Assembly (NCBI GenBank): GCA_902805845.1 | Contig: CADCUI010000007.1 | Span: forward strand, 1-54,190 | Reading direction: 5' to 3' | DNA length: 54,190 bases | Origin: an uncultured Nocardioidaceae bacterium | GTDB taxonomy: Bacteria; Actinomycetota; Actinomycetes; Propionibacteriales; Nocardioidaceae | Part shown: positions 1-54,190 of the stretch, piece after piece | Layout of the letters: every line of letters starts with the position of its first letter | How positions within the stretch are numbered: the first letter of the stretch is position 1 | Notes under the pieces: model-generated | What the model saw: the letters and a program-made list of their open reading frames with translations, nothing else | Database searches by the model: none | Told to the model about the DNA's origin: nothing | Made by a program: the position numbers and the translations under genes

Positions 1-126
1 CGCCCCCGACCTGGCGGACCGGTCACCCGGCCGCCGGCCCACGGTCCGCCGCAGCTGCTCGCGACCGGCGCGGCGACCGGCGCCCCGACCGACCCCGCGA
101 CCGCCTCCTGACCGCTCCTGTGCCAT
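1..126 (-). CDS. Possible septum-formation initiator (FtsB/DivIC-like), N-terminal fragment cut by window edge
   Basis: An open frame of 42 codons begins with ATG at 126 and runs off the left edge without a stop. The visible N terminus is Gly/Arg-rich and disordered. That is typical of the cytoplasmic tail that precedes the membrane helix in actinobacterial FtsB/DivIC proteins, which act in the divisome. It begins 17 bases after the eno stop codon on the same strand, and a DivIC-like gene commonly follows eno in actinobacteria (established synteny, recalled from memory). No clear ribosome binding site is visible, and no membrane helix or coiled coil falls inside the window. The call therefore rests on position and composition only, and chance read-through of GC-rich sequence is possible. 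Confidence 0.4.
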   Translation of the reverse strand, partial: MAQERSGGGRGVGRGAGRRAGREQLRRTVGRRPGDRSARSGA

Positions 127-143
127 CGCGCTGGGCCGTCGCG

Positions 144-2361
<2,218 letters not shown>

Positions 2362-2365
2362 GCAG

Positions 2366-2728
2366 GTGACCGACCGCTTCCCGAGCAGGTGGCGTCAGGG
2401 GCAGGTGCGCCAGCGGCTGTCCCGGATCCTCACCGGCAATCGGGCGGGTGCCGCCCCGACCGCCTCACCGACCGCCTCCCCGACCGCCGCTGCGGACAGC
2501 ACCCCCACCGACGCCGCGAACAGCGACGCCGGACGTCGCGCGCTGCGACAGGTCGGCGCTCTCCGCAACCGGTTGGACCGGCTGGAGGCCGAGATCCGGG
2601 AGAGCCGCCAGCTGAACCGGCGGCTCGCCGAGGTCACCGATGTGCTCGCCGAGGTCCTCCTCCCCGCCGAACAGCGCGACGAGGAGCGGCTGCGCACGCT
2701 CCTCGAGCGCTACGACCGCGGGATCTGA
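2366..2728 (+). CDS. Small coiled-coil protein with disordered linker (DUF6752-like)
   Basis: 120 residues beginning with GTG at 2366, five bases after the preceding stop. A basic N terminus (about 1-28) is followed by a low-complexity Ala/Pro/Thr/Ser segment with repeated PTAS units (about 30-55). The C-terminal half (about 60-118) is strongly heptad-like (RNRLDRLEAEIRESRQLNRR) and ends in a short acidic helix. The C-terminal segment resembles the short DUF6752 domain as I remember it from surface-polysaccharide genes of actinomycetes; I could not search. There is no catalytic motif. Its place between two methyltransferase-domain genes suggests an adaptor or oligomerisation role, which is inference. 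Confidence 0.75.
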   Translation: MTDRFPSRWRQGQVRQRLSRILTGNRAGAAPTASPTASPTAAADSTPTDAANSDAGRRALRQVGALRNRLDRLEAEIRESRQLNRRLAEVTDVLAEVLLPAEQRDEERLRTLLERYDRGI

Positions 2729-2778
2729 GGCGTGCGAGGGCCCAGGGCCGGGTCAGCCGCTGCCATCGGGACCGGCCG

Positions 2779-4341
2779 ATGACCGCCGACGCAGCCGCCC
2801 TCTCGGTCATCCCCTCGGACAAGGGGCTCGAGGTCCGCGGCAACGGGGACCAGCGACTCGACGTGCGCTTCGACGGCCGGCGGATCTGGTCCCTCGTCCC
2901 GGCGCGTGACGGACAGGTGACCGGGCCCTCGGAGTACTTCGTCCCCTGGCCGAAGCTCCTGCGGCCGCGGCTCGACGGGGTGGTCGAGCTCGTCGTCGAG
3001 GGGCCGGACGAGGCGATGCGGGTCGACTGCGGCGAGGTGTCGTTCGGCAACGGCGAAGGCCGGGTCGCCCTGCTCGACGACACCGGGCAGCCGCTCACCG
3101 TCGACAAGGGCAATCGCCTGGAGCGGTCCTTCGCCACCTTGGGCAAGGCGGACAAGGAGGTGCTCCTCGACGGCGTCGAGCGCACGCTGGACGTCCTCGA
3201 CGACTACGGCCTGCCTGGGTTCCTCGCCTTCGGGTGTCTGCTCGGCGCCGTCCGCGAAGGCACCCTGATCGGCCACGACAACGACGCGGACGTGTCGTAC
3301 CTGTCCCGGGCCACCCACCCCTTCGACGTGATACTCGAGTCGCTGCGGCTGGAGCGACACTTCCAGGAGCTCGGCTGGACGACCCGCCGCATGTGGGCGG
3401 CGTACTTCAAGGCCTACCCGCCCCGAGCCGCCGGTGAGGAGGTCGCCATCGACGTGTTCGGCGCGTTCCGGCACGGCGAGCAGCTCTACATGCTCCCCAA
3501 CGTGCGCGCGCCGTTCGCCGAGACCCGGCTGACCCCCGTCTCGACGGTCACGCTCGAAGGTCGCACGGTGCGTGCACCGGCTGACCCCCCGGCGCTCCTG
3601 GCGGCGACGTACGGCCCCGGGTGGCAGGTGCCCGACCCGACCTTCAAGTTCCGTCCCCCGGGCATCACGAAGCGCACGCTGGGTGGCTGGATGCGGGGCG
3701 CTCGTCGCGGCCAGCGCTACTGGGAGGACACGTACCGGGTCAGGGCCGCAGCCGCAGAGGTCGAGCCGTCGGCGTTCGCGCGATGGGTGGCGGGACGTGA
3801 GCCGCGCGGGTCCCTGGTCGACGTCGGGTGCGGCGTCGGCCAGGACTCGTTGTTCTTCGCCGGACAGGGCTTCACCGTCCTCGGCTGCGACTACGCCGTC
3901 ACGGGGCTGGAGCAGGCCGAGGACCATGCGCACCGGCTGGGGTTGAGCTCCGCCACCTTCCAGCGGCTCAACCTCTACGACGTCCGCCAGGTCCTCGTGC
4001 GCGGGGCGTTGCTGGCCCGCTCGGCGGCGCCCACCGCGGTCTATGCGCGGAGCCTCGTGGATGCACTCGACGACCACGGGCGGCGCAACCTGCTCCGGCT
4101 CAGCCGCACCGTCCTTGCCGGATCGCGCGGGCGGCTCTACCTCGAGTTCGCCCCCGCACCGCCACAGGCGGCGCCCAGCGACGCGAATCTGCACCGTGCC
4201 GATCCCGACGACGTGGTGGCCGGCCTGACGGCCTACGGGTTCGAGGTGGAGCACCGCGAGGAGCAGGTCGGCCTCGCAGCCAAGAGGGGGGCCACGGTCT
4301 GCAGGATCGTCGCGCGGATGAGTGGCCGCCCCTCCTCGTGA
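2779..4341 (+). CDS. LicD-like nucleotidyltransferase fused to a SAM methyltransferase
   Basis: The 520-residue product has three parts. Residues 1-115 form a beta-rich domain I do not recognise. Residues about 125-300 look like the LicD/phosphotransferase fold: a helix with LDVLDDYGLPGFLAFGCLLG, the metal-binding acidic cluster GHDNDAD (165-171) and a further acidic pair in AIDVFG (223-228). Residues about 315-520 are a methyltransferase domain with motif I VDVGCGVGQD (347-356). LicD proteins transfer phosphocholine or similar phospho-groups to surface glycans. The fusion suggests one polypeptide that both attaches and methylates a substituent, which is inference. Start is ATG at 2779, about 50 bases after the coiled-coil gene. 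The C-terminal domain is a paralogue of the gene at 1681. The gene ends nine bases before a convergent peptidase gene. Confidence 0.8.
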   Translation: MTADAAALSVIPSDKGLEVRGNGDQRLDVRFDGRRIWSLVPARDGQVTGPSEYFVPWPKLLRPRLDGVVELVVEGPDEAMRVDCGEVSFGNGEGRVALLDDTGQPLTVDKGNRLERSFATLGKADKEVLLDGVERTLDVLDDYGLPGFLAFGCLLGAVREGTLIGHDNDADVSYLSRATHPFDVILESLRLERHFQELGWTTRRMWAAYFKAYPPRAAGEEVAIDVFGAFRHGEQLYMLPNVRAPFAETRLTPVSTVTLEGRTVRAPADPPALLAATYGPGWQVPDPTFKFRPPGITKRTLGGWMRGARRGQRYWEDTYRVRAAAAEVEPSAFARWVAGREPRGSLVDVGCGVGQDSLFFAGQGFTVLGCDYAVTGLEQAEDHAHRLGLSSATFQRLNLYDVRQVLVRGALLARSAAPTAVYARSLVDALDDHGRRNLLRLSRTVLAGSRGRLYLEFAPAPPQAAPSDANLHRADPDDVVAGLTAYGFEVEHREEQVGLAAKRGATVCRIVARMSGRPSS

Positions 4342-4350
4342 CGACCGACG

Positions 4351-6021
4351 TCAGCCGTCGAAGTGCTGTCCGTCGCCGGTGCCGTAGGTCCAGCGGAACC
4401 CGTTGGCGCGCATGATCCGCACCACCGGGTGGGTGCCGGAACGCCAGGCGATGCGGGGGTGGGAGCGAGAGGCCCACCAGCTGTTGGGGGTCCAGCCGCG
4501 TTGGGAGTGGTAGGGGTTCTCCCAGGTGTTGAGGTCGATCGCCCGACCGTAGGAGTGCGGCGACGGGACGCCCGGGTTGCCCACCACGCCGCGGCAGTTG
4601 AACCCGGACGTGTTCCCGGCGGCCATCGAGCCGTAGTTGTCGCCGCCGTGCAGGTAGTCCGACCAGCCGAACCGGTCCACGCGGTACATCGACCGCACGG
4701 GGAACCTTGCGCGGTAGAGGTCCCCGAACGCGCCGACCGTGTTGCCGACGATGTCGTCGCGGACGACGATCTCGCCGCGGTAGCGGTAGCCGTCGTACCC
4801 CCAGTAGTTGACGCGCACCACCCGGAGCTCACCTCGGCCGACGGGGCAGCCCTTGTGCCAGCTCCGACCGGTCATCGAGCGCCACATCGGGTCCGAGACC
4901 TTCGAGACGGTGGCGTTCGGGCCTTGACCGACCGCGCGGGCCTGGCGGGGCAGCTTGACCCGCGGCCGCGGTGCGGCGGCGGGGTAGTCGACGGGGGCGG
5001 TCGGCGGCACGTTGTCGAGCGCGTGGACCTCCGAGGTGTCGCCCTCCCACCAGCGGCCCCCGCGGCCGACCGCGCGGTAGCGGGTGTCGTCACGGGGCGC
5101 GACCCGGAGCCGGGCCCGGCCGTCGCCGCCGAGCGCCATCCGTTCGACCGCCCTCCACTTCCCGCCGACGCGTCGCTGGATGCGGGCGCGGCCGGGCACC
5201 GGCTGCCCGCCACGGGTGCGCCACCTGAGCCGGAGGGTCACCGCGGTCTCGTCGACGACGCGGTCGGGGCCGGCGATCCTCAGCACGGTCGCCCGCCGCC
5301 GTGGCTCGACGGTGTGGGCGGTGGTCCTCGACGGCCTCAGCCACACGGAGCCGGCGTACACCGCGCGCACCCGGTTGTCGGCGTCCTCGGGACGCACCGG
5401 TAGCTCGGCGCGGACCTGCCCGGAGCCGTCGGTCCGCCGGCTGACGAGCACCCGCCACGACCCGTTGACACGGCGCTGGAGCTCCACGGCCTCGTCCGCC
5501 ACCGGGCGGCCGGTGTCATCACGGCGGAGGGTGGCGCCCAGCGTCACCGTGGCGCCCACGAAACCGGTGTCCGGTGCAGCCAGCGCCAGGCTCGTCGACG
5601 ACTGCGGCTCCGACACGGTGTGTGCGTCGCCGGCAGCGGCGTGCGCCGCGTCACCGTCGAACGTCGCCCGGAACCGCGTGACGACATCGGGGTCGGCGTG
5701 GGTCGTGGCCGGCAGGACGACCCGTCCGTCGGCGTCGGTGGTGCCCTGCGCCACCTCGACGTAGCCCGCAGCGCCCTCGTGGCGCTGCAGGTCGACCTGC
5801 GCTCCGGAGACTTGCGAACCGGCGGAGGTGAGGACCGCGACGACCTGGATCGTGCTTCCGGCGTCGGCGTAGCGAGGCCCCGAGAGGACGAGTCGGCTGG
5901 CGGCCGGGGTCGCCGCAGTGGCGGACGGGTCGGCCGATCCCACCAGCGTCAGCGTGGCGACGAGGGTGGCGACGAGGGTGGCGACGAGGGGGCTGCGCGG
6001 CACGAAGGGGAGAACAGGCAT
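4351..6021 (-). CDS. Secreted M15-family peptidase with Ig-like repeats
   Basis: 556 residues. A Sec signal peptide covers about residues 1-38 and contains three tandem VATL units in its hydrophobic core. About 300 residues of repeated beta-sandwich units follow, each with phrases such as LQRR.NGSWRV or IQRRVGGKWRAVER and (T/G)DGSGQVRA, of the bacterial Ig-like cell-wall type. The C-terminal 200 residues form an M15 (VanY/DD-carboxypeptidase-like) domain with the zinc motif SPHSYGRAIDLN and a terminal GDGQHFDG holding the last His ligand. The predicted role is peptidoglycan peptide cleavage outside the membrane. Start chosen is the ATG at 6021, because the signal peptide begins there; an upstream ATG at 6072 adds 17 unlikely residues. 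In Mycobacterium the comparable slot beside eno holds the lipoprotein lpqU (memory). Confidence 0.88.
   Translation of the reverse strand: MPVLPFVPRSPLVATLVATLVATLTLVGSADPSATAATPAASRLVLSGPRYADAGSTIQVVAVLTSAGSQVSGAQVDLQRHEGAAGYVEVAQGTTDADGRVVLPATTHADPDVVTRFRATFDGDAAHAAAGDAHTVSEPQSSTSLALAAPDTGFVGATVTLGATLRRDDTGRPVADEAVELQRRVNGSWRVLVSRRTDGSGQVRAELPVRPEDADNRVRAVYAGSVWLRPSRTTAHTVEPRRRATVLRIAGPDRVVDETAVTLRLRWRTRGGQPVPGRARIQRRVGGKWRAVERMALGGDGRARLRVAPRDDTRYRAVGRGGRWWEGDTSEVHALDNVPPTAPVDYPAAAPRPRVKLPRQARAVGQGPNATVSKVSDPMWRSMTGRSWHKGCPVGRGELRVVRVNYWGYDGYRYRGEIVVRDDIVGNTVGAFGDLYRARFPVRSMYRVDRFGWSDYLHGGDNYGSMAAGNTSGFNCRGVVGNPGVPSPHSYGRAIDLNTWENPYHSQRGWTPNSWWASRSHPRIAWRSGTHPVVRIMRANGFRWTYGTGDGQHFDG
5954..5989 (-). 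repeat. Three 12-bp tandem repeats within a signal peptide
   Basis: The unit GTGGCGACGAGG is present three times in perfect tandem. On the coding (minus) strand it encodes VATL three times in the hydrophobic core of the M15 peptidase signal peptide. Each copy keeps the reading frame, so loss or gain of a unit would change the signal-peptide length by four residues. Confidence 0.9.
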
Positions 6022-6081
6022 GGGGGCGCTTTCGGTTCCAGCGGCGGGGACAGCGATCCTGCCAGTGCGCACCCGACGTCG

Positions 6082-6705
6082 TCAGGCAGTTGCGACAAGT
6101 CGCCGTACGGCGTCGCGCAGCTCCTGCTCGGGGTCGAGCCCCGCCGTCCGCGCCTCGCGGACAAGGTCGAGCAGCCGGTCGCCGAGAGCGGTCGGGGTCG
6201 CCTCGGCCCGGTCGACCGGAGCCGCCGTGCGGGCCAGCCGGCCGAGCACCTTGTCGGCGTAGGCCAGCGCGGGCAACGCCGACGGGATCCCCTCGAGTGC
6301 CGAGCTCCGGCGTTTCTCCACGGCCTTGAGCGCCTCCCAGTTGCGGTTCACCTCGTCGGCGTCGGCTACCTCCAGACCGGCGAAGACGTGGGGATGGCGG
6401 TAGACGAGCTTGTCGACGATCCCGCCGGCGACGTCGTCGACGTCGAAGCCGTCGGGCCGCTCCGATGCGATCCGGGCGTGGAAGAAGACCTGGAGCAGCA
6501 GGTCTCCCAGCTCCTCGCACAGGTGCGCGCTGTCCCCGGTGTCGATCGCCTCGAGTGCCTCGTAGGTCTCCTCCAGCAGGAAGCGGGCGAGCGACTCGTG
6601 GGTCTGCTCGCGGTCCCAGGGACAGTCGCGTCGCAGCCGGTCCATCACGATGACGAGCTCCAGCAGCCGGCTCCCGGCCTGCCGGTCAGCCGCCTCGGAC
6701 GGCAC
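6082..6705 (-). CDS. mazG: Nucleoside triphosphate pyrophosphohydrolase, MazG family
   Basis: Hydrolyses (d)NTPs to the monophosphate and pyrophosphate, cleaning non-canonical or excess nucleotides. The 207-residue product shows the MazG hallmark CPWDREQTHESLARFLLEETYEALEAI (motif residues E-E-T-Y-E), then the second Mg-binding segment CEELGDLLLQVFFHARIA and the family phrase YRHPHVFAGL. The length matches the single-domain actinobacterial form. GTG at 6705 is used, three bases after the stop of the upstream lipoprotein gene, so the two are probably translationally coupled. The ATG at codon 21 would cut into the conserved domain. Confidence 0.95.
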   Translation of the reverse strand: MPSEAADRQAGSRLLELVIVMDRLRRDCPWDREQTHESLARFLLEETYEALEAIDTGDSAHLCEELGDLLLQVFFHARIASERPDGFDVDDVAGGIVDKLVYRHPHVFAGLEVADADEVNRNWEALKAVEKRRSSALEGIPSALPALAYADKVLGRLARTAAPVDRAEATPTALGDRLLDLVREARTAGLDPEQELRDAVRRLVATA

Positions 6706-6708
6706 CGG

Positions 6709-7401
6709 TCAGCCGCACTTCTGGGACGCCGGCAGCAGCGCCGCGAGGTCTGCCGGCGGCTGGGCCGCCGCGGTCTTCTCCGCGAAGTCGGAGACCGGCA
6801 CCGAGAGCGACCCGTTCGTGGGCCGGAGCTGCCCCTCGACCAGCTCGCCGAAACGGGGGTCGATCTCGACGTCCGCCTCCTGCGCGTAGGCCGCGCGCAG
6901 CCGCTCGCCCTCGGCGAGCGCCTCATCCTCGGTCGGCTCGGCGTTGCCCGCCTCGGCGAGTGAGGACCGGCCCAGCTCCAGGATCGCGGTCTGAGCCCGG
7001 GAGTACTCCTCGGCGACCGAGTCGAACGTCTCGCGCAGGCCCTCCGGCAGGACGTCGCGGCTCGCACTGAGCTGCTCCAGCGCCCCGGCCACCGCCGCCC
7101 GGTCGACCGAGTCGGGGTCCGCCACGCCCTCGGCGAGCTTGTCGGCCAGCAGGATCGACAACGCGCCGAACCGCGCGGACTTGCTCGGGGTGCCGGCCTC
7201 GCCGCCCTGCGTGGTGCCGAGCGCGCACAGGACCTCGGCGAACTCGTCGACCTGCTCGTCGGTGATGCGTTGGCCGTCGACCTCGGCGGCCACCCCCGGG
7301 GGCGGACCGCTGCAGGCGGTCAGCGCCAGCGCGGCGCCGGCGGCCAGCAGGGCCGCGGCAGTGCGGCGGGCGCGGTGCGCACCTCGGCGGGGCTGCGTCA
7401 C
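6709..7401 (-). CDS. SurA/PrsA-like secreted lipoprotein
   Basis: 230 residues starting at GTG 7401, preceded by a strong AGGAGAAGGAGA ribosome binding site. An ATG at 7425 lacks such a site. The N terminus is an Arg-rich lipoprotein signal peptide with lipobox LTAC|S. Next come GVAAEVDGQRITDEQVDEF, the start of the SurA N-terminal chaperone-like domain, and then long helices. No PPIase domain is present. It probably acts as a membrane-anchored extracytoplasmic chaperone or folding factor. It sits in the mfd-lipoprotein-mazG row on the same strand, an arrangement I recall in Nocardioides and Streptomyces relatives. Confidence 0.85.
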   Translation of the reverse strand: MTQPRRGAHRARRTAAALLAAGAALALTACSGPPPGVAAEVDGQRITDEQVDEFAEVLCALGTTQGGEAGTPSKSARFGALSILLADKLAEGVADPDSVDRAAVAGALEQLSASRDVLPEGLRETFDSVAEEYSRAQTAILELGRSSLAEAGNAEPTEDEALAEGERLRAAYAQEADVEIDPRFGELVEGQLRPTNGSLSVPVSDFAEKTAAAQPPADLAALLPASQKCG

Positions 7402-7453
7402 GACGGCTGGTCTCCTTCTCCTCATGGGCGTCTCGTCCGGCTCGTGCGGCGTC

Positions 7454-11032
<3,579 letters not shown>

Positions 11033-11175
11033 CGACGTACTCCCCAGATTGTGACGGCACCCGCGCACCACGAACGCCCCCAGCCGGAACCGGCAGGGGG
11101 TTGACCCCGAGTCTACGGTGTCCCCGGGGTGTCCGCCGCTCGCCGGACGCCTGGCCGGAGCGACCAGGAGGTGGC

Positions 11176-11610
11176 ATGTCCGAACCGGTGCGCGCGTCCG
11201 ACCACACGGCACCCGAGGGGATCTCGGAGCGGACCATCGAGGGGGTCGGTCGGCTGTCGGAGGCCTTCGAGTACATCGAGCGGGCCAAGGGTCACCTGTA
11301 CTCCTTCCATCAGCTCATGGGTCGCGCCGACTTCCTCGTCGAGGAGGCGGCCGACCTGCTCGACGAGGCGGGCGAGACGCAGTTCGCCGAACGGCTCCGC
11401 AAGGACCTGGTCGGCCGCAACGTCCTCGACGGGCGGTGGACGTTCCAGGTCGTCGAGGAGTTCGACGACACCTACTACGAGTTCTTCCGTGGCATCGAGC
11501 GGGAGTCGCGCGAGCTCACCGGCGGCGTCAGGCACCTCTACGAGGCGCGGCTGAAGGAACAGCGACGCACCGCCGGCCGGCCGCACCACACCGCCGACCC
11601 CCAGGGCTGA
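11176..11610 (+). CDS. Conserved hypothetical protein, helical, acidic
   Basis: 144 residues from ATG 11176, directly behind a consensus AGGAGG. It is mostly helical, with conserved-looking phrases SEAFEYIERAKGHLYSFHQLMGRAD, DLLDEAGE and FDDTYYEFFRGIERE. There is no signal peptide, membrane helix or known catalytic motif. I recall similar short proteins in many actinomycetes but know no function. It is divergent from mfd, with a 143-base gap that must hold both promoters. The gene ends just before a set of inverted and direct repeats. Confidence 0.8.
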   Translation: MSEPVRASDHTAPEGISERTIEGVGRLSEAFEYIERAKGHLYSFHQLMGRADFLVEEAADLLDEAGETQFAERLRKDLVGRNVLDGRWTFQVVEEFDDTYYEFFRGIERESRELTGGVRHLYEARLKEQRRTAGRPHHTADPQG

Positions 11611-11620
11611 CCGCCGAGGC

Positions 11621-11747
11621 GGCGCTTGTGCACGGCCACACCCCCGCCAGTCGGCGCGAATGCACGGCCCACGGACCGCCAGCCGACCGCTCGGGCGTGC
11701 ACAAGCGCCGACTCGACCGCAGCCGGGCGTGCACAAGCGCCGACTCG
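11621..11747. repeat. Four-copy direct/inverted repeat cluster with 32-bp spacing
   Basis: The intergenic space holds two copies in one orientation: GGCGCTTGTGCACGGCC at 11621-11637 and GGCGCGAATGCACGGCC at 11653-11669. The other two are identical 23-base copies in the opposite orientation, each ending in GCACAAGCGCCGACTCG, at 11693-11715 and 11725-11747. Within each pair the spacing is exactly 32 bases. The two pairs are inverted with respect to each other, so a large stem is possible. Copies of this kind look like a dispersed intergenic repeat. It lies between a hypothetical gene and a primase-polymerase gene and ends about 20 bases before the latter's start. Confidence 0.85.
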
Positions 11748-11766
11748 GCGGACATAGGGTCGGAGG

Positions 11767-12750
11767 ATGGCGGCGAGCTCTCCCGCGGTCGAGGTCGAGG
11801 TCGACGACAAGGTCGTCCGGGTCTCGAACCCCGACCGGGTGTACTTCCCGGCGCGCGGCGAGACCAAGCTCGACCTGGTCCACTACTACCTCTCCGTCGG
11901 AGAGGGCATCGTCCGCTCGCTCTACGAGCGGCCGTGCATGATGCACCGCTTCCCCACCGGGGTCGCAGGCGAGAAGGTGCACCAGAAGCGGGTGCCGGCC
12001 GGGGCCCCTCCGTGGCTGGAGACGGTGCGCGTCTTCTTCCCGCGCTACAAGCGGACCGCCGACGAGCTGTGCGTCACCGAGCTGGCCAGCGTGATCTGGG
12101 CGGTCCAGATGTCGACGGTGGAGTTCCACCCCTGGAACAGCCGGCGCGCCGACACCGAGAAGCCCGACGAGTGGCGCATCGACCTCGACCCGGGGCCGTT
12201 GTGCGACTTCGACACCGTCCGTCGGGCGGCCCACGTCGCGCACGAGGTGCTCGACGAGCTCGGTGCCGTGGGGTGGCCCAAGACCAGCGGCGGCAACGGT
12301 CTCCACATCTACGTCCGGACCCGTCCCGAGCACGGCTTCGGCGACGTACGCCGGGCCGCGTTGGCCTTTGCCAGGGAGGTGGAACGGCGCTGTCCGGACG
12401 AGGTCACCACGGCCTGGTGGCGCAAGGACCGGGACCCGCACGCGCTCTTCGTCGACTACAACCAGAACGCCCGGGACCACACGATCGCGGCCGCCTACTC
12501 CGTGCGGGGGAACCCGGAGGGCACCGTCTCGACGCCCATCCGGTGGGAGGAGATCGACGACGTGGAGCCGCGCGAGCTGACGATCGCCACGGTGCCCGGC
12601 CGCTTCGCCGCGACGGGCGACCTCCACGAGGGGATCGACGAGGCCGTCTTCGACATCGCGCCGTTGCTCGCGTGGGCGGAACGGGATGATCACACCGGTG
12701 TCGCCTACGCTGAGGAGGTCGACGCCGACGACGTCCCTCCGGGGTCCTGA
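11767..12750 (+). CDS. Stand-alone LigD-type primase-polymerase (Prim-Pol)
   Basis: 327 residues matching the polymerase domain of bacterial LigD. Features are the N-terminal NPDRVYFPARGETKLDLVHYY, the substrate-pocket phrase HRFPTGVAGE.VHQKRVP, the metal-binding EWRIDLDPGP (D-x-D), SGGNGLHIYVR and VDYNQNARDHTIAAAYSVR. The family fills gaps and adds ribonucleotides during non-homologous end joining or gap repair. There is no ligase or 3'-phosphoesterase domain in this protein, and no Ku or ligase gene in the window. It therefore resembles the free-standing PolD-type enzymes of mycobacteria. Start is ATG 11767 with GGAGG just upstream. Confidence 0.93.
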   Translation: MAASSPAVEVEVDDKVVRVSNPDRVYFPARGETKLDLVHYYLSVGEGIVRSLYERPCMMHRFPTGVAGEKVHQKRVPAGAPPWLETVRVFFPRYKRTADELCVTELASVIWAVQMSTVEFHPWNSRRADTEKPDEWRIDLDPGPLCDFDTVRRAAHVAHEVLDELGAVGWPKTSGGNGLHIYVRTRPEHGFGDVRRAALAFAREVERRCPDEVTTAWWRKDRDPHALFVDYNQNARDHTIAAAYSVRGNPEGTVSTPIRWEEIDDVEPRELTIATVPGRFAATGDLHEGIDEAVFDIAPLLAWAERDDHTGVAYAEEVDADDVPPGS

Positions 12751-12800
12751 TCACCCTGCGTCGACCTGACGACCCTCCTCACGGACCCGGAGCCCCCACC

Positions 12801-14144
12801 GTGCCAACGAGCGACCCCCGTCGGGCCGGGCTCACCCGTCGGGGCCTGCTGGCCGCCGGAGCAGCCGGCGTCGTCGGCGCGTCCCTCCAGTCGTGCACCG
12901 GGTCGAGTGACCGTGCGGGCGACAATGCGGGCGACGGCGCTTCTGAACCGACGCCTCGCCCCACCGAGCCCGCTCCCGACCTCCCGATGGTGCGGCCCTT
13001 CTCGTCGGACCAGGCCTACCGCTCGTTCGGCGTCGCCGCGCATCCCAGCCACCGGCAGGCGGCGTACCAGTTCACCGAGGAGTGGATGGCCCGGCTCTCG
13101 GACATGGGCGTGACCTACTTCCGGGGCTTCTACGCCCACCACGTCGAGGAGACCCCGGCCGTGACGGGGCTGGCGCGCCGGCACGGTCTCGGCTGGGGGA
13201 TGACGGTCTGCTCGGGGCTCGACGAGTCCGAGGAGCTGCTCGAGCGGCGGATCGCCCACATCGCGGCCAACGCAGCCGACGTGTGCCTGTACGTCGAGGG
13301 GATCAACGAGCCGAACTACGACCGGGGCGGCGGCAAGGTCCCCACGGACTGGCCGGAGACCACCGCGCGCCTGCAGAAGGTCATCTGGAACGCCGTGCGC
13401 AGCCACCCTTCTCTCGACGACGTGCCGATCCTCGGGCCGTCACTGCAGGCCCAGGTCGCCGGCCCCGCCGACTACCGCCGGCTGAGGCGGCTCGGGATCT
13501 TGAGGAACCTGGACATCGCCGGCGTCCACAGCTACCCGAACGGGTACTACCCCGACCGGTCGCTCGACGAGCGGCTGCAGGTGGTGGAGCAGCAGTGGCC
13601 GGACGTGCCGATCTGGATCACCGAGACCGGCTACCACAACGCCCTGCAGACCAGGACCGGGCATCTACCGACGCCGGAGGACGTCACCGCGCTCTACGCG
13701 CCGGCTGCGCTGCTGGAAGCGGTCGACCGGGGCCACAAGGTGGCGTGGTACGAGGCCCTGGACGACCCCGACAGCGGGGCCAAGGACCTCATCGAGCACC
13801 ACTTCGGGCTCTTCGCCATGGGGTCCGGCGCAGCGCCGCCGTGGCGGCCCAAGCCGGTCGTCGCCACGTTGACCGCGTTGCTTGCGCAGCTGCGCGACCC
13901 CGGACCGGCGTACGAACCACCGCCGGTGGCGCTCAGGGTGACGTCGAGCGCCCCCGACCTGAGGTTCACCGCGCTCGGCCGGCGCGACGGCAGCGTCCGG
14001 GTCTTCCTGCGGCGCTCGGCGAGCTGCTGGGAGCCGCACAGCGCGACCCGCATCAACGTGCCTGACGTGCGCGTCCGCATCGAGTCCGAGAGCCGCTCTC
14101 GCACCGTGGACGTGGGTAATCGGGTCGTCGTCGTCAAGATTTGA
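12801..14144 (+). CDS. Tat-exported lipoprotein, clan GH-A-like glycoside hydrolase
   Basis: 447 residues starting with GTG 12801. The N terminus has a twin-arginine motif (TRRGLLAAGA) followed by a lipobox-like LQSC, then a Ser/Pro/Thr-rich linker to about residue 65. The rest reads as a TIM-barrel glycosidase. A likely acid/base Glu is in VEGINEPNY near residue 170, and a likely nucleophile Glu is in PIWITETGYHN near residue 275, both at strand ends as in clan GH-A (GH5/GH39-like). A short beta domain ends the protein. The polysaccharide substrate is unknown. The position at the edge of the polysaccharide segment suggests trimming of the exported glycan, which is inference. Confidence 0.82.
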   Translation: MPTSDPRRAGLTRRGLLAAGAAGVVGASLQSCTGSSDRAGDNAGDGASEPTPRPTEPAPDLPMVRPFSSDQAYRSFGVAAHPSHRQAAYQFTEEWMARLSDMGVTYFRGFYAHHVEETPAVTGLARRHGLGWGMTVCSGLDESEELLERRIAHIAANAADVCLYVEGINEPNYDRGGGKVPTDWPETTARLQKVIWNAVRSHPSLDDVPILGPSLQAQVAGPADYRRLRRLGILRNLDIAGVHSYPNGYYPDRSLDERLQVVEQQWPDVPIWITETGYHNALQTRTGHLPTPEDVTALYAPAALLEAVDRGHKVAWYEALDDPDSGAKDLIEHHFGLFAMGSGAAPPWRPKPVVATLTALLAQLRDPGPAYEPPPVALRVTSSAPDLRFTALGRRDGSVRVFLRRSASCWEPHSATRINVPDVRVRIESESRSRTVDVGNRVVVVKI

Positions 14145-14330
14145 CGTGCGCTTTGTCCAAGTTGTCCGACATGCGGAATCGCTGGGGCCGATGGTCCCCT
14201 TGCATGTGCTTGACGGGGCATGGAGGATGAGCAACACGGGGAGTGCCGCGCTGAGTCGCGGCCTCGTCACCGGTCAGAGGGGGCCGGATAGGTGCACTCG
14301 GGCACCGTACTTCAGGGGGCAGGGGAACTC

Positions 14331-15899
14331 ATGTCATTGCGTCGTTTTCGACGTCTCGTGGTGGCCGCGGGGTGCCTGGCACTTCTGCCGTCCGTCGCCC
14401 AGGCGGCCATGCATCAAAGCACGCTGACCCGTGCGGGCAGCAACTCAGCCGTGGAGGACGGGACTCCGGAGGTCGTCAGCAAGGCGCAGGACGCGCGCTG
14501 CATGCAAGCGCAGCCCAGCGTCGACGCTATTGCGGTGCTCGGGGACATGGGGTTCATGGGCGGGCCGTTCGACTGCGTCAAGCAGGGATCGACCACGCTC
14601 ACGGGGCAGCCCGGCCTAGCGTCGTTCAGCATCAGTGGCCGCGACCTGCGACCGGGGTTCGTCCCGCCAGCGCTGACGTTGAACGCCGCAGGCGTACGCG
14701 CGCTGGTCGCTGACCCGTCCACGAACTCGCTGTTCGTCGGCGGCGACTTCAAGTACACCGTGCCCGGCACGACGACGACCCGCAACGGGCTGGTCAAGCT
14801 CAACGCGACGACCGGTGCGATCGACACAAGCTTCAAGCCGGCGTTCGGCAACGGCATGGTCAGCGACCTCGAGCTGGTCACGCTGGCGGGTCAGAAGCGG
14901 CTGCTGGTGGGCGGTGCCGGGAGTGTCAAGCTGGCGTCGCTCAGCCCCACCACCGGCGCGAACGACAAGTTCGTCGACGCACTGATCGAGCAGCCCATCA
15001 TCGACTCCGACGGGTTCCAGGCCTGGGGCGCCGTCGGCGTCTACCAGATGGCGGTCAGGCCGGGCGGCACACAGCTGGCCCTGACCGGCAACTTCATGAA
15101 GGTCGATGGCCAGGCCCGCAGAGGATTCGTGGTCTTGAGCCTCGCGGACGCGGCACCCCCTGCGGGCAGCAGCGGCGACACCGTGCACCCCTGGTACTAC
15201 TCGGGCTTTGCGAAGGACTGCGGCGCGACGGGAGCGTTGCAGACGCGCCGCATCGCCTACCTCCAGGGCGTCGACTGGTCCCCTGGCGGCGAGTTCCTCA
15301 CGGTCACCGCGACGGGGAGGATCCCGGAGCAGACGTGGCAGGTGTTCAAGCCGTGGATGACTGACGCGCAGAAGGCGCAGACCACGGTCTGCGACGCCGT
15401 CGGACGATTCGCATTCGCCGACTCGTCGAAGCCGGTCTGGGTCAACTACACCGGCGGCGACAGTGTCTGGACGGTCCAGGACACCGGGAGCGCCGTGTAC
15501 GTCCAGGGCCACTTCAAGTGGCTGGACGACCCGGACGGCTTCGGCAGCATGCCGGCTCGCTGGGAAGGGACCAACTGCAAGCAGGACGCCACGACGCCGA
15601 AGGATGCTGGCGTGGGATGCGTCGGGGTCGGGGTCAGGACCGACCCTCCGGCCGGAACCGACCCGAGGACCGGCGTGGCGTACAAGGAGTGGAAGTACGC
15701 GAGCTTCCGGACCGGGCTCGGCGCGATCGACCCGCACACCGGCCTCGCGATCGACTCCTGGACAGTGAACCTCAACGGCGTCAGGAAGGGTGGCAAGGCA
15801 CTCTTGGTTACCGAGGACGGCCTCTGGGCCGGCACCGACGCGCCTCGGGTCTTCAGCGAGAGCCACTACGGGCTGGCGTACCTTCGCTGGGCTCCGTAA
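14331..15899 (+). CDS. Secreted delta-60-repeat/beta-propeller-like protein (copy A)
   Basis: 522 residues. The ATG at 14331 is preceded by GGGGGCAGGGG and followed by a Sec signal peptide ending near AQAA. The body has repeats of the delta-60/Kelch-like type, such as NSLFVGGDF, IDTSFKPAFGNGMVSDLEL and LALTGNFMKVDGQARRGF. Near residue 365 is WVNYTGGDSVWTVQDTGSAVYVQGHFKWLDDP, a block almost repeated in the paralogue at 22571. No enzymatic motif is visible. It is probably an extracellular or wall-associated propeller. A small hairpin (GGTGC/GCACC) lies at 14291-14306 in the leader. The two copies flank the flippase-kinase-sulfotransferase genes. Confidence 0.82.
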   Translation: MSLRRFRRLVVAAGCLALLPSVAQAAMHQSTLTRAGSNSAVEDGTPEVVSKAQDARCMQAQPSVDAIAVLGDMGFMGGPFDCVKQGSTTLTGQPGLASFSISGRDLRPGFVPPALTLNAAGVRALVADPSTNSLFVGGDFKYTVPGTTTTRNGLVKLNATTGAIDTSFKPAFGNGMVSDLELVTLAGQKRLLVGGAGSVKLASLSPTTGANDKFVDALIEQPIIDSDGFQAWGAVGVYQMAVRPGGTQLALTGNFMKVDGQARRGFVVLSLADAAPPAGSSGDTVHPWYYSGFAKDCGATGALQTRRIAYLQGVDWSPGGEFLTVTATGRIPEQTWQVFKPWMTDAQKAQTTVCDAVGRFAFADSSKPVWVNYTGGDSVWTVQDTGSAVYVQGHFKWLDDPDGFGSMPARWEGTNCKQDATTPKDAGVGCVGVGVRTDPPAGTDPRTGVAYKEWKYASFRTGLGAIDPHTGLAIDSWTVNLNGVRKGGKALLVTEDGLWAGTDAPRVFSESHYGLAYLRWAP

Positions 15900-15923
15900 G
15901 TTTCAGCGCGCGAGCGATCCACC

Positions 15924-15955
15924 GACAGACCCGGGCCACGTGCCCGGGTCCTGTC
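15924..15955. terminator. Hairpin terminator between convergent genes
   Basis: A 13-bp inverted repeat (GACAG-ACCCGGGC paired with GCCCGGGTCCTGTC, one bulged base) lies in the short gap between the convergent propeller gene and the flippase gene. It can serve both strands. No T-run follows, which is common for GC-rich actinobacterial terminators. Confidence 0.75.
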
Positions 15956-15958
15956 GTC

Positions 15959-17302
15959 TCAGGCGCCGGTGGCGCGCAGGGTGCGCCACCGCGGACGGAG
16001 CGTCGGGTGGGTGGATACCCCGACAAGCTTGCGGGCGGACCACCACATGTAGGCGTACATCGCCACGGAGTGCAGGCCAGCGCTCGCGGCCAGGCCCACC
16101 AGCCCCCACTGGTAGGCCGCGAGGACCCCGACCGCGACGCGCGAGACGAGCGTCACCGACTGCACGGCGGCGGCCACGCCCTCGCGGCGCGACATCGTGA
16201 GCACGGTGCCGGCAAGCCCGGAGAAGATGTTGGCGACGTTGCCCGTCGTCAGCAGCAGGAAGGCGGTGCTGGCAGCCCCGAACCCGGCCCCGAAGACAAG
16301 GGTGAGCAGCTGGCTCGGGAAGAGCACCATGGGCACCAGGAGGACCGAGGCGCCCAGGGCGGCGAACGTCCCCCCGGTGCGCAGCACCCGCTCGAGCTTC
16401 TCGAACTCACCGCGGGCCAGCATGCGTGCACACAGCGGGGCGAAGACGACCTGGAGCGAGGTCAGCGGGATGGAGAGCATGAAGGCCAGCCGGAAGGAGG
16501 CCGAGAACAACGAGCTGTCGTGCAGGCCGAGAAGCGCCCCACCGATCCACAGCTCCACGGCACCGGCAAGGAACGTCGCGGCCTGGTTGATCGCGAAACG
16601 CCAGCTGTTCTTGAACGAGCGCGCCAGGTGGTGCAGCAGGTGGCCGACCCGTGGGAGGTCACGCCACCGGGAGTGGGTCACCAGCCACGCGTAGCCGACC
16701 GGGACCGTGAACCCGACGGCCGCCGCAGCCATCGCACCGGCGACCCCCCACTGAGGCGCCACGATCCAGGCGAGCAGCAGCGCGACCCCTTGCCCGGTCG
16801 CGACCAGGGCACCGCCCGACCGGCCCTCGAAGAGGCTGGCCAGCCGGACATGACCGAAGCCGCGCAGGTAGTTCGCCCACAGCTTCTGCAGTCCGCCGGT
16901 GTAGACGAGCGAGCCGAACGCAAGCGCGAAGAGGAGGCGGTCTGCTGCGGAGCCGGAGGCAAAGGCGTACGAGGCGCAACCGGCCACCACGCTGAACGCC
17001 GGCAACGTCAACCAGACCGCGCTGGCGGCCGCTCCCCGCAGGCTGCGGAGCCGTTCAGGGTCGTCATCGCTCGTGGCGGCGTCGCGCAGCCCGGCCCGGT
17101 GACTGCCGAGCAGGGCGAACTGACCGATGCCCGCAGCCGCCGTGGTCGCCACCACGAACGTGCCGAAACCGGAGGTTCCGAGCCACCGGCTCGCGAAGGC
17201 GTTGACGGCGAGGTAGCCGACGATGGCCAGGCCGTAGGAGACGGTGTACCAGCCGAGGGCGACCAGCAGCGACGGGCGCGCTCGGGCGCTCTGCACGGTC
17301 AC
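15959..17302 (-). CDS. Wzx/MATE-like polysaccharide flippase
   Basis: About 447 residues with twelve or more hydrophobic segments and the family phrases VNAFASRWLGTSGFGTFV near the N terminus and FSASFRLAFMLSIPLTSLQVVFAPL in the middle. It is predicted to move lipid-linked glycan repeat units across the membrane. The start is uncertain. The homologous part begins near GTG 17302 or GTG 17296, neither with a good ribosome binding site, while the frame stays open to 17509. It is divergent from the BY-kinase gene at 17572, its likely functional partner, and convergent with the propeller gene. Confidence 0.88.
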   Translation of the reverse strand: MTVQSARARPSLLVALGWYTVSYGLAIVGYLAVNAFASRWLGTSGFGTFVVATTAAAGIGQFALLGSHRAGLRDAATSDDDPERLRSLRGAAASAVWLTLPAFSVVAGCASYAFASGSAADRLLFALAFGSLVYTGGLQKLWANYLRGFGHVRLASLFEGRSGGALVATGQGVALLLAWIVAPQWGVAGAMAAAAVGFTVPVGYAWLVTHSRWRDLPRVGHLLHHLARSFKNSWRFAINQAATFLAGAVELWIGGALLGLHDSSLFSASFRLAFMLSIPLTSLQVVFAPLCARMLARGEFEKLERVLRTGGTFAALGASVLLVPMVLFPSQLLTLVFGAGFGAASTAFLLLTTGNVANIFSGLAGTVLTMSRREGVAAAVQSVTLVSRVAVGVLAAYQWGLVGLAASAGLHSVAMYAYMWWSARKLVGVSTHPTLRPRWRTLRATGA

Positions 17303-17571
17303 GGCGTCGCCGCGGGAGCGACGGACGGCACACACTGCACGAGGGACAGTCTGGACGCCAGCGGTGCCGCGCACGTCGAGAACAGCCGAAATGACACCGG
17401 GGGCCGGGGATGGACAGTGCCGCAGATCATGCGCGCACCTCCCCCGTCTGGCGGGCCCTTGCGTCAGCGGGACTGACAGGGCAAACGGCCGTATCCTATC
17501 CGTGGGCACGTTATGCCCGGAGGGTCGGTCGCCGGCGGGGCGGGGTGGTCTGACGACAAGAGAGGCGAACG
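17303..17571. promoter_or_regulatory. Divergent promoter region, flippase/BY-kinase
   Basis: This 269-base gap must carry promoters for both the flippase and the kinase. A perfect inverted repeat GGGCA-CGTTA-TGCCC sits at 17504-17518, about 55 bases before the kinase start, and a TATCCT hexamer lies just upstream near 17492. The repeat could be an operator or a hairpin in the leader. The regulator is unknown. Confidence 0.45.
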
Positions 17572-19146
17572 ATGGAGCAGGACATGAGGACGCCGCAAGA
17601 GCTGCTTGCGGTGGTGAGGCGACGGTGGCGGCTGCTGCTCCTCGTCACCTTGCTGGGGGTCATCGTGGCAGTGGGGCTCTCCTCGCTGCAGGCCGAGCGC
17701 TACACCGCCGAGGCTGACGTGCTGGTGCAGAGCGGGATCCAGCTGAACGAGCCCGGACGTGCGATGGACCCCGAGCAGGTCGCGACGCAGGCGGAGATCG
17801 TGGTCTCGGACGCCGTCGCCAGGCGGGTCATCGACGACCTCGGGCTGGACACGAACTCCTCGGACCTCGTCGACGACGTGACCGCCAGCCCAGCGGACGG
17901 CACGTCCACCGTCACGATCACCGCGACCGCGGGCACCCGGGACGAGGCGGCCGACATCGCCAACGGGTTCGCCGAGGGTTACATCGCGCTCGCCAGCCTT
18001 CGGGCCAGCGCCGCGCAGACCGCCATCTCCGACTCCTATCTGGCGCAGCTGACCCTGGTGAGCTCGGAGCTCGCGCGCGCCCGCGCCGAGCTGCCGGACG
18101 CCACCGGCGCCGAGCGACGCGACATCCAGGCCGAGATCGAGAGCCTGCTGTCCCGCCGTGGCGAGCTCCAGTCCTCGCTCCGGCTCTCCGACGACCCGAC
18201 CAGCGTCGTCTCCGGGCTGGAGGTGCTGCACCCAGCGGTGCCCCCGCAGGAGGCGTCGGAGCCACGCCCGTTGCGCGCGGGGATGCTGGGCGGGGTGATC
18301 GGGCTGCTGCTCGGCCTGGTCCTGGCGTTCGTCCGGGATCGGCGCGACGACGTCCTCCGCGAAGGGCGTTCGTCCTCGGGAGCACTCTCCGACCTTCCGG
18401 TCCTCGGCCGGATCCCGGTCCAGGGCAATGCGAACAGGGGCAAGATCGTCAGCCTGGCGGAGCCCCGCTCCTTGGTCGCCGAGGCCTACCGCGGGCTGAA
18501 CACCAACATCCGGTTCCTCCTCGCCGCCGGCGGCCCTCACGCCTCCGACGCCGACTCGGCCGCGCGGCTGGGCCGCATCGTCATGGTCACCTCCGCGTCG
18601 CCCGGCGAGGGCAAGACGTCGGTCGCGGGCAACCTCGCCGTCGCCGCCGCCCGGGTGGGGATGCGGGTCATCCTCGTCGACGCCGACCTCCGCGATCCGG
18701 CGGCCGAGACGTACTTCGGTGTCGACGCTCCTCGGGGACTGGCTGACCTGCTGCGTGAGTCGGGACCCCTCTCGGAACACTTGTTCGACGTCGGTGTGCC
18801 CAACCTCAGCCTGCTGCCCTCCGGGAGCATCCCCCCGAACCCCACCGATCTCCTGGCGTCGTCACGGTGCGCCCGCCTGTGGCAGGACCTGCGCCAGATC
18901 GCTGACCTCGTGGTGGTGGACACACCGCCGCTTCTCGGGGTCATCGACGCCGTCGAGGTGGCCGGCCACGCGGACGCGACCATCCTGGTGGCGCGGGACC
19001 GGATGAGCCACGCCAACCAGGTGCAGGGTGCGCGGACGCGCCTGCACCAGATCGGTGGTCGGGTGTCCGGCATGGTCATCAACGGAGTGCCCCCGAAGCG
19101 GGCGGCCTTCATCTACGGCTACGGGCTCCGCGCCGAGGGCCTCTGA
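17572..19146 (+). CDS. Polysaccharide co-polymerase/tyrosine autokinase (Wzz-BY-kinase)
   Basis: 524 residues. A Wzz domain is bracketed by membrane helices at about 20-38 and 236-254, with a coiled-coil stretch around 160-205. The cytoplasmic kinase follows: Walker A SASPGEGKTS (341-350), Walker A' ILVDADLRDP (367-376) and Walker B LVVVDTPPL near 445. The family controls chain length and export of exopolysaccharide through autophosphorylation of a C-terminal tyrosine cluster. Here the tail is short and shows only two tyrosines (IYGYG), a reduced cluster. Two ATGs (17572 and 17584) could start it. A perfect palindromic terminator follows at 19184. Confidence 0.92.
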   Translation: MEQDMRTPQELLAVVRRRWRLLLLVTLLGVIVAVGLSSLQAERYTAEADVLVQSGIQLNEPGRAMDPEQVATQAEIVVSDAVARRVIDDLGLDTNSSDLVDDVTASPADGTSTVTITATAGTRDEAADIANGFAEGYIALASLRASAAQTAISDSYLAQLTLVSSELARARAELPDATGAERRDIQAEIESLLSRRGELQSSLRLSDDPTSVVSGLEVLHPAVPPQEASEPRPLRAGMLGGVIGLLLGLVLAFVRDRRDDVLREGRSSSGALSDLPVLGRIPVQGNANRGKIVSLAEPRSLVAEAYRGLNTNIRFLLAAGGPHASDADSAARLGRIVMVTSASPGEGKTSVAGNLAVAAARVGMRVILVDADLRDPAAETYFGVDAPRGLADLLRESGPLSEHLFDVGVPNLSLLPSGSIPPNPTDLLASSRCARLWQDLRQIADLVVVDTPPLLGVIDAVEVAGHADATILVARDRMSHANQVQGARTRLHQIGGRVSGMVINGVPPKRAAFIYGYGLRAEGL

Positions 19147-19183
19147 GCCGTCGGCGAGGAGACCCGCCGGGACGGGCCCGGCG

Positions 19184-19213
19184 GCGGTCCGCAGAGGCGC
19201 CTCTGCGGACCGC
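19184..19213. terminator. Perfect 30-bp palindrome, bidirectional terminator
   Basis: GCGGTCCGCAGAGGC and its exact reverse complement abut to give a 30-base perfect palindrome. It lies between the convergent BY-kinase and sulfotransferase genes. The stem would be extremely stable, and it serves both strands. Confidence 0.85.
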
Positions 19214-19216
19214 AGG

Positions 19217-20152
19217 TCACCAGCCCAGGTCGGTGCCCAGCAGCTCGTAGAGCTCCTGGTTGAACGGTGCGTAGTAGTCCTTCAGCCGCTGGCGGGTGGC
19301 GGGGTCCATCGGAGGGACCCCCGACCGGACGTTCACCGGCCGGAGGTCCATGGACACCGACCGCACGCCCAGGAACCGTTCGAGACGTTCGAACACCGTG
19401 GCCGTCTCCTTCGCCAGCTCGTCGGCGGTGAGGACGAGCAGCTGCCCGGCGTCGAAGACGTCGTAGTAGCGACGGAGCTGCTCCGCGTAGCGGCCGCGCG
19501 CCAGATAGGTGTGGTGGTCGTGGTCGTGGCTGTAGGCGTCAGGCGCGGCCAGGTCCGCATCGCGGACGTCGGCCAACCGCGACTCCTCGGCGTCGATCGC
19601 CTCCTCGAACGTCGGCAGCGGCTCGAAGCCGGTGGCGACCCGGTCCCAGTAGTGCGAGTACGCGCGCGACACCGGTTCCCGCAGCACCGCGATGAGCTTG
19701 ACCTCCGGCACGGTCTCCTTGATCCGCTGGGCGGCCCAGGGATGGAACAGGTAGTACGGCGAGGACTCACCGACGACCGGCGACACCCCGGTACGACGGG
19801 CATGCACCCGTCGCGCCACGGTGGTGGGGAAGTGCGACCGGTACCACTCGGGCCCGCGCGCGTAGTTGATGTCGAAGTAGTGCGGGCTCTTGCGTCGCTG
19901 CATCCGCGGGAACATCGGCATGACGTCCGGGTGGTTGGCCAGCCAGTTGGCCACCGAGGTGGTGCTGCCCTTCTTCACGCCGATGACGAGGAAGTCGGGC
20001 AGAGGCCGCAGCGACGCGGTGGCGCGTCCGTACCTGCGGGCGCCGGAACGGACAAGCTCCACGGCCTGGTCGGGCGTGGCCGCGCGGACCTTCTCCAGGT
20101 AGCGGGAGTGACGCATCCCGCCGATGCCGGGGGCCTGTGGTGGTGTCGTCAT
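19217..20152 (-). CDS. PAPS-dependent sulfotransferase (ST1)
   Basis: 311 residues with the sulfotransferase fold. The 5'-phosphosulfate loop is FLVIGVKKGSTTSVANWL near residue 55, and the 3'-phosphate site is VLREPVSRAYSHYWDR near residue 160. An aromatic-rich region (ESSPYYLFHP) follows the core strand. It transfers sulfate from PAPS to a hydroxyl or amine, probably on a glycan. It begins with ATG 20152, ten bases after the stop of the second sulfotransferase, as the last gene of a three-gene operon (22350 to 19217). A stretch of His/Asp (DAYSHDHDHHTY) lies mid-protein. Confidence 0.92.
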   Translation of the reverse strand: MTTPPQAPGIGGMRHSRYLEKVRAATPDQAVELVRSGARRYGRATASLRPLPDFLVIGVKKGSTTSVANWLANHPDVMPMFPRMQRRKSPHYFDINYARGPEWYRSHFPTTVARRVHARRTGVSPVVGESSPYYLFHPWAAQRIKETVPEVKLIAVLREPVSRAYSHYWDRVATGFEPLPTFEEAIDAEESRLADVRDADLAAPDAYSHDHDHHTYLARGRYAEQLRRYYDVFDAGQLLVLTADELAKETATVFERLERFLGVRSVSMDLRPVNVRSGVPPMDPATRQRLKDYYAPFNQELYELLGTDLGW

Positions 20153-20162
20153 CTCGGTGCCC

Positions 20163-21095
20163 TCATGGTGTCGTCACTCCTTGGATCCAAGCGGGTCCTC
20201 TGCCAGGAAGCAGCTCACGAAGGCGAGCCAGGTCCTCGGTGAAGAGCGGCGCCAGCTGCTCACGGGCGGCCCCCGGCACGCCGTTGCTCTGCACGACCCG
20301 TCGCCTGACCGCCTCGCGCAGCCGGTAGCTGGTCATGCTCTTCAGCGCCGTGCGCACCGCAGGGTTCCCCGTGGCCCACGCGATGCCCTTGTGGACCAGT
20401 GCCGACCGCGGCTCCCCCGACACGTTGACGCGCGGAACCTCAGCGACGCCGTCGTGCAGGGGTGGCACCCCGAGGAACTCCAGCACCTGCCCCACGGTGC
20501 CCTCGTAGTCGGTGTCGAGCTCGTCGTAGAACCACACCCCGAGCTGGTCGTCCGGGAGCTGGGCCTGCAGGGCGGTGAGCGCGTCGGCGTACCGGCTCAT
20601 CCTGGTGTAGTGCCAGATGTGGTGCCAGCCTGCCTCGCGCCGCTCGTCCTCGAGGGCGACCGCGGCAAGGAAGTCCTCCACCGGCTCGAGGCCCCGGGCT
20701 CGCATGTAGCCGTAGGCGCTGAAGGCCCGGTCGACCGGCTCGCGCAGGAGCATCACGAGCTTCATGTCGGGGTTGACCGACAGGATCTCGGGGATCGCCT
20801 CCTGGTAGTAGTACATCGTCGAGACCGAGCCGTCGCCGCGCGCGAGGTACGACGCCCCGGCAGCGCCGGCAGCGTCGTACAGCGCCAGGTAGGCGTCGCG
20901 ATCGGTCACCGACACCTGGTTGATCGTGTGCGCGTCACCCGGTGCGGTGAAGTTCGCCCCGATGCGGTGGAGCGCGAAGTAGTGCGGCTCCTTGGGCTCG
21001 GTGAGGAAGACACGTGGGTGGCGTCGCAGACCCTCGACGAGGCCGGTGGTGCCACAGCGGGCTCCACCGATCACCAGGAACGTAGGAACGGTCAC
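20163..21095 (-). CDS. PAPS-dependent sulfotransferase (ST2)
   Basis: 310 residues. The phosphosulfate loop is FLVIGGARCGTTGLVEGLRRHP at the very N terminus, and the 3'-phosphate site is LREPVDRAFSAYGYMR near residue 165, with HxxKEPHYFAL-like and STMYYYQEAIP segments between. It is distinct from ST1 (low apparent identity outside the motifs), so the two enzymes probably act on different positions or acceptors. Start is GTG 21095, one base after the TGA of the kinase-like gene (21099-21097), which implies translational coupling. The product PAP would inhibit both enzymes; a CysQ-like phosphatase is encoded at 24728. Confidence 0.92.
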   Translation of the reverse strand: MTVPTFLVIGGARCGTTGLVEGLRRHPRVFLTEPKEPHYFALHRIGANFTAPGDAHTINQVSVTDRDAYLALYDAAGAAGASYLARGDGSVSTMYYYQEAIPEILSVNPDMKLVMLLREPVDRAFSAYGYMRARGLEPVEDFLAAVALEDERREAGWHHIWHYTRMSRYADALTALQAQLPDDQLGVWFYDELDTDYEGTVGQVLEFLGVPPLHDGVAEVPRVNVSGEPRSALVHKGIAWATGNPAVRTALKSMTSYRLREAVRRRVVQSNGVPGAAREQLAPLFTEDLARLRELLPGRGPAWIQGVTTP

Positions 21096-21096
21096 G

Positions 21097-22350
21097 TCAT
21101 GCCTCCAGTCGTCCGACGTCCGCGCGCGGGGCATCGAGGTCGAGCCGCTCCAGGAGCTCGTGCGACCAGCCGCGGCGAGGTGGGATCCCCGCCGGGTCGT
21201 CCTGGCGGTCGAGCAGGTAACGCACGTTCACCACGATGAGATAGAGGCGGAGGACGACCTGCTGCTGGGAGCGGTCGAGTCCCCAGTCGTTGGACAGGGC
21301 GGTCGCCGCCTCGCGCACCCAGCGGTCCTCCGCCGGTGCGTCGACTCCACCGCCGAGCCGGATGTCCTGCGCCAGGTAGTGGACGTGGTCGAAGCCGCAG
21401 GGCACCTCGGCCTCGAAGTGCTCCCAGTCCCACAGCAGCACCGTCTCGCCGCGTCGGGCCATGTTCCAGGGCACCCAGTCCCCGTGCCAGGGGCCGAGGG
21501 GCACCGGGACCTGACCCCAGTCCTCGAGGGTCCGGTCGAGCGCTCCCAGCGCCCAGGTGCGTCGGTCGGGGTCACGCAGCTCCGCCGCCTTGCCTCGCAG
21601 CCGCTGGACGAGCTCGGCGTCGACGATGGGACGCGTGGCGCTCGACTGCTTCTCCGCCAGCGCCCGCATCTGCGTCACCGGCACCGGCCGGGACACGTGC
21701 AGCTCCTGCGTGATCAGCGGCTCCAACGCGAGGAAGTCGAGGTCGCGGCTGCGCCAGTAGCCCTGCGGCCGGGGTGCCTGCAGACCGGGGACGGGGCGCT
21801 CCAGCATCTGCAGCAGATTCTGGTACTCCCACTCCAGGGCGTTCTTCCCGGAGCCCGAGCGGGCGATCTTGATGAACGAGCAGACCTCGCCGTTCGCGCC
21901 GAGTGCGAGGAGCACGAGCGCCCGGTTGTGCCGTCGGCGGCCCAGCCGCAGCACGATGTCATCGACATCCTCCACGACCGCCTGCAGGAGCCTCAACAGG
22001 CTCGTGACCTCATCGGACTCGAGGACCAACCGGTGCAGCGGCAGGTAGCGCATCAGCCCCTTCCGCTGCAGGAAGGCGAGCGTCCGCATCCGGCGGCCAC
22101 CGCGACCTGGCCTCGGTGGCCGGAAGGCCACCGCTGCCGCCTCGTTGCCCGGTGGCACCAGGACGATCGGGTGCCGTAGGGACGGCACGACCATCCAGCA
22201 GGTGCGTCCGCCGCCGGAGCGCGCGAACCGGCTGAGGCGTGGGGCGCCCGGAGCGAAGAGTGGGCCGACCGTCGCCAGCAGCTCGTCGCGGAAGACGCCG
22301 CCTCGAAGCCGGTCGCCGTCGCCGTCGCGCAGGGGCGACCGCTCAGCCAT
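21097..22350 (-). CDS. APH/choline-kinase-like phosphotransferase
   Basis: 417 residues. It has the kinase signatures of the aminoglycoside-phosphotransferase-like superfamily: a Lys in FIKIA (159-163), a Glu in LEWEYQNL, the catalytic Brenner motif HGDWVPWN (289-296) and the metal motif WDWEHFE (307-313). The N-terminal 110 residues are basic and not recognisable. Start is ATG 22350, behind GGGGGAG; the frame is open to 22392. It heads a tight operon with two sulfotransferases. It may phosphorylate a sugar, a lipid carrier or a small molecule in the same pathway, or confer an unrelated activity. The substrate cannot be named from sequence. Confidence 0.8.
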   Translation of the reverse strand: MAERSPLRDGDGDRLRGGVFRDELLATVGPLFAPGAPRLSRFARSGGGRTCWMVVPSLRHPIVLVPPGNEAAAVAFRPPRPGRGGRRMRTLAFLQRKGLMRYLPLHRLVLESDEVTSLLRLLQAVVEDVDDIVLRLGRRRHNRALVLLALGANGEVCSFIKIARSGSGKNALEWEYQNLLQMLERPVPGLQAPRPQGYWRSRDLDFLALEPLITQELHVSRPVPVTQMRALAEKQSSATRPIVDAELVQRLRGKAAELRDPDRRTWALGALDRTLEDWGQVPVPLGPWHGDWVPWNMARRGETVLLWDWEHFEAEVPCGFDHVHYLAQDIRLGGGVDAPAEDRWVREAATALSNDWGLDRSQQQVVLRLYLIVVNVRYLLDRQDDPAGIPPRRGWSHELLERLDLDAPRADVGRLEA

Positions 22351-22385
22351 GACGCGATCTCCCCCCTCTCCGCTCGCAGTGTGAT

Positions 22386-22433
22386 CTCGCATGTGAACTC
22401 ACATGTGGACTCACAGGTGGACTCGCAGTGAAC
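22386..22433. repeat. Four degenerate 12-bp tandem repeats with an operator-like palindrome
   Basis: Four successive 12-base units resembling CTCACATGTGGA (CTCGCATGTGAA, CTCACATGTGGA, CTCACAGGTGGA, CTCGCAGTGAAC) lie in the gap just upstream of the kinase-sulfotransferase operon. The first two units form the perfect inverted repeat CATGTGA-AC-TCACATG at 22390-22405. The array ends about 140 bases before the divergent propeller gene, so one regulator could control both. Confidence 0.85.
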
Positions 22434-22570
22434 CCACCTCGGACCCACCCGTAGGTTACCGAGTCGCGCGGGCGTGCGGGGAGGAACCCCTGCGGTCGCT
22501 TTTTCCTATTTGCAAGGATTGCACGTAGGCTCGACTGGGTTCAGATGTGACGCGTGATGCGAAGGCAGAC

Positions 22571-23866
22571 ATGAAGCGCTTGAAGCTCACCCCCGCGGTG
22601 CCGGCGCTGGCGGCGCTCGCGCTGGTGCTGGCAGGACCTGCCGTGGCAGGCACGACGCACGACCGGGTCGTGTCCGAGCAGCCCGCCCAGGTGGCGCAGC
22701 TGCAGGCGACCGCGGCGTTTCCGCAGCCCCGCGTCGACGCGATGGCCCAGAAGCGGGGGCGGCTCTACGCCGGTGGAAGCTTCGACCGCGTGCTCGACGA
22801 CAGCGGCGAGCACGCACGGAGCTACCTGGCAGCTGTCGACGCGCTGTCGGGACAGGTGACGCCGTTCCGGGTGCGGCTCGACGGACCGGTGCAGTCACTG
22901 CTGGTGCACAGGGACGCGTTGTACATCGGGGGAAGGTTCGCGCACGTCAACGGGGACCACCGCCCCAACCTGGTGAAGGTGAGCCGGAGCACGGGCGAGG
23001 TCGTCCAGCGGTTCGACTTCCCGCTGCGTGGGGCGGTCACCGACCTCGCCATGGTGCGCGGCCGGCTCGTGGCGAGCGGCCACTTCGACGGGCATCTGCG
23101 GTCCTTCAGCCGCTCCACCGGCGTCGCCACGTCGTACCTCGCACCCGACATCCGCGGCAAGGTGCACAAGCGCGCGGGCGACACCGTCGTCAACCGCTTC
23201 GGCGTCGATCCTGCGCACAGCCGCCTGGTCGCCGTCGGGAACTTCCGCACGGTCGACGGCCGGCTGCGCAAGCGGGCCTTCATGGTGGACCTCGGCTCGA
23301 CGACGACCACGTTGTCGCGGTGGTACTACGCACCGCTGCTCGCCCGGTGCCTCAGCAGGCAACCTCACAAGCTCCCCCACATCGCCGACGTCGACTTCTC
23401 TCCCGACGGCAGCTACTTCGTGCTCGGCGCGACCGGTGGCCTGGTGCGGTTCGAGCAGGACATCGGCACCGCGCTGTGCGATGCAGCCGCGCGCTTCGAG
23501 ACCGGCATCCTCGCCCCGAAGACGCCGACCTGGGTGAACTACACCGGTGGAGACACGATCTGGTCGGTGTTGGCGACCGGTGCCGCCGTCTACGCGCAGG
23601 GCCACTTCCGGTGGCTGGACAATCCCTACGGGCGCGACTCGGCCGGCGAAGGGGCCGTGGCACGGCGGGGCATCGGCGCCATGGACCCGGTGACCGGGCT
23701 GGCACTGGACTGGAACCCCGACATGCCGGCACGCCGCGGCGGCCGGGCGCTGCTGGCCGACTCCCGGGGACTCTGGGTCGGAAGCGACAACGAGAGGCTG
23801 GCGCGCGAGCCACACCGCGGTCTCGGCTTCCTGCCGCTGTCCGCCCCTCCTGACTCTCCCTCCTGA
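22571..23866 (+). CDS. Secreted delta-60-repeat/beta-propeller-like protein (copy B)
   Basis: 431 residues. ATG 22571 gives a clean Sec signal peptide ending near AVAG; an upstream GTG at 22547 is possible. The body repeats phrases of the delta-60 type: RLYAGGSFDRV, ALYIGGRFAHVNG and RLVASGHFDG. Near residue 320 it carries WVNYTGGDTIWSVLATGAAVYAQGHFRWLDNP, almost the same block as copy A at 14331. It is shorter than A by about 90 residues. It may form an extracellular propeller that binds or organises the exported glycan, which is inference. It is followed 20 bases later by a LamG-like secreted protein gene. Confidence 0.82.
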   Translation: MKRLKLTPAVPALAALALVLAGPAVAGTTHDRVVSEQPAQVAQLQATAAFPQPRVDAMAQKRGRLYAGGSFDRVLDDSGEHARSYLAAVDALSGQVTPFRVRLDGPVQSLLVHRDALYIGGRFAHVNGDHRPNLVKVSRSTGEVVQRFDFPLRGAVTDLAMVRGRLVASGHFDGHLRSFSRSTGVATSYLAPDIRGKVHKRAGDTVVNRFGVDPAHSRLVAVGNFRTVDGRLRKRAFMVDLGSTTTTLSRWYYAPLLARCLSRQPHKLPHIADVDFSPDGSYFVLGATGGLVRFEQDIGTALCDAAARFETGILAPKTPTWVNYTGGDTIWSVLATGAAVYAQGHFRWLDNPYGRDSAGEGAVARRGIGAMDPVTGLALDWNPDMPARRGGRALLADSRGLWVGSDNERLAREPHRGLGFLPLSAPPDSPS

Positions 23867-23886
23867 GAGGACATGGCTCCGCGCCC

Positions 23887-24678
23887 ATGACGTCTGCCGT
23901 CCCGCGCCGGCAGGGCACGCTCCTCCCGGGAGCTGTGGTCTCGCTGACGGTCGTCTCGCTCGCGACGCTGTCCGCGACCCTGCCCGACTCCGCGGACGCC
24001 GCCGGGACGCGCGAGGTCGTGCTCGACTTCGAGGACGAGATCTCGTTCGCCAACGCCGGCACCGCTGCCACCACGGTGCGGGTGGTCGTGCGGGACGGAG
24101 GCTGGGTCAAGAAGGTCGCTCGCCGGTCGGGCTACTCCATCGACCTGCCCGCGTTCGCCTCGACCGACCCGTCGCCGCAGGCGGGGGTCCTCGTCACCGA
24201 CGGCGGCGGCGCCGACGACCTGAGCCCCGGTGCCGCCCCCTTCAGCTTCGGCGCCGACGTACGACTGGACGAGGTGTCGGAGGGATCCGCGAAGGACAAC
24301 GGCAACAACGTCGTGCAGCGCGGCCTGTACGGCGACCCGGCGCAGCTGAAGCTCCAGACGGACGACGCCAGGCCCACCTGCCGCGTCAAGGGCTCGTCGG
24401 GGGCCGTGCTGGTGAGGAGCAGCCGGCGGATCCAGGCGCTCACGTGGTACAGCCTCAGGTGCCAGCGAACGGCGGGAACGGTGACCCTGACCGTGACCCG
24501 GACCCACGACGGTGCCACCTGGACCTACCGCGCCGACGGTCCCACCGGGATCGTGAGGCCGGCGTCGTCCCAGCCGCTGTCGGTGGGGGTCAAGGTCAAC
24601 GACGCCGGCCGCATCGCGGCGTCCGCCGACCAGTTCAACGGGCGGCTCGACAACGTGTTCCTCGACATCGCCGACTGA
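23887..24678 (+). CDS. Secreted LamG/concanavalin-like protein
   Basis: 263 residues starting at ATG 23887. The signal peptide ends near ADAA. The mature part is beta-rich, with the laminin-G-like phrases FSFGADVRLDE, NNVVQRGLYGD, WYSLRCQRTAGTVTLTV and FNGRLDNVFLDIAD, the last typical of the closing strand of LamG domains. It is a likely carbohydrate-binding module with no enzymatic residue. The 20-base gap after copy B suggests cotranscription, so a propeller and a lectin-like fold may be exported together. Confidence 0.8.
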   Translation: MTSAVPRRQGTLLPGAVVSLTVVSLATLSATLPDSADAAGTREVVLDFEDEISFANAGTAATTVRVVVRDGGWVKKVARRSGYSIDLPAFASTDPSPQAGVLVTDGGGADDLSPGAAPFSFGADVRLDEVSEGSAKDNGNNVVQRGLYGDPAQLKLQTDDARPTCRVKGSSGAVLVRSSRRIQALTWYSLRCQRTAGTVTLTVTRTHDGATWTYRADGPTGIVRPASSQPLSVGVKVNDAGRIAASADQFNGRLDNVFLDIAD

Positions 24679-24727
24679 GGCACAGGCGGTGGCCCAGAAG
24701 TGGCCCAGCAAGTGACCCGGAAGTGGA

Positions 24728-25501
24728 TCAGCCGCTCAGGCCCTGACGTGCGACGAAGTCGGTGATCCGCTGGGCCAGCGGGGGGCGGCACACCAGCAGG
24801 TCCGGCAGCAGCACGTCCTCCTGGTTGTAGGCGAGCCCGCTGCCGTCGGCCCGGCTCGTGTGGAGACCCGCTGCCCGGGCCACCGCCACCGGGGCGGCCG
24901 AGTCCCACTCGTACTGGCCACCCGCGTGCACGTAGGCGTCGGTGACGTCGCGCACCACCGAGATCACCTTGGCGCCTGCCGACCCCATCGGCACCAGCTC
25001 GGCGTCGAGCTCCGCCGCCAGCGCCTGCACGAACGCCGGTGGCCGGGTCCGCGAGACCGCGATACGGGGACGGGACGCGGTCGACGGAGGCACCACCGGC
25101 GGAGCACCGGTGTCGAACGTCGTCCCCAGCACTGGCTGAGCCACCGCACCGGCGACCAGGTCACCGTCGGACCAGAGCGCGACATGCACGGCCCAGTCGT
25201 CCCGCGGCGGCTCGGAGAACTCGCGCGTCCCGTCCAGCGGGTCGACGATCCACACCCGGTCGGAGCCGAGGCGGACCTTGTCGTCCTTGCCTTCCTCGCT
25301 GAGCACCGCGTCGCCTGGGCGATGAGCGGCGAACAGTGCCATGAGCAGCTCGTGCGCCTCCCGGTCACCCGCCGCCTTCAGCTCGCGGCCCTCGAGCCCG
25401 CGGGTGCGGACGTCGAGCAGCAGCTGGCCGGCCTCGGTAGCAGCCCAGCGGGCGAACCCGTGGTCGTCGGTCAGGGCTTCGGCAGGTGGATCCGGCAGCA
25501 T
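24728..25501 (-). CDS. cysQ: 3'-phosphoadenosine-5'-phosphate phosphatase (CysQ-like, IMPase fold)
   Basis: 257 residues of the inositol-monophosphatase superfamily. Metal-binding motifs are LSEEGKDD near residue 68, WIVDPLDGTREFSE near residue 85 and YEWDSAAPVAVARAAG near residue 200. The DPLDGTREF form is characteristic of the CysQ/PAP-phosphatase branch rather than general inositol monophosphatases. It hydrolyses PAP, the by-product of sulfotransfer, to AMP and phosphate. Its presence about 5 kb from two sulfotransferases fits that role. Start is ATG 25501. The gene converges on the LamG gene. Confidence 0.9.
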   Translation of the reverse strand: MLPDPPAEALTDDHGFARWAATEAGQLLLDVRTRGLEGRELKAAGDREAHELLMALFAAHRPGDAVLSEEGKDDKVRLGSDRVWIVDPLDGTREFSEPPRDDWAVHVALWSDGDLVAGAVAQPVLGTTFDTGAPPVVPPSTASRPRIAVSRTRPPAFVQALAAELDAELVPMGSAGAKVISVVRDVTDAYVHAGGQYEWDSAAPVAVARAAGLHTSRADGSGLAYNQEDVLLPDLLVCRPPLAQRITDFVARQGLSG

Positions 25502-25553
25502 GGGGGCACCCTACCGAGCGCGGGTGGTCGATGCCTGCGGCGGGACAGCCCCA

Positions 25554-25595
25554 GTCATTACGCCCCGGTCAGTACGCCCCCGTCAGTACGCCCCG
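25554..25595. repeat. Three 14-bp tandem repeats spanning a stop codon
   Basis: On the plus strand three adjacent 14-base units read GTCATTACGCCCCG, GTCAGTACGCCCCC and GTCAGTACGCCCCG. On the minus strand each ends in a TGA. The third unit is the end of the glycosylphosphotransferase gene (stop at 25585-25583), so the terminal codons and stop are copied twice downstream. Because 14 is not a multiple of three, the copied stops fall in different frames. Confidence 0.85.
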
Positions 25596-27181
25596 CGCCC
25601 GCTCACCACGGCCTTGACCGTGCCCAGGCAGATCCTCATGTCCGCCGTCAGGCTCCAGTTGTCGGCGTAGTAGGTGTCGAGCTCGACGGCCTGCTGGAAG
25701 GTGAGGTCAGAGCGGCCGCTCACCTGCCACAACCCCGTGATGCCGGGCTTGACCGCGAGCCGGCGGAGCTCGTCGCCCTGCATCTGCTCGATCTCCGAGG
25801 CCAGGTGCGGCCGCGGACCGACCAGCGACATCTCCCCGCGGAGCACGTTGAGCAGCTGGGGAAGCTCGTCGAGGGAGGTCTTCCGCAGCACGCGACCCAC
25901 CCGGGTGACCCGGGGGTCCCGACGCATCTTGAACAGCACGGAGTCGAACTCGTTGTCCTCGGACAGGTGGTGCTTGATGGCGTCGGCGTTCTGCACCATC
26001 GTGCGCATCTTGAAGACGGTGAACGGCCGGCCCTTGCGGCCCACCCGCGTCTGGGTGAAGAACGCCGGTCCCCGGGAGTCGAGCTTCACCGCGGCGATCA
26101 TGGCCAGGAAGAGCGGCGACACCATGACCAGCAGCAGCAGGGCTCCGAACCGGTCCCCGGCGACCTTGAGGCCGTGGACGAACCTCGACGGCTGCGGGGA
26201 CCGCACGTCGATGATCCCCGAGCGGCCGAGGCCACCCGGCATGATGCGGTGGGGGGCCACCGCGTCCAGCACACCGGTCACACCGACGGCGACCCCACTG
26301 CCCTCGAGGGCCCAGGTGAGCCGGCGGAACACCTCCGCCGGGATCCCCGAGTTCGGGTCGACCACGAGGACGTCGGCCTGCCAGGAGTCCACCCGGGACC
26401 TGGCGTCCTCCAGGCCCATGACGGTGGGCACCCCCAGGATCTCCAGCGGGACGGCGTCCTCTGGGAGGCCGGGCTCGACCACGAGCCCGCCCACGACCTG
26501 CACGTTCGACGTGTGGACCCAGCGGGACACCGCCGTGGCGATCGCTGCCCGGTCCCCGACGAGGACCACGCGCACCGGCGCCTGCATGCGCCAGCGCAGG
26601 CTCCGGAGGAGCCCCGAGGTCACGGCGGCCGCGGTCACCGCTGCAAAGGCCTGCGGCACCGTCGTGGCAGGCGCGGCGAGGAAGCCCACGGCGCCCGCGA
26701 GCATCGCGAGCGGCAGCAGCGCGCTGCTCACGAGGCTCTTGAGCTGGCGGGTCAGCGGCGTCGTGACGGCACGGCCCCGGTGGTAGCTGCCGAGCATCCA
26801 GGTGCCCAGCGCTCCCAGCGCGACGTACGGGTCGTGGTGCATCGCGAAGGCCGCGACCACCCCGGCGGTGAAGGCAGCCATCACCTCCAGGTGCAGGCCC
26901 CAGTCGCGCAGCCACATCGAGAACGGCCGGTCGCCGCTCAGCTTGTCGACGGCCGCGCCGATGGCGCTGCCGACCGCAGCAGACGCCTCCGCGACAGGGT
27001 CGACGGCGCTCGTCGTCAACGTCGCGCCGGCGTCGTCGCCCCGCGCGAGCTGCCGCGGGATGCCGCCCCTGAGGGCAGCCTCCTGCGGCACAACCGGCGC
27101 GAGCGTGAATTGCGACGATCCTGCTGCGAAGGATTCGGTCCCCTCCATGGTGACGATGGCGTCACCGAATTCGCCTGACAT
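25583..27181 (-). CDS. Exopolysaccharide polyprenyl glycosylphosphotransferase
   Basis: About 532 residues. The N-terminal half has membrane helices (about 100-210) and a CoA-binding-like cytoplasmic fold (VRVVLVGDRAAIATAV). The C-terminal bacterial sugar-transferase domain starts with a re-entrant helix near 325-350. It carries FKMRTMVQNADA, the Arg/Asp-rich RRDPRVTRVGRVLRKTSLDELPQL and the hallmark SLVGPRPHL with KPGITGLWQVSGR. It transfers a sugar-1-phosphate to undecaprenyl phosphate, the first step in building an exported polysaccharide. Start is ATG 27181 (alternatives 27262 and 27148). It is the only glycan-chain enzyme of this type in the window. Confidence 0.92.
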   Translation of the reverse strand: MSGEFGDAIVTMEGTESFAAGSSQFTLAPVVPQEAALRGGIPRQLARGDDAGATLTTSAVDPVAEASAAVGSAIGAAVDKLSGDRPFSMWLRDWGLHLEVMAAFTAGVVAAFAMHHDPYVALGALGTWMLGSYHRGRAVTTPLTRQLKSLVSSALLPLAMLAGAVGFLAAPATTVPQAFAAVTAAAVTSGLLRSLRWRMQAPVRVVLVGDRAAIATAVSRWVHTSNVQVVGGLVVEPGLPEDAVPLEILGVPTVMGLEDARSRVDSWQADVLVVDPNSGIPAEVFRRLTWALEGSGVAVGVTGVLDAVAPHRIMPGGLGRSGIIDVRSPQPSRFVHGLKVAGDRFGALLLLVMVSPLFLAMIAAVKLDSRGPAFFTQTRVGRKGRPFTVFKMRTMVQNADAIKHHLSEDNEFDSVLFKMRRDPRVTRVGRVLRKTSLDELPQLLNVLRGEMSLVGPRPHLASEIEQMQGDELRRLAVKPGITGLWQVSGRSDLTFQQAVELDTYYADNWSLTADMRICLGTVKAVVSGRGAY

Positions 27182-27190
27182 AAGGCGCGA

Positions 27191-27204
27191 TACCCCCCGG
27201 TATA
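27191..27204. promoter_or_regulatory. Small inverted repeat upstream of the glycosylphosphotransferase
   Basis: ATACC-CCCC-GGTAT lies just upstream of the preferred start at 27181, followed further upstream by an A/T-rich stretch unusual for this genome. It could be an operator or a leader hairpin. The remaining gap to 27439 shows no gene. Confidence 0.4.
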
Positions 27205-27439
27205 GCGAAAAAGTTTCCCCAAAGATCCGTCCACTCCCCAGCGAACGGCTCCCCGCAATCATTCCCTATTGCCGGCCAGCCAGCAAGGTGGGTCCGCGGT
27301 CACCCCCGGTGCGGGGACTGCTGATGAGCGCGGTACCCGCATCCGGCAGGAGAAAACCCCCCGAACGGACAGGGCTCCCGGGACCATCGGCCGGGACCTG
27401 GGTCAGGTCCTCCAGGTGCGGGTACGACGCCTCTTGCTC

Positions 27440-28021
27440 TCAGGAGTTGAACCGCGCCTGCGTGGCGTCGAGGCCATCGGTGAGCAGGCTCTCGACCGCG
27501 TCGGCGGCCTGCCCCACCTGGAGGGGGAGGACCTTCCGCTCGGCCGCGCTGTAGTCGGAGAGCACGAAGTCGGCCGGCGACTGTCGGCCGGGCGGCCGGC
27601 CGATGCCGACGCGGACCCGGTGGAAGTCACCGGTGCCCAGAGCGGTCCGCAGCGACCGGAGCCCGTTGTGCCCGTTGTCCCCCCCGCCGAGCTTCACGCG
27701 CATCGTGTCGAAGGGCAGGTCGAGCTCGTCGTGGACGGCAACGACATGCTCGGCGGTCACCTTGTAGAAGGTGCACAACCCCGCGACCGGGCCTCCGGTC
27801 TCGTTCATGTAGGCCCGTGCGCGGGCCAGCACGAGCCGCGGACCGCCGAGGCCGAGGCGTCCTTCGACGACCTCGGCGCGACCTGACTTGTGTGACCGCA
27901 GCGGGCTTCCCAGACGGCGCCCGAGCTCGTCGACGACCCGGTAGCCGACGTTGTGCCGGTGCCCGGCGTACGCAGGACCGGGATTGCCGAGGCCGACGAC
28001 CAGCCAGACGGCGTCAGCCAC
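27440..28021 (-). CDS. pth: Peptidyl-tRNA hydrolase
   Basis: Frees tRNA from prematurely released peptidyl-tRNA. 193 residues, normal length. It begins LVVGLGNPGPAYAGHRHNVGYRVVD with the catalytic His, followed by the conserved KSGRAEV, ARARAYMNETGGPV, AVHDELDLPFDTMRVKLGGGDNGHNGLRS and DFHRVRVGIGRPPG. Start is GTG 28021, 39 bases after the rplY stop on the same strand. It begins the second housekeeping block. Confidence 0.97.
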   Translation of the reverse strand: MADAVWLVVGLGNPGPAYAGHRHNVGYRVVDELGRRLGSPLRSHKSGRAEVVEGRLGLGGPRLVLARARAYMNETGGPVAGLCTFYKVTAEHVVAVHDELDLPFDTMRVKLGGGDNGHNGLRSLRTALGTGDFHRVRVGIGRPPGRQSPADFVLSDYSAAERKVLPLQVGQAADAVESLLTDGLDATQARFNS

Positions 28022-28060
28022 GGCGCCCGGGAGCTGTCGGGCGACCGGCCGGATGACCGG

Positions 28061-28729
28061 TCACTCGCCGGGCTGCTCCTCGCCGGCCTCGCCGGGCTCG
28101 CCGGCGACGGACGAGATGGTCTCCTCGCCGCCCTCGGGCTCGTCGGCGGCCTCCTCCACGTCGTCGCTGGCGGTCTCCGCCTCGAGGTCGCCCGCCTGCG
28201 TGACGTTGACGACGAGGAGCTCGGGGTCCACCCGGAGCCCCGTGCCGCGCGGCAGCTGAAGGTCCTGGGCGAGGATCTGGGAGCCGGCCTCGAGCCCCTC
28301 CACCGACACCTCGAGGGCCTCGGGGATGTGGGTCGCCTCGGCCTCGATGGCGAGCGTCGCGTTCTCCACGGTCACGGTCGTGTCCCGAGCCGCGTCTCCG
28401 ACGACATGGACGGGGATGTCGACGGTGACCTTCTCGCCGCGCCGGACGATCAGGAGGTCGAGGTGCTCGAGGTCCCCCCGCACGGGGTCGCGCTGCACCT
28501 GCTTGGGCAGCACGAGCTGCGTGTCCCCGTCGACCTCGACCCTCAGCAGCGCGTTGGCGCCGCCGTGCTTGAGGGCCATCATCGTGTCGTGCCCCGGAAG
28601 GGTCACGTGGACGGGGTCGGTGCCGTGCCCGTACAGGACCGCCGGCACCTTGTGGTCACGCCGGATCCGGCGGGCGGCGCCCTTGCCGAACTCGGTGCGG
28701 GACTCGGCCTGCAGCCTGGTCTCAGACAT
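28061..28729 (-). CDS. rplY: 50S ribosomal protein L25 (CTC-type, long form)
   Basis: Binds 5S rRNA in the large subunit. 222 residues, the long actinobacterial form: an N-terminal L25 domain (SRTEFGKGAARRIRRDHKVPAVLYGHG), then the CTC/TL5 beta domain (VTVDIPVHVVGDAARDT, EVSVEGLEAGSQILAQDLQLPRG). It ends in a strongly acidic tail rich in Glu/Gly from about residue 190. Start is ATG 28729. The 240-base gap up to the prs stop has no gene and probably carries the rplY-pth promoter. Confidence 0.96.
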   Translation of the reverse strand: MSETRLQAESRTEFGKGAARRIRRDHKVPAVLYGHGTDPVHVTLPGHDTMMALKHGGANALLRVEVDGDTQLVLPKQVQRDPVRGDLEHLDLLIVRRGEKVTVDIPVHVVGDAARDTTVTVENATLAIEAEATHIPEALEVSVEGLEAGSQILAQDLQLPRGTGLRVDPELLVVNVTQAGDLEAETASDDVEEAADEPEGGEETISSVAGEPGEAGEEQPGE

Positions 28730-28969
28730 TCCGGAGGTCTCCTCTGGTGGGTATCAGCAACGCTCAACACCTGGTGCGGGGCACACGGTGCGGGGCAAGG
28801 ATCGGGTCGCGACCGCGACAAGAGGCATCCCGTCCGGGACGACGTGCGCGCACGAGGCGCGACCGCGTCGATCACGGAACGGACCGGAGGTCCGGCTCCC
28901 TCGCCGAGGCAACCTCGGAATCCTAACGAGCGTGAGGAGCCAGCGCGAATCGGTGTCCGCCGGAGCGGG

Positions 28970-29962
28970 CTAGGCGTGACCGTCGAACAGCGAGGTGATC
29001 GAGCCGTCCTCGAAGACCTCACGGATCGCCCGGGCGATGAGCGGGGCGATCGACAGCACGGTGAGCTTGTCGAAGTGCCGGTCGGACGGGATCGGCAGCG
29101 TGTTGGTGACCACGACCTCGGCAGCCCGGCTGTTCTTCAGGCGGTCGACTGCAGGGTCGGACAGGATCGCGTGGGTGGCCGCGATCACCACCCGACCGGC
29201 GCCCTCGTTCATGAGCGCCTCGGTGGCCTTCACGATCGTCCCTCCGGTGTCGATCATGTCGTCGACGAGGATGCAGGTGCGGCCCTGCACCTCACCGACC
29301 ACGCGGTTGGCCACCGACTCGTTGGGCCGGTTGATGTCGCGGGTCTTGTGGATGAACGCCAGCGGCGCGCCTCCGAGCCGCGCCGACCACTGCTCGGCGA
29401 CCTTGATCCGCCCGGCGTCGGGCGACACGATCGCGAGGTCGCTGCTGGTGTCGCCGGCGCCGTACTTCTCCTTGACGTAGTCCGACAGGACGGGCAGCGC
29501 CATCAGGTGGTCGACCGGCCCGTCGAAGAAGCCCTGGATCTGCGCGGTGTGGAGGTCGACGGCGATGAGCCGGTCGGCGCCGGCGGTGGCGAACAGGTCG
29601 GCGATCAGCCGAGCGGAGATGGGCTCACGCCCGCGGTGCTTCTTGTCCTGCCGGGCGTAGGCGTAGAACGGCATCACGACGGTGATCCGCTTGGCCGAGG
29701 CCCGCTTCAGGGCGTCGACCATGATCAGGTGCTCCATGATCCACTCGTTCACCGGAGCGGTGTGGCTCTGGATCACGAACGCGTCCGAGCCGCGCACGGA
29801 CTCCTGGAACCGCACGTAGATCTCGCTGTTGGCGAACTCGTGCGCCGAGGTCGGGATCAGCGAGATCCCCATCAGCGAGGCCACCTCTTCGGAGAGCTCG
29901 GGATGCGCCCTCCCCGTGAAGACCATGAGGTTCTTCTCGGTGGTGCGTTTGATGCTCGTCAC
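28970..29962 (-). CDS. prs: Ribose-phosphate pyrophosphokinase
   Basis: Makes PRPP from ribose-5-phosphate and ATP for nucleotide, His and Trp synthesis. 330 residues. It shows ELSEEVASLMGISLIPTSAHEFANSE, the flexible-loop and metal region VDLHTAQIQGFFDGPVDHL and the PRPP loop CILVDDMIDTGGTIVKATEAL. GTG 29962 is chosen because GAGGGAG stands ten bases upstream and homology starts there; the frame is open to 30163. It lies 34 bases after the glmU stop on the same strand. Confidence 0.97.
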   Translation of the reverse strand: MTSIKRTTEKNLMVFTGRAHPELSEEVASLMGISLIPTSAHEFANSEIYVRFQESVRGSDAFVIQSHTAPVNEWIMEHLIMVDALKRASAKRITVVMPFYAYARQDKKHRGREPISARLIADLFATAGADRLIAVDLHTAQIQGFFDGPVDHLMALPVLSDYVKEKYGAGDTSSDLAIVSPDAGRIKVAEQWSARLGGAPLAFIHKTRDINRPNESVANRVVGEVQGRTCILVDDMIDTGGTIVKATEALMNEGAGRVVIAATHAILSDPAVDRLKNSRAAEVVVTNTLPIPSDRHFDKLTVLSIAPLIARAIREVFEDGSITSLFDGHA

Positions 29963-29996
29963 TCGCGCGCTCCCTCGATCGGTGCTACGACCAGTC

Positions 29997-31475
29997 TCAC
30001 TCAGGGTCATCGGATGCCGGAACCCGACCCGCTGCCTGGGACGCGGCCTCGGCGGCGAGGGTGCCCTGCCGCCGCCGCGCGACCCAGCCCTCGATCGTGC
30101 GCTGCGGGCCGGCGGAGACCGCGAGCGCCCCGGGCGGGACGTCCTCCCGGACGACGGTGCCACCCCCGGTCACCGCGCCGTCCCCGATCTCGACCGGCGC
30201 GATGAAGGTGTTGTTGGAGCCGGTCTTCGCGTGCCGTCCCACACGGGTGCGGTGCTTGTCCACCCCGTCGTAGTTGGCGAAGATCGTGCCGGCCCCGATG
30301 TTGGTCCCCTCCCCGATCTCGGCGTCGCCCACGTAGGAGAGGTGGGGAAGCTTCGCCCCCTTCCCGATGCGGGCGTTCTTGCTCTCCACGAACGCGCCGA
30401 TCTTGCCGCGCTCGCCGAGCACCGTGCCGGGCCTCAGGTAGGAGAACGGGCCGACATCGGCGCCGGACCCGATCACCGCCAGCTCGGCGTGGGTGCGGAC
30501 CACCCTCGCACCGCGGCCCACCTCGACGTCCTTGAGCGTGCAGTCGGGCCCTACCACCGCGTCCTCGGCCACCACCGTGGCGCCCAGCAGCTGCACGCCG
30601 GGCAGGAGGGTCACGTCCGGCTCGAGGGACACGGTGACGTCCACCCAGGTGCTCGTGGGGTCCACGACCGTGACGCCCTCACGCATCCACCGCGCCAACG
30701 TGCGCTGATTGAGGTGTGCGGCGAGGGCAGCGAGCTGCGCGCGGTCGTTCGCCCCCTCGGTCTGCAGCACGTCGGTGGTGACGTGCGCGCCGACCTCGAG
30801 GTCGGCGGCTCGGGCGATGGCGACCACGTCGGTGAGGTAGTACTCGCGCTTGGCGTTGTCGTTGTCCACCCGCGCAAGGGCATCGGCGAGGAAGTCGCCG
30901 TCGAACGCGTAGATGCCCGAGTTGATCTCCCGGACGGCCGCCTGCTGCTCGTCGGCGTCCTTGTCCTCGACGATCTCGGTCACCACGCCGGTGGCGTCGC
31001 GGAGCACGCGTCCGTAGCCGAACGGGTCGGCGACCACGCCGGTGAGCAGCGTGACGGCGCGACCGGCGCCGGCGTGCTCGGCGACCAGGCCGGCCAGCGT
31101 GGCGCCCTCCAGGAGCGGCGTGTCGCCGGTGGTCACCACGACGGTGCCCGAGGTGTGGCCGCAGGCGTCGCGCAACGTCTCGAGGGCGATCCGCACCGCG
31201 TGCCCGGTGCCTTCCTGGCTCTCCTGCACGGCCAGCAGCGCGTCGGGCAGCAGGTCCCGGACGTGCGGCCCCACCTCCTCACGGCCGTGGCCCACCACGG
31301 CGACGAGATGGCGAGGACGGACGGCCCCGGCAGCGGCCAGCACGTGGCCGATCATGCTCCGGCCCCCGAGGGGGTGGAGCACCTTCGCACGCTTCGAGCG
31401 CATCCGGGTGCCGGCGCCGGCGGCCAGCACGACGACGGCGGTGGGCGGCTCGGGATGGTCGGCGGGCAGGCTCAC
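29997..31475 (-). CDS. glmU: Bifunctional N-acetylglucosamine-1-phosphate uridyltransferase/glucosamine-1-phosphate acetyltransferase
   Basis: Supplies UDP-GlcNAc for the cell wall and surface glycans. 492 residues. The N-terminal pyrophosphorylase domain has VVVLAAGAGTRMRSKRAKVLHPLGG. The C-terminal left-handed beta-helix shows hexapeptide repeats and the acetyltransferase segment LSYVGDAEIGEGTNIGAGTI followed by NYDGVDKHRT and GSNNTFIAPVEIGDGA. Start is GTG 31475 behind GAGGAAG. A C-terminal tail after about 465 is Ala/Arg-rich. Confidence 0.97.
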   Translation of the reverse strand: MSLPADHPEPPTAVVVLAAGAGTRMRSKRAKVLHPLGGRSMIGHVLAAAGAVRPRHLVAVVGHGREEVGPHVRDLLPDALLAVQESQEGTGHAVRIALETLRDACGHTSGTVVVTTGDTPLLEGATLAGLVAEHAGAGRAVTLLTGVVADPFGYGRVLRDATGVVTEIVEDKDADEQQAAVREINSGIYAFDGDFLADALARVDNDNAKREYYLTDVVAIARAADLEVGAHVTTDVLQTEGANDRAQLAALAAHLNQRTLARWMREGVTVVDPTSTWVDVTVSLEPDVTLLPGVQLLGATVVAEDAVVGPDCTLKDVEVGRGARVVRTHAELAVIGSGADVGPFSYLRPGTVLGERGKIGAFVESKNARIGKGAKLPHLSYVGDAEIGEGTNIGAGTIFANYDGVDKHRTRVGRHAKTGSNNTFIAPVEIGDGAVTGGGTVVREDVPPGALAVSAGPQRTIEGWVARRRQGTLAAEAASQAAGRVPASDDPE

Positions 31476-31527
31476 GGCTGGCTTCCTCGGTGGGGGTCGG
31501 ACCGGTCGAGACCGGTGCGGGACACAG

Positions 31528-31607
31528 CTCCCCGGGTAGGAGTCGAACCTACGTCGCTTTGTCCGCATTCAAAGTGCGGCGGGCCCTGCCGACAGACCAA
31601 CCGGGGA
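31528..31607 (-). tRNA. tRNA-Gln (anticodon TTG) with enlarged variable region
   Basis: Read on the minus strand, a seven-base acceptor stem TCCCCGG pairs with CCGGGGA. The T arm is GTAGG-TTCGACT-CCTAC, and the anticodon arm is CCGCA-CTTTGAA-TGCGG, giving anticodon TTG. The 3' discriminator is G and CCA is not encoded. Total length is 80 bases. The stretch between anticodon and T stems is ten bases (ACAAAGCGAC), longer than the four or five usual for class I tRNAs. A tRNA-Gln next to glmU is, from memory, conserved in actinobacteria. Confidence 0.88.
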
Positions 31608-31619
31608 CAGGGGGCCAGC

Positions 31620-32414
31620 CTACGCAGGGTGCCGGCCGGGCGCCTTCTGGGCCACGGCGAACACCCGGCGGAACGGCAGCACGGTGCCGTGCTCGCCCGG
31701 TGGGTACGCCGACCGCAGCGCCCGGCGGAACTCGTCCTCGAACTCGTGGCGGAGCTCCCCCGGTAGCGCCTGCAGGGTCGGTCGGGCGCCGGTGCCGACG
31801 GCCCAGTGGAACACCGCGTCCGATCCTGTGAGCAGGTGCAGGTACGTCGTTTCCCACACGTCGACCGAGCAACCGAGCGCCAGCAGCCGCTCGAGGTAGA
31901 CCTCGGGGTCGTGGGCCCGGGGACCCTCCACGCCGCTGAGGTGGGGAGCGAAGCGAGGGTCGGCCTCGAGCTCGTGGCGGCGGGTGTGGCTGGGCTCGCC
32001 GAAGTTGCCCGGCACCTGGAGGGCGAACCACCCGCCGGGAGCGACGTGACCCAGCAGGTCGGGGAGGAGGTCGAGATGCCCGGGAACCCACTGGAGGGTG
32101 GCGTTCGTGACGAGCACGTCCACCGGGCCGTCGGGTCGCCAGGACCGGAGGTCGCCGGCGACGTACCTCACGCCGGCGGCCCTCTCCGCGGCCCCCTCCG
32201 CTGCCGCCACCATCTCCGCGGAGCTGTCCACGCCGACGACCTCGGCACCCGGCCACCGGCGCGCCAGCAGCCCCGTCAGGGTGCCCGGTCCGCATCCGAG
32301 GTCGACGACGCGCTGTGGCTCCGAGGCATGCACCCGTGCCAGCAGGTCCAGGAAGGGCCTGCCACGCTCGTCGGCGTAGGCGAGGTAGGTGGACGGGTCC
32401 CAGGCGTGCGTCAT
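31620..32414 (-). CDS. tam: Trans-aconitate 2-methyltransferase
   Basis: Methylates trans-aconitate, a spontaneous isomer of cis-aconitate that inhibits aconitase. 264 residues. It starts AWDPSTYLAYADERGRPFLDLLARV, motif I is VVDLGCGPGTLTGLL, then VGVDSSAEMV, TNATLQWVPGHLDLLP and GWFALQVPGNFGEPSH, the recognisable Tam set. Start is ATG 32414. The divergent MarR-family gene and the palindrome between them suggest local control. Confidence 0.93.
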   Translation of the reverse strand: MTHAWDPSTYLAYADERGRPFLDLLARVHASEPQRVVDLGCGPGTLTGLLARRWPGAEVVGVDSSAEMVAAAEGAAERAAGVRYVAGDLRSWRPDGPVDVLVTNATLQWVPGHLDLLPDLLGHVAPGGWFALQVPGNFGEPSHTRRHELEADPRFAPHLSGVEGPRAHDPEVYLERLLALGCSVDVWETTYLHLLTGSDAVFHWAVGTGARPTLQALPGELRHEFEDEFRRALRSAYPPGEHGTVLPFRRVFAVAQKAPGRHPA

Positions 32415-32487
32415 GGCGTCTCCTCGGCCGGCACCGGACCGAACGCCGATGCGCGCTCCGAGCACGATCTGACCCCGATGTCTCGAT

Positions 32488-32502
32488 GTCAAGATTCTTG
32501 AC
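32488..32502. promoter_or_regulatory. MarR-type operator between tam and its regulator
   Basis: The perfect inverted repeat GTCAAG-ATT-CTTGAC lies 18 bases before the MarR-family start and about 75 bases before tam. Its size and symmetry fit a MarR dimer, and its place fits autoregulation plus control of tam. Confidence 0.75.
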
Positions 32503-32520
32503 CGTTTATGCTCGTGCGCC

Positions 32521-33015
32521 ATGGAGGACGAGGTCGACCGGGTGGTCGAGGCGTGGGCCCGGGAGCGCCCCGACCTCGACCTCTCCCCGATGGGGGTCCT
32601 GAGCCGGGTCGGCCGGGTCGGCCACCATCTCGACGCCGCCCGACGCGCATCCTTCGCCGACCACGGGGTGGAGGCGTGGGAGTTCGACGTGCTCGCCGCG
32701 TTGCGCCGGTCGGGGCCGCCGTACGAGCTCTCCCCCGGCCGGCTGGTCCGGGAGACCCTGGTGACCAGCGGCACGATGACCAACCGGGTCGACCGACTCG
32801 TCGCCCGGTCGCTCGTCGAACGGCTTCCGGACCCGGCGGACCGGCGGGGTGTGCTGGTGCGGCTCACCGAGCGGGGACGCGAGACGGTCGACGGTGCGCT
32901 CCGCGCGCTCCTCGAGCGCGAGCGCGCCCTGCTCGGCAGCCTGACCCCGGCCGAGCAGGGCCGGCTGGCCTCGCTGCTGCGTCAGCTCTCCCTCGCCGTG
33001 GAGCACCGGGCCTAG
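32521..33015 (+). CDS. MarR-family transcriptional regulator (TamR-like position)
   Basis: 164 residues with a winged helix. Helix-turn-helix region LSPGRLVRETLVTSGTMTNRVDRLVARSL (about 77-105) is followed by the wing DPADRRGVLVRLTERG, whose DPADRR is the family hallmark. It is divergent from tam with a perfect palindrome between, the arrangement of the Streptomyces TamR-tam pair as I recall it. There the regulator is reported to respond to citrate-family ligands; whether that holds here is inference. It is convergent with the ABC-F gene. Confidence 0.9.
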   Translation: MEDEVDRVVEAWARERPDLDLSPMGVLSRVGRVGHHLDAARRASFADHGVEAWEFDVLAALRRSGPPYELSPGRLVRETLVTSGTMTNRVDRLVARSLVERLPDPADRRGVLVRLTERGRETVDGALRALLERERALLGSLTPAEQGRLASLLRQLSLAVEHRA

Positions 33016-33039
33016 CGACCTGGTCCGAGCAGAGGCCGA

Positions 33040-34869
33040 TCAGCCCTCGAGCACCTCGGCGGCCGTGAGCCACTCCTCCTCGAACGTCTCCCGCTCGGCC
33101 ACCACCTCGCGCAGCCGGGCGTCGAGCTCGGTCAGCCGCTGGTGGTCGCTGACGTGCTCGACCAGCTCGGCGTGCAGCCGCGCCTCCTGCTCCTGCAGGC
33201 GCGCCAGCCGGCGTTCGACACGGGCCATGGTCTTTCGCGCCTCACGCTCCTCCGCCGACCCGCGTCGGGCCGAGGAGGACGCGTCGCCGTCGTCCTCGGC
33301 GGCCACCGGCGAGCCGGTGGACGCGCCGGTGGAGCCGTGCCGCGGGTCCGAGCCGGTCGGACCGGCCGCGGGGGCGGCCCGCAGCTCGAGGTACTCCTCG
33401 ACCCCGCGCGGCAGCATCCGGAGGGAGCCGTCGCCGGTCAGTGCCCAGACGGTGTCGCAGGTCCGCTCGAGGAAGTACCGGTCGTGCGAGACGACCACGA
33501 GGGTCCCGGGCCATTGGTCGAGGTAGTCCTCCACCACGGTCAGCGTCTCGATGTCGAGGTCGTTGGTCGGTTCGTCGAGGAGGAGGACGTTGGGCTCGGC
33601 GAGCAGCAGCCGGAGGAGCTGGAGCCGACGCCGCTCCCCGCCGGAGAGGTCGGCCACCCGCGCGGTCAGCCGGTCGCCGGTGAACCCGAAGCGCTCGAGC
33701 AGGGTCGTCGCGCTGACCTCACCGCCGGCCGTGCGACCCACCCGCCTCACCTGCTCGACCGCCGCGAGCACCCGCAGGTCCGGGTCGACGTCGGTGACGT
33801 CCTGGGTCAGACGCGCCAGCGCGACCGTGCGACCACGCTTCACCCGCCCGGCGTCGGGGACCAGGTCCTCGGCCACCAGCCGCAGCAGCGAGGTCTTGCC
33901 GGAGCCGTTCACGCCGACCAGCCCCAGGCGGTCCCCCGGACCGAGCCGCCAGGTGACGTGCGCCAGCAGGGTGCGGTCCCCCCGTCGCAGGTCCACGTCC
34001 TCGAGGTCGACGACGTCCTTGCCGAGCCGGCTCGCGGCGAAGCGCCGCAGCTCGAGCCGGTCCCGCGGTGGTGGCTCGTCCTCGATGAGGGCGTTCGCCG
34101 CGTCCATGCGGAACCGCGGCTTGGAGGTGCGAGCCGGTGCGCCGCGGCGCAGCCACGCCAGCTCCTTGCGGACCAGGTTCTGCCGACGGCTCTCGGTGGC
34201 CGCGGCCTGACGCATCCGCTCCGCCTTCGCGAGCACGAACGCCGCGTAGCCGCCGTCGTACACGTCGACGACGGCGTCGTGCACCTCCCAGGTCTCGGTG
34301 CAGACGGCGTCGAGGAACCACCGGTCGTGGGTCACCACGACAAGCGCGGTGGGACGTCGGGCGAGGTGGCGCGCAAGCCAGTCGACCGCCTCCACGTCGA
34401 GGTGGTTGGTCGGCTCGTCGAGCAGGAGGAGGTTGTGGTCACCGAGCAGGAGCCGCGACAACGAGCAGCGGCGTCGCTCCCCGCCCGAGAGTCCTTCGAC
34501 CGTCCGGTCGAGCGGTACGCCGGCGAGCAGGACCTCGACCACCTCGCGGGTCGTCGGGTCAGCCGCCCAGGCATGGTCGGGCGCATCGCCGAGCACGACG
34601 TGGCGCACGGTCGACGTCGGGTCGAGCTCGTCGGCCTGCGACAGGAACCCGAGCCTCAACGAGCGGGACGCCGAGACCCGGCCGGCGTCGGCCGGCTCCT
34701 CCCCCGCGAGGAGCCGCAGCAGCGTGGTCTTCCCGTCGCCGTTGCGGCCGACCACCCCGATGCGCTGCCCGGCTCCCACCCCGAGGCTCACCTCGGCGAG
34801 GAGTGGGCGGATGCCGAAGGCCTTGGACACCCGCTCGAGGTTGACGAGGTTAGCCGGCGGTGCGCTCAT
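33040..34869 (-). CDS. ABC-F family ATPase
   Basis: 609 residues with two ATP-binding cassettes and no membrane part. Cassette 1: Walker A VVGRNGDGKTT, signature LSGGERRRCSL, Walker B LLLLDEPTNHLD. Cassette 2: Walker A LVGVNGSGKTS, signature LSGGERRRLQL, Walker B LLLDEPTNDLD. A linker with ELAWLRRGAPARTSKPRFR lies between. The C-terminal 80 residues form a charged coiled coil as in Uup. ABC-F proteins act on the ribosome (translation factors or antibiotic resistance), not in transport. Its ATG overlaps the ispE stop (ATGA), so it is translationally coupled to ispE. Confidence 0.94.
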   Translation of the reverse strand: MSAPPANLVNLERVSKAFGIRPLLAEVSLGVGAGQRIGVVGRNGDGKTTLLRLLAGEEPADAGRVSASRSLRLGFLSQADELDPTSTVRHVVLGDAPDHAWAADPTTREVVEVLLAGVPLDRTVEGLSGGERRRCSLSRLLLGDHNLLLLDEPTNHLDVEAVDWLARHLARRPTALVVVTHDRWFLDAVCTETWEVHDAVVDVYDGGYAAFVLAKAERMRQAAATESRRQNLVRKELAWLRRGAPARTSKPRFRMDAANALIEDEPPPRDRLELRRFAASRLGKDVVDLEDVDLRRGDRTLLAHVTWRLGPGDRLGLVGVNGSGKTSLLRLVAEDLVPDAGRVKRGRTVALARLTQDVTDVDPDLRVLAAVEQVRRVGRTAGGEVSATTLLERFGFTGDRLTARVADLSGGERRRLQLLRLLLAEPNVLLLDEPTNDLDIETLTVVEDYLDQWPGTLVVVSHDRYFLERTCDTVWALTGDGSLRMLPRGVEEYLELRAAPAAGPTGSDPRHGSTGASTGSPVAAEDDGDASSSARRGSAEEREARKTMARVERRLARLQEQEARLHAELVEHVSDHQRLTELDARLREVVAERETFEEEWLTAAEVLEG

Positions 34870-35806
34870 CGGTGGACCGCCGTGACCCGGGCACCGTGCA
34901 CCGGTCCCCGGGCGACCACCGGCGGTGCGAGCTCCAGCCCGTTCCGACCGGCGACGGCCGCGAGCGCCTCGCCGACCTGCTCGGCGTGGTCGGGACTCTC
35001 GCACAGGAAGAGCGTCGTCGGCCCGCTCCCGCTGACCAGGGCACCGTGCGCGGAGCACTCGGAGCCGGCACGCAGGAGTGGCGCCAGCGAGGGGCGCAAG
35101 GAGACCGCGGCCGGCGCGAGGTCGTTGGACAACGCGCGTCCCAGCCCCTCGATGTCGCCGGCACGGAGCGCGGCGAGCAACGCGTCGGGAACCTCCGGTG
35201 GACGCGCGGATCTGCCGGCGCGGAGCCGGTCGAGCTCAGCGTAGACCGCGGCGGTGGAGAGGCCGTCCGGGTCGGGGACGACCAGCCACCAGTACTCGCC
35301 GCGCGACATCACCGAGGTGACCTGCTCGCCGCGACCGGACCCCATCGCGGTGCCCCCGGTGAGGCAGAACGGCACGTCGCTACCGAGCTCGGCGGCGAGA
35401 GCGGCCAGCTCGGCTCGAGGGGTGTGCAGCTCGAACAGCGCGTCGGCCCCCAGCAGCGCCGCTGCCGCGTCGCTGCTGCCGCCGGCCAGCCCGCCGGCGA
35501 CCGGGATCCGCTTCCGTAGGTGCAGTGAGACCAGCAGCTCCCGGCCGACGTGCTCGCCGAGCAACCGCACGGCTCTCGCGGCGAGGTTGTCCTCGTGGCA
35601 CGGCACGTCGGTGACGTCGACGCCGTCGCCCGAGACCGTGACGGTGATCGCTGTCGAGCCGCGGTCGGCGGGCCGGAGCACCACCTCGTCGTACATGCTG
35701 ACGGCCTGGTAGACCGTGGCGAGCGGGTGGTAGCCGTCGGGGCGCACCGGGCCCACCCCCAGGCTCAGGTTGATCTTCGCCGGCGTCGTGACGCGCACCT
35801 CGGCGG

Positions 35807-35810
<4 letters not shown>
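34866..35810 (-). CDS. ispE: 4-diphosphocytidyl-2-C-methyl-D-erythritol kinase
   Basis: Fourth step of the MEP isoprenoid pathway, which also feeds undecaprenyl phosphate. 314 residues. GHMP motifs are [19 protein letters not shown] at the N terminus, the ATP loop [17 protein letters not shown] near residue 100 and [15 protein letters not shown] near residue 270. ATG 35810 overlaps the ksgA stop by four bases, and the stop overlaps the ABC-F start. This gives a coupled rpfB-ksgA-ispE-ABC-F row. Confidence 0.96.
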
Positions 35811-38140
<2,330 letters not shown>

Positions 38141-38980
38141 CTACCAGGCGCCGCCGAACGCCTCGAAGGTGTTGCGCTCGATCGTCTGGCACAGTGTGGT
38201 CAGGTCGTCGCCACGCACCTCGGCCATGGCCCGCACGGTGACCGGCACGAGGTACGACGCGTTGGGCCGCCCACGGTACGGCGTGGGCGTGAGGAACGGC
38301 GCGTCGGTCTCCACGAGCACTCGGTCGATGGGCGTGGCGCGGAGGGCGTCCCGCAGGTCCCCGGCGTTCTTGAAGGTGACGGTGCCGGCGAACGACAGCC
38401 AGAAACCGCGGTCCAGGCACTGCTGAGCGAACCCGGCGTCACCGGAGAAGCAGTGCATCACCACCCGGTCGGGGGCCCCTTGCTCGTCGACCACCCGCAG
38501 CACGTCGGCGTGGGCGTCCCGGTCATGGATGACCAGCGTCTTGCCCAGCCGCTTCGCCAGGTCGACGTGCAGTCGGAACGAGCGCTCCTGAGCGTCCCGG
38601 CCGTCGGCGCCGGTCCGGAAGTGGTCGAGCCCGGTCTCCCCCACGGCGCGGACCCGGTCGTGCTGCGCGAGCCGGCTCACCTCGGCCCAGGCCTCGTCGA
38701 ACGTCCCCTGCTCGGCCAGCCGCGGCGCCTCGTTGGGGTGCAGGGCGACGGCGGCGACGATCCCCTGGTGACGGGCCGCGACGTCGACCGACCACCGCGC
38801 GCTGTCGAGCTCGCAGCCGATCTGGACGATGCGGGGCACGCCCACGGCTGCCGACGCGTCGAGCGCCCGCTCGGTCGTCCACGCCTCGGTCCCGTCCAGC
38901 ACCATCTCGAGGTGGCAGTGGTTGTCGACGACCGGGTGCGGTAGCGGCTCGGGCGCCGGCGGGCGTTCCGGTCCGGTCAC
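38141..38980 (-). CDS. tatD: TatD-family metal-dependent DNase
   Basis: 279 residues. Metal-binding motifs in order are VVDNHCHLEM (HxH), VRAVGETGLDHF, LVIHDRDAHADV, VVMHCFSGDAGFAQQCL and VLVETDAPFLTPTPYRGRPN. The family degrades single-stranded DNA and is linked to repair. Start is ATG 38980, overlapping the rsmI stop by four bases (ATGA), so the two are coupled. In Mycobacterium, metS lies in this area; it is missing here. Confidence 0.95.
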   Translation of the reverse strand: MTGPERPPAPEPLPHPVVDNHCHLEMVLDGTEAWTTERALDASAAVGVPRIVQIGCELDSARWSVDVAARHQGIVAAVALHPNEAPRLAEQGTFDEAWAEVSRLAQHDRVRAVGETGLDHFRTGADGRDAQERSFRLHVDLAKRLGKTLVIHDRDAHADVLRVVDEQGAPDRVVMHCFSGDAGFAQQCLDRGFWLSFAGTVTFKNAGDLRDALRATPIDRVLVETDAPFLTPTPYRGRPNASYLVPVTVRAMAEVRGDDLTTLCQTIERNTFEAFGGAW

Positions 38981-39849
38981 GGCTCACGTCCCCCTTCGGG
39001 GCCGTCGGGTGTCGCGGGCGCCCTGTGCACCGCGTCGTACACCTCCCGGCGCGGCCGGCCGGTGCGCCCGGCGACCGCTCGGATCGCCTCCTTGCGTGGT
39101 GTTCCGGCTGCCTCCTCCGCGGCCACCAGTGCTGAGAGCTCCGCTGCCTCCCGCGGCCGGCTGGGCGCGGCGGGCCGACCCGCCACCACGACGGTGACCT
39201 CACCCCGCACCCCGTCCTCCGCCCACGCGACCAGCTCGCCCAGGCCACCGCGAACGACCTGCTCGTGGGTCTTTGTCAGCTCGCGGCAGACAGCGCCCGG
39301 TCGCTCGGGGCCGAACGCTTCGGCGACCGACCTGAGCATGGCCGCGGTCCGGTGGGGCGCCTCGAAGAACACCATCGTGCGGGGCTCCTCGGCGAGCTCG
39401 GCGAGCCGGCGGGCGCGCTCGCCGCTCTTGCGGGGCAGGAACCCCTCGAAGCAGAACCGGTCGACAGGAAGCCCTGACACGGCCAGTGCGGCCAGCACTG
39501 CGCTGGGCCCGGGGACCACGGTCACCCGCACCCCCGCCTCGACCGCGGCCGCCACCAGCCGGTATCCCGGGTCGGAGACCGACGGCATGCCGGCGTCGGT
39601 GACCAGGAGGACACGCCTGCCCTCGAGAAGGTCGGCCAGCAGGCCCGCGGTGCGACCCGCCTCGTTGCCCTCGAAGTAGGAGACCGTGCGGCCGGCGACC
39701 CCGACGCCGAGGTCGGTGGTGAGCCTGTGCAGCCGACGGGTGTCCTCGGCCGCGACCACGTCGGCGGTGGCGAGCTCCTCGGCCAGCCGCGGGGAGGCGT
39801 CGGCCGGCCGACCGATCGGCGTGGCTGCGAGCACGAGCAGCCCGGTCAC
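38977..39849 (-). CDS. rsmI: 16S rRNA (cytidine-1402 2'-O) methyltransferase
   Basis: Methylates the ribose of C1402 in the ribosomal P site. 290 residues from GTG 39849. Typical blocks are LLVLAATPIGRPADASPRL, VVAAEDTRRL, VLLVTDAGMPSVSDPGYRLVAAAV and VVPGPSAVLAALAVSGLP, with GRRVLLVTDAGMPS as the cofactor loop. The C terminus (about 235-290) carries a small helical domain found in longer actinobacterial forms. It is divergent from pmt with a 77-base gap. Confidence 0.95.
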   Translation of the reverse strand: MTGLLVLAATPIGRPADASPRLAEELATADVVAAEDTRRLHRLTTDLGVGVAGRTVSYFEGNEAGRTAGLLADLLEGRRVLLVTDAGMPSVSDPGYRLVAAAVEAGVRVTVVPGPSAVLAALAVSGLPVDRFCFEGFLPRKSGERARRLAELAEEPRTMVFFEAPHRTAAMLRSVAEAFGPERPGAVCRELTKTHEQVVRGGLGELVAWAEDGVRGEVTVVVAGRPAAPSRPREAAELSALVAAEEAAGTPRKEAIRAVAGRTGRPRREVYDAVHRAPATPDGPEGGREP

Positions 39850-39926
39850 GACGCCACCTGGTTGGTCACCGGGACATCCTCGCCGATCGGCGGTGTCCTT
39901 CCGGGGTCTGCCCCTAGGCTGCCGCT

Positions 39927-41633
39927 GTGACCGCGACCGGTGCGCCGTCCCGCTCGGCGGAGGAACCGACCCCGCACCGGCCGCCTCGGCGTCGGCAGGG
40001 CCTCTCGGTCACCGCGGACGGACGCGCGGTGCCGGCCGCCGTCCGACGGCTCCGCGGCCGCCCCGGGGGCGACGACGTCGTCGCGGGCTGGATCGTCACC
40101 GCAGCAGTGACGCTGCTGGCCGGCTTCCTGCGGCTGTGGCACCTCGGCACGCCGCGGACGTTCGCGTTCGACGAGACGTACTACGCCAAGGACGCCTGGT
40201 CGCTGTGGCGGCACGGCTATGCGCGGAACTGGGACAAGGGCGCCGACAAGGGGATCCTCGACGGCCGCAACCCCCTCGACGTGCAGGGCCAGGACCCGAC
40301 GATGGTGGTCCATCCCGAGGCGGGCAAGTGGCTGATCGGGGCCGGCGAGCAGGTCTTCGGCTTCGACCCGTTCGGCTGGCGGGTCGCGAGCGCCGTCGTC
40401 GGTGTGCTGATGGTGCTGGTGATGGTCCGGCTGGTCAGACGGCTCACCGGATCGACGCTCCTCGGTGGGGTGGCGGGGCTCCTGCTGTGCTTCGACGGCC
40501 TGCACTTCGTGCTGTCCAGGTTGGCGTTGCTGGACATCTTCGTGGCGTTCTTCCTGCTCTCGGCGGTCTCCTGCCTGGTGGCGGACCGGGACTGGGCACG
40601 CGCCCGGCTGGCGGAGCGCGCGGGTGCGGCCGTCGAGGTCGTCGCCGGGCGGCTGAGCGGGTGGGGGCCTCGGCTGTGGTGGCGGCCCTGGCGGCTGGCC
40701 GCCGGGGTCCTCTTCGGGCTGGCCGTCGCGTCGAAGTGGACGGCGCTCCTGCCGCTGGCCGGCTTCGCGGTCCTCTCGGTCCTCTGGGACAGCGGTGCCC
40801 GGCGGGCGCTCGGGGTCCGCTGGGCCTTCCTGAAGGCGGCAGTGATCGACGGGCTTCCGGCCTTCGGCTACCTCGTCGTCCTCGCGCTCGTGGTGTACGT
40901 CGCCTCGTGGGCCGGGTGGCTCGTGCACGCCGACGCGTACGAGTCGGCGCTCGCCCGGAACAGCTACGGCCCCTACTGGGGCTCCTACACGAGGGCGGAC
41001 CCGCAGGGGTTCCTGCCGTCGCTCACCCAGGGGCTGAGGAGCCTGTGGCACTACCACCAGGACGTGTGGGCCTTCCACACCGCGGGGCTCCTCGACGCCA
41101 CCCACACCTACCAGTCGGCGCCGCAGGGCTGGCTGGTGATGCAGCGACCGGTCGTCGTCGCCACCGACCTCGGCGTGCTCCCCGGGACGCAGGGGTGCGC
41201 CGCGCCCGCGGACAGCACCTGCCTGCGTGAGGTGATCCTGCTGGGAACCCCGATGCTGTGGTGGGCAGGCGTCGCGGCGCATCTCTACGCACTGTGGGGC
41301 TGGCTGGCCCGTCGCGACTGGCGGTACGGCGTCGCCGTCGTGGGGCTGCTCACCACCTGGGTGCCGTTCTTCCGCTACGCCGACCGACCGATCTTCTCGT
41401 TCTACGCGGTGGCGCTGCTGCCCTTCACGATCGTGGCGCTGTGCCTGCTGCTCGGCCGGCTCATCGGCCCCGAAGGCGCCCCCGGTCGACGACGGGTACT
41501 GGGCTCGGTCGCCGCAGGCGCCTTCGTGGCGATGGTGGTGCTGAACTTCGCCTGGCTGTGGCCGGTGTACACCTATGAGCTGATCAGCACCCCGGACTGG
41601 CTCGACCGGATCTGGTTCCAGTCCTGGATCTAG
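39927..41633 (+). CDS. pmt: Polyprenyl-phosphate-mannose protein mannosyltransferase
   Basis: Adds mannose from polyprenol-phosphate-mannose to Ser/Thr of proteins during Sec export. 568 residues with a cytoplasmic N-terminal tail (about 1-50) and eleven or so membrane helices. The first periplasmic loop carries the catalytic acidic pair in FAFDETYYAKDAWS near residue 75. A later loop has VHPEAGKWLIGAGEQVFGFDPFGWR, a family hallmark. Start is GTG 39927. Candidate substrates in the window are the Ser/Thr/Pro-rich lipoproteins at 12801 and 46840. Confidence 0.94.
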   Translation: MTATGAPSRSAEEPTPHRPPRRRQGLSVTADGRAVPAAVRRLRGRPGGDDVVAGWIVTAAVTLLAGFLRLWHLGTPRTFAFDETYYAKDAWSLWRHGYARNWDKGADKGILDGRNPLDVQGQDPTMVVHPEAGKWLIGAGEQVFGFDPFGWRVASAVVGVLMVLVMVRLVRRLTGSTLLGGVAGLLLCFDGLHFVLSRLALLDIFVAFFLLSAVSCLVADRDWARARLAERAGAAVEVVAGRLSGWGPRLWWRPWRLAAGVLFGLAVASKWTALLPLAGFAVLSVLWDSGARRALGVRWAFLKAAVIDGLPAFGYLVVLALVVYVASWAGWLVHADAYESALARNSYGPYWGSYTRADPQGFLPSLTQGLRSLWHYHQDVWAFHTAGLLDATHTYQSAPQGWLVMQRPVVVATDLGVLPGTQGCAAPADSTCLREVILLGTPMLWWAGVAAHLYALWGWLARRDWRYGVAVVGLLTTWVPFFRYADRPIFSFYAVALLPFTIVALCLLLGRLIGPEGAPGRRRVLGSVAAGAFVAMVVLNFAWLWPVYTYELISTPDWLDRIWFQSWI

Positions 41634-41683
41634 CCGGGTCGACCCCGGCGCCGCCTCAGCCGCACCTCCGGGTCAGGGGAGGT
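41634..41683. terminator. Two hairpins between convergent genes
   Basis: CCGGG-TCGAC-CCCGG directly follows the pmt stop (41634-41648), and ACCTCC-GGGTCAGG-GGAGGT covers 41664-41683, touching the stop of the convergent membrane-protein gene. Either can stop transcription on one or both strands. Confidence 0.6.
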
Positions 41684-42339
41684 CAGCCGAAGGCTGCCCG
41701 GTCCACCTTGTTGTGGTAGCGGTGGCCGACCTTGCCGCCGATCATGGCCGCCAGGAGCGACACCACCAGCACCACCAGCGCCGTGATGAGGCCGCCCCAG
41801 CTGAGCTCGTCGGTGGACAGCGGGATGCGGGGCAGGTTCACCCGGTCGAGGATGTTGTACTGCGTCCCGAAGAGGGCGCCGAGACCGACGGCGAGCAGGG
41901 TGACCAGCAAGCCGATGAGCCACACCGCGAGCCCTTGGCGACCGCCGTCGAAACGCGACATGCGGCCGGCGACGTACCCGCCGGCGTAGTAGCCGATGGC
42001 CAGGACCACCAGCAGCACCACACCCGCGGCGATGCCGATGGTGCCGGCCTGCCGCTCGGCCTGGGTCTGTGTCACGTTGGCCGTGTCCGAGACCGCGGCC
42101 GTGACCGCACCGGCGATGCTCGTCAGCAGGATCGTCAGCGCGATCGCCACCAGCCAGCCGAAGAAGGCCGCGCCCCAGTTGATGCCGCCGAAGCGTTCGC
42201 GCGCCTCGCTGTCGTCAACCGGCCGGCCGTACGGCATCGCGGTGCCGGCGGTGTCCGCGGTGGTCGCGCCGTGCGTGTTCTCGTGCGCATCTCCCTGGGC
42301 GTTTCCCTGGGTGCTTCCGTGCGTGTGCTCGCGTGCCAT
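41683..42339 (-). CDS. Four-helix membrane protein, unknown function
   Basis: 218 residues. The N-terminal 45 residues are hydrophilic and carry degenerate repeats of HxNTHG/NAQGDAHE type, encoded by near-repeated DNA. Four membrane helices follow (about 55-82, 98-122, 136-160, 182-205). It resembles small actinobacterial membrane proteins with a glycine-rich YYAGGYVAGRMSRFDGGRQG loop. No catalytic motif is seen. It may be a stress-induced membrane protein, as the next genes are of that kind. Confidence 0.75.
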   Translation of the reverse strand: MAREHTHGSTQGNAQGDAHENTHGATTADTAGTAMPYGRPVDDSEARERFGGINWGAAFFGWLVAIALTILLTSIAGAVTAAVSDTANVTQTQAERQAGTIGIAAGVVLLVVLAIGYYAGGYVAGRMSRFDGGRQGLAVWLIGLLVTLLAVGLGALFGTQYNILDRVNLPRIPLSTDELSWGGLITALVVLVVSLLAAMIGGKVGHRYHNKVDRAAFG

Positions 42340-42447
42340 GTCGCCCTCCCGGACCAGCCGCCCGTGTGACGGCTGACAACCAGAGTGGTACCCGGGACTC
42401 AGCGAGGAGAAACGCTGCCGGACCCGGCGGGAGCGGCACGTCGGCGG

Positions 42448-42777
42448 TCAGTCCTTGAGCGGGTCGTGGCCCCAGTTCATGAGGGAGTAGCGCCACCGGG
42501 TGTCCTCGACGTCGCCGGACGGTCGCTGCGCCTCGTGCCGGTGGACGTAGCCGACGACCTTCGCCATGTGGTCGACGTCGTCGTCGGTGAGCTCGCCCTT
42601 CTTCGCGCGGAGGATCTCGACGATCCGTCGCCCAGACCGGTGGCCCGTCGCCTCGCCCCCGTCGGACTGGCCCACGGACTTCGACTCCTCGGTCTCCAGC
42701 CACGTCTCGAGCTCGGACGCGGTCATGTTGACCGCCTGCTTCCAGTCGTCCCAGACGTCCTCGAGGCTGCGCCCCAT
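42448..42777 (-). CDS. DUF3140 family protein
   Basis: 109 residues. It carries the recognisable phrases VNMTASELETWLETEESKSVGQ, GRRIVEILRAKKGELTDDDVDHM and VVGYVHRHEAQRP with a terminal RYSLMNWGHDPLK. The function is unknown; members often sit with HVA1/DUF2945 genes. Start is ATG 42777, two bases after the stop of the next gene upstream, so they form an operon. Confidence 0.88.
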   Translation of the reverse strand: MGRSLEDVWDDWKQAVNMTASELETWLETEESKSVGQSDGGEATGHRSGRRIVEILRAKKGELTDDDVDHMAKVVGYVHRHEAQRPSGDVEDTRWRYSLMNWGHDPLKD

Positions 42778-42779
42778 CG

Positions 42780-43001
42780 TCAGGACGAGCCCTTCTTCTT
42801 CAGTGCGGAAGGCTTGTGGACCGCCTCGCCGCCGCTCTTGTCGCTCTTCACGAGGTACTGCGGGTCGTCCTTCGAGGCCCGGACCTGCCGGCTCGCGGCC
42901 TCGGTGTCGGAGGTGATCTTCTTCTCGACCTTGCCCTCGGCGGTGCTGCCGTGGCTCTGCCAGGTCACCTTGTCACCCTTGCTGAACGTGTCGTCGGCCA
43001 T
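42780..43001 (-). CDS. HVA1/DUF2945 family small protein
   Basis: 73 residues. It begins FSKGDKVTWQSHGSTAEGKVEKKITSD, a Tudor-like beta fold, and ends DDPQYLVKSDKSGGEAVHKPSALKK. The family is common in actinobacteria and fungi under stress, but its activity is not established. Start is ATG 43001. The pair with DUF3140 is often seen together. Confidence 0.9.
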   Translation of the reverse strand: MADDTFSKGDKVTWQSHGSTAEGKVEKKITSDTEAASRQVRASKDDPQYLVKSDKSGGEAVHKPSALKKKGSS

Positions 43002-43115
43002 GAACGGTAGGTACCCGCACCGCGGCGAGCCATGCCCGTTTCCGGAGGGAACCGCCGACGTGGCTGCTGCGTCTCATGCGCACGACACCGGACAGGTGGG
43101 ACGCGAGGAGCGCCG

Positions 43116-43493
43116 ATGAACAAGAACCTGGCCTGGCTCGTGGCGGTCGTGGCTCTGACCGGGTGCGGCTCCGCCGGGGCAGGGTCGACCGACGGGTCGG
43201 GAAGCGTCGGTGGACCCGCGGCCGCGGTGACCGTCGAGGAAGCGCGGTCGGCGCAGGTCGGCGACCGACTCCGGGTCAGGGGTGCACTGGTGCTGGAGCC
43301 CGCCGGCGCTGCGATCTGTGACGCCCTGGCCGAGAGCTACCCGCCGCAGTGCCCGAACGGCCTGTCGGTGCAGGGCCTCGACGAGAGGACACTGCCGCCG
43401 GACGCCGCCTCGGACGGAGGCGTCACCTGGGTCGAGCAGTTCGAGCTGATCGCCGAACGCACCGAGGACGGGCTGCGGTACGTCGACGGCTGA
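43116..43493 (+). CDS. Small secreted lipoprotein
   Basis: 125 residues from ATG 43116 behind GAGGAG. The signal peptide ends in the lipobox LTGC|GS, followed by a Gly/Ser linker. The mature part (about 45-125) looks like a small OB-like beta barrel (VGDRLRVRGALVLEPAG) with two Cys (AICDAL, PPQCPNG) that may form a disulfide. The function is unknown. It is convergent with the histidine kinase gene. Confidence 0.82.
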   Translation: MNKNLAWLVAVVALTGCGSAGAGSTDGSGSVGGPAAAVTVEEARSAQVGDRLRVRGALVLEPAGAAICDALAESYPPQCPNGLSVQGLDERTLPPDAASDGGVTWVEQFELIAERTEDGLRYVDG

Positions 43494-43527
43494 CGCCGAC
43501 GTCGTGGCCCGGTGCGCCGGTGTTGCG

Positions 43528-46080
43528 CTAGTCGGAGCCCGGGCACCGACCCGTGGGTTCCTGGACACCGACCTGTGCGGCGTCGAAGGACTCCACGGCC
43601 CGGGCGCGGCCCAGGTTCCACTCCAGCCAGTCGTCCGATGCCGCGTCCCGGGCCTCGAGCACGCAGCGCTCGAGGTCGTCGGGAAGCGCGACGAGGGCCG
43701 GCACGGCGTCGTCGGAGAGCTCTCGGAGGTAGCCCCAGTCCATCCGCCCTGTCTCGGCGAACCGGTCGAGGTTGTGCTCGGCGATCCACGCGTCGGGGTT
43801 GACCGCGGCGAGGCCGAACAGGGCCACGACGCCGCTGAGGACGGCGAACCGGGGTAGCCAGGCCGCCCGCAGTGCCGCACCGCTGAGGACCACGGCCAGG
43901 ACCAGCACGCCGAGCCAGCCCTCGAAGACGTCGACGAGCAGCCGCAGCCGGGTGAACCCGTAGGCCTCCTGGTAGACGTGCATGCGGTGCATCGCCGAGG
44001 CGACGACCACGAGCGTCTGCAGGCACAGCATCCCGAGCGAGGCTCGCAGCCAGGCACGGTCCCCGGGCGTCGTGCGGGGCGCCTTCCGCGCCGCCGCCCA
44101 GATGACCATGAGCGTCAGGGCGGTGGCGACGGTCAGCTGTCCGAAGCCTTGGTGCACGTACTCGGCATAGGTCAGCCCCGTCGTGCGCTGCAGGTAGCCG
44201 TGCCCGCCGAAGACCACCGTCGCCTGCGCGACCAGGAAGGACGCGAAGACGCCGTTGACCACGAGCACCGGGGCGAGCCACTCGAACCGACGCGTGACAG
44301 GGCGCGGGCGGTGGCCGCCACGGTCGACCCGCGGTGGGTTGAGGGCGAGGTACGCCGCAGCCAGCACCGTGCCGCCCGCGGCCACCGCGACGAACGTGCG
44401 CAGGATGAACGTGTCGAGCGTGACGTCCGGAAGCACGGCGTCCGCCCACTCGGCGAGGAGGGCGTCGGCCGAGGCGAAGAGGGCGCCGAAGACGAGCAGC
44501 CCGAGGAACGACCAGACGAGCGTGCGGAGCAGGGCGGCTCCCTGCCCGAGACCGGTGAGCTGGGCAAGCGTGCGACCGAGCCAGGGCAGGCCACGCAGGC
44601 CGGCGAGGGGCCAGGCGAGACCCGCCAGCACGAAGCCCGGGAGCGTACGGCCCGCGGACACCCCGCACACGCAGAGGGCAGCACCTGCGAAGAGGCAGAG
44701 CACCACGATCCAGTCGGCGTCCCTGACGACGCTCGTCGCGGCGAGCAGGACGCACATGGCGGCGCACGACACGGTGAACGGGTCGCGGCGGTGCCGGCTG
44801 GCGGAGAGCACGACCGCGCCGGCGGCAAGCAGCACGAGGAAGGTTCCGAGCCCCAGGTCCCGGAACGGCAGCACCAGCCCGGCGAGGACACCGGTGGCCA
44901 CCGCGCCGAGGAGGACAGGGAGGCGCGCAGGGGCTCGGTCCGGCCAGAAGCTCCCGAAGACGTCGTCGAGGAGCGGACGCGCGGGGACGGCGACAGGTGG
45001 GATTGTCGGCGCGGGGGACGCGGGCGGCGGTGCGACGGTGGGGATGGCCTGCTCCGGACGGTGAGTGGGGCGGTCGGGCGGTTCCAGGGGGAGGTCGACA
45101 CGGACGCGGGCGCCTCCGTTGCCCGGTGCCGGGTCCACGAAGCGGATGCTGCCGCCGTGGAGGTCGGTGACCCATCGGGCGATCGCCAGGCCCAGGCCGG
45201 TCCCCCCACCACCGTCCGTGGCGCTGAGGGTCCCGAACGGCTCGAAGACACGCTCCCGCTCCTCCGCTGCCACTCCGGGACCCTGGTCGTGCACTTCCAG
45301 GCGGAAGCGGTCCCCGTGCCGGGCCGCCGCGACGACGACGGTCCCGCCGGCCGGACTGTGCCGCGACGCGTTGTCGAGCAGGTTGGCCACGAGCTGCCGC
45401 ACCCGGGCCGGGTCTGCCTGGACGACCAGCGGCGAGGGGTCGACCCGCACGTCGTACTCCACCGCGCGGCCCAGGACCCGCGCCTCGGCCACGGCGTCGG
45501 CGAGCAGGGGCGCCACCGCGACGGCTTCCGGGATGAGCGGCGCCTTGCCGGCGTCGACGCGCGCCAGGTCCAGCAGGTCCTCCACCAGTCGGGCCAGCCG
45601 CTCGGCCTGGTCGAGAGCGGCCCGCAGGGACTCCGGGTCCCGCGGGGCGATGCCGTCCACGAGGTTCTCGAGCACGGCGCACAGCGCGGCCAGCGGTGTG
45701 CGCAGCTCGTGGCTGACGTTGGCGACCAGCTCGCGGCGCTGCCGGTCGACGGTGGCCAGGTCGCGCGCCATCGTGTTGAAGGCCCGAGCCAGGTCCCCCA
45801 CCTCGTCGCTGGAGGTCTCCGTGACGCGGACGGCGTAGTCGCCTGTCGCCATCCGGCGCGCCGCCTCGGTCATCTGGCGCAGCGGGGACGTCATCCCGAC
45901 GGCGAGGAGCTGGGTGACCGCGAGGGCGAGCATGATGGTCACCGGGATGCTGAGCCACACCGGGACGCCGCCGGCGCGGCCGAGGGTCGCGACCGCCGCC
46001 GCGACCGTGACGCTCGCGGCCACCAGCAGCCCGAGCTTGACCTTGAGCGAGGCGACGCGGGCGAGGGGCTCGGGGCTCAC
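43528..46080 (-). CDS. Sensor histidine kinase fused to a DUF4173-like membrane domain
   Basis: 850 residues. Two membrane helices (about 15-65) are followed by HAMP (TSPLRQMTEAARRMATGDYAVRV), the HisKA box VANVSHELRTPLAAL near residue 130 and HATPase_c with N box LLDNASRHS, DQGPGVAAEERERVFEPFG and GTGLGLAIARW. After about residue 330 a Pro-rich linker leads to a large membrane region to about residue 780 with ten or more helices, including VFGALFASADALLAEWADAV, typical of DUF4153/DUF4173. The GTG start overlaps the regulator stop (GTGA). Fusion of a kinase to this C-terminal domain suggests that the membrane part is the sensor or an effector. Confidence 0.88.
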   Translation of the reverse strand: MSPEPLARVASLKVKLGLLVAASVTVAAAVATLGRAGGVPVWLSIPVTIMLALAVTQLLAVGMTSPLRQMTEAARRMATGDYAVRVTETSSDEVGDLARAFNTMARDLATVDRQRRELVANVSHELRTPLAALCAVLENLVDGIAPRDPESLRAALDQAERLARLVEDLLDLARVDAGKAPLIPEAVAVAPLLADAVAEARVLGRAVEYDVRVDPSPLVVQADPARVRQLVANLLDNASRHSPAGGTVVVAAARHGDRFRLEVHDQGPGVAAEERERVFEPFGTLSATDGGGGTGLGLAIARWVTDLHGGSIRFVDPAPGNGGARVRVDLPLEPPDRPTHRPEQAIPTVAPPPASPAPTIPPVAVPARPLLDDVFGSFWPDRAPARLPVLLGAVATGVLAGLVLPFRDLGLGTFLVLLAAGAVVLSASRHRRDPFTVSCAAMCVLLAATSVVRDADWIVVLCLFAGAALCVCGVSAGRTLPGFVLAGLAWPLAGLRGLPWLGRTLAQLTGLGQGAALLRTLVWSFLGLLVFGALFASADALLAEWADAVLPDVTLDTFILRTFVAVAAGGTVLAAAYLALNPPRVDRGGHRPRPVTRRFEWLAPVLVVNGVFASFLVAQATVVFGGHGYLQRTTGLTYAEYVHQGFGQLTVATALTLMVIWAAARKAPRTTPGDRAWLRASLGMLCLQTLVVVASAMHRMHVYQEAYGFTRLRLLVDVFEGWLGVLVLAVVLSGAALRAAWLPRFAVLSGVVALFGLAAVNPDAWIAEHNLDRFAETGRMDWGYLRELSDDAVPALVALPDDLERCVLEARDAASDDWLEWNLGRARAVESFDAAQVGVQEPTGRCPGSD

Positions 46081-46769
46081 TCCGGGCTCCCGCTGCCGAG
46101 CGCGTAGCCGACGCCGTGGACGGTCCGGATCCAGTCCGCTCCGACCTTGGCGCGCAGCCCCTTGACGTGGCTGTCGACGGTGCGGGTGCCGGAGGCTCCG
46201 GGCCAGCCCCACACCTCGGCCAGCAGTCGCTCGCGGGTGACCACCGCGCCCGGGGTCGCGGCCAGGCAGAGGAGCAGGTCGAACTCGGTCGGCGTCAGCC
46301 GCACCTCCTCTCCACCGCGCCACACCCGCCGCGCGGCGGCGTCCATCCGCAGGTCACCGAGCTCGAGCGCCCGGCGCCCGGCGAGCTCGGCGGCGCGGTC
46401 GACGCGGCGCAGCAGGGCGCCGACCCGGGCGACCAGCTCCCGCATCCGGAACGGCTTGGTGAGGTAGTCGTCGGCGCCGACCCCCAGCCCGACGAGCACG
46501 TCGGTCTCGTCGGCGCGGGCCGTCAGCATCAGCACCGGGACCGGCCGGTCGGTCTGGATGCGACGGCACACCTCGTGGCCGTCGTACCCGGGAAGCATCA
46601 GGTCGAGCACGACCAGGTCGGGCGAGTGCTCGCCGTACGCGGCGACGGCTCCGGGACCGTCCCAGGCGCGCACCACTTCGTACCCCTCGGCCTCGAGCCG
46701 GTCGGAGACCGCCTGGTTGATGACCGGGTCGTCCTCGACGACGAGGATCCGTCGGCACGCGCTGGTCAT
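46077..46769 (-). CDS. OmpR-family response regulator
   Basis: 230 residues. The receiver has RILVVEDDPV, the phospho-acceptor Asp in LVVLDLMLPGYDG near residue 56, the Thr/Ser switch LMLTARAD and the Lys in YLTKPFRM. The C-terminal winged helix has RLTPTEFDLLLCLA and GTRTVDSHVKGLRAKVG. Start is ATG 46769. It pairs with the fused kinase through a 4-base overlap. Target genes are unknown; the neighbouring CapA gene is on the same strand upstream. Confidence 0.95.
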   Translation of the reverse strand: MTSACRRILVVEDDPVINQAVSDRLEAEGYEVVRAWDGPGAVAAYGEHSPDLVVLDLMLPGYDGHEVCRRIQTDRPVPVLMLTARADETDVLVGLGVGADDYLTKPFRMRELVARVGALLRRVDRAAELAGRRALELGDLRMDAAARRVWRGGEEVRLTPTEFDLLLCLAATPGAVVTRERLLAEVWGWPGASGTRTVDSHVKGLRAKVGADWIRTVHGVGYALGSGSPE

Positions 46770-46839
46770 GCCCGAAGGCTATGAGTCCGACCGGTCAGGA
46801 GGGGCGGACGACGTGTGCAGGTTGTGTGCAGATCGGACG

Positions 46840-48042
46840 TCAGGGGAGCCCGTCGTCGTCGACGGTCCCGGCACCGGGCAGCCGGTCGGGGCGCGCCGCG
46901 AGGCCCGCACACCCGCGCAGGGCCTGCCACTGCGCGACGGCGGCGTCGACTCCCTCACCAGCCACGGGAGTCGGGCGACCGTCGGGTCCGATGCGGGCCG
47001 GGATCCAGGAGTCGCCGACCAGCTCGCCGTCCTCGACCCGGATCCGGAGGACGCCGGACTCGGCCTGCTGGTCGTGGTACCAGAGGAAGTTGCCCAGGCC
47101 GTAGTTCACATAGGTGTCCCCGATCCACCCCGAGCCGAGGAGGACGTGGGCGTGGCTCCCGACGACGATGTCGGCGCCGGCTTCGGCCAGTGCCCGCGCC
47201 GTGGTGCGTTGTTGCTGCGTCGGGCAGCTCTGCAGCTCCTCCCCCCAGTGCAGGTACACGACGACGACGTCGGCCCGCCTGCTCGCTGACCGGACGGCGG
47301 CCAGCAGTGCGCCTGGCCGGGCGGCGTGGGCGGCGGCGAGCCCCGGGTTGGTCGGCCCGGCGGCCCAGACGTTGCTCGCCCCCTCACGCATCGAACCGTC
47401 ACCGGCGAGGAACGCGAAGTCCGTGCCGCGGACCGACACGCGGTACGGCGTGAAGGCATCCTCCTGGTTCCGGCCGATCCCGACCACCGGGACCGGGCCT
47501 TCCCGGATCGCCTCGAGCGTGTCGGCGAGGCCGACCGGGCCGTAGTCAGCGCCGTGGTTGTTGGCCATCGTGACCACGTCGACGCCTGCCGCTGCGAGGA
47601 CGTCGAGGGCGGCTGGTCCGGTGCGGAAGTGGTAGCGCTGGCTGGGGTCCTCGAGCTCCTTCGCCTCCGGCGTCCCGCGGTCGGTGATCGCGGACTCGAG
47701 GTTGACCATCGTGAGGTCGGCGCCGGCGAGGCTCGGTGTGATCGGGCCCAGAGCCCCTCGCGGACGCTCCAGCAACGCAGCGAGGTGCAGCTCGAAGTGC
47801 ATGTCGCCTGCGAAGGCGAGCGTCACAGGTCCGCGCGGACCTCGTTCCCTGCGAGACGTCGAGGGCGTCGTCCTCGTCGAAGGCGTCGGACTCGTCGAAG
47901 GCGTCGGAGTCGTCGGACTCGCCGAAGCGGTGACGGGTGTCGGGCCGGCTGTTCCGCGCCGCTCCGCTGCGGTCCCGGAGCAACCGGCGAGGAGAAGCAC
48001 CACCAGGACCAGGACGCCGCCTGCCGCCCGAGGTCTCGTCAT
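46840..48042 (-). CDS. CapA-family secreted lipoprotein
   Basis: 400 residues from ATG 48042. The signal peptide has lipobox LLAGC|SG, and the next 40 residues are a Ser/Thr/Pro-rich linker that may be O-mannosylated. The catalytic-type domain of the CapA/PgsA (metallophosphatase-like) family follows: LAFAGDMHFEL, DLTMVNLESAITDRG, VDVVTMANNHGADYG, VVVYLHWGEEL and DIVVGSHAHVLLGSG. The family is tied to poly-gamma-glutamate or capsule anchoring, but no pgsBC genes are present here, so the role is open. Confidence 0.88.
   Translation of the reverse strand: MTRPRAAGGVLVLVVLLLAGCSGTAAERRGTAGPTPVTASASPTTPTPSTSPTPSTRTTPSTSRRERGPRGPVTLAFAGDMHFELHLAALLERPRGALGPITPSLAGADLTMVNLESAITDRGTPEAKELEDPSQRYHFRTGPAALDVLAAAGVDVVTMANNHGADYGPVGLADTLEAIREGPVPVVGIGRNQEDAFTPYRVSVRGTDFAFLAGDGSMREGASNVWAAGPTNPGLAAAHAARPGALLAAVRSASRRADVVVVYLHWGEELQSCPTQQQRTTARALAEAGADIVVGSHAHVLLGSGWIGDTYVNYGLGNFLWYHDQQAESGVLRIRVEDGELVGDSWIPARIGPDGRPTPVAGEGVDAAVAQWQALRGCAGLAARPDRLPGAGTVDDDGLP
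47857..47925 (-). repeat. Imperfect 18-bp repeats encoding a Ser/Thr/Pro linker
   Basis: Units like TCGTCGAAGGCGTCGGA(C/G) recur two to three times with weaker flanking copies. They encode the TPS-type linker of the CapA lipoprotein and keep the reading frame. Confidence 0.65.
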
Positions 48043-48128
48043 GCGGCCCAAGGGTGGCGGACTCGACGATGCCAGTGAAGAGACCAACGGTCCGTCCGGT
48101 GCGGTGGTGGTGGGACTTGCGGCGCGGG

Positions 48129-48773
48129 TCAGCTGATGAGCGCGGTGAGGTAGTAACAGCCGACCTCAGGCGTCCCACCGTAGCCTTCCGGCAAGTACGG
48201 GGCCGGGCCGCTGATGTCCAGCGTCGTCCACACGCCTTGGGTCTGCAGCCGGTCGACCACTGCTCGGCACCTGCGGGTGTCCCACAGGTCGTCGCGCTGC
48301 GTCACGACGACGAGGCCTCCCGGCCGGACCACTCTCGCGAACTCGCGCCACACCTCCTCGACGTCCGGGAGGTAGGTCATCACCCCAGCACAGACGACTG
48401 CGTCGACGCTCTCGTCCTCGACGGCGAGCGGCTGCTGCAGATCCGCGCGCTCGAGCGAGTCGTACGCCCCGCCCTGCTCGGCGATCTGGAGAGACGCCTG
48501 CGAGATGTCGAGCCCGAGGATCTGCCCTGAGAAGCCACGTGCCCGAAGCGCCCTGCCCACGAGCCCGGTGCCGCATCCCACGTCGAGCGCCGAGTCAGCC
48601 CCCGGGCGACGGGTGACAACCGTCTCCGCCACCACCGCCGGAGCCCGGTAGGACCAGGAGGCGAGATCGGCGTCGTAGCTCTGCGCCCACGCGTCGTACC
48701 GGTCGGCGACCTCCCGGGGATCGCTCGTGCCCTCGTGCAGCCAGTCGCCGAGGGACACAGGGTCGGGAACCAC
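48129..48773 (-). CDS. Class I SAM-dependent methyltransferase, small
   Basis: 214 residues. It starts SDPREVADRYDAWAQSYDADL, followed by motif I ALDVGCGTGLVGRAL, LGLDISQASLQIAEQ and VVCAGVMTYLPDVEEVWREF. It resembles the METTL27/WBSCR27 type of methyltransferase. The substrate is unknown. Start is ATG 48773. It lies on the same strand as the CapA gene, 86 bases away. Confidence 0.85.
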   Translation of the reverse strand: MVPDPVSLGDWLHEGTSDPREVADRYDAWAQSYDADLASWSYRAPAVVAETVVTRRPGADSALDVGCGTGLVGRALRARGFSGQILGLDISQASLQIAEQGGAYDSLERADLQQPLAVEDESVDAVVCAGVMTYLPDVEEVWREFARVVRPGGLVVVTQRDDLWDTRRCRAVVDRLQTQGVWTTLDISGPAPYLPEGYGGTPEVGCYYLTALIS

Positions 48774-48807
48774 CGCTCCAGCGTCTCACGCCACAGCAGC
48801 GGGCCTC

Positions 48808-51441
48808 TCAGCCGCGACCCTGCTGCAACTGGTCGTTCCCGAGGCCGCCGACGAGCCGGTCCGCGCCGTTCCCGCCTCGCAGGACGTCGTCACCGGACCC
48901 CCCGAAGAGGACGTCGTCGCCGTTGCCGCCCGACACCTCGTCGTCGCCGGCCCCTGCGCAGACCGTGTCCGTGCCCTGGGCGCCGAGAACGCGGTCGTCC
49001 CCACCCAGCGCCATGATCACGTCGGACCCGTCGGTGCCCTCGATGAGGTCGCCGCCGTTGGTGCCGAGGATCGTCGGGACCAGCCCGTCGCAGCGGTAGT
49101 CCTCCGGTCGCGGGGCCCGCAGGTCCAGCCCCAGCACGAGGGGGTCGTGGTCGCTGGAGCGGTAGGGGTTCGATGCGTAGAGGGCCGGGTCACCGACGTA
49201 CTGGTAGGCGTAGGACTCGACCGCATTGATGTTCCAGTGCACGAGGTCCGTGACCTTCTCGGCCAACGGCTTGGTGGCCAGCGCGTGGTCGAGCGAGCCG
49301 GACATCTCGTCGTACACGTAGCTGTAGCGACCGGCGTCGAACACCTCGCCGAGGTTGACGAACCCTGCGTCGCGCAGCCTCTGGATCGGGTCCTCCATCG
49401 TGTAGGCGTTGAAGTCGCCGAGCAGCAGCACGTCGTCGTCCTCGGTCTCCGCCTTCAGCTCCTCCACGAACGCCGCCAGCGAGGAAGCCTGACGGACGCG
49501 GTCGCCGTTCCACGCGCCCTGGCCGTCACCGACGTCGGCGTTGTCGCCGGTGGCACCGTCGCCGGAGCCCTTGGACTTCAGGTGGTTCGCCACCACTGTG
49601 AAGACGTCGTCCTCGGCCTTGAACGTCTGCGCGACGGGCTCACGGGCGTTGAACCAGACCTCCTCGTCGACGAGACCGACCGGGTCGCCGACCGGCTCCA
49701 CCACACCGGGCTTGTAGATGACCGCGTTGCGGATCGCGTCCCGCTTCACGTCGTACAGCTCATCGGGCAGCGGCACGTAGGCCCACGTCTCGTCGCCCCC
49801 GGTGTGCGCGTTGAGGCGGTCGACGAGATCGGCGAGCGCGAGGTCGGCGTCGCGGACCGAGGTGCCGGCCCGCTTGTCGTCGTAGCCGGTGGAGTCGGTG
49901 TCCTCGATCTCCATGAGCGTCACGACGTCGGCACCGAGGCCAAGGATCGCCGGGACGATCTTTCCGGCCTGCTTCTCCAGCTGGGTCTGGCTCGTCGCCC
50001 CGCGCCCGACCCCACCGAACGTGAGGAAGTAGTTGAGCACGTTGAAGGCACCGACCTGGACGTCGCCGCCGACGTCGCCCGGCTTCGCGGTCCGGGTGTT
50101 CTGCGGCGCGAACACGCCGTTGGCCGTGCCGTCGGCCGGCTGCAGCCGCCACTCGGCGTAGCCGTAGCCGAGCACGAGGGGCTCGGTGAAGGTCAGCTCG
50201 TCACCGACGCGCACCGGCGTGGTCGCGGACAGGTACGGACGCGTGGAGCTGTTGACCCGGTTGTCGGAACCGTCGTCGAGGACGATCCTGCGCAGCACGT
50301 TCTGCTCCGCGATGGTGTCGGCCTCGCGGGTGCCCGGACGGGCCAGCTCCGTCGGCTGCACCAGCAGTCCACCCTCGGAGAGCATCAGCTCGCCGTAGCT
50401 CGTCAGTGCGTACACCTCGCTCACGGTCAGGGTGTCGACGGGAGCCACGAGCATGCCTTCGAAGGGCTCGCGCTCGGCGTCGGTCGCCGGCAGGTCGAGC
50501 GAGGCCGGGGCCGGGAGGTCGGTCCGGTCGCCCTCGGTGCAGACCTCGGCGTCGTCGCCGGCGCTGACCTGGGTCTGGCGGAACCGGTCGGAGACCGAAC
50601 CGGTCACGGCGACGGTGTCGCCGAGGTCCACCTGCGCGTCGCTGAAGACGAAGATGCCGTCGGAGGTGGCGTCGTCACCGTCGCCGGCGTCCTGGAGGTA
50701 GAACCCCTGGTAGCCCGGGAGGTCGCCCACGACGACGCCCCGGACGGTGACCGTCCGGCCGGCCATCGCGGCGGCGTCCTCGGAGCCCTGTACCGCGCCG
50801 ACGACGGTGGGCTCGATCTCGCACGGCCGCGGGCCGGTGTCCGGCTCACTCGTCACGGTCGGGTTCACCTGCCCCCGGGTGCTCGAGGCCGGTCCCTGCC
50901 AGCCGAGCTCGCCGGTGGTGTCGTCGTACACACGCGACAGCGACTGCCCAACGGGAGTGCTCGTGGTCTCCGCGACGCCGATGTCGGTGCTGGTCCGGCC
51001 GGCGGCAGGACCGGCGGCCGCGGTCATCGGCCCCTCATAGGAGAGGAACTCGAGAACGGTCCCGTCCTGGACGAGGGCGACGCCGTCGGGCGAACCGTTC
51101 TGGAGCCCGTCCTTGGGGTAGTCCACGACCACCACCGCGGGTGCGTCGGCGGGAGCCGTGACGACCGGCACCGCGGGTGCAGCGGGCACTGTGTACGGCG
51201 CGTTGTTGCCGCCGTTGTAGCGGACGATCTCCAGCCCTGCCGAGCTGGTGCCAGCCGGGACCTGGATCTCGACGAACTCGCCGGTGTCGTCGCCCACGTT
51301 GTCGTAGTGGATCTCCGAGACGAACGGCGTGGTGGGCAGGGCTGCGTAGGAGGCCGCGGAGAGGCCGGGCGCAACCGTGAGCGCAGTGGCGGCCAGGCTG
51401 AAGGCCACGCCGAGCGAGGCTGTGCGGGTTCCTGAATGCAC
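48808..51441 (-). CDS. Secreted ExeM/NucH-type nuclease with lamin-tail and RTX repeats
   Basis: 877 residues. The GTG 51441 start gives a signal peptide ending near SAASYA. Domains in order: lamin-tail domain (FVSEIHYDNVGDDTGEFVEIQVP), an OB-like region (VTVRGVVVGDLPGYQGFYLQDAGDGDD), an endonuclease/exonuclease/phosphatase domain from about residue 500 with MEIEDTDSTGYDD, LLLGDFNAYTMEDPI, MSGSLDHALAT and SSDHDPLVLGL, and C-terminal glycine-rich RTX nonapeptides (GGDDRVLG, GGNGDDVLFGGSGDDVL) that bind Ca. Family members degrade extracellular DNA, including DNA in biofilms. Confidence 0.9.
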   Translation of the reverse strand: MHSGTRTASLGVAFSLAATALTVAPGLSAASYAALPTTPFVSEIHYDNVGDDTGEFVEIQVPAGTSSAGLEIVRYNGGNNAPYTVPAAPAVPVVTAPADAPAVVVVDYPKDGLQNGSPDGVALVQDGTVLEFLSYEGPMTAAAGPAAGRTSTDIGVAETTSTPVGQSLSRVYDDTTGELGWQGPASSTRGQVNPTVTSEPDTGPRPCEIEPTVVGAVQGSEDAAAMAGRTVTVRGVVVGDLPGYQGFYLQDAGDGDDATSDGIFVFSDAQVDLGDTVAVTGSVSDRFRQTQVSAGDDAEVCTEGDRTDLPAPASLDLPATDAEREPFEGMLVAPVDTLTVSEVYALTSYGELMLSEGGLLVQPTELARPGTREADTIAEQNVLRRIVLDDGSDNRVNSSTRPYLSATTPVRVGDELTFTEPLVLGYGYAEWRLQPADGTANGVFAPQNTRTAKPGDVGGDVQVGAFNVLNYFLTFGGVGRGATSQTQLEKQAGKIVPAILGLGADVVTLMEIEDTDSTGYDDKRAGTSVRDADLALADLVDRLNAHTGGDETWAYVPLPDELYDVKRDAIRNAVIYKPGVVEPVGDPVGLVDEEVWFNAREPVAQTFKAEDDVFTVVANHLKSKGSGDGATGDNADVGDGQGAWNGDRVRQASSLAAFVEELKAETEDDDVLLLGDFNAYTMEDPIQRLRDAGFVNLGEVFDAGRYSYVYDEMSGSLDHALATKPLAEKVTDLVHWNINAVESYAYQYVGDPALYASNPYRSSDHDPLVLGLDLRAPRPEDYRCDGLVPTILGTNGGDLIEGTDGSDVIMALGGDDRVLGAQGTDTVCAGAGDDEVSGGNGDDVLFGGSGDDVLRGGNGADRLVGGLGNDQLQQGRG

Positions 51442-51777
51442 GAAGGAGGTCCTTCCCGAGCGAATGGGACGGAAGCACCATATGCACCCGAACGGACCGC
51501 AACCAACTACGGGCGGACGGACACGAGGTGAACACTCGAGGCGCGTGCTCCGTGTGCTCCATCGCGAGCTCACCCTCGAGTCCACCAGCCGTCCGGCACG
51601 CCACCCGACCCCCAGACCCAAGGACCGGATCCATGATCTCGGTCCGGTCTGTGCGGATCTCCGGCGAGCCTTCTTGCAGGATGCGGATCCCGTCGCCGTT
51701 CGTGGCCGGGCCTTCACTGTCCGGTGAGAGGTCCCGACGCAGCGTCACGATGGTGAGCACGCTTAGGTGGCTGATCG
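51442..51777. promoter_or_regulatory. Intergenic region upstream of the nuclease
   Basis: 336 bases without a convincing gene. Next to the nuclease start is a perfect inverted repeat GAAGGA-GG-TCCTTC (51442-51455), which would fold in the 5' end of the mRNA. A second inverted repeat ACCGGA...TCCGGT spans 51624-51648. Short open frames here look like chance frames in GC-rich DNA. The promoter of the nuclease should lie in this gap. Confidence 0.5.
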
Positions 51778-52458
51778 TCAGCCGAGCCGTGCGGTGGCCC
51801 GGCGCAGCGTGCGCTCCGAGAGGCGCGCGGTCGGTCCGATGAGCGCCCGGTAGGGGAGCCGCACGGACCAGGCGGGTAGACGCGGGTGACGTTCCTCGAG
51901 GGCGACGCGCGCGCGAAGGTGTTGCTTACCCGCGGCCCTCGGTTGCTCTCGACGGAAGTCGAGGCTCGCCAGGTGCTTGACGTTCTTGTAGCCGTACTGG
52001 CTCGGGGAGACGAGCCTCAGTGGGGCGCCGTGCCGGGCATCGAGGGGTGCGCCGTCGAGGTGCGTCGCGAGGAGCACGTCCGCTGCGGTGAGGTCGTTCC
52101 ATACGAGGGTGGTCGTGCAACCGTCGGCGCCTCGGGCGACGACGTACGGCGCCGGCGGCTTGGTGATCCCGACAGCGGCCAGCACCTCCCGAAGGGGGAC
52201 ACCGCGCCAGACGAGCTCGGTGACGCTCCAGGTCGTCACGCAGTGGAAGTCCGCTGTCACGTCTCGGGGTCCGAGCCCTTCGAGCATTTGACCCGTGACG
52301 CGGGCGAGGGCCTCGCCCTCGACAGTGATCTCCAGTGACGGCACCGCCGGACCGCTCGGCGGTGGGAGGAAGGGGTTGTCGCTGAAGCGGGGCATCCGGG
52401 TGAGAAGGCGCTGCCCCGGGGGGAGTCCGTCTGCTCGACTCGGCCAGTAGCGGGTCAT
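51778..52458 (-). CDS. Sulfite-oxidase-like molybdopterin-domain protein
   Basis: 226 residues. It carries the oxidoreductase molybdopterin-binding fold with DFHCVTTWSVTELVWRGVPLREVL, where the Cys is the expected Mo ligand. Further family phrases are YVVARGADGCTTTLVWNDL and APLRLVSPSQYGYKNVKHLASLDF. It lacks a Tat signal, so it probably stays in the cytoplasm. ATG 52458 overlaps the previous stop (ATGA), the last gene of a coupled row of four. Confidence 0.88.
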   Translation of the reverse strand: MTRYWPSRADGLPPGQRLLTRMPRFSDNPFLPPPSGPAVPSLEITVEGEALARVTGQMLEGLGPRDVTADFHCVTTWSVTELVWRGVPLREVLAAVGITKPPAPYVVARGADGCTTTLVWNDLTAADVLLATHLDGAPLDARHGAPLRLVSPSQYGYKNVKHLASLDFRREQPRAAGKQHLRARVALEERHPRLPAWSVRLPYRALIGPTARLSERTLRRATARLG

Positions 52459-53144
52459 GCGCGGGACCGGCGGTCAATGGCTGCCAGCCAGCTGCGACGG
52501 ATGAGTCCGCTAGGACCGCGGATGATGAGCCAGTAGCGGCCGAAGGCGCGACGCGCAGCGCGGTCAGTGGCTACGATCCGCGTCTCGGTGGTCACGAGAG
52601 TGGTGGTGCCGCTCTCCACCACCTGCAGCGAGAACGCGACCTTCACGGTCCCGGCATCTTCGTGCTGAAAGAAGGCCTGTCCATCGTCGAGGGGCACGGG
52701 AGAGTTGTCGGTCGGCGACCAGAATCGGCCAGCTGCGCCGTAGATCGCCACCGCACGGCCGCCGGTGACGCCCGCGTCGCGGTAGAGCTCGACGAACCCC
52801 TCCTCTTCGAACACTTCAAGGAACGGTGCGGCGTCCGCTGTGAGCAATTTCGTCCGCCGGCCGGTGAGGATTTGAGGAAGTGACCGCACTGTCATGAGAG
52901 GCGTGAGCAGCCGGATCTCTGCCGGGGTGACCGACGTTGCCGCAGTCCAGACAGCCTCGGCCGGCGCCTGGACCGTCCGGTGGTGCCGCTCGGAGAAGTC
53001 GGGGGTTCGGATGAACGCGTCGAGCGGGCTCGGCGCCGGGCGGAGCGACAGCGGGGGTGAGGTCAGGGTGTGCTGTCGGCGAGGCCGCAGTGTCCATGCC
53101 GCCACCAAGCCGGTGATGCCGGCACCGACCACGACGATCTTCAC
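52455..53144 (-). CDS. SRPBCC-like protein with a vestigial Rossmann N terminus (chimera)
   Basis: 229 residues. Residues 1-20 read KIVVVGAGITGLVAAWTLRP, exactly the dinucleotide-binding start of an FAD amine-oxidase-like enzyme, but the fold stops there. After a Pro/Leu-rich joint the rest (about 45-229) is a START/SRPBCC-like ligand-binding domain beginning HHRTVQAPAEAVWTAATSV. GTG 53144 overlaps the upstream stop (GTGA), and there is no other start before the SRPBCC part. A deletion that fused the first codons of a flavoprotein gene to the next gene would explain it. Confidence 0.75.
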   Translation of the reverse strand: MKIVVVGAGITGLVAAWTLRPRRQHTLTSPPLSLRPAPSPLDAFIRTPDFSERHHRTVQAPAEAVWTAATSVTPAEIRLLTPLMTVRSLPQILTGRRTKLLTADAAPFLEVFEEEGFVELYRDAGVTGGRAVAIYGAAGRFWSPTDNSPVPLDDGQAFFQHEDAGTVKVAFSLQVVESGTTTLVTTETRIVATDRAARRAFGRYWLIIRGPSGLIRRSWLAAIDRRSRA

Positions 53145-53641
53145 GAGGTGACCCCCGGTAGCTGGTTGCGCTGCGCTTCCGTGAAGCCCGTCTTCCGGGG
53201 CCGGTCGCTGACCGATGCACTCCGGGCGAGGACGACGCTGAGAACCAACATGATGAGCGTGTACGGCCCCCACCCGAAGCGCTCCCACGGGCTGGAGGAG
53301 GCGAAGTTCATCAGCACACCCACACCCAGGAAGGCAACCACGACCCAGATACCCACCCGAGAGACAACCTCCGGGACGGGAACGAGCGTGTGCCCTCCTC
53401 TGGCTAGCACCACCGTCACGGCGAAGAGCCACACGACCGCGGCGACGCCGGTCACGAGTCGAAGAGCGGTGGGGAGCTGGCCGGGGTTCGCTCCCCCCAG
53501 AGCAGCCACGCCGAAGGGCGCACCGAAGGTGAGGGCGGCTTGGAACGCCACCACAACCATGAGGCCACCCGCAAGCATGACAGCTACTCGGGGACGGACG
53601 GGTCGGTGTTGGGGAAGTCGTGGCTTCGTCTTGGTGATCAT
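53141..53641 (-). CDS. Four-helix membrane protein, unknown function
   Basis: 166 residues from ATG 53641, which overlaps the preceding stop (ATGA). Four hydrophobic segments lie near 20-45, 57-80, 96-116 and 128-146. No catalytic motif is recognised. Position in the coupled row with a molybdopterin-domain protein suggests a membrane partner, which is inference. Confidence 0.78.
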   Translation of the reverse strand: MITKTKPRLPQHRPVRPRVAVMLAGGLMVVVAFQAALTFGAPFGVAALGGANPGQLPTALRLVTGVAAVVWLFAVTVVLARGGHTLVPVPEVVSRVGIWVVVAFLGVGVLMNFASSSPWERFGWGPYTLIMLVLSVVLARSASVSDRPRKTGFTEAQRNQLPGVTS

Positions 53642-54190
53642 GATGACCCGCCCACGAGTTGGTGCGAATTGGTGACGGTGGGACGCCCGGCAGGAGTGGT
53701 GAGAATGCTTACCGGGCGGAAGCCCTTGACGATGAGCCACACCGCGAGAGTGATCTCCCATGCGAACACGGGCAGAGCGACGACGAGGCCCAGGGTGGAC
53801 GTCTGCTCATAGGCGCCGAACATCACCGCGATCGCGGAGAGAAAGATCAGTGCCCCGCCTATCAGCCCGAGCACGGCGATGACGCGGGGCACCAGGCCCG
53901 ATGAGTACATCAGGTAGGCCAGGAGCAGCGAGGCGGCACCGAGGGCGAAGTTCGGTCCGAACAGGAATGTCCAGTCGTGCAGGGATAACAGCGAGGAGCC
54001 GATGGGGGCGAGCGAATCGGGGTCGACGTCCGCGTTCCCGGCGTACTGCTGGCGAACCGAGACGATAGACAGGAGGCTGAGGATCCCGACGAGAATAGCT
54101 ACCGCCTCCAGCACGCGAGACATGACGAAGGCAAGCGCGACCACCTCGTTCTGCCGTTTCACGATCGGATACAGCGTGACGGCGGTGCCG
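53638..54190 (-). CDS. DUF4386-like membrane protein, N terminus beyond the window
   Basis: The frame runs through the right edge without a start that fits: residues before the first GTG (54162) continue TLYPIVKRQNEVVALAFVMSRVLEA, a match to the conserved first loop of DUF4386 proteins. Five membrane helices are visible. The C terminus ends NSHQLVGGSS with a stop at 53638 that overlaps the next gene. It is probably the first gene of the coupled row, or preceded by another outside the window. Confidence 0.8.
   Translation of the reverse strand, partial: GTAVTLYPIVKRQNEVVALAFVMSRVLEAVAILVGILSLLSIVSVRQQYAGNADVDPDSLAPIGSSLLSLHDWTFLFGPNFALGAASLLLAYLMYSSGLVPRVIAVLGLIGGALIFLSAIAVMFGAYEQTSTLGLVVALPVFAWEITLAVWLIVKGFRPVSILTTPAGRPTVTNSHQLVGGSS

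Follow-up and report, generated by a model that had tools for sequence, protein, structure and literature searches.

Among bacteria, sulfated polysaccharides have been treated as a speciality of cyanobacteria (PMC8205485, PMC13390465), in contrast to which a sulfated polymer from another phylum has been characterised in Cobetia marina KMM 1449 (PMC11766843). The product of the xss cluster of Synechocystis sp. PCC 6803, synechan, was analysed chemically and is sulfated; the cluster is of the Wzx/Wzy type and combines two sulfotransferases of distinct subfamilies with eight glycosyltransferases and its own regulators (PMC8205485). The capsule cluster of Cobetia holds sulfotransferases, PAPS synthesis genes and cysQ, and exports its product through an ABC transporter (PMC11766843). 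In mycobacteria, the sulfation branch consists of Stf enzymes, CysNC and CysQ, and since the reductive branch starts from APS, PAPS serves sulfation; the products described are small metabolites, and the portion of the account available to us describes no Wzx/Wzy context (PMC3141025). The closest published precedent for the locus presented here is wps-1 of Actinoplanes missouriensis, a predicted cluster whose genes, except wpsD, are all required for normal sporangium formation according to its authors (PMC13390465).

Here, we describe a segment (positions 11176-27181) flanked by mfd and pth in a 54,190-nt window, the whole stretch of DNA analyzed, from a Nocardioidaceae draft genome. It probably supplies the functions for priming, sulfation, flipping and chain-length control within a sulfated exopolysaccharide system of the Wzx/Wzy type in Nocardioidaceae. 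Genes were called from lists of open reading frames and GC content by codon position, and identified with Pfam and NCBIfam:

7454-11212, minus strand: mfd, boundary and not a member (Pfam/NCBIfam)
11011-11610: small ORF, a gene of the mfd neighborhood that opens the segment
11767-12750, plus strand: LigD-type primase-polymerase, boundary and not a member (PF21686, E 2e-90)
12801-14144, plus strand: glycoside hydrolase (GH)-like protein (PF11790, E 0.0018, under the cut-off; Tat/lipobox-like N terminus by eye)
14292-15899, plus strand: probable secreted beta-propeller 1 (weak DUF5122/Rax2 matches; 34% identity to propeller 2)
15959-17509, minus strand: Wzx-like flippase (family-level matches, hydrophobic segments)
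17572-19146, plus strand: Wzz-type chain-length regulator fused to a BY-kinase (PF02706, E 3e-10; AAA_31; TIGR01007, 145.9 bits, cut-off 108)
19217-20152, minus strand: ST1, heparan-sulfate 3-O/N-sulfotransferase-like (PF00685, E 1e-10, over the cut-off)
20163-21134, minus strand: ST2, sulfotransferase (PF13469, E 3e-14, over the cut-off)
21097-22392, minus strand: APH-fold kinase, 38-bp overlap with ST2 (model fold and invariant motifs)
22547-23866, plus strand: probable secreted beta-propeller 2 (weak Pfam matches; structure model)
23887-24678, plus strand: probable secreted LamG-like protein (PF02210, E 4e-4, 21.3 bits, under the cut-off of 22.9)
24728-25501, minus strand: cysQ, PAP phosphatase (PF00459, E 4e-31)
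25583-27262, minus strand: initiating polyprenyl-phosphate hexose-1-phosphate transferase, PHPT (PF02397, E 5e-65; TIGR03025, 319 bits, cut-off 296)
27440-28021, minus strand: pth, boundary and not a member (named by sequence and synteny with relatives)

The inventory between mfd and pth given in an earlier note on this DNA is thus confirmed by the Pfam and NCBIfam scans, with fold and motif evidence for the APH-like gene. The same holds for its statements that two distinct sulfotransferases are present (PF00685 and PF13469) and, from the Pfam scan, that the segment lacks an ordinary glycosyltransferase or Wzy. The segment begins with two genes of the mfd neighborhood that the note did not list, the small ORF and the LigD-type gene; the latter adjoins mfd in relatives G002, G003 and G004 and sits between cysQ and mfd in G036.

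Like this segment, wps-1 belongs to an actinomycete, has Wzx, Wzz and a glycoside hydrolase (and also Wzy), and holds two sulfotransferases that belong to different families, a heparan-sulfate-sulfotransferase domain being present in one of them; sulfation is predicted in both cases (PMC13390465). WpsI is protein-kinase-like and next in lettering to the heparan-type gene, a likeness of WpsH/WpsI that rests on their description (PMC13390465). wps-1 differs in that GT2, GT26 and Wzy, as well as an adjacent gene of the Sat/APS-kinase family, belong to the cluster or lie next to it (PMC13390465), whereas for our segment GT4 and Wzy homologues lie on other contigs and an APS-kinase gene was not found in the draft. 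With xss the segment shares the Wzx/Wzy type and two sulfotransferases of distinct subfamilies, and with Cobetia the sulfotransferases; xss is cyanobacterial (PMC8205485), and the Cobetia cluster belongs to another phylum (PMC11766843). Within the parts of the descriptions available, propellers and LamG are not mentioned for wps-1 (PMC13390465), nor kinase, propeller or LamG for xss (PMC8205485).

At the center of the segment, the kinase, ST2 and ST1 genes follow each other with gaps of -38 and 10 bp, and we predict that the three form one operon and are co-transcribed. The nearest solved structures to ST1 are glycosaminoglycan (heparan-sulfate) sulfotransferases, with E values against PDB 1t8t of 3e-22 by single sequence and 8e-37 by profile, while ST2 matches PDB 3rnl along its whole length (E 1e-55 by profile). 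Homologues share 44-54% identity with ST1 (six sequences) and 44-58% with ST2. The sulfotransferase motifs are intact: ST1 carries KKGST, ST2 carries RCGTT and both carry RxPVxRA, which we take to be the PAPS-binding loops. In heparan-sulfate 3-O-sulfotransferases, the Glu of EPHFFD is the catalytic base. ST2 retains EPHYF, and its EPH motif is invariant in seven sequences, whereas ST1 reads SPHYFD, in which S takes the place of the E that 1t8t and ST2 share in EPH. Because it is without this Glu, ST1 may work like a 3-O-sulfotransferase but is not filed as one here.

The kinase had no significant Pfam match (best E 0.25) and no NCBIfam match. Its structure model (mean pLDDT 80) has an APH/homoserine-kinase fold, with APH(3')-IIa (E 2e-8, TM by query 0.37) and homoserine kinase (E 7e-8, 0.41) as best Foldseek hits. 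K175, E189, H303-G-D305, N310 and D322-W-E324 are invariant in nine aligned sequences, and with them the motifs HGDxxxxN and DWE; HxDxxxxN and DWE are presumably the active site of aminoglycoside-phosphotransferase-like kinases. It is tempting to speculate that this kinase phosphorylates the lipid-linked repeat as a license for sulfation, yielding a phospho-sulfated, glycosaminoglycan-like polymer, although we regard this as a long shot. In animals, sugar kinases gate glycosaminoglycan synthesis, and the license, if true, would be a bacterial parallel to them.

The flippase is 43 to 46% identical to seven homologues. By itself it has no Pfam match; in the alignment of its family (eight members), four match MurJ and two match Polysacc_synt, and a sequence search of this family against solved structures found no relative. 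Homologues of the Wzz/BY-kinase in the relatives' clusters share 34-43% identity with it.

These relatives bear directly on the glycosyltransferases and Wzy that the segment lacks, since in them the same gene set lies together with GT4 glycosyltransferases and Wzy in one cluster. In Nocardioides sp. Root140, Soil805 and CFH 31398, the order is Wzy, Wzx, Wzz, APH-like, ST2, two GT4, ST1 and propeller, with few intervening genes. In each of the six genomes whose ST2 is nearest (46-59% identity), further members of the set surround ST2, and five of these genomes hold at that locus a Wzy belonging to either of two types. PF04932 proved an insensitive test for Wzy, giving no match in G013, G033 and G035, where Wzy was found by eye and BLAST. 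In the genome that contains our segment, homologues of the two glycosyltransferases, GT4a (64%) and GT4b (51%), lie side by side on contig C4, and contig C42 carries a Wzy homologue with 45% identity to the Wzy of the G036 cluster, which by itself scores under the Wzy_C cut-off. WzyB, the type that accompanies the gene order of the Nocardioides isolates, was not found in this genome. Given the GT4 pair and Wzy on other contigs, the chain is probably built elsewhere, as the earlier note had considered.

To see how general this association is, we collected 41 named loci by ST2 similarity (26 of at least 15 kb, 15 shorter) and scored their parts as tblastn matches at E 1e-6, with the proteins themselves unscanned. 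At least one of Wzx, Wzy, Wzz and PHPT was present in 24 of the 26 large loci and at least two in 19, and 17 hold two or more sulfotransferases; over all 41 loci, Wzx occurred 14 times, Wzy 20, Wzz 15 and PHPT 21. Five of the 41 apparently duplicate contigs of the relatives (L115=G013, L118=G033, L127=G019, L130=G035, L133=G004), and dropping the three of these among the large loci leaves a core gene in 21 of 23. The large loci are also not independent of each other, since 6 of 26 come from Blastococcus or Geodermatophilus. Fourteen hand-picked control loci that had been fetched for other reasons, excluding fetches for polysaccharide genes and including two that overlap (L110, L168), gave a core gene in two cases (PHPT). 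In a second control of 20 preset-position 20-kb stretches from four closed genomes of the family (G001, G002, G036, G017), a core gene was found in none and GT4 in two.

In contrast to these genes, cysQ does not follow ST2. Its product matches M. tuberculosis CysQ best among solved structures (5djf, E 5e-66) and scores 96.6 bits against TIGR01331, under the cut-off of 228.8. Strong orthologues (72-79% identity) occur in seven of nine other genomes searched, six of them no more than 3.2 kb away from pth or mfd, and just one of the 26 large ST2 loci (L117) has cysQ. We therefore rejected CysQ as a cluster member on synteny, as it belongs to a pth-cysQ-mfd block, and the proposal that the segment has its own PAP phosphatase is not supported. 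In Cobetia, by comparison, cysQ travels with the PAPS genes (PMC11766843). CysQ is probably a resident housekeeping neighbor, used by the cluster and not specific to it. Besides this single strong cysQ match, the genome has a weak one (E 9e-8) that reads as another phosphatase of the superfamily.

The supply of PAPS is less clear-cut. According to the earlier note, absence of PAPS synthesis genes would refute a sulfated polysaccharide; cysD, cysN, APS kinase and Sat were indeed not found in the assembly, but this is a draft of 91 contigs judged 96.4% complete. A strong APS kinase match is present in at least 53 of 61 genomes of the family; ours is among the eight without. Two others of these, G023 and G071, are single-contig genomes without a strong match among the candidates scored, which were at most 51 per genome (51 of 72 and 51 of 57, respectively). 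Two PF01583 matches in our genome (22.8 and 21.4 bits, cut-off 21.1) were rejected as APS kinases; both proteins score higher against P-loop families of another kind (AAA_33, shikimate kinase), and real APS kinases of the family reach about 170-205 bits. A cysD candidate (L023) was likewise rejected, being a PF01507 protein of the cysH type beside sulfite reductase, a cysH-versus-cysD call made by sequence reading. Classical Sat (PF01747) had no match in any of six genomes, so that its absence is uninformative. In four of five relatives (G001, G002, G003, G036), a gene pair lies within 6 kb of a Sat-like/APS-kinase gene; its nearest match in our genome (69%, 37%) is located mid-contig on C24, and 31 kb read around it held no such gene. 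However, the genome has two cysH/sulfite-reductase loci, which need APS, and this argues for a possible assembly gap as the reason for the missing cysD, cysN and APS kinase. Among the large ST2 loci, cysD and cysN occur together in 4 of 26, and one of these four, L117, is the locus that also has cysQ.

Alternatively, the segment could be a decaying remnant in a lineage from which Wzy, the clustered GT4 genes and the PAPS cassette have disappeared, and its production of a sulfated polymer would have ceased. The missing cysDN and APS kinase, the absence of WzyB from the genome, and a segment without glycosyltransferase or Wzy fit such a decay, but the member genes are open frames with high GC3 (0.88-0.94), the motifs of sulfotransferases and kinase are intact, GT4a/b as well as a Wzy, all from the same families, are kept elsewhere, and the APS-requiring loci remain, so that we consider decay unlikely. 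That the substrate of ST1 and ST2 is a small molecule or glycolipid, as for mycobacterial Stf0, and that the two lie in a capsule locus by chance appears more doubtful still: the mycobacterial branch does serve metabolites such as sulfolipid-1 (PMC3141025), yet core genes accompany ST2 in 24/26 loci versus 0/20 preset stretches, and among solved structures ST1 has its best relatives in heparan-sulfate enzymes. Least plausible to us is a sulfated wall polymer or protein-linked glycan carried by the propellers and the LamG protein in place of an exopolysaccharide. Propellers are indeed found repeatedly next to these genes, both in Nocardioides and in genus mates, and malectin domains were found in four of five longer propeller 2 homologues scanned; however, propellers occur at just 5 of the 26 large ST2 loci, and PHPT, Wzz/BY-kinase and the relatives' Wzy indicate a polymerized export product.

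The recurrence of these genes with Wzx/Wzy/Wzz/PHPT and GT4, together with the closeness of ST1 to glycosaminoglycan sulfotransferases, thus supports the proposed role in a sulfated polysaccharide. In the scheme that we infer for such an exopolysaccharide, with its product, order of steps, sulfation sites and kinase substrate, and provided that the scattered parts cooperate and PAPS is made, PHPT would put the first sugar on undecaprenyl phosphate and the GT4 enzymes from C4 would lengthen the repeat. ST1 and ST2 would act in the cytoplasm, transferring sulfate from PAPS to the lipid-linked repeat, with the housekeeping CysQ nearby clearing PAP, and the kinase would most likely phosphorylate a sugar in this repeat or in a precursor of it. 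Wzx would then flip the repeat, and Wzy from C42 would polymerize it under control of the Wzz/BY-kinase. Outside, the GH-like protein, propellers and LamG protein might trim or bind the polymer.

The most likely product is therefore a sulfate-decorated surface sugar polymer, a kind barely described in the phylum, from a gene set that several relatives share and of which this actinobacterium has a part; the matches listed in our literature search include no work on such polymers from either Nocardioides or Geodermatophilaceae. ST2-type loci occur in Nocardioides isolates, Geodermatophilaceae and metagenome-assembled genomes of Acidimicrobiia, suggesting a wide distribution across Actinobacteria, named isolates included, of a sulfated-polymer system with heparan-sulfate-like enzymes. 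The present case suggests that such a system can have its parts scattered among several loci, and that searches aimed at compact clusters therefore overlook some.

Among the predicted secreted proteins, the model of propeller 2 (mean pLDDT 75) is closest by Foldseek to a designed eight-bladed propeller (E 5e-12), followed by a WD40 domain (E 2e-10). The LamG-like protein has a 33% match in relative G003, beside the APH-like gene and propellers, in an ORF without Pfam match. The GH-like gene, also absent from the earlier note, encodes a protein with marginal matches to solved structures; Glu170 (in NEP) and Glu275 (in TETG) are invariant in six sequences, and the gene has homologues in the relatives' clusters and paralogues on contigs C42 and C52 of its own genome.

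Gene calls and family scans bore out the genes that the earlier note had named between mfd and pth, and these most likely represent a Wzx/Wzy system for a sulfated exopolysaccharide, with its parts scattered through the genome (G000, a draft of 3.28 Mb in 91 contigs with completeness judged 96.4%, of which the window is contig C7). The sulfated exopolysaccharide reading, already put forward in that note, is carried by the gene set found in relatives, whereas the PAPS synthesis genes were not found in the draft.

Matches to ST2, one of the two sulfotransferases, at E 1e-20 or better occur in 18 of 58 genomes. Six genomes with ST2 at 46-59% identity hold varying mixes of flippase, Wzz/BY-kinase, initiating transferase (PHPT), APH-like kinase, GH-like gene and further sulfotransferases nearby; one of them, G019, is represented by a contig of 4.8 kb that carries two sulfotransferases along with PHPT and pth. 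Homologues of the glycosyltransferase GT4b adjoin ST2 in five of the six nearest-ST2 genomes, and Wzy homologues of one family lie near ST2 in G013, G033, G035 and G036, with another Wzy type in G004. This same-genus relative also holds an ST1 homologue with one in-frame TAG (L028:10222-10857), either a pseudogene or a sequencing error. Scanning named genomes with ST2 gave 41 loci, and pth lies within reach of ST2 in five of them, so the insertion site recurs. Of these loci, 26 span 15 kb or more; 24 of the 26 carry at least one of Wzx, Wzy, Wzz and PHPT and 19 at least two; GT4 is present in 24 and two or more sulfotransferases in 17. APH-like kinases (6/26), propellers (5/26) and GH-like genes (2/26) also occur, and LamG was found in none of the 26. 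The control, 20 stretches of 20 kb at preset positions in four closed family genomes, contained none of Wzx, Wzy, Wzz or PHPT, no sulfotransferase, and GT4 in two stretches (Fisher p 4e-11 for ST2 loci versus control, the loci not being independent). The order Wzy, Wzx, Wzz, APH-like, ST2, GT4, GT4, ST1, propeller is found in Nocardioides sp. Root140, Soil805 and CFH 31398 and an uncultured Nocardioides, with a few intervening genes (a low-molecular-weight phosphatase, another secreted protein, an epimerase); PHPT or pth comes next in three of the four, and the Soil805 Wzy scores 22.2 bits, slightly below the Pfam cut-off of 26.6.

The APH-like kinase, ST2 and ST1 are consecutive on the minus strand of the window, and the 38 bp overlap between the first two and the 10 bp gap between ST2 and ST1 make their co-transcription likely. 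Heparan sulfate 3-O-sulfotransferase 3A1 is matched by ST1 alone at E 3e-22 and by the ST1 family profile at 8e-37; the matches that follow include N-sulfotransferases. The ST2 profile matches the sulfotransferase structure 3rnl along the length of ST2 (E 1e-55). The EPH motif of the 3A1 structure (1t8t) is kept by ST2 in 7/7 aligned sequences; ST1 has SPH at this position. The APH-like protein gave no significant family match; K175, E189, HGDxxxxN and DWE are kept in nine aligned sequences, and its model (mean pLDDT 80) shows modest matches, by query length, to APH(3')-IIa (TM 0.37) and homoserine kinase (TM 0.41). The model of propeller 2 is indeed a propeller (mean pLDDT 75), and carbohydrate binding is hinted at by malectin domains, present on four of the five longer homologues that were scanned. 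In the GH-like protein, whose Pfam score is under the cut-off, two glutamates are kept in 6/6 aligned sequences, in NEP and TE-G settings like those of clan GH-A.

The earlier note saw no ordinary glycosyltransferase or Wzy in the segment and suggested, as one of two options, that the chain is built elsewhere; homologues were indeed found in the rest of the genome. GT4a (64%) and GT4b (51%) homologues, both good GT4 family matches, are neighbours on contig C4 (~40.3-42.8 kb), and a Wzy homologue (45% to the G036 Wzy) on C42 adjoins a paralogue of the GH-like gene. C5 adds another GT4b (44%), a second PHPT (43%) and a second flippase (36%), which form a second mini-cluster (L157:7503-13420). 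These parts lie among other genes and away from contig ends, and are therefore separate from the window; we infer that they cooperate with its genes. Near the C5 polysaccharide genes is a Pfam-scanned DUF1800-DUF1501 pair (L157:13928-16757), which pairs at L109:5654-8414 and L116:16777-19859 resemble by eye. A further sulfotransferase on C42 (L024:12395-15091) is separated by 40 bp from a sulfatase gene (PF00884 E 1e-43, SGSH_C E 2e-13), so sulfate may be removed as well as added in this organism. On C75, a GT2-type glycosyltransferase gene is directly followed by one for a sulfotransferase (31% to ST1; L053:8995-10799), possibly another sugar-sulfation pair.

The earlier note had named absence of PAPS synthesis genes as something that would refute its proposal, and formally this is what the draft presents: cysD, cysN and APS kinase were not found in the G000 assembly, nor did cysDN DNA of relatives match it. 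Both PF01507 genes, whose motifs read as APS-type cysH, adjoin sulfite reductase. For M. tuberculosis, the part of the source available describes a reductive branch beginning at APS and PAPS used for sulfation (PMC3141025); if this scheme holds, the two cysH loci would need cysDN, and APS kinase would serve sulfation alone. We consider an assembly gap clearly more probable than true loss. The cysDN DNA is present in five of six other genomes searched (four at 81-86%, one being the query), G004 also lacking it, and a strong match to APS kinase was seen in 53 of 61 family genomes. The eight without one include two single-contig genomes (part of the candidates being scored in those two), so real loss of APS kinase may occur in the family. 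Classical Sat was found neither in G000 nor in the relatives searched. G003 and G033 share the order Sat-like/APS-kinase gene, TauE-type permease, cysD, cysN, where Pfam matches the APS kinase domain only and the other names are our reading. In four relatives an HTH-coil gene pair lies no more than 6 kb from the APS-kinase gene; the nearest match to the pair in G000, on C24, has no such gene beside it, but its lower HTH identity (63-69%, versus 79-83% among relatives) leaves its orthology unsure.

CysQ, by its similarity to M. tuberculosis CysQ (5djf, E 5e-66), is a PAP phosphatase, scoring below the cut-off for E. coli-type CysQ; G000 has one strong and one weak (E 9e-8) cysQ match. That it belongs to the cluster as its own PAP phosphatase, as first proposed, does not agree with its relatives. 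Strong orthologues (E 1e-117 or better) occur in seven of nine other genomes searched, and six of them sit by pth or mfd: rplY-pth-cysQ-mfd in G013, glmU-prs-rplY-pth-cysQ with mfd 2.7 kb further in G036, pth-PHPT-cysQ-mfd in G001, pth-PHPT-cysQ in G002, and 3.2 and 2.9 kb from mfd in G003 and G004. These include genomes without a strong ST2 (G002 and G003 have no match at E 1e-20, G001 one of 37%). Only in G033 is neither pth nor mfd on the same stretch as the orthologue, which there adjoins Wzz and ST1 homologues. Taken together, cysQ was most likely resident first, with the polysaccharide genes growing around it. Counting against a merely resident cysQ, a MAG recorded as Geodermatophilaceae (L117:9967-15303) lines up a UDP-glucose/GDP-mannose dehydrogenase-type gene with cysD, cysN and cysQ close to three sulfotransferases; the neighbourhood may therefore still be useful to the polysaccharide genes, and such a line would fit a uronic-acid-containing sulfated polymer.

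A similar gene mix is seen in wps-1 of Actinoplanes, from which a 2026 paper, in the part available, predicts a sulfated polysaccharide (PMC13390465). Mutants of its heparan-sulfate-like sulfotransferase, kinase-like gene, Wzx, Wzy and Wzz, and of an adjacent Sat/APS-kinase-family gene, have abnormal sporangia there, and that of the other sulfotransferase looks normal and releases fewer spores (PMC13390465). By analogy, these mutants lend function to the similar gene mix of the window. The polymer made by the xss cluster is reported to contain sulfate (PMC8205485, in part). No paper dealing with sulfated polymers from Nocardioidaceae or Geodermatophilaceae turned up in our literature search. 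The system is most likely of a kind already known, barely described in Actinobacteria, and testable in the named relatives.

Beyond the segment, the window holds ordinary genes (enolase, mazG, rplY, prs, glmU, GHMP kinase, tatD and tRNA-Gln, some named by reading the sequence). Also present are a large protein with an endonuclease/exonuclease/phosphatase domain and RTX calcium-binding repeats (48808-51717), a single ORF combining histidine kinase domains with a DUF4153 domain (43528-46323) that adjoins a response regulator (46077-46769), and a PGA_cap capsule-synthesis-type protein (46840-48087; PF09587 E 7e-64).
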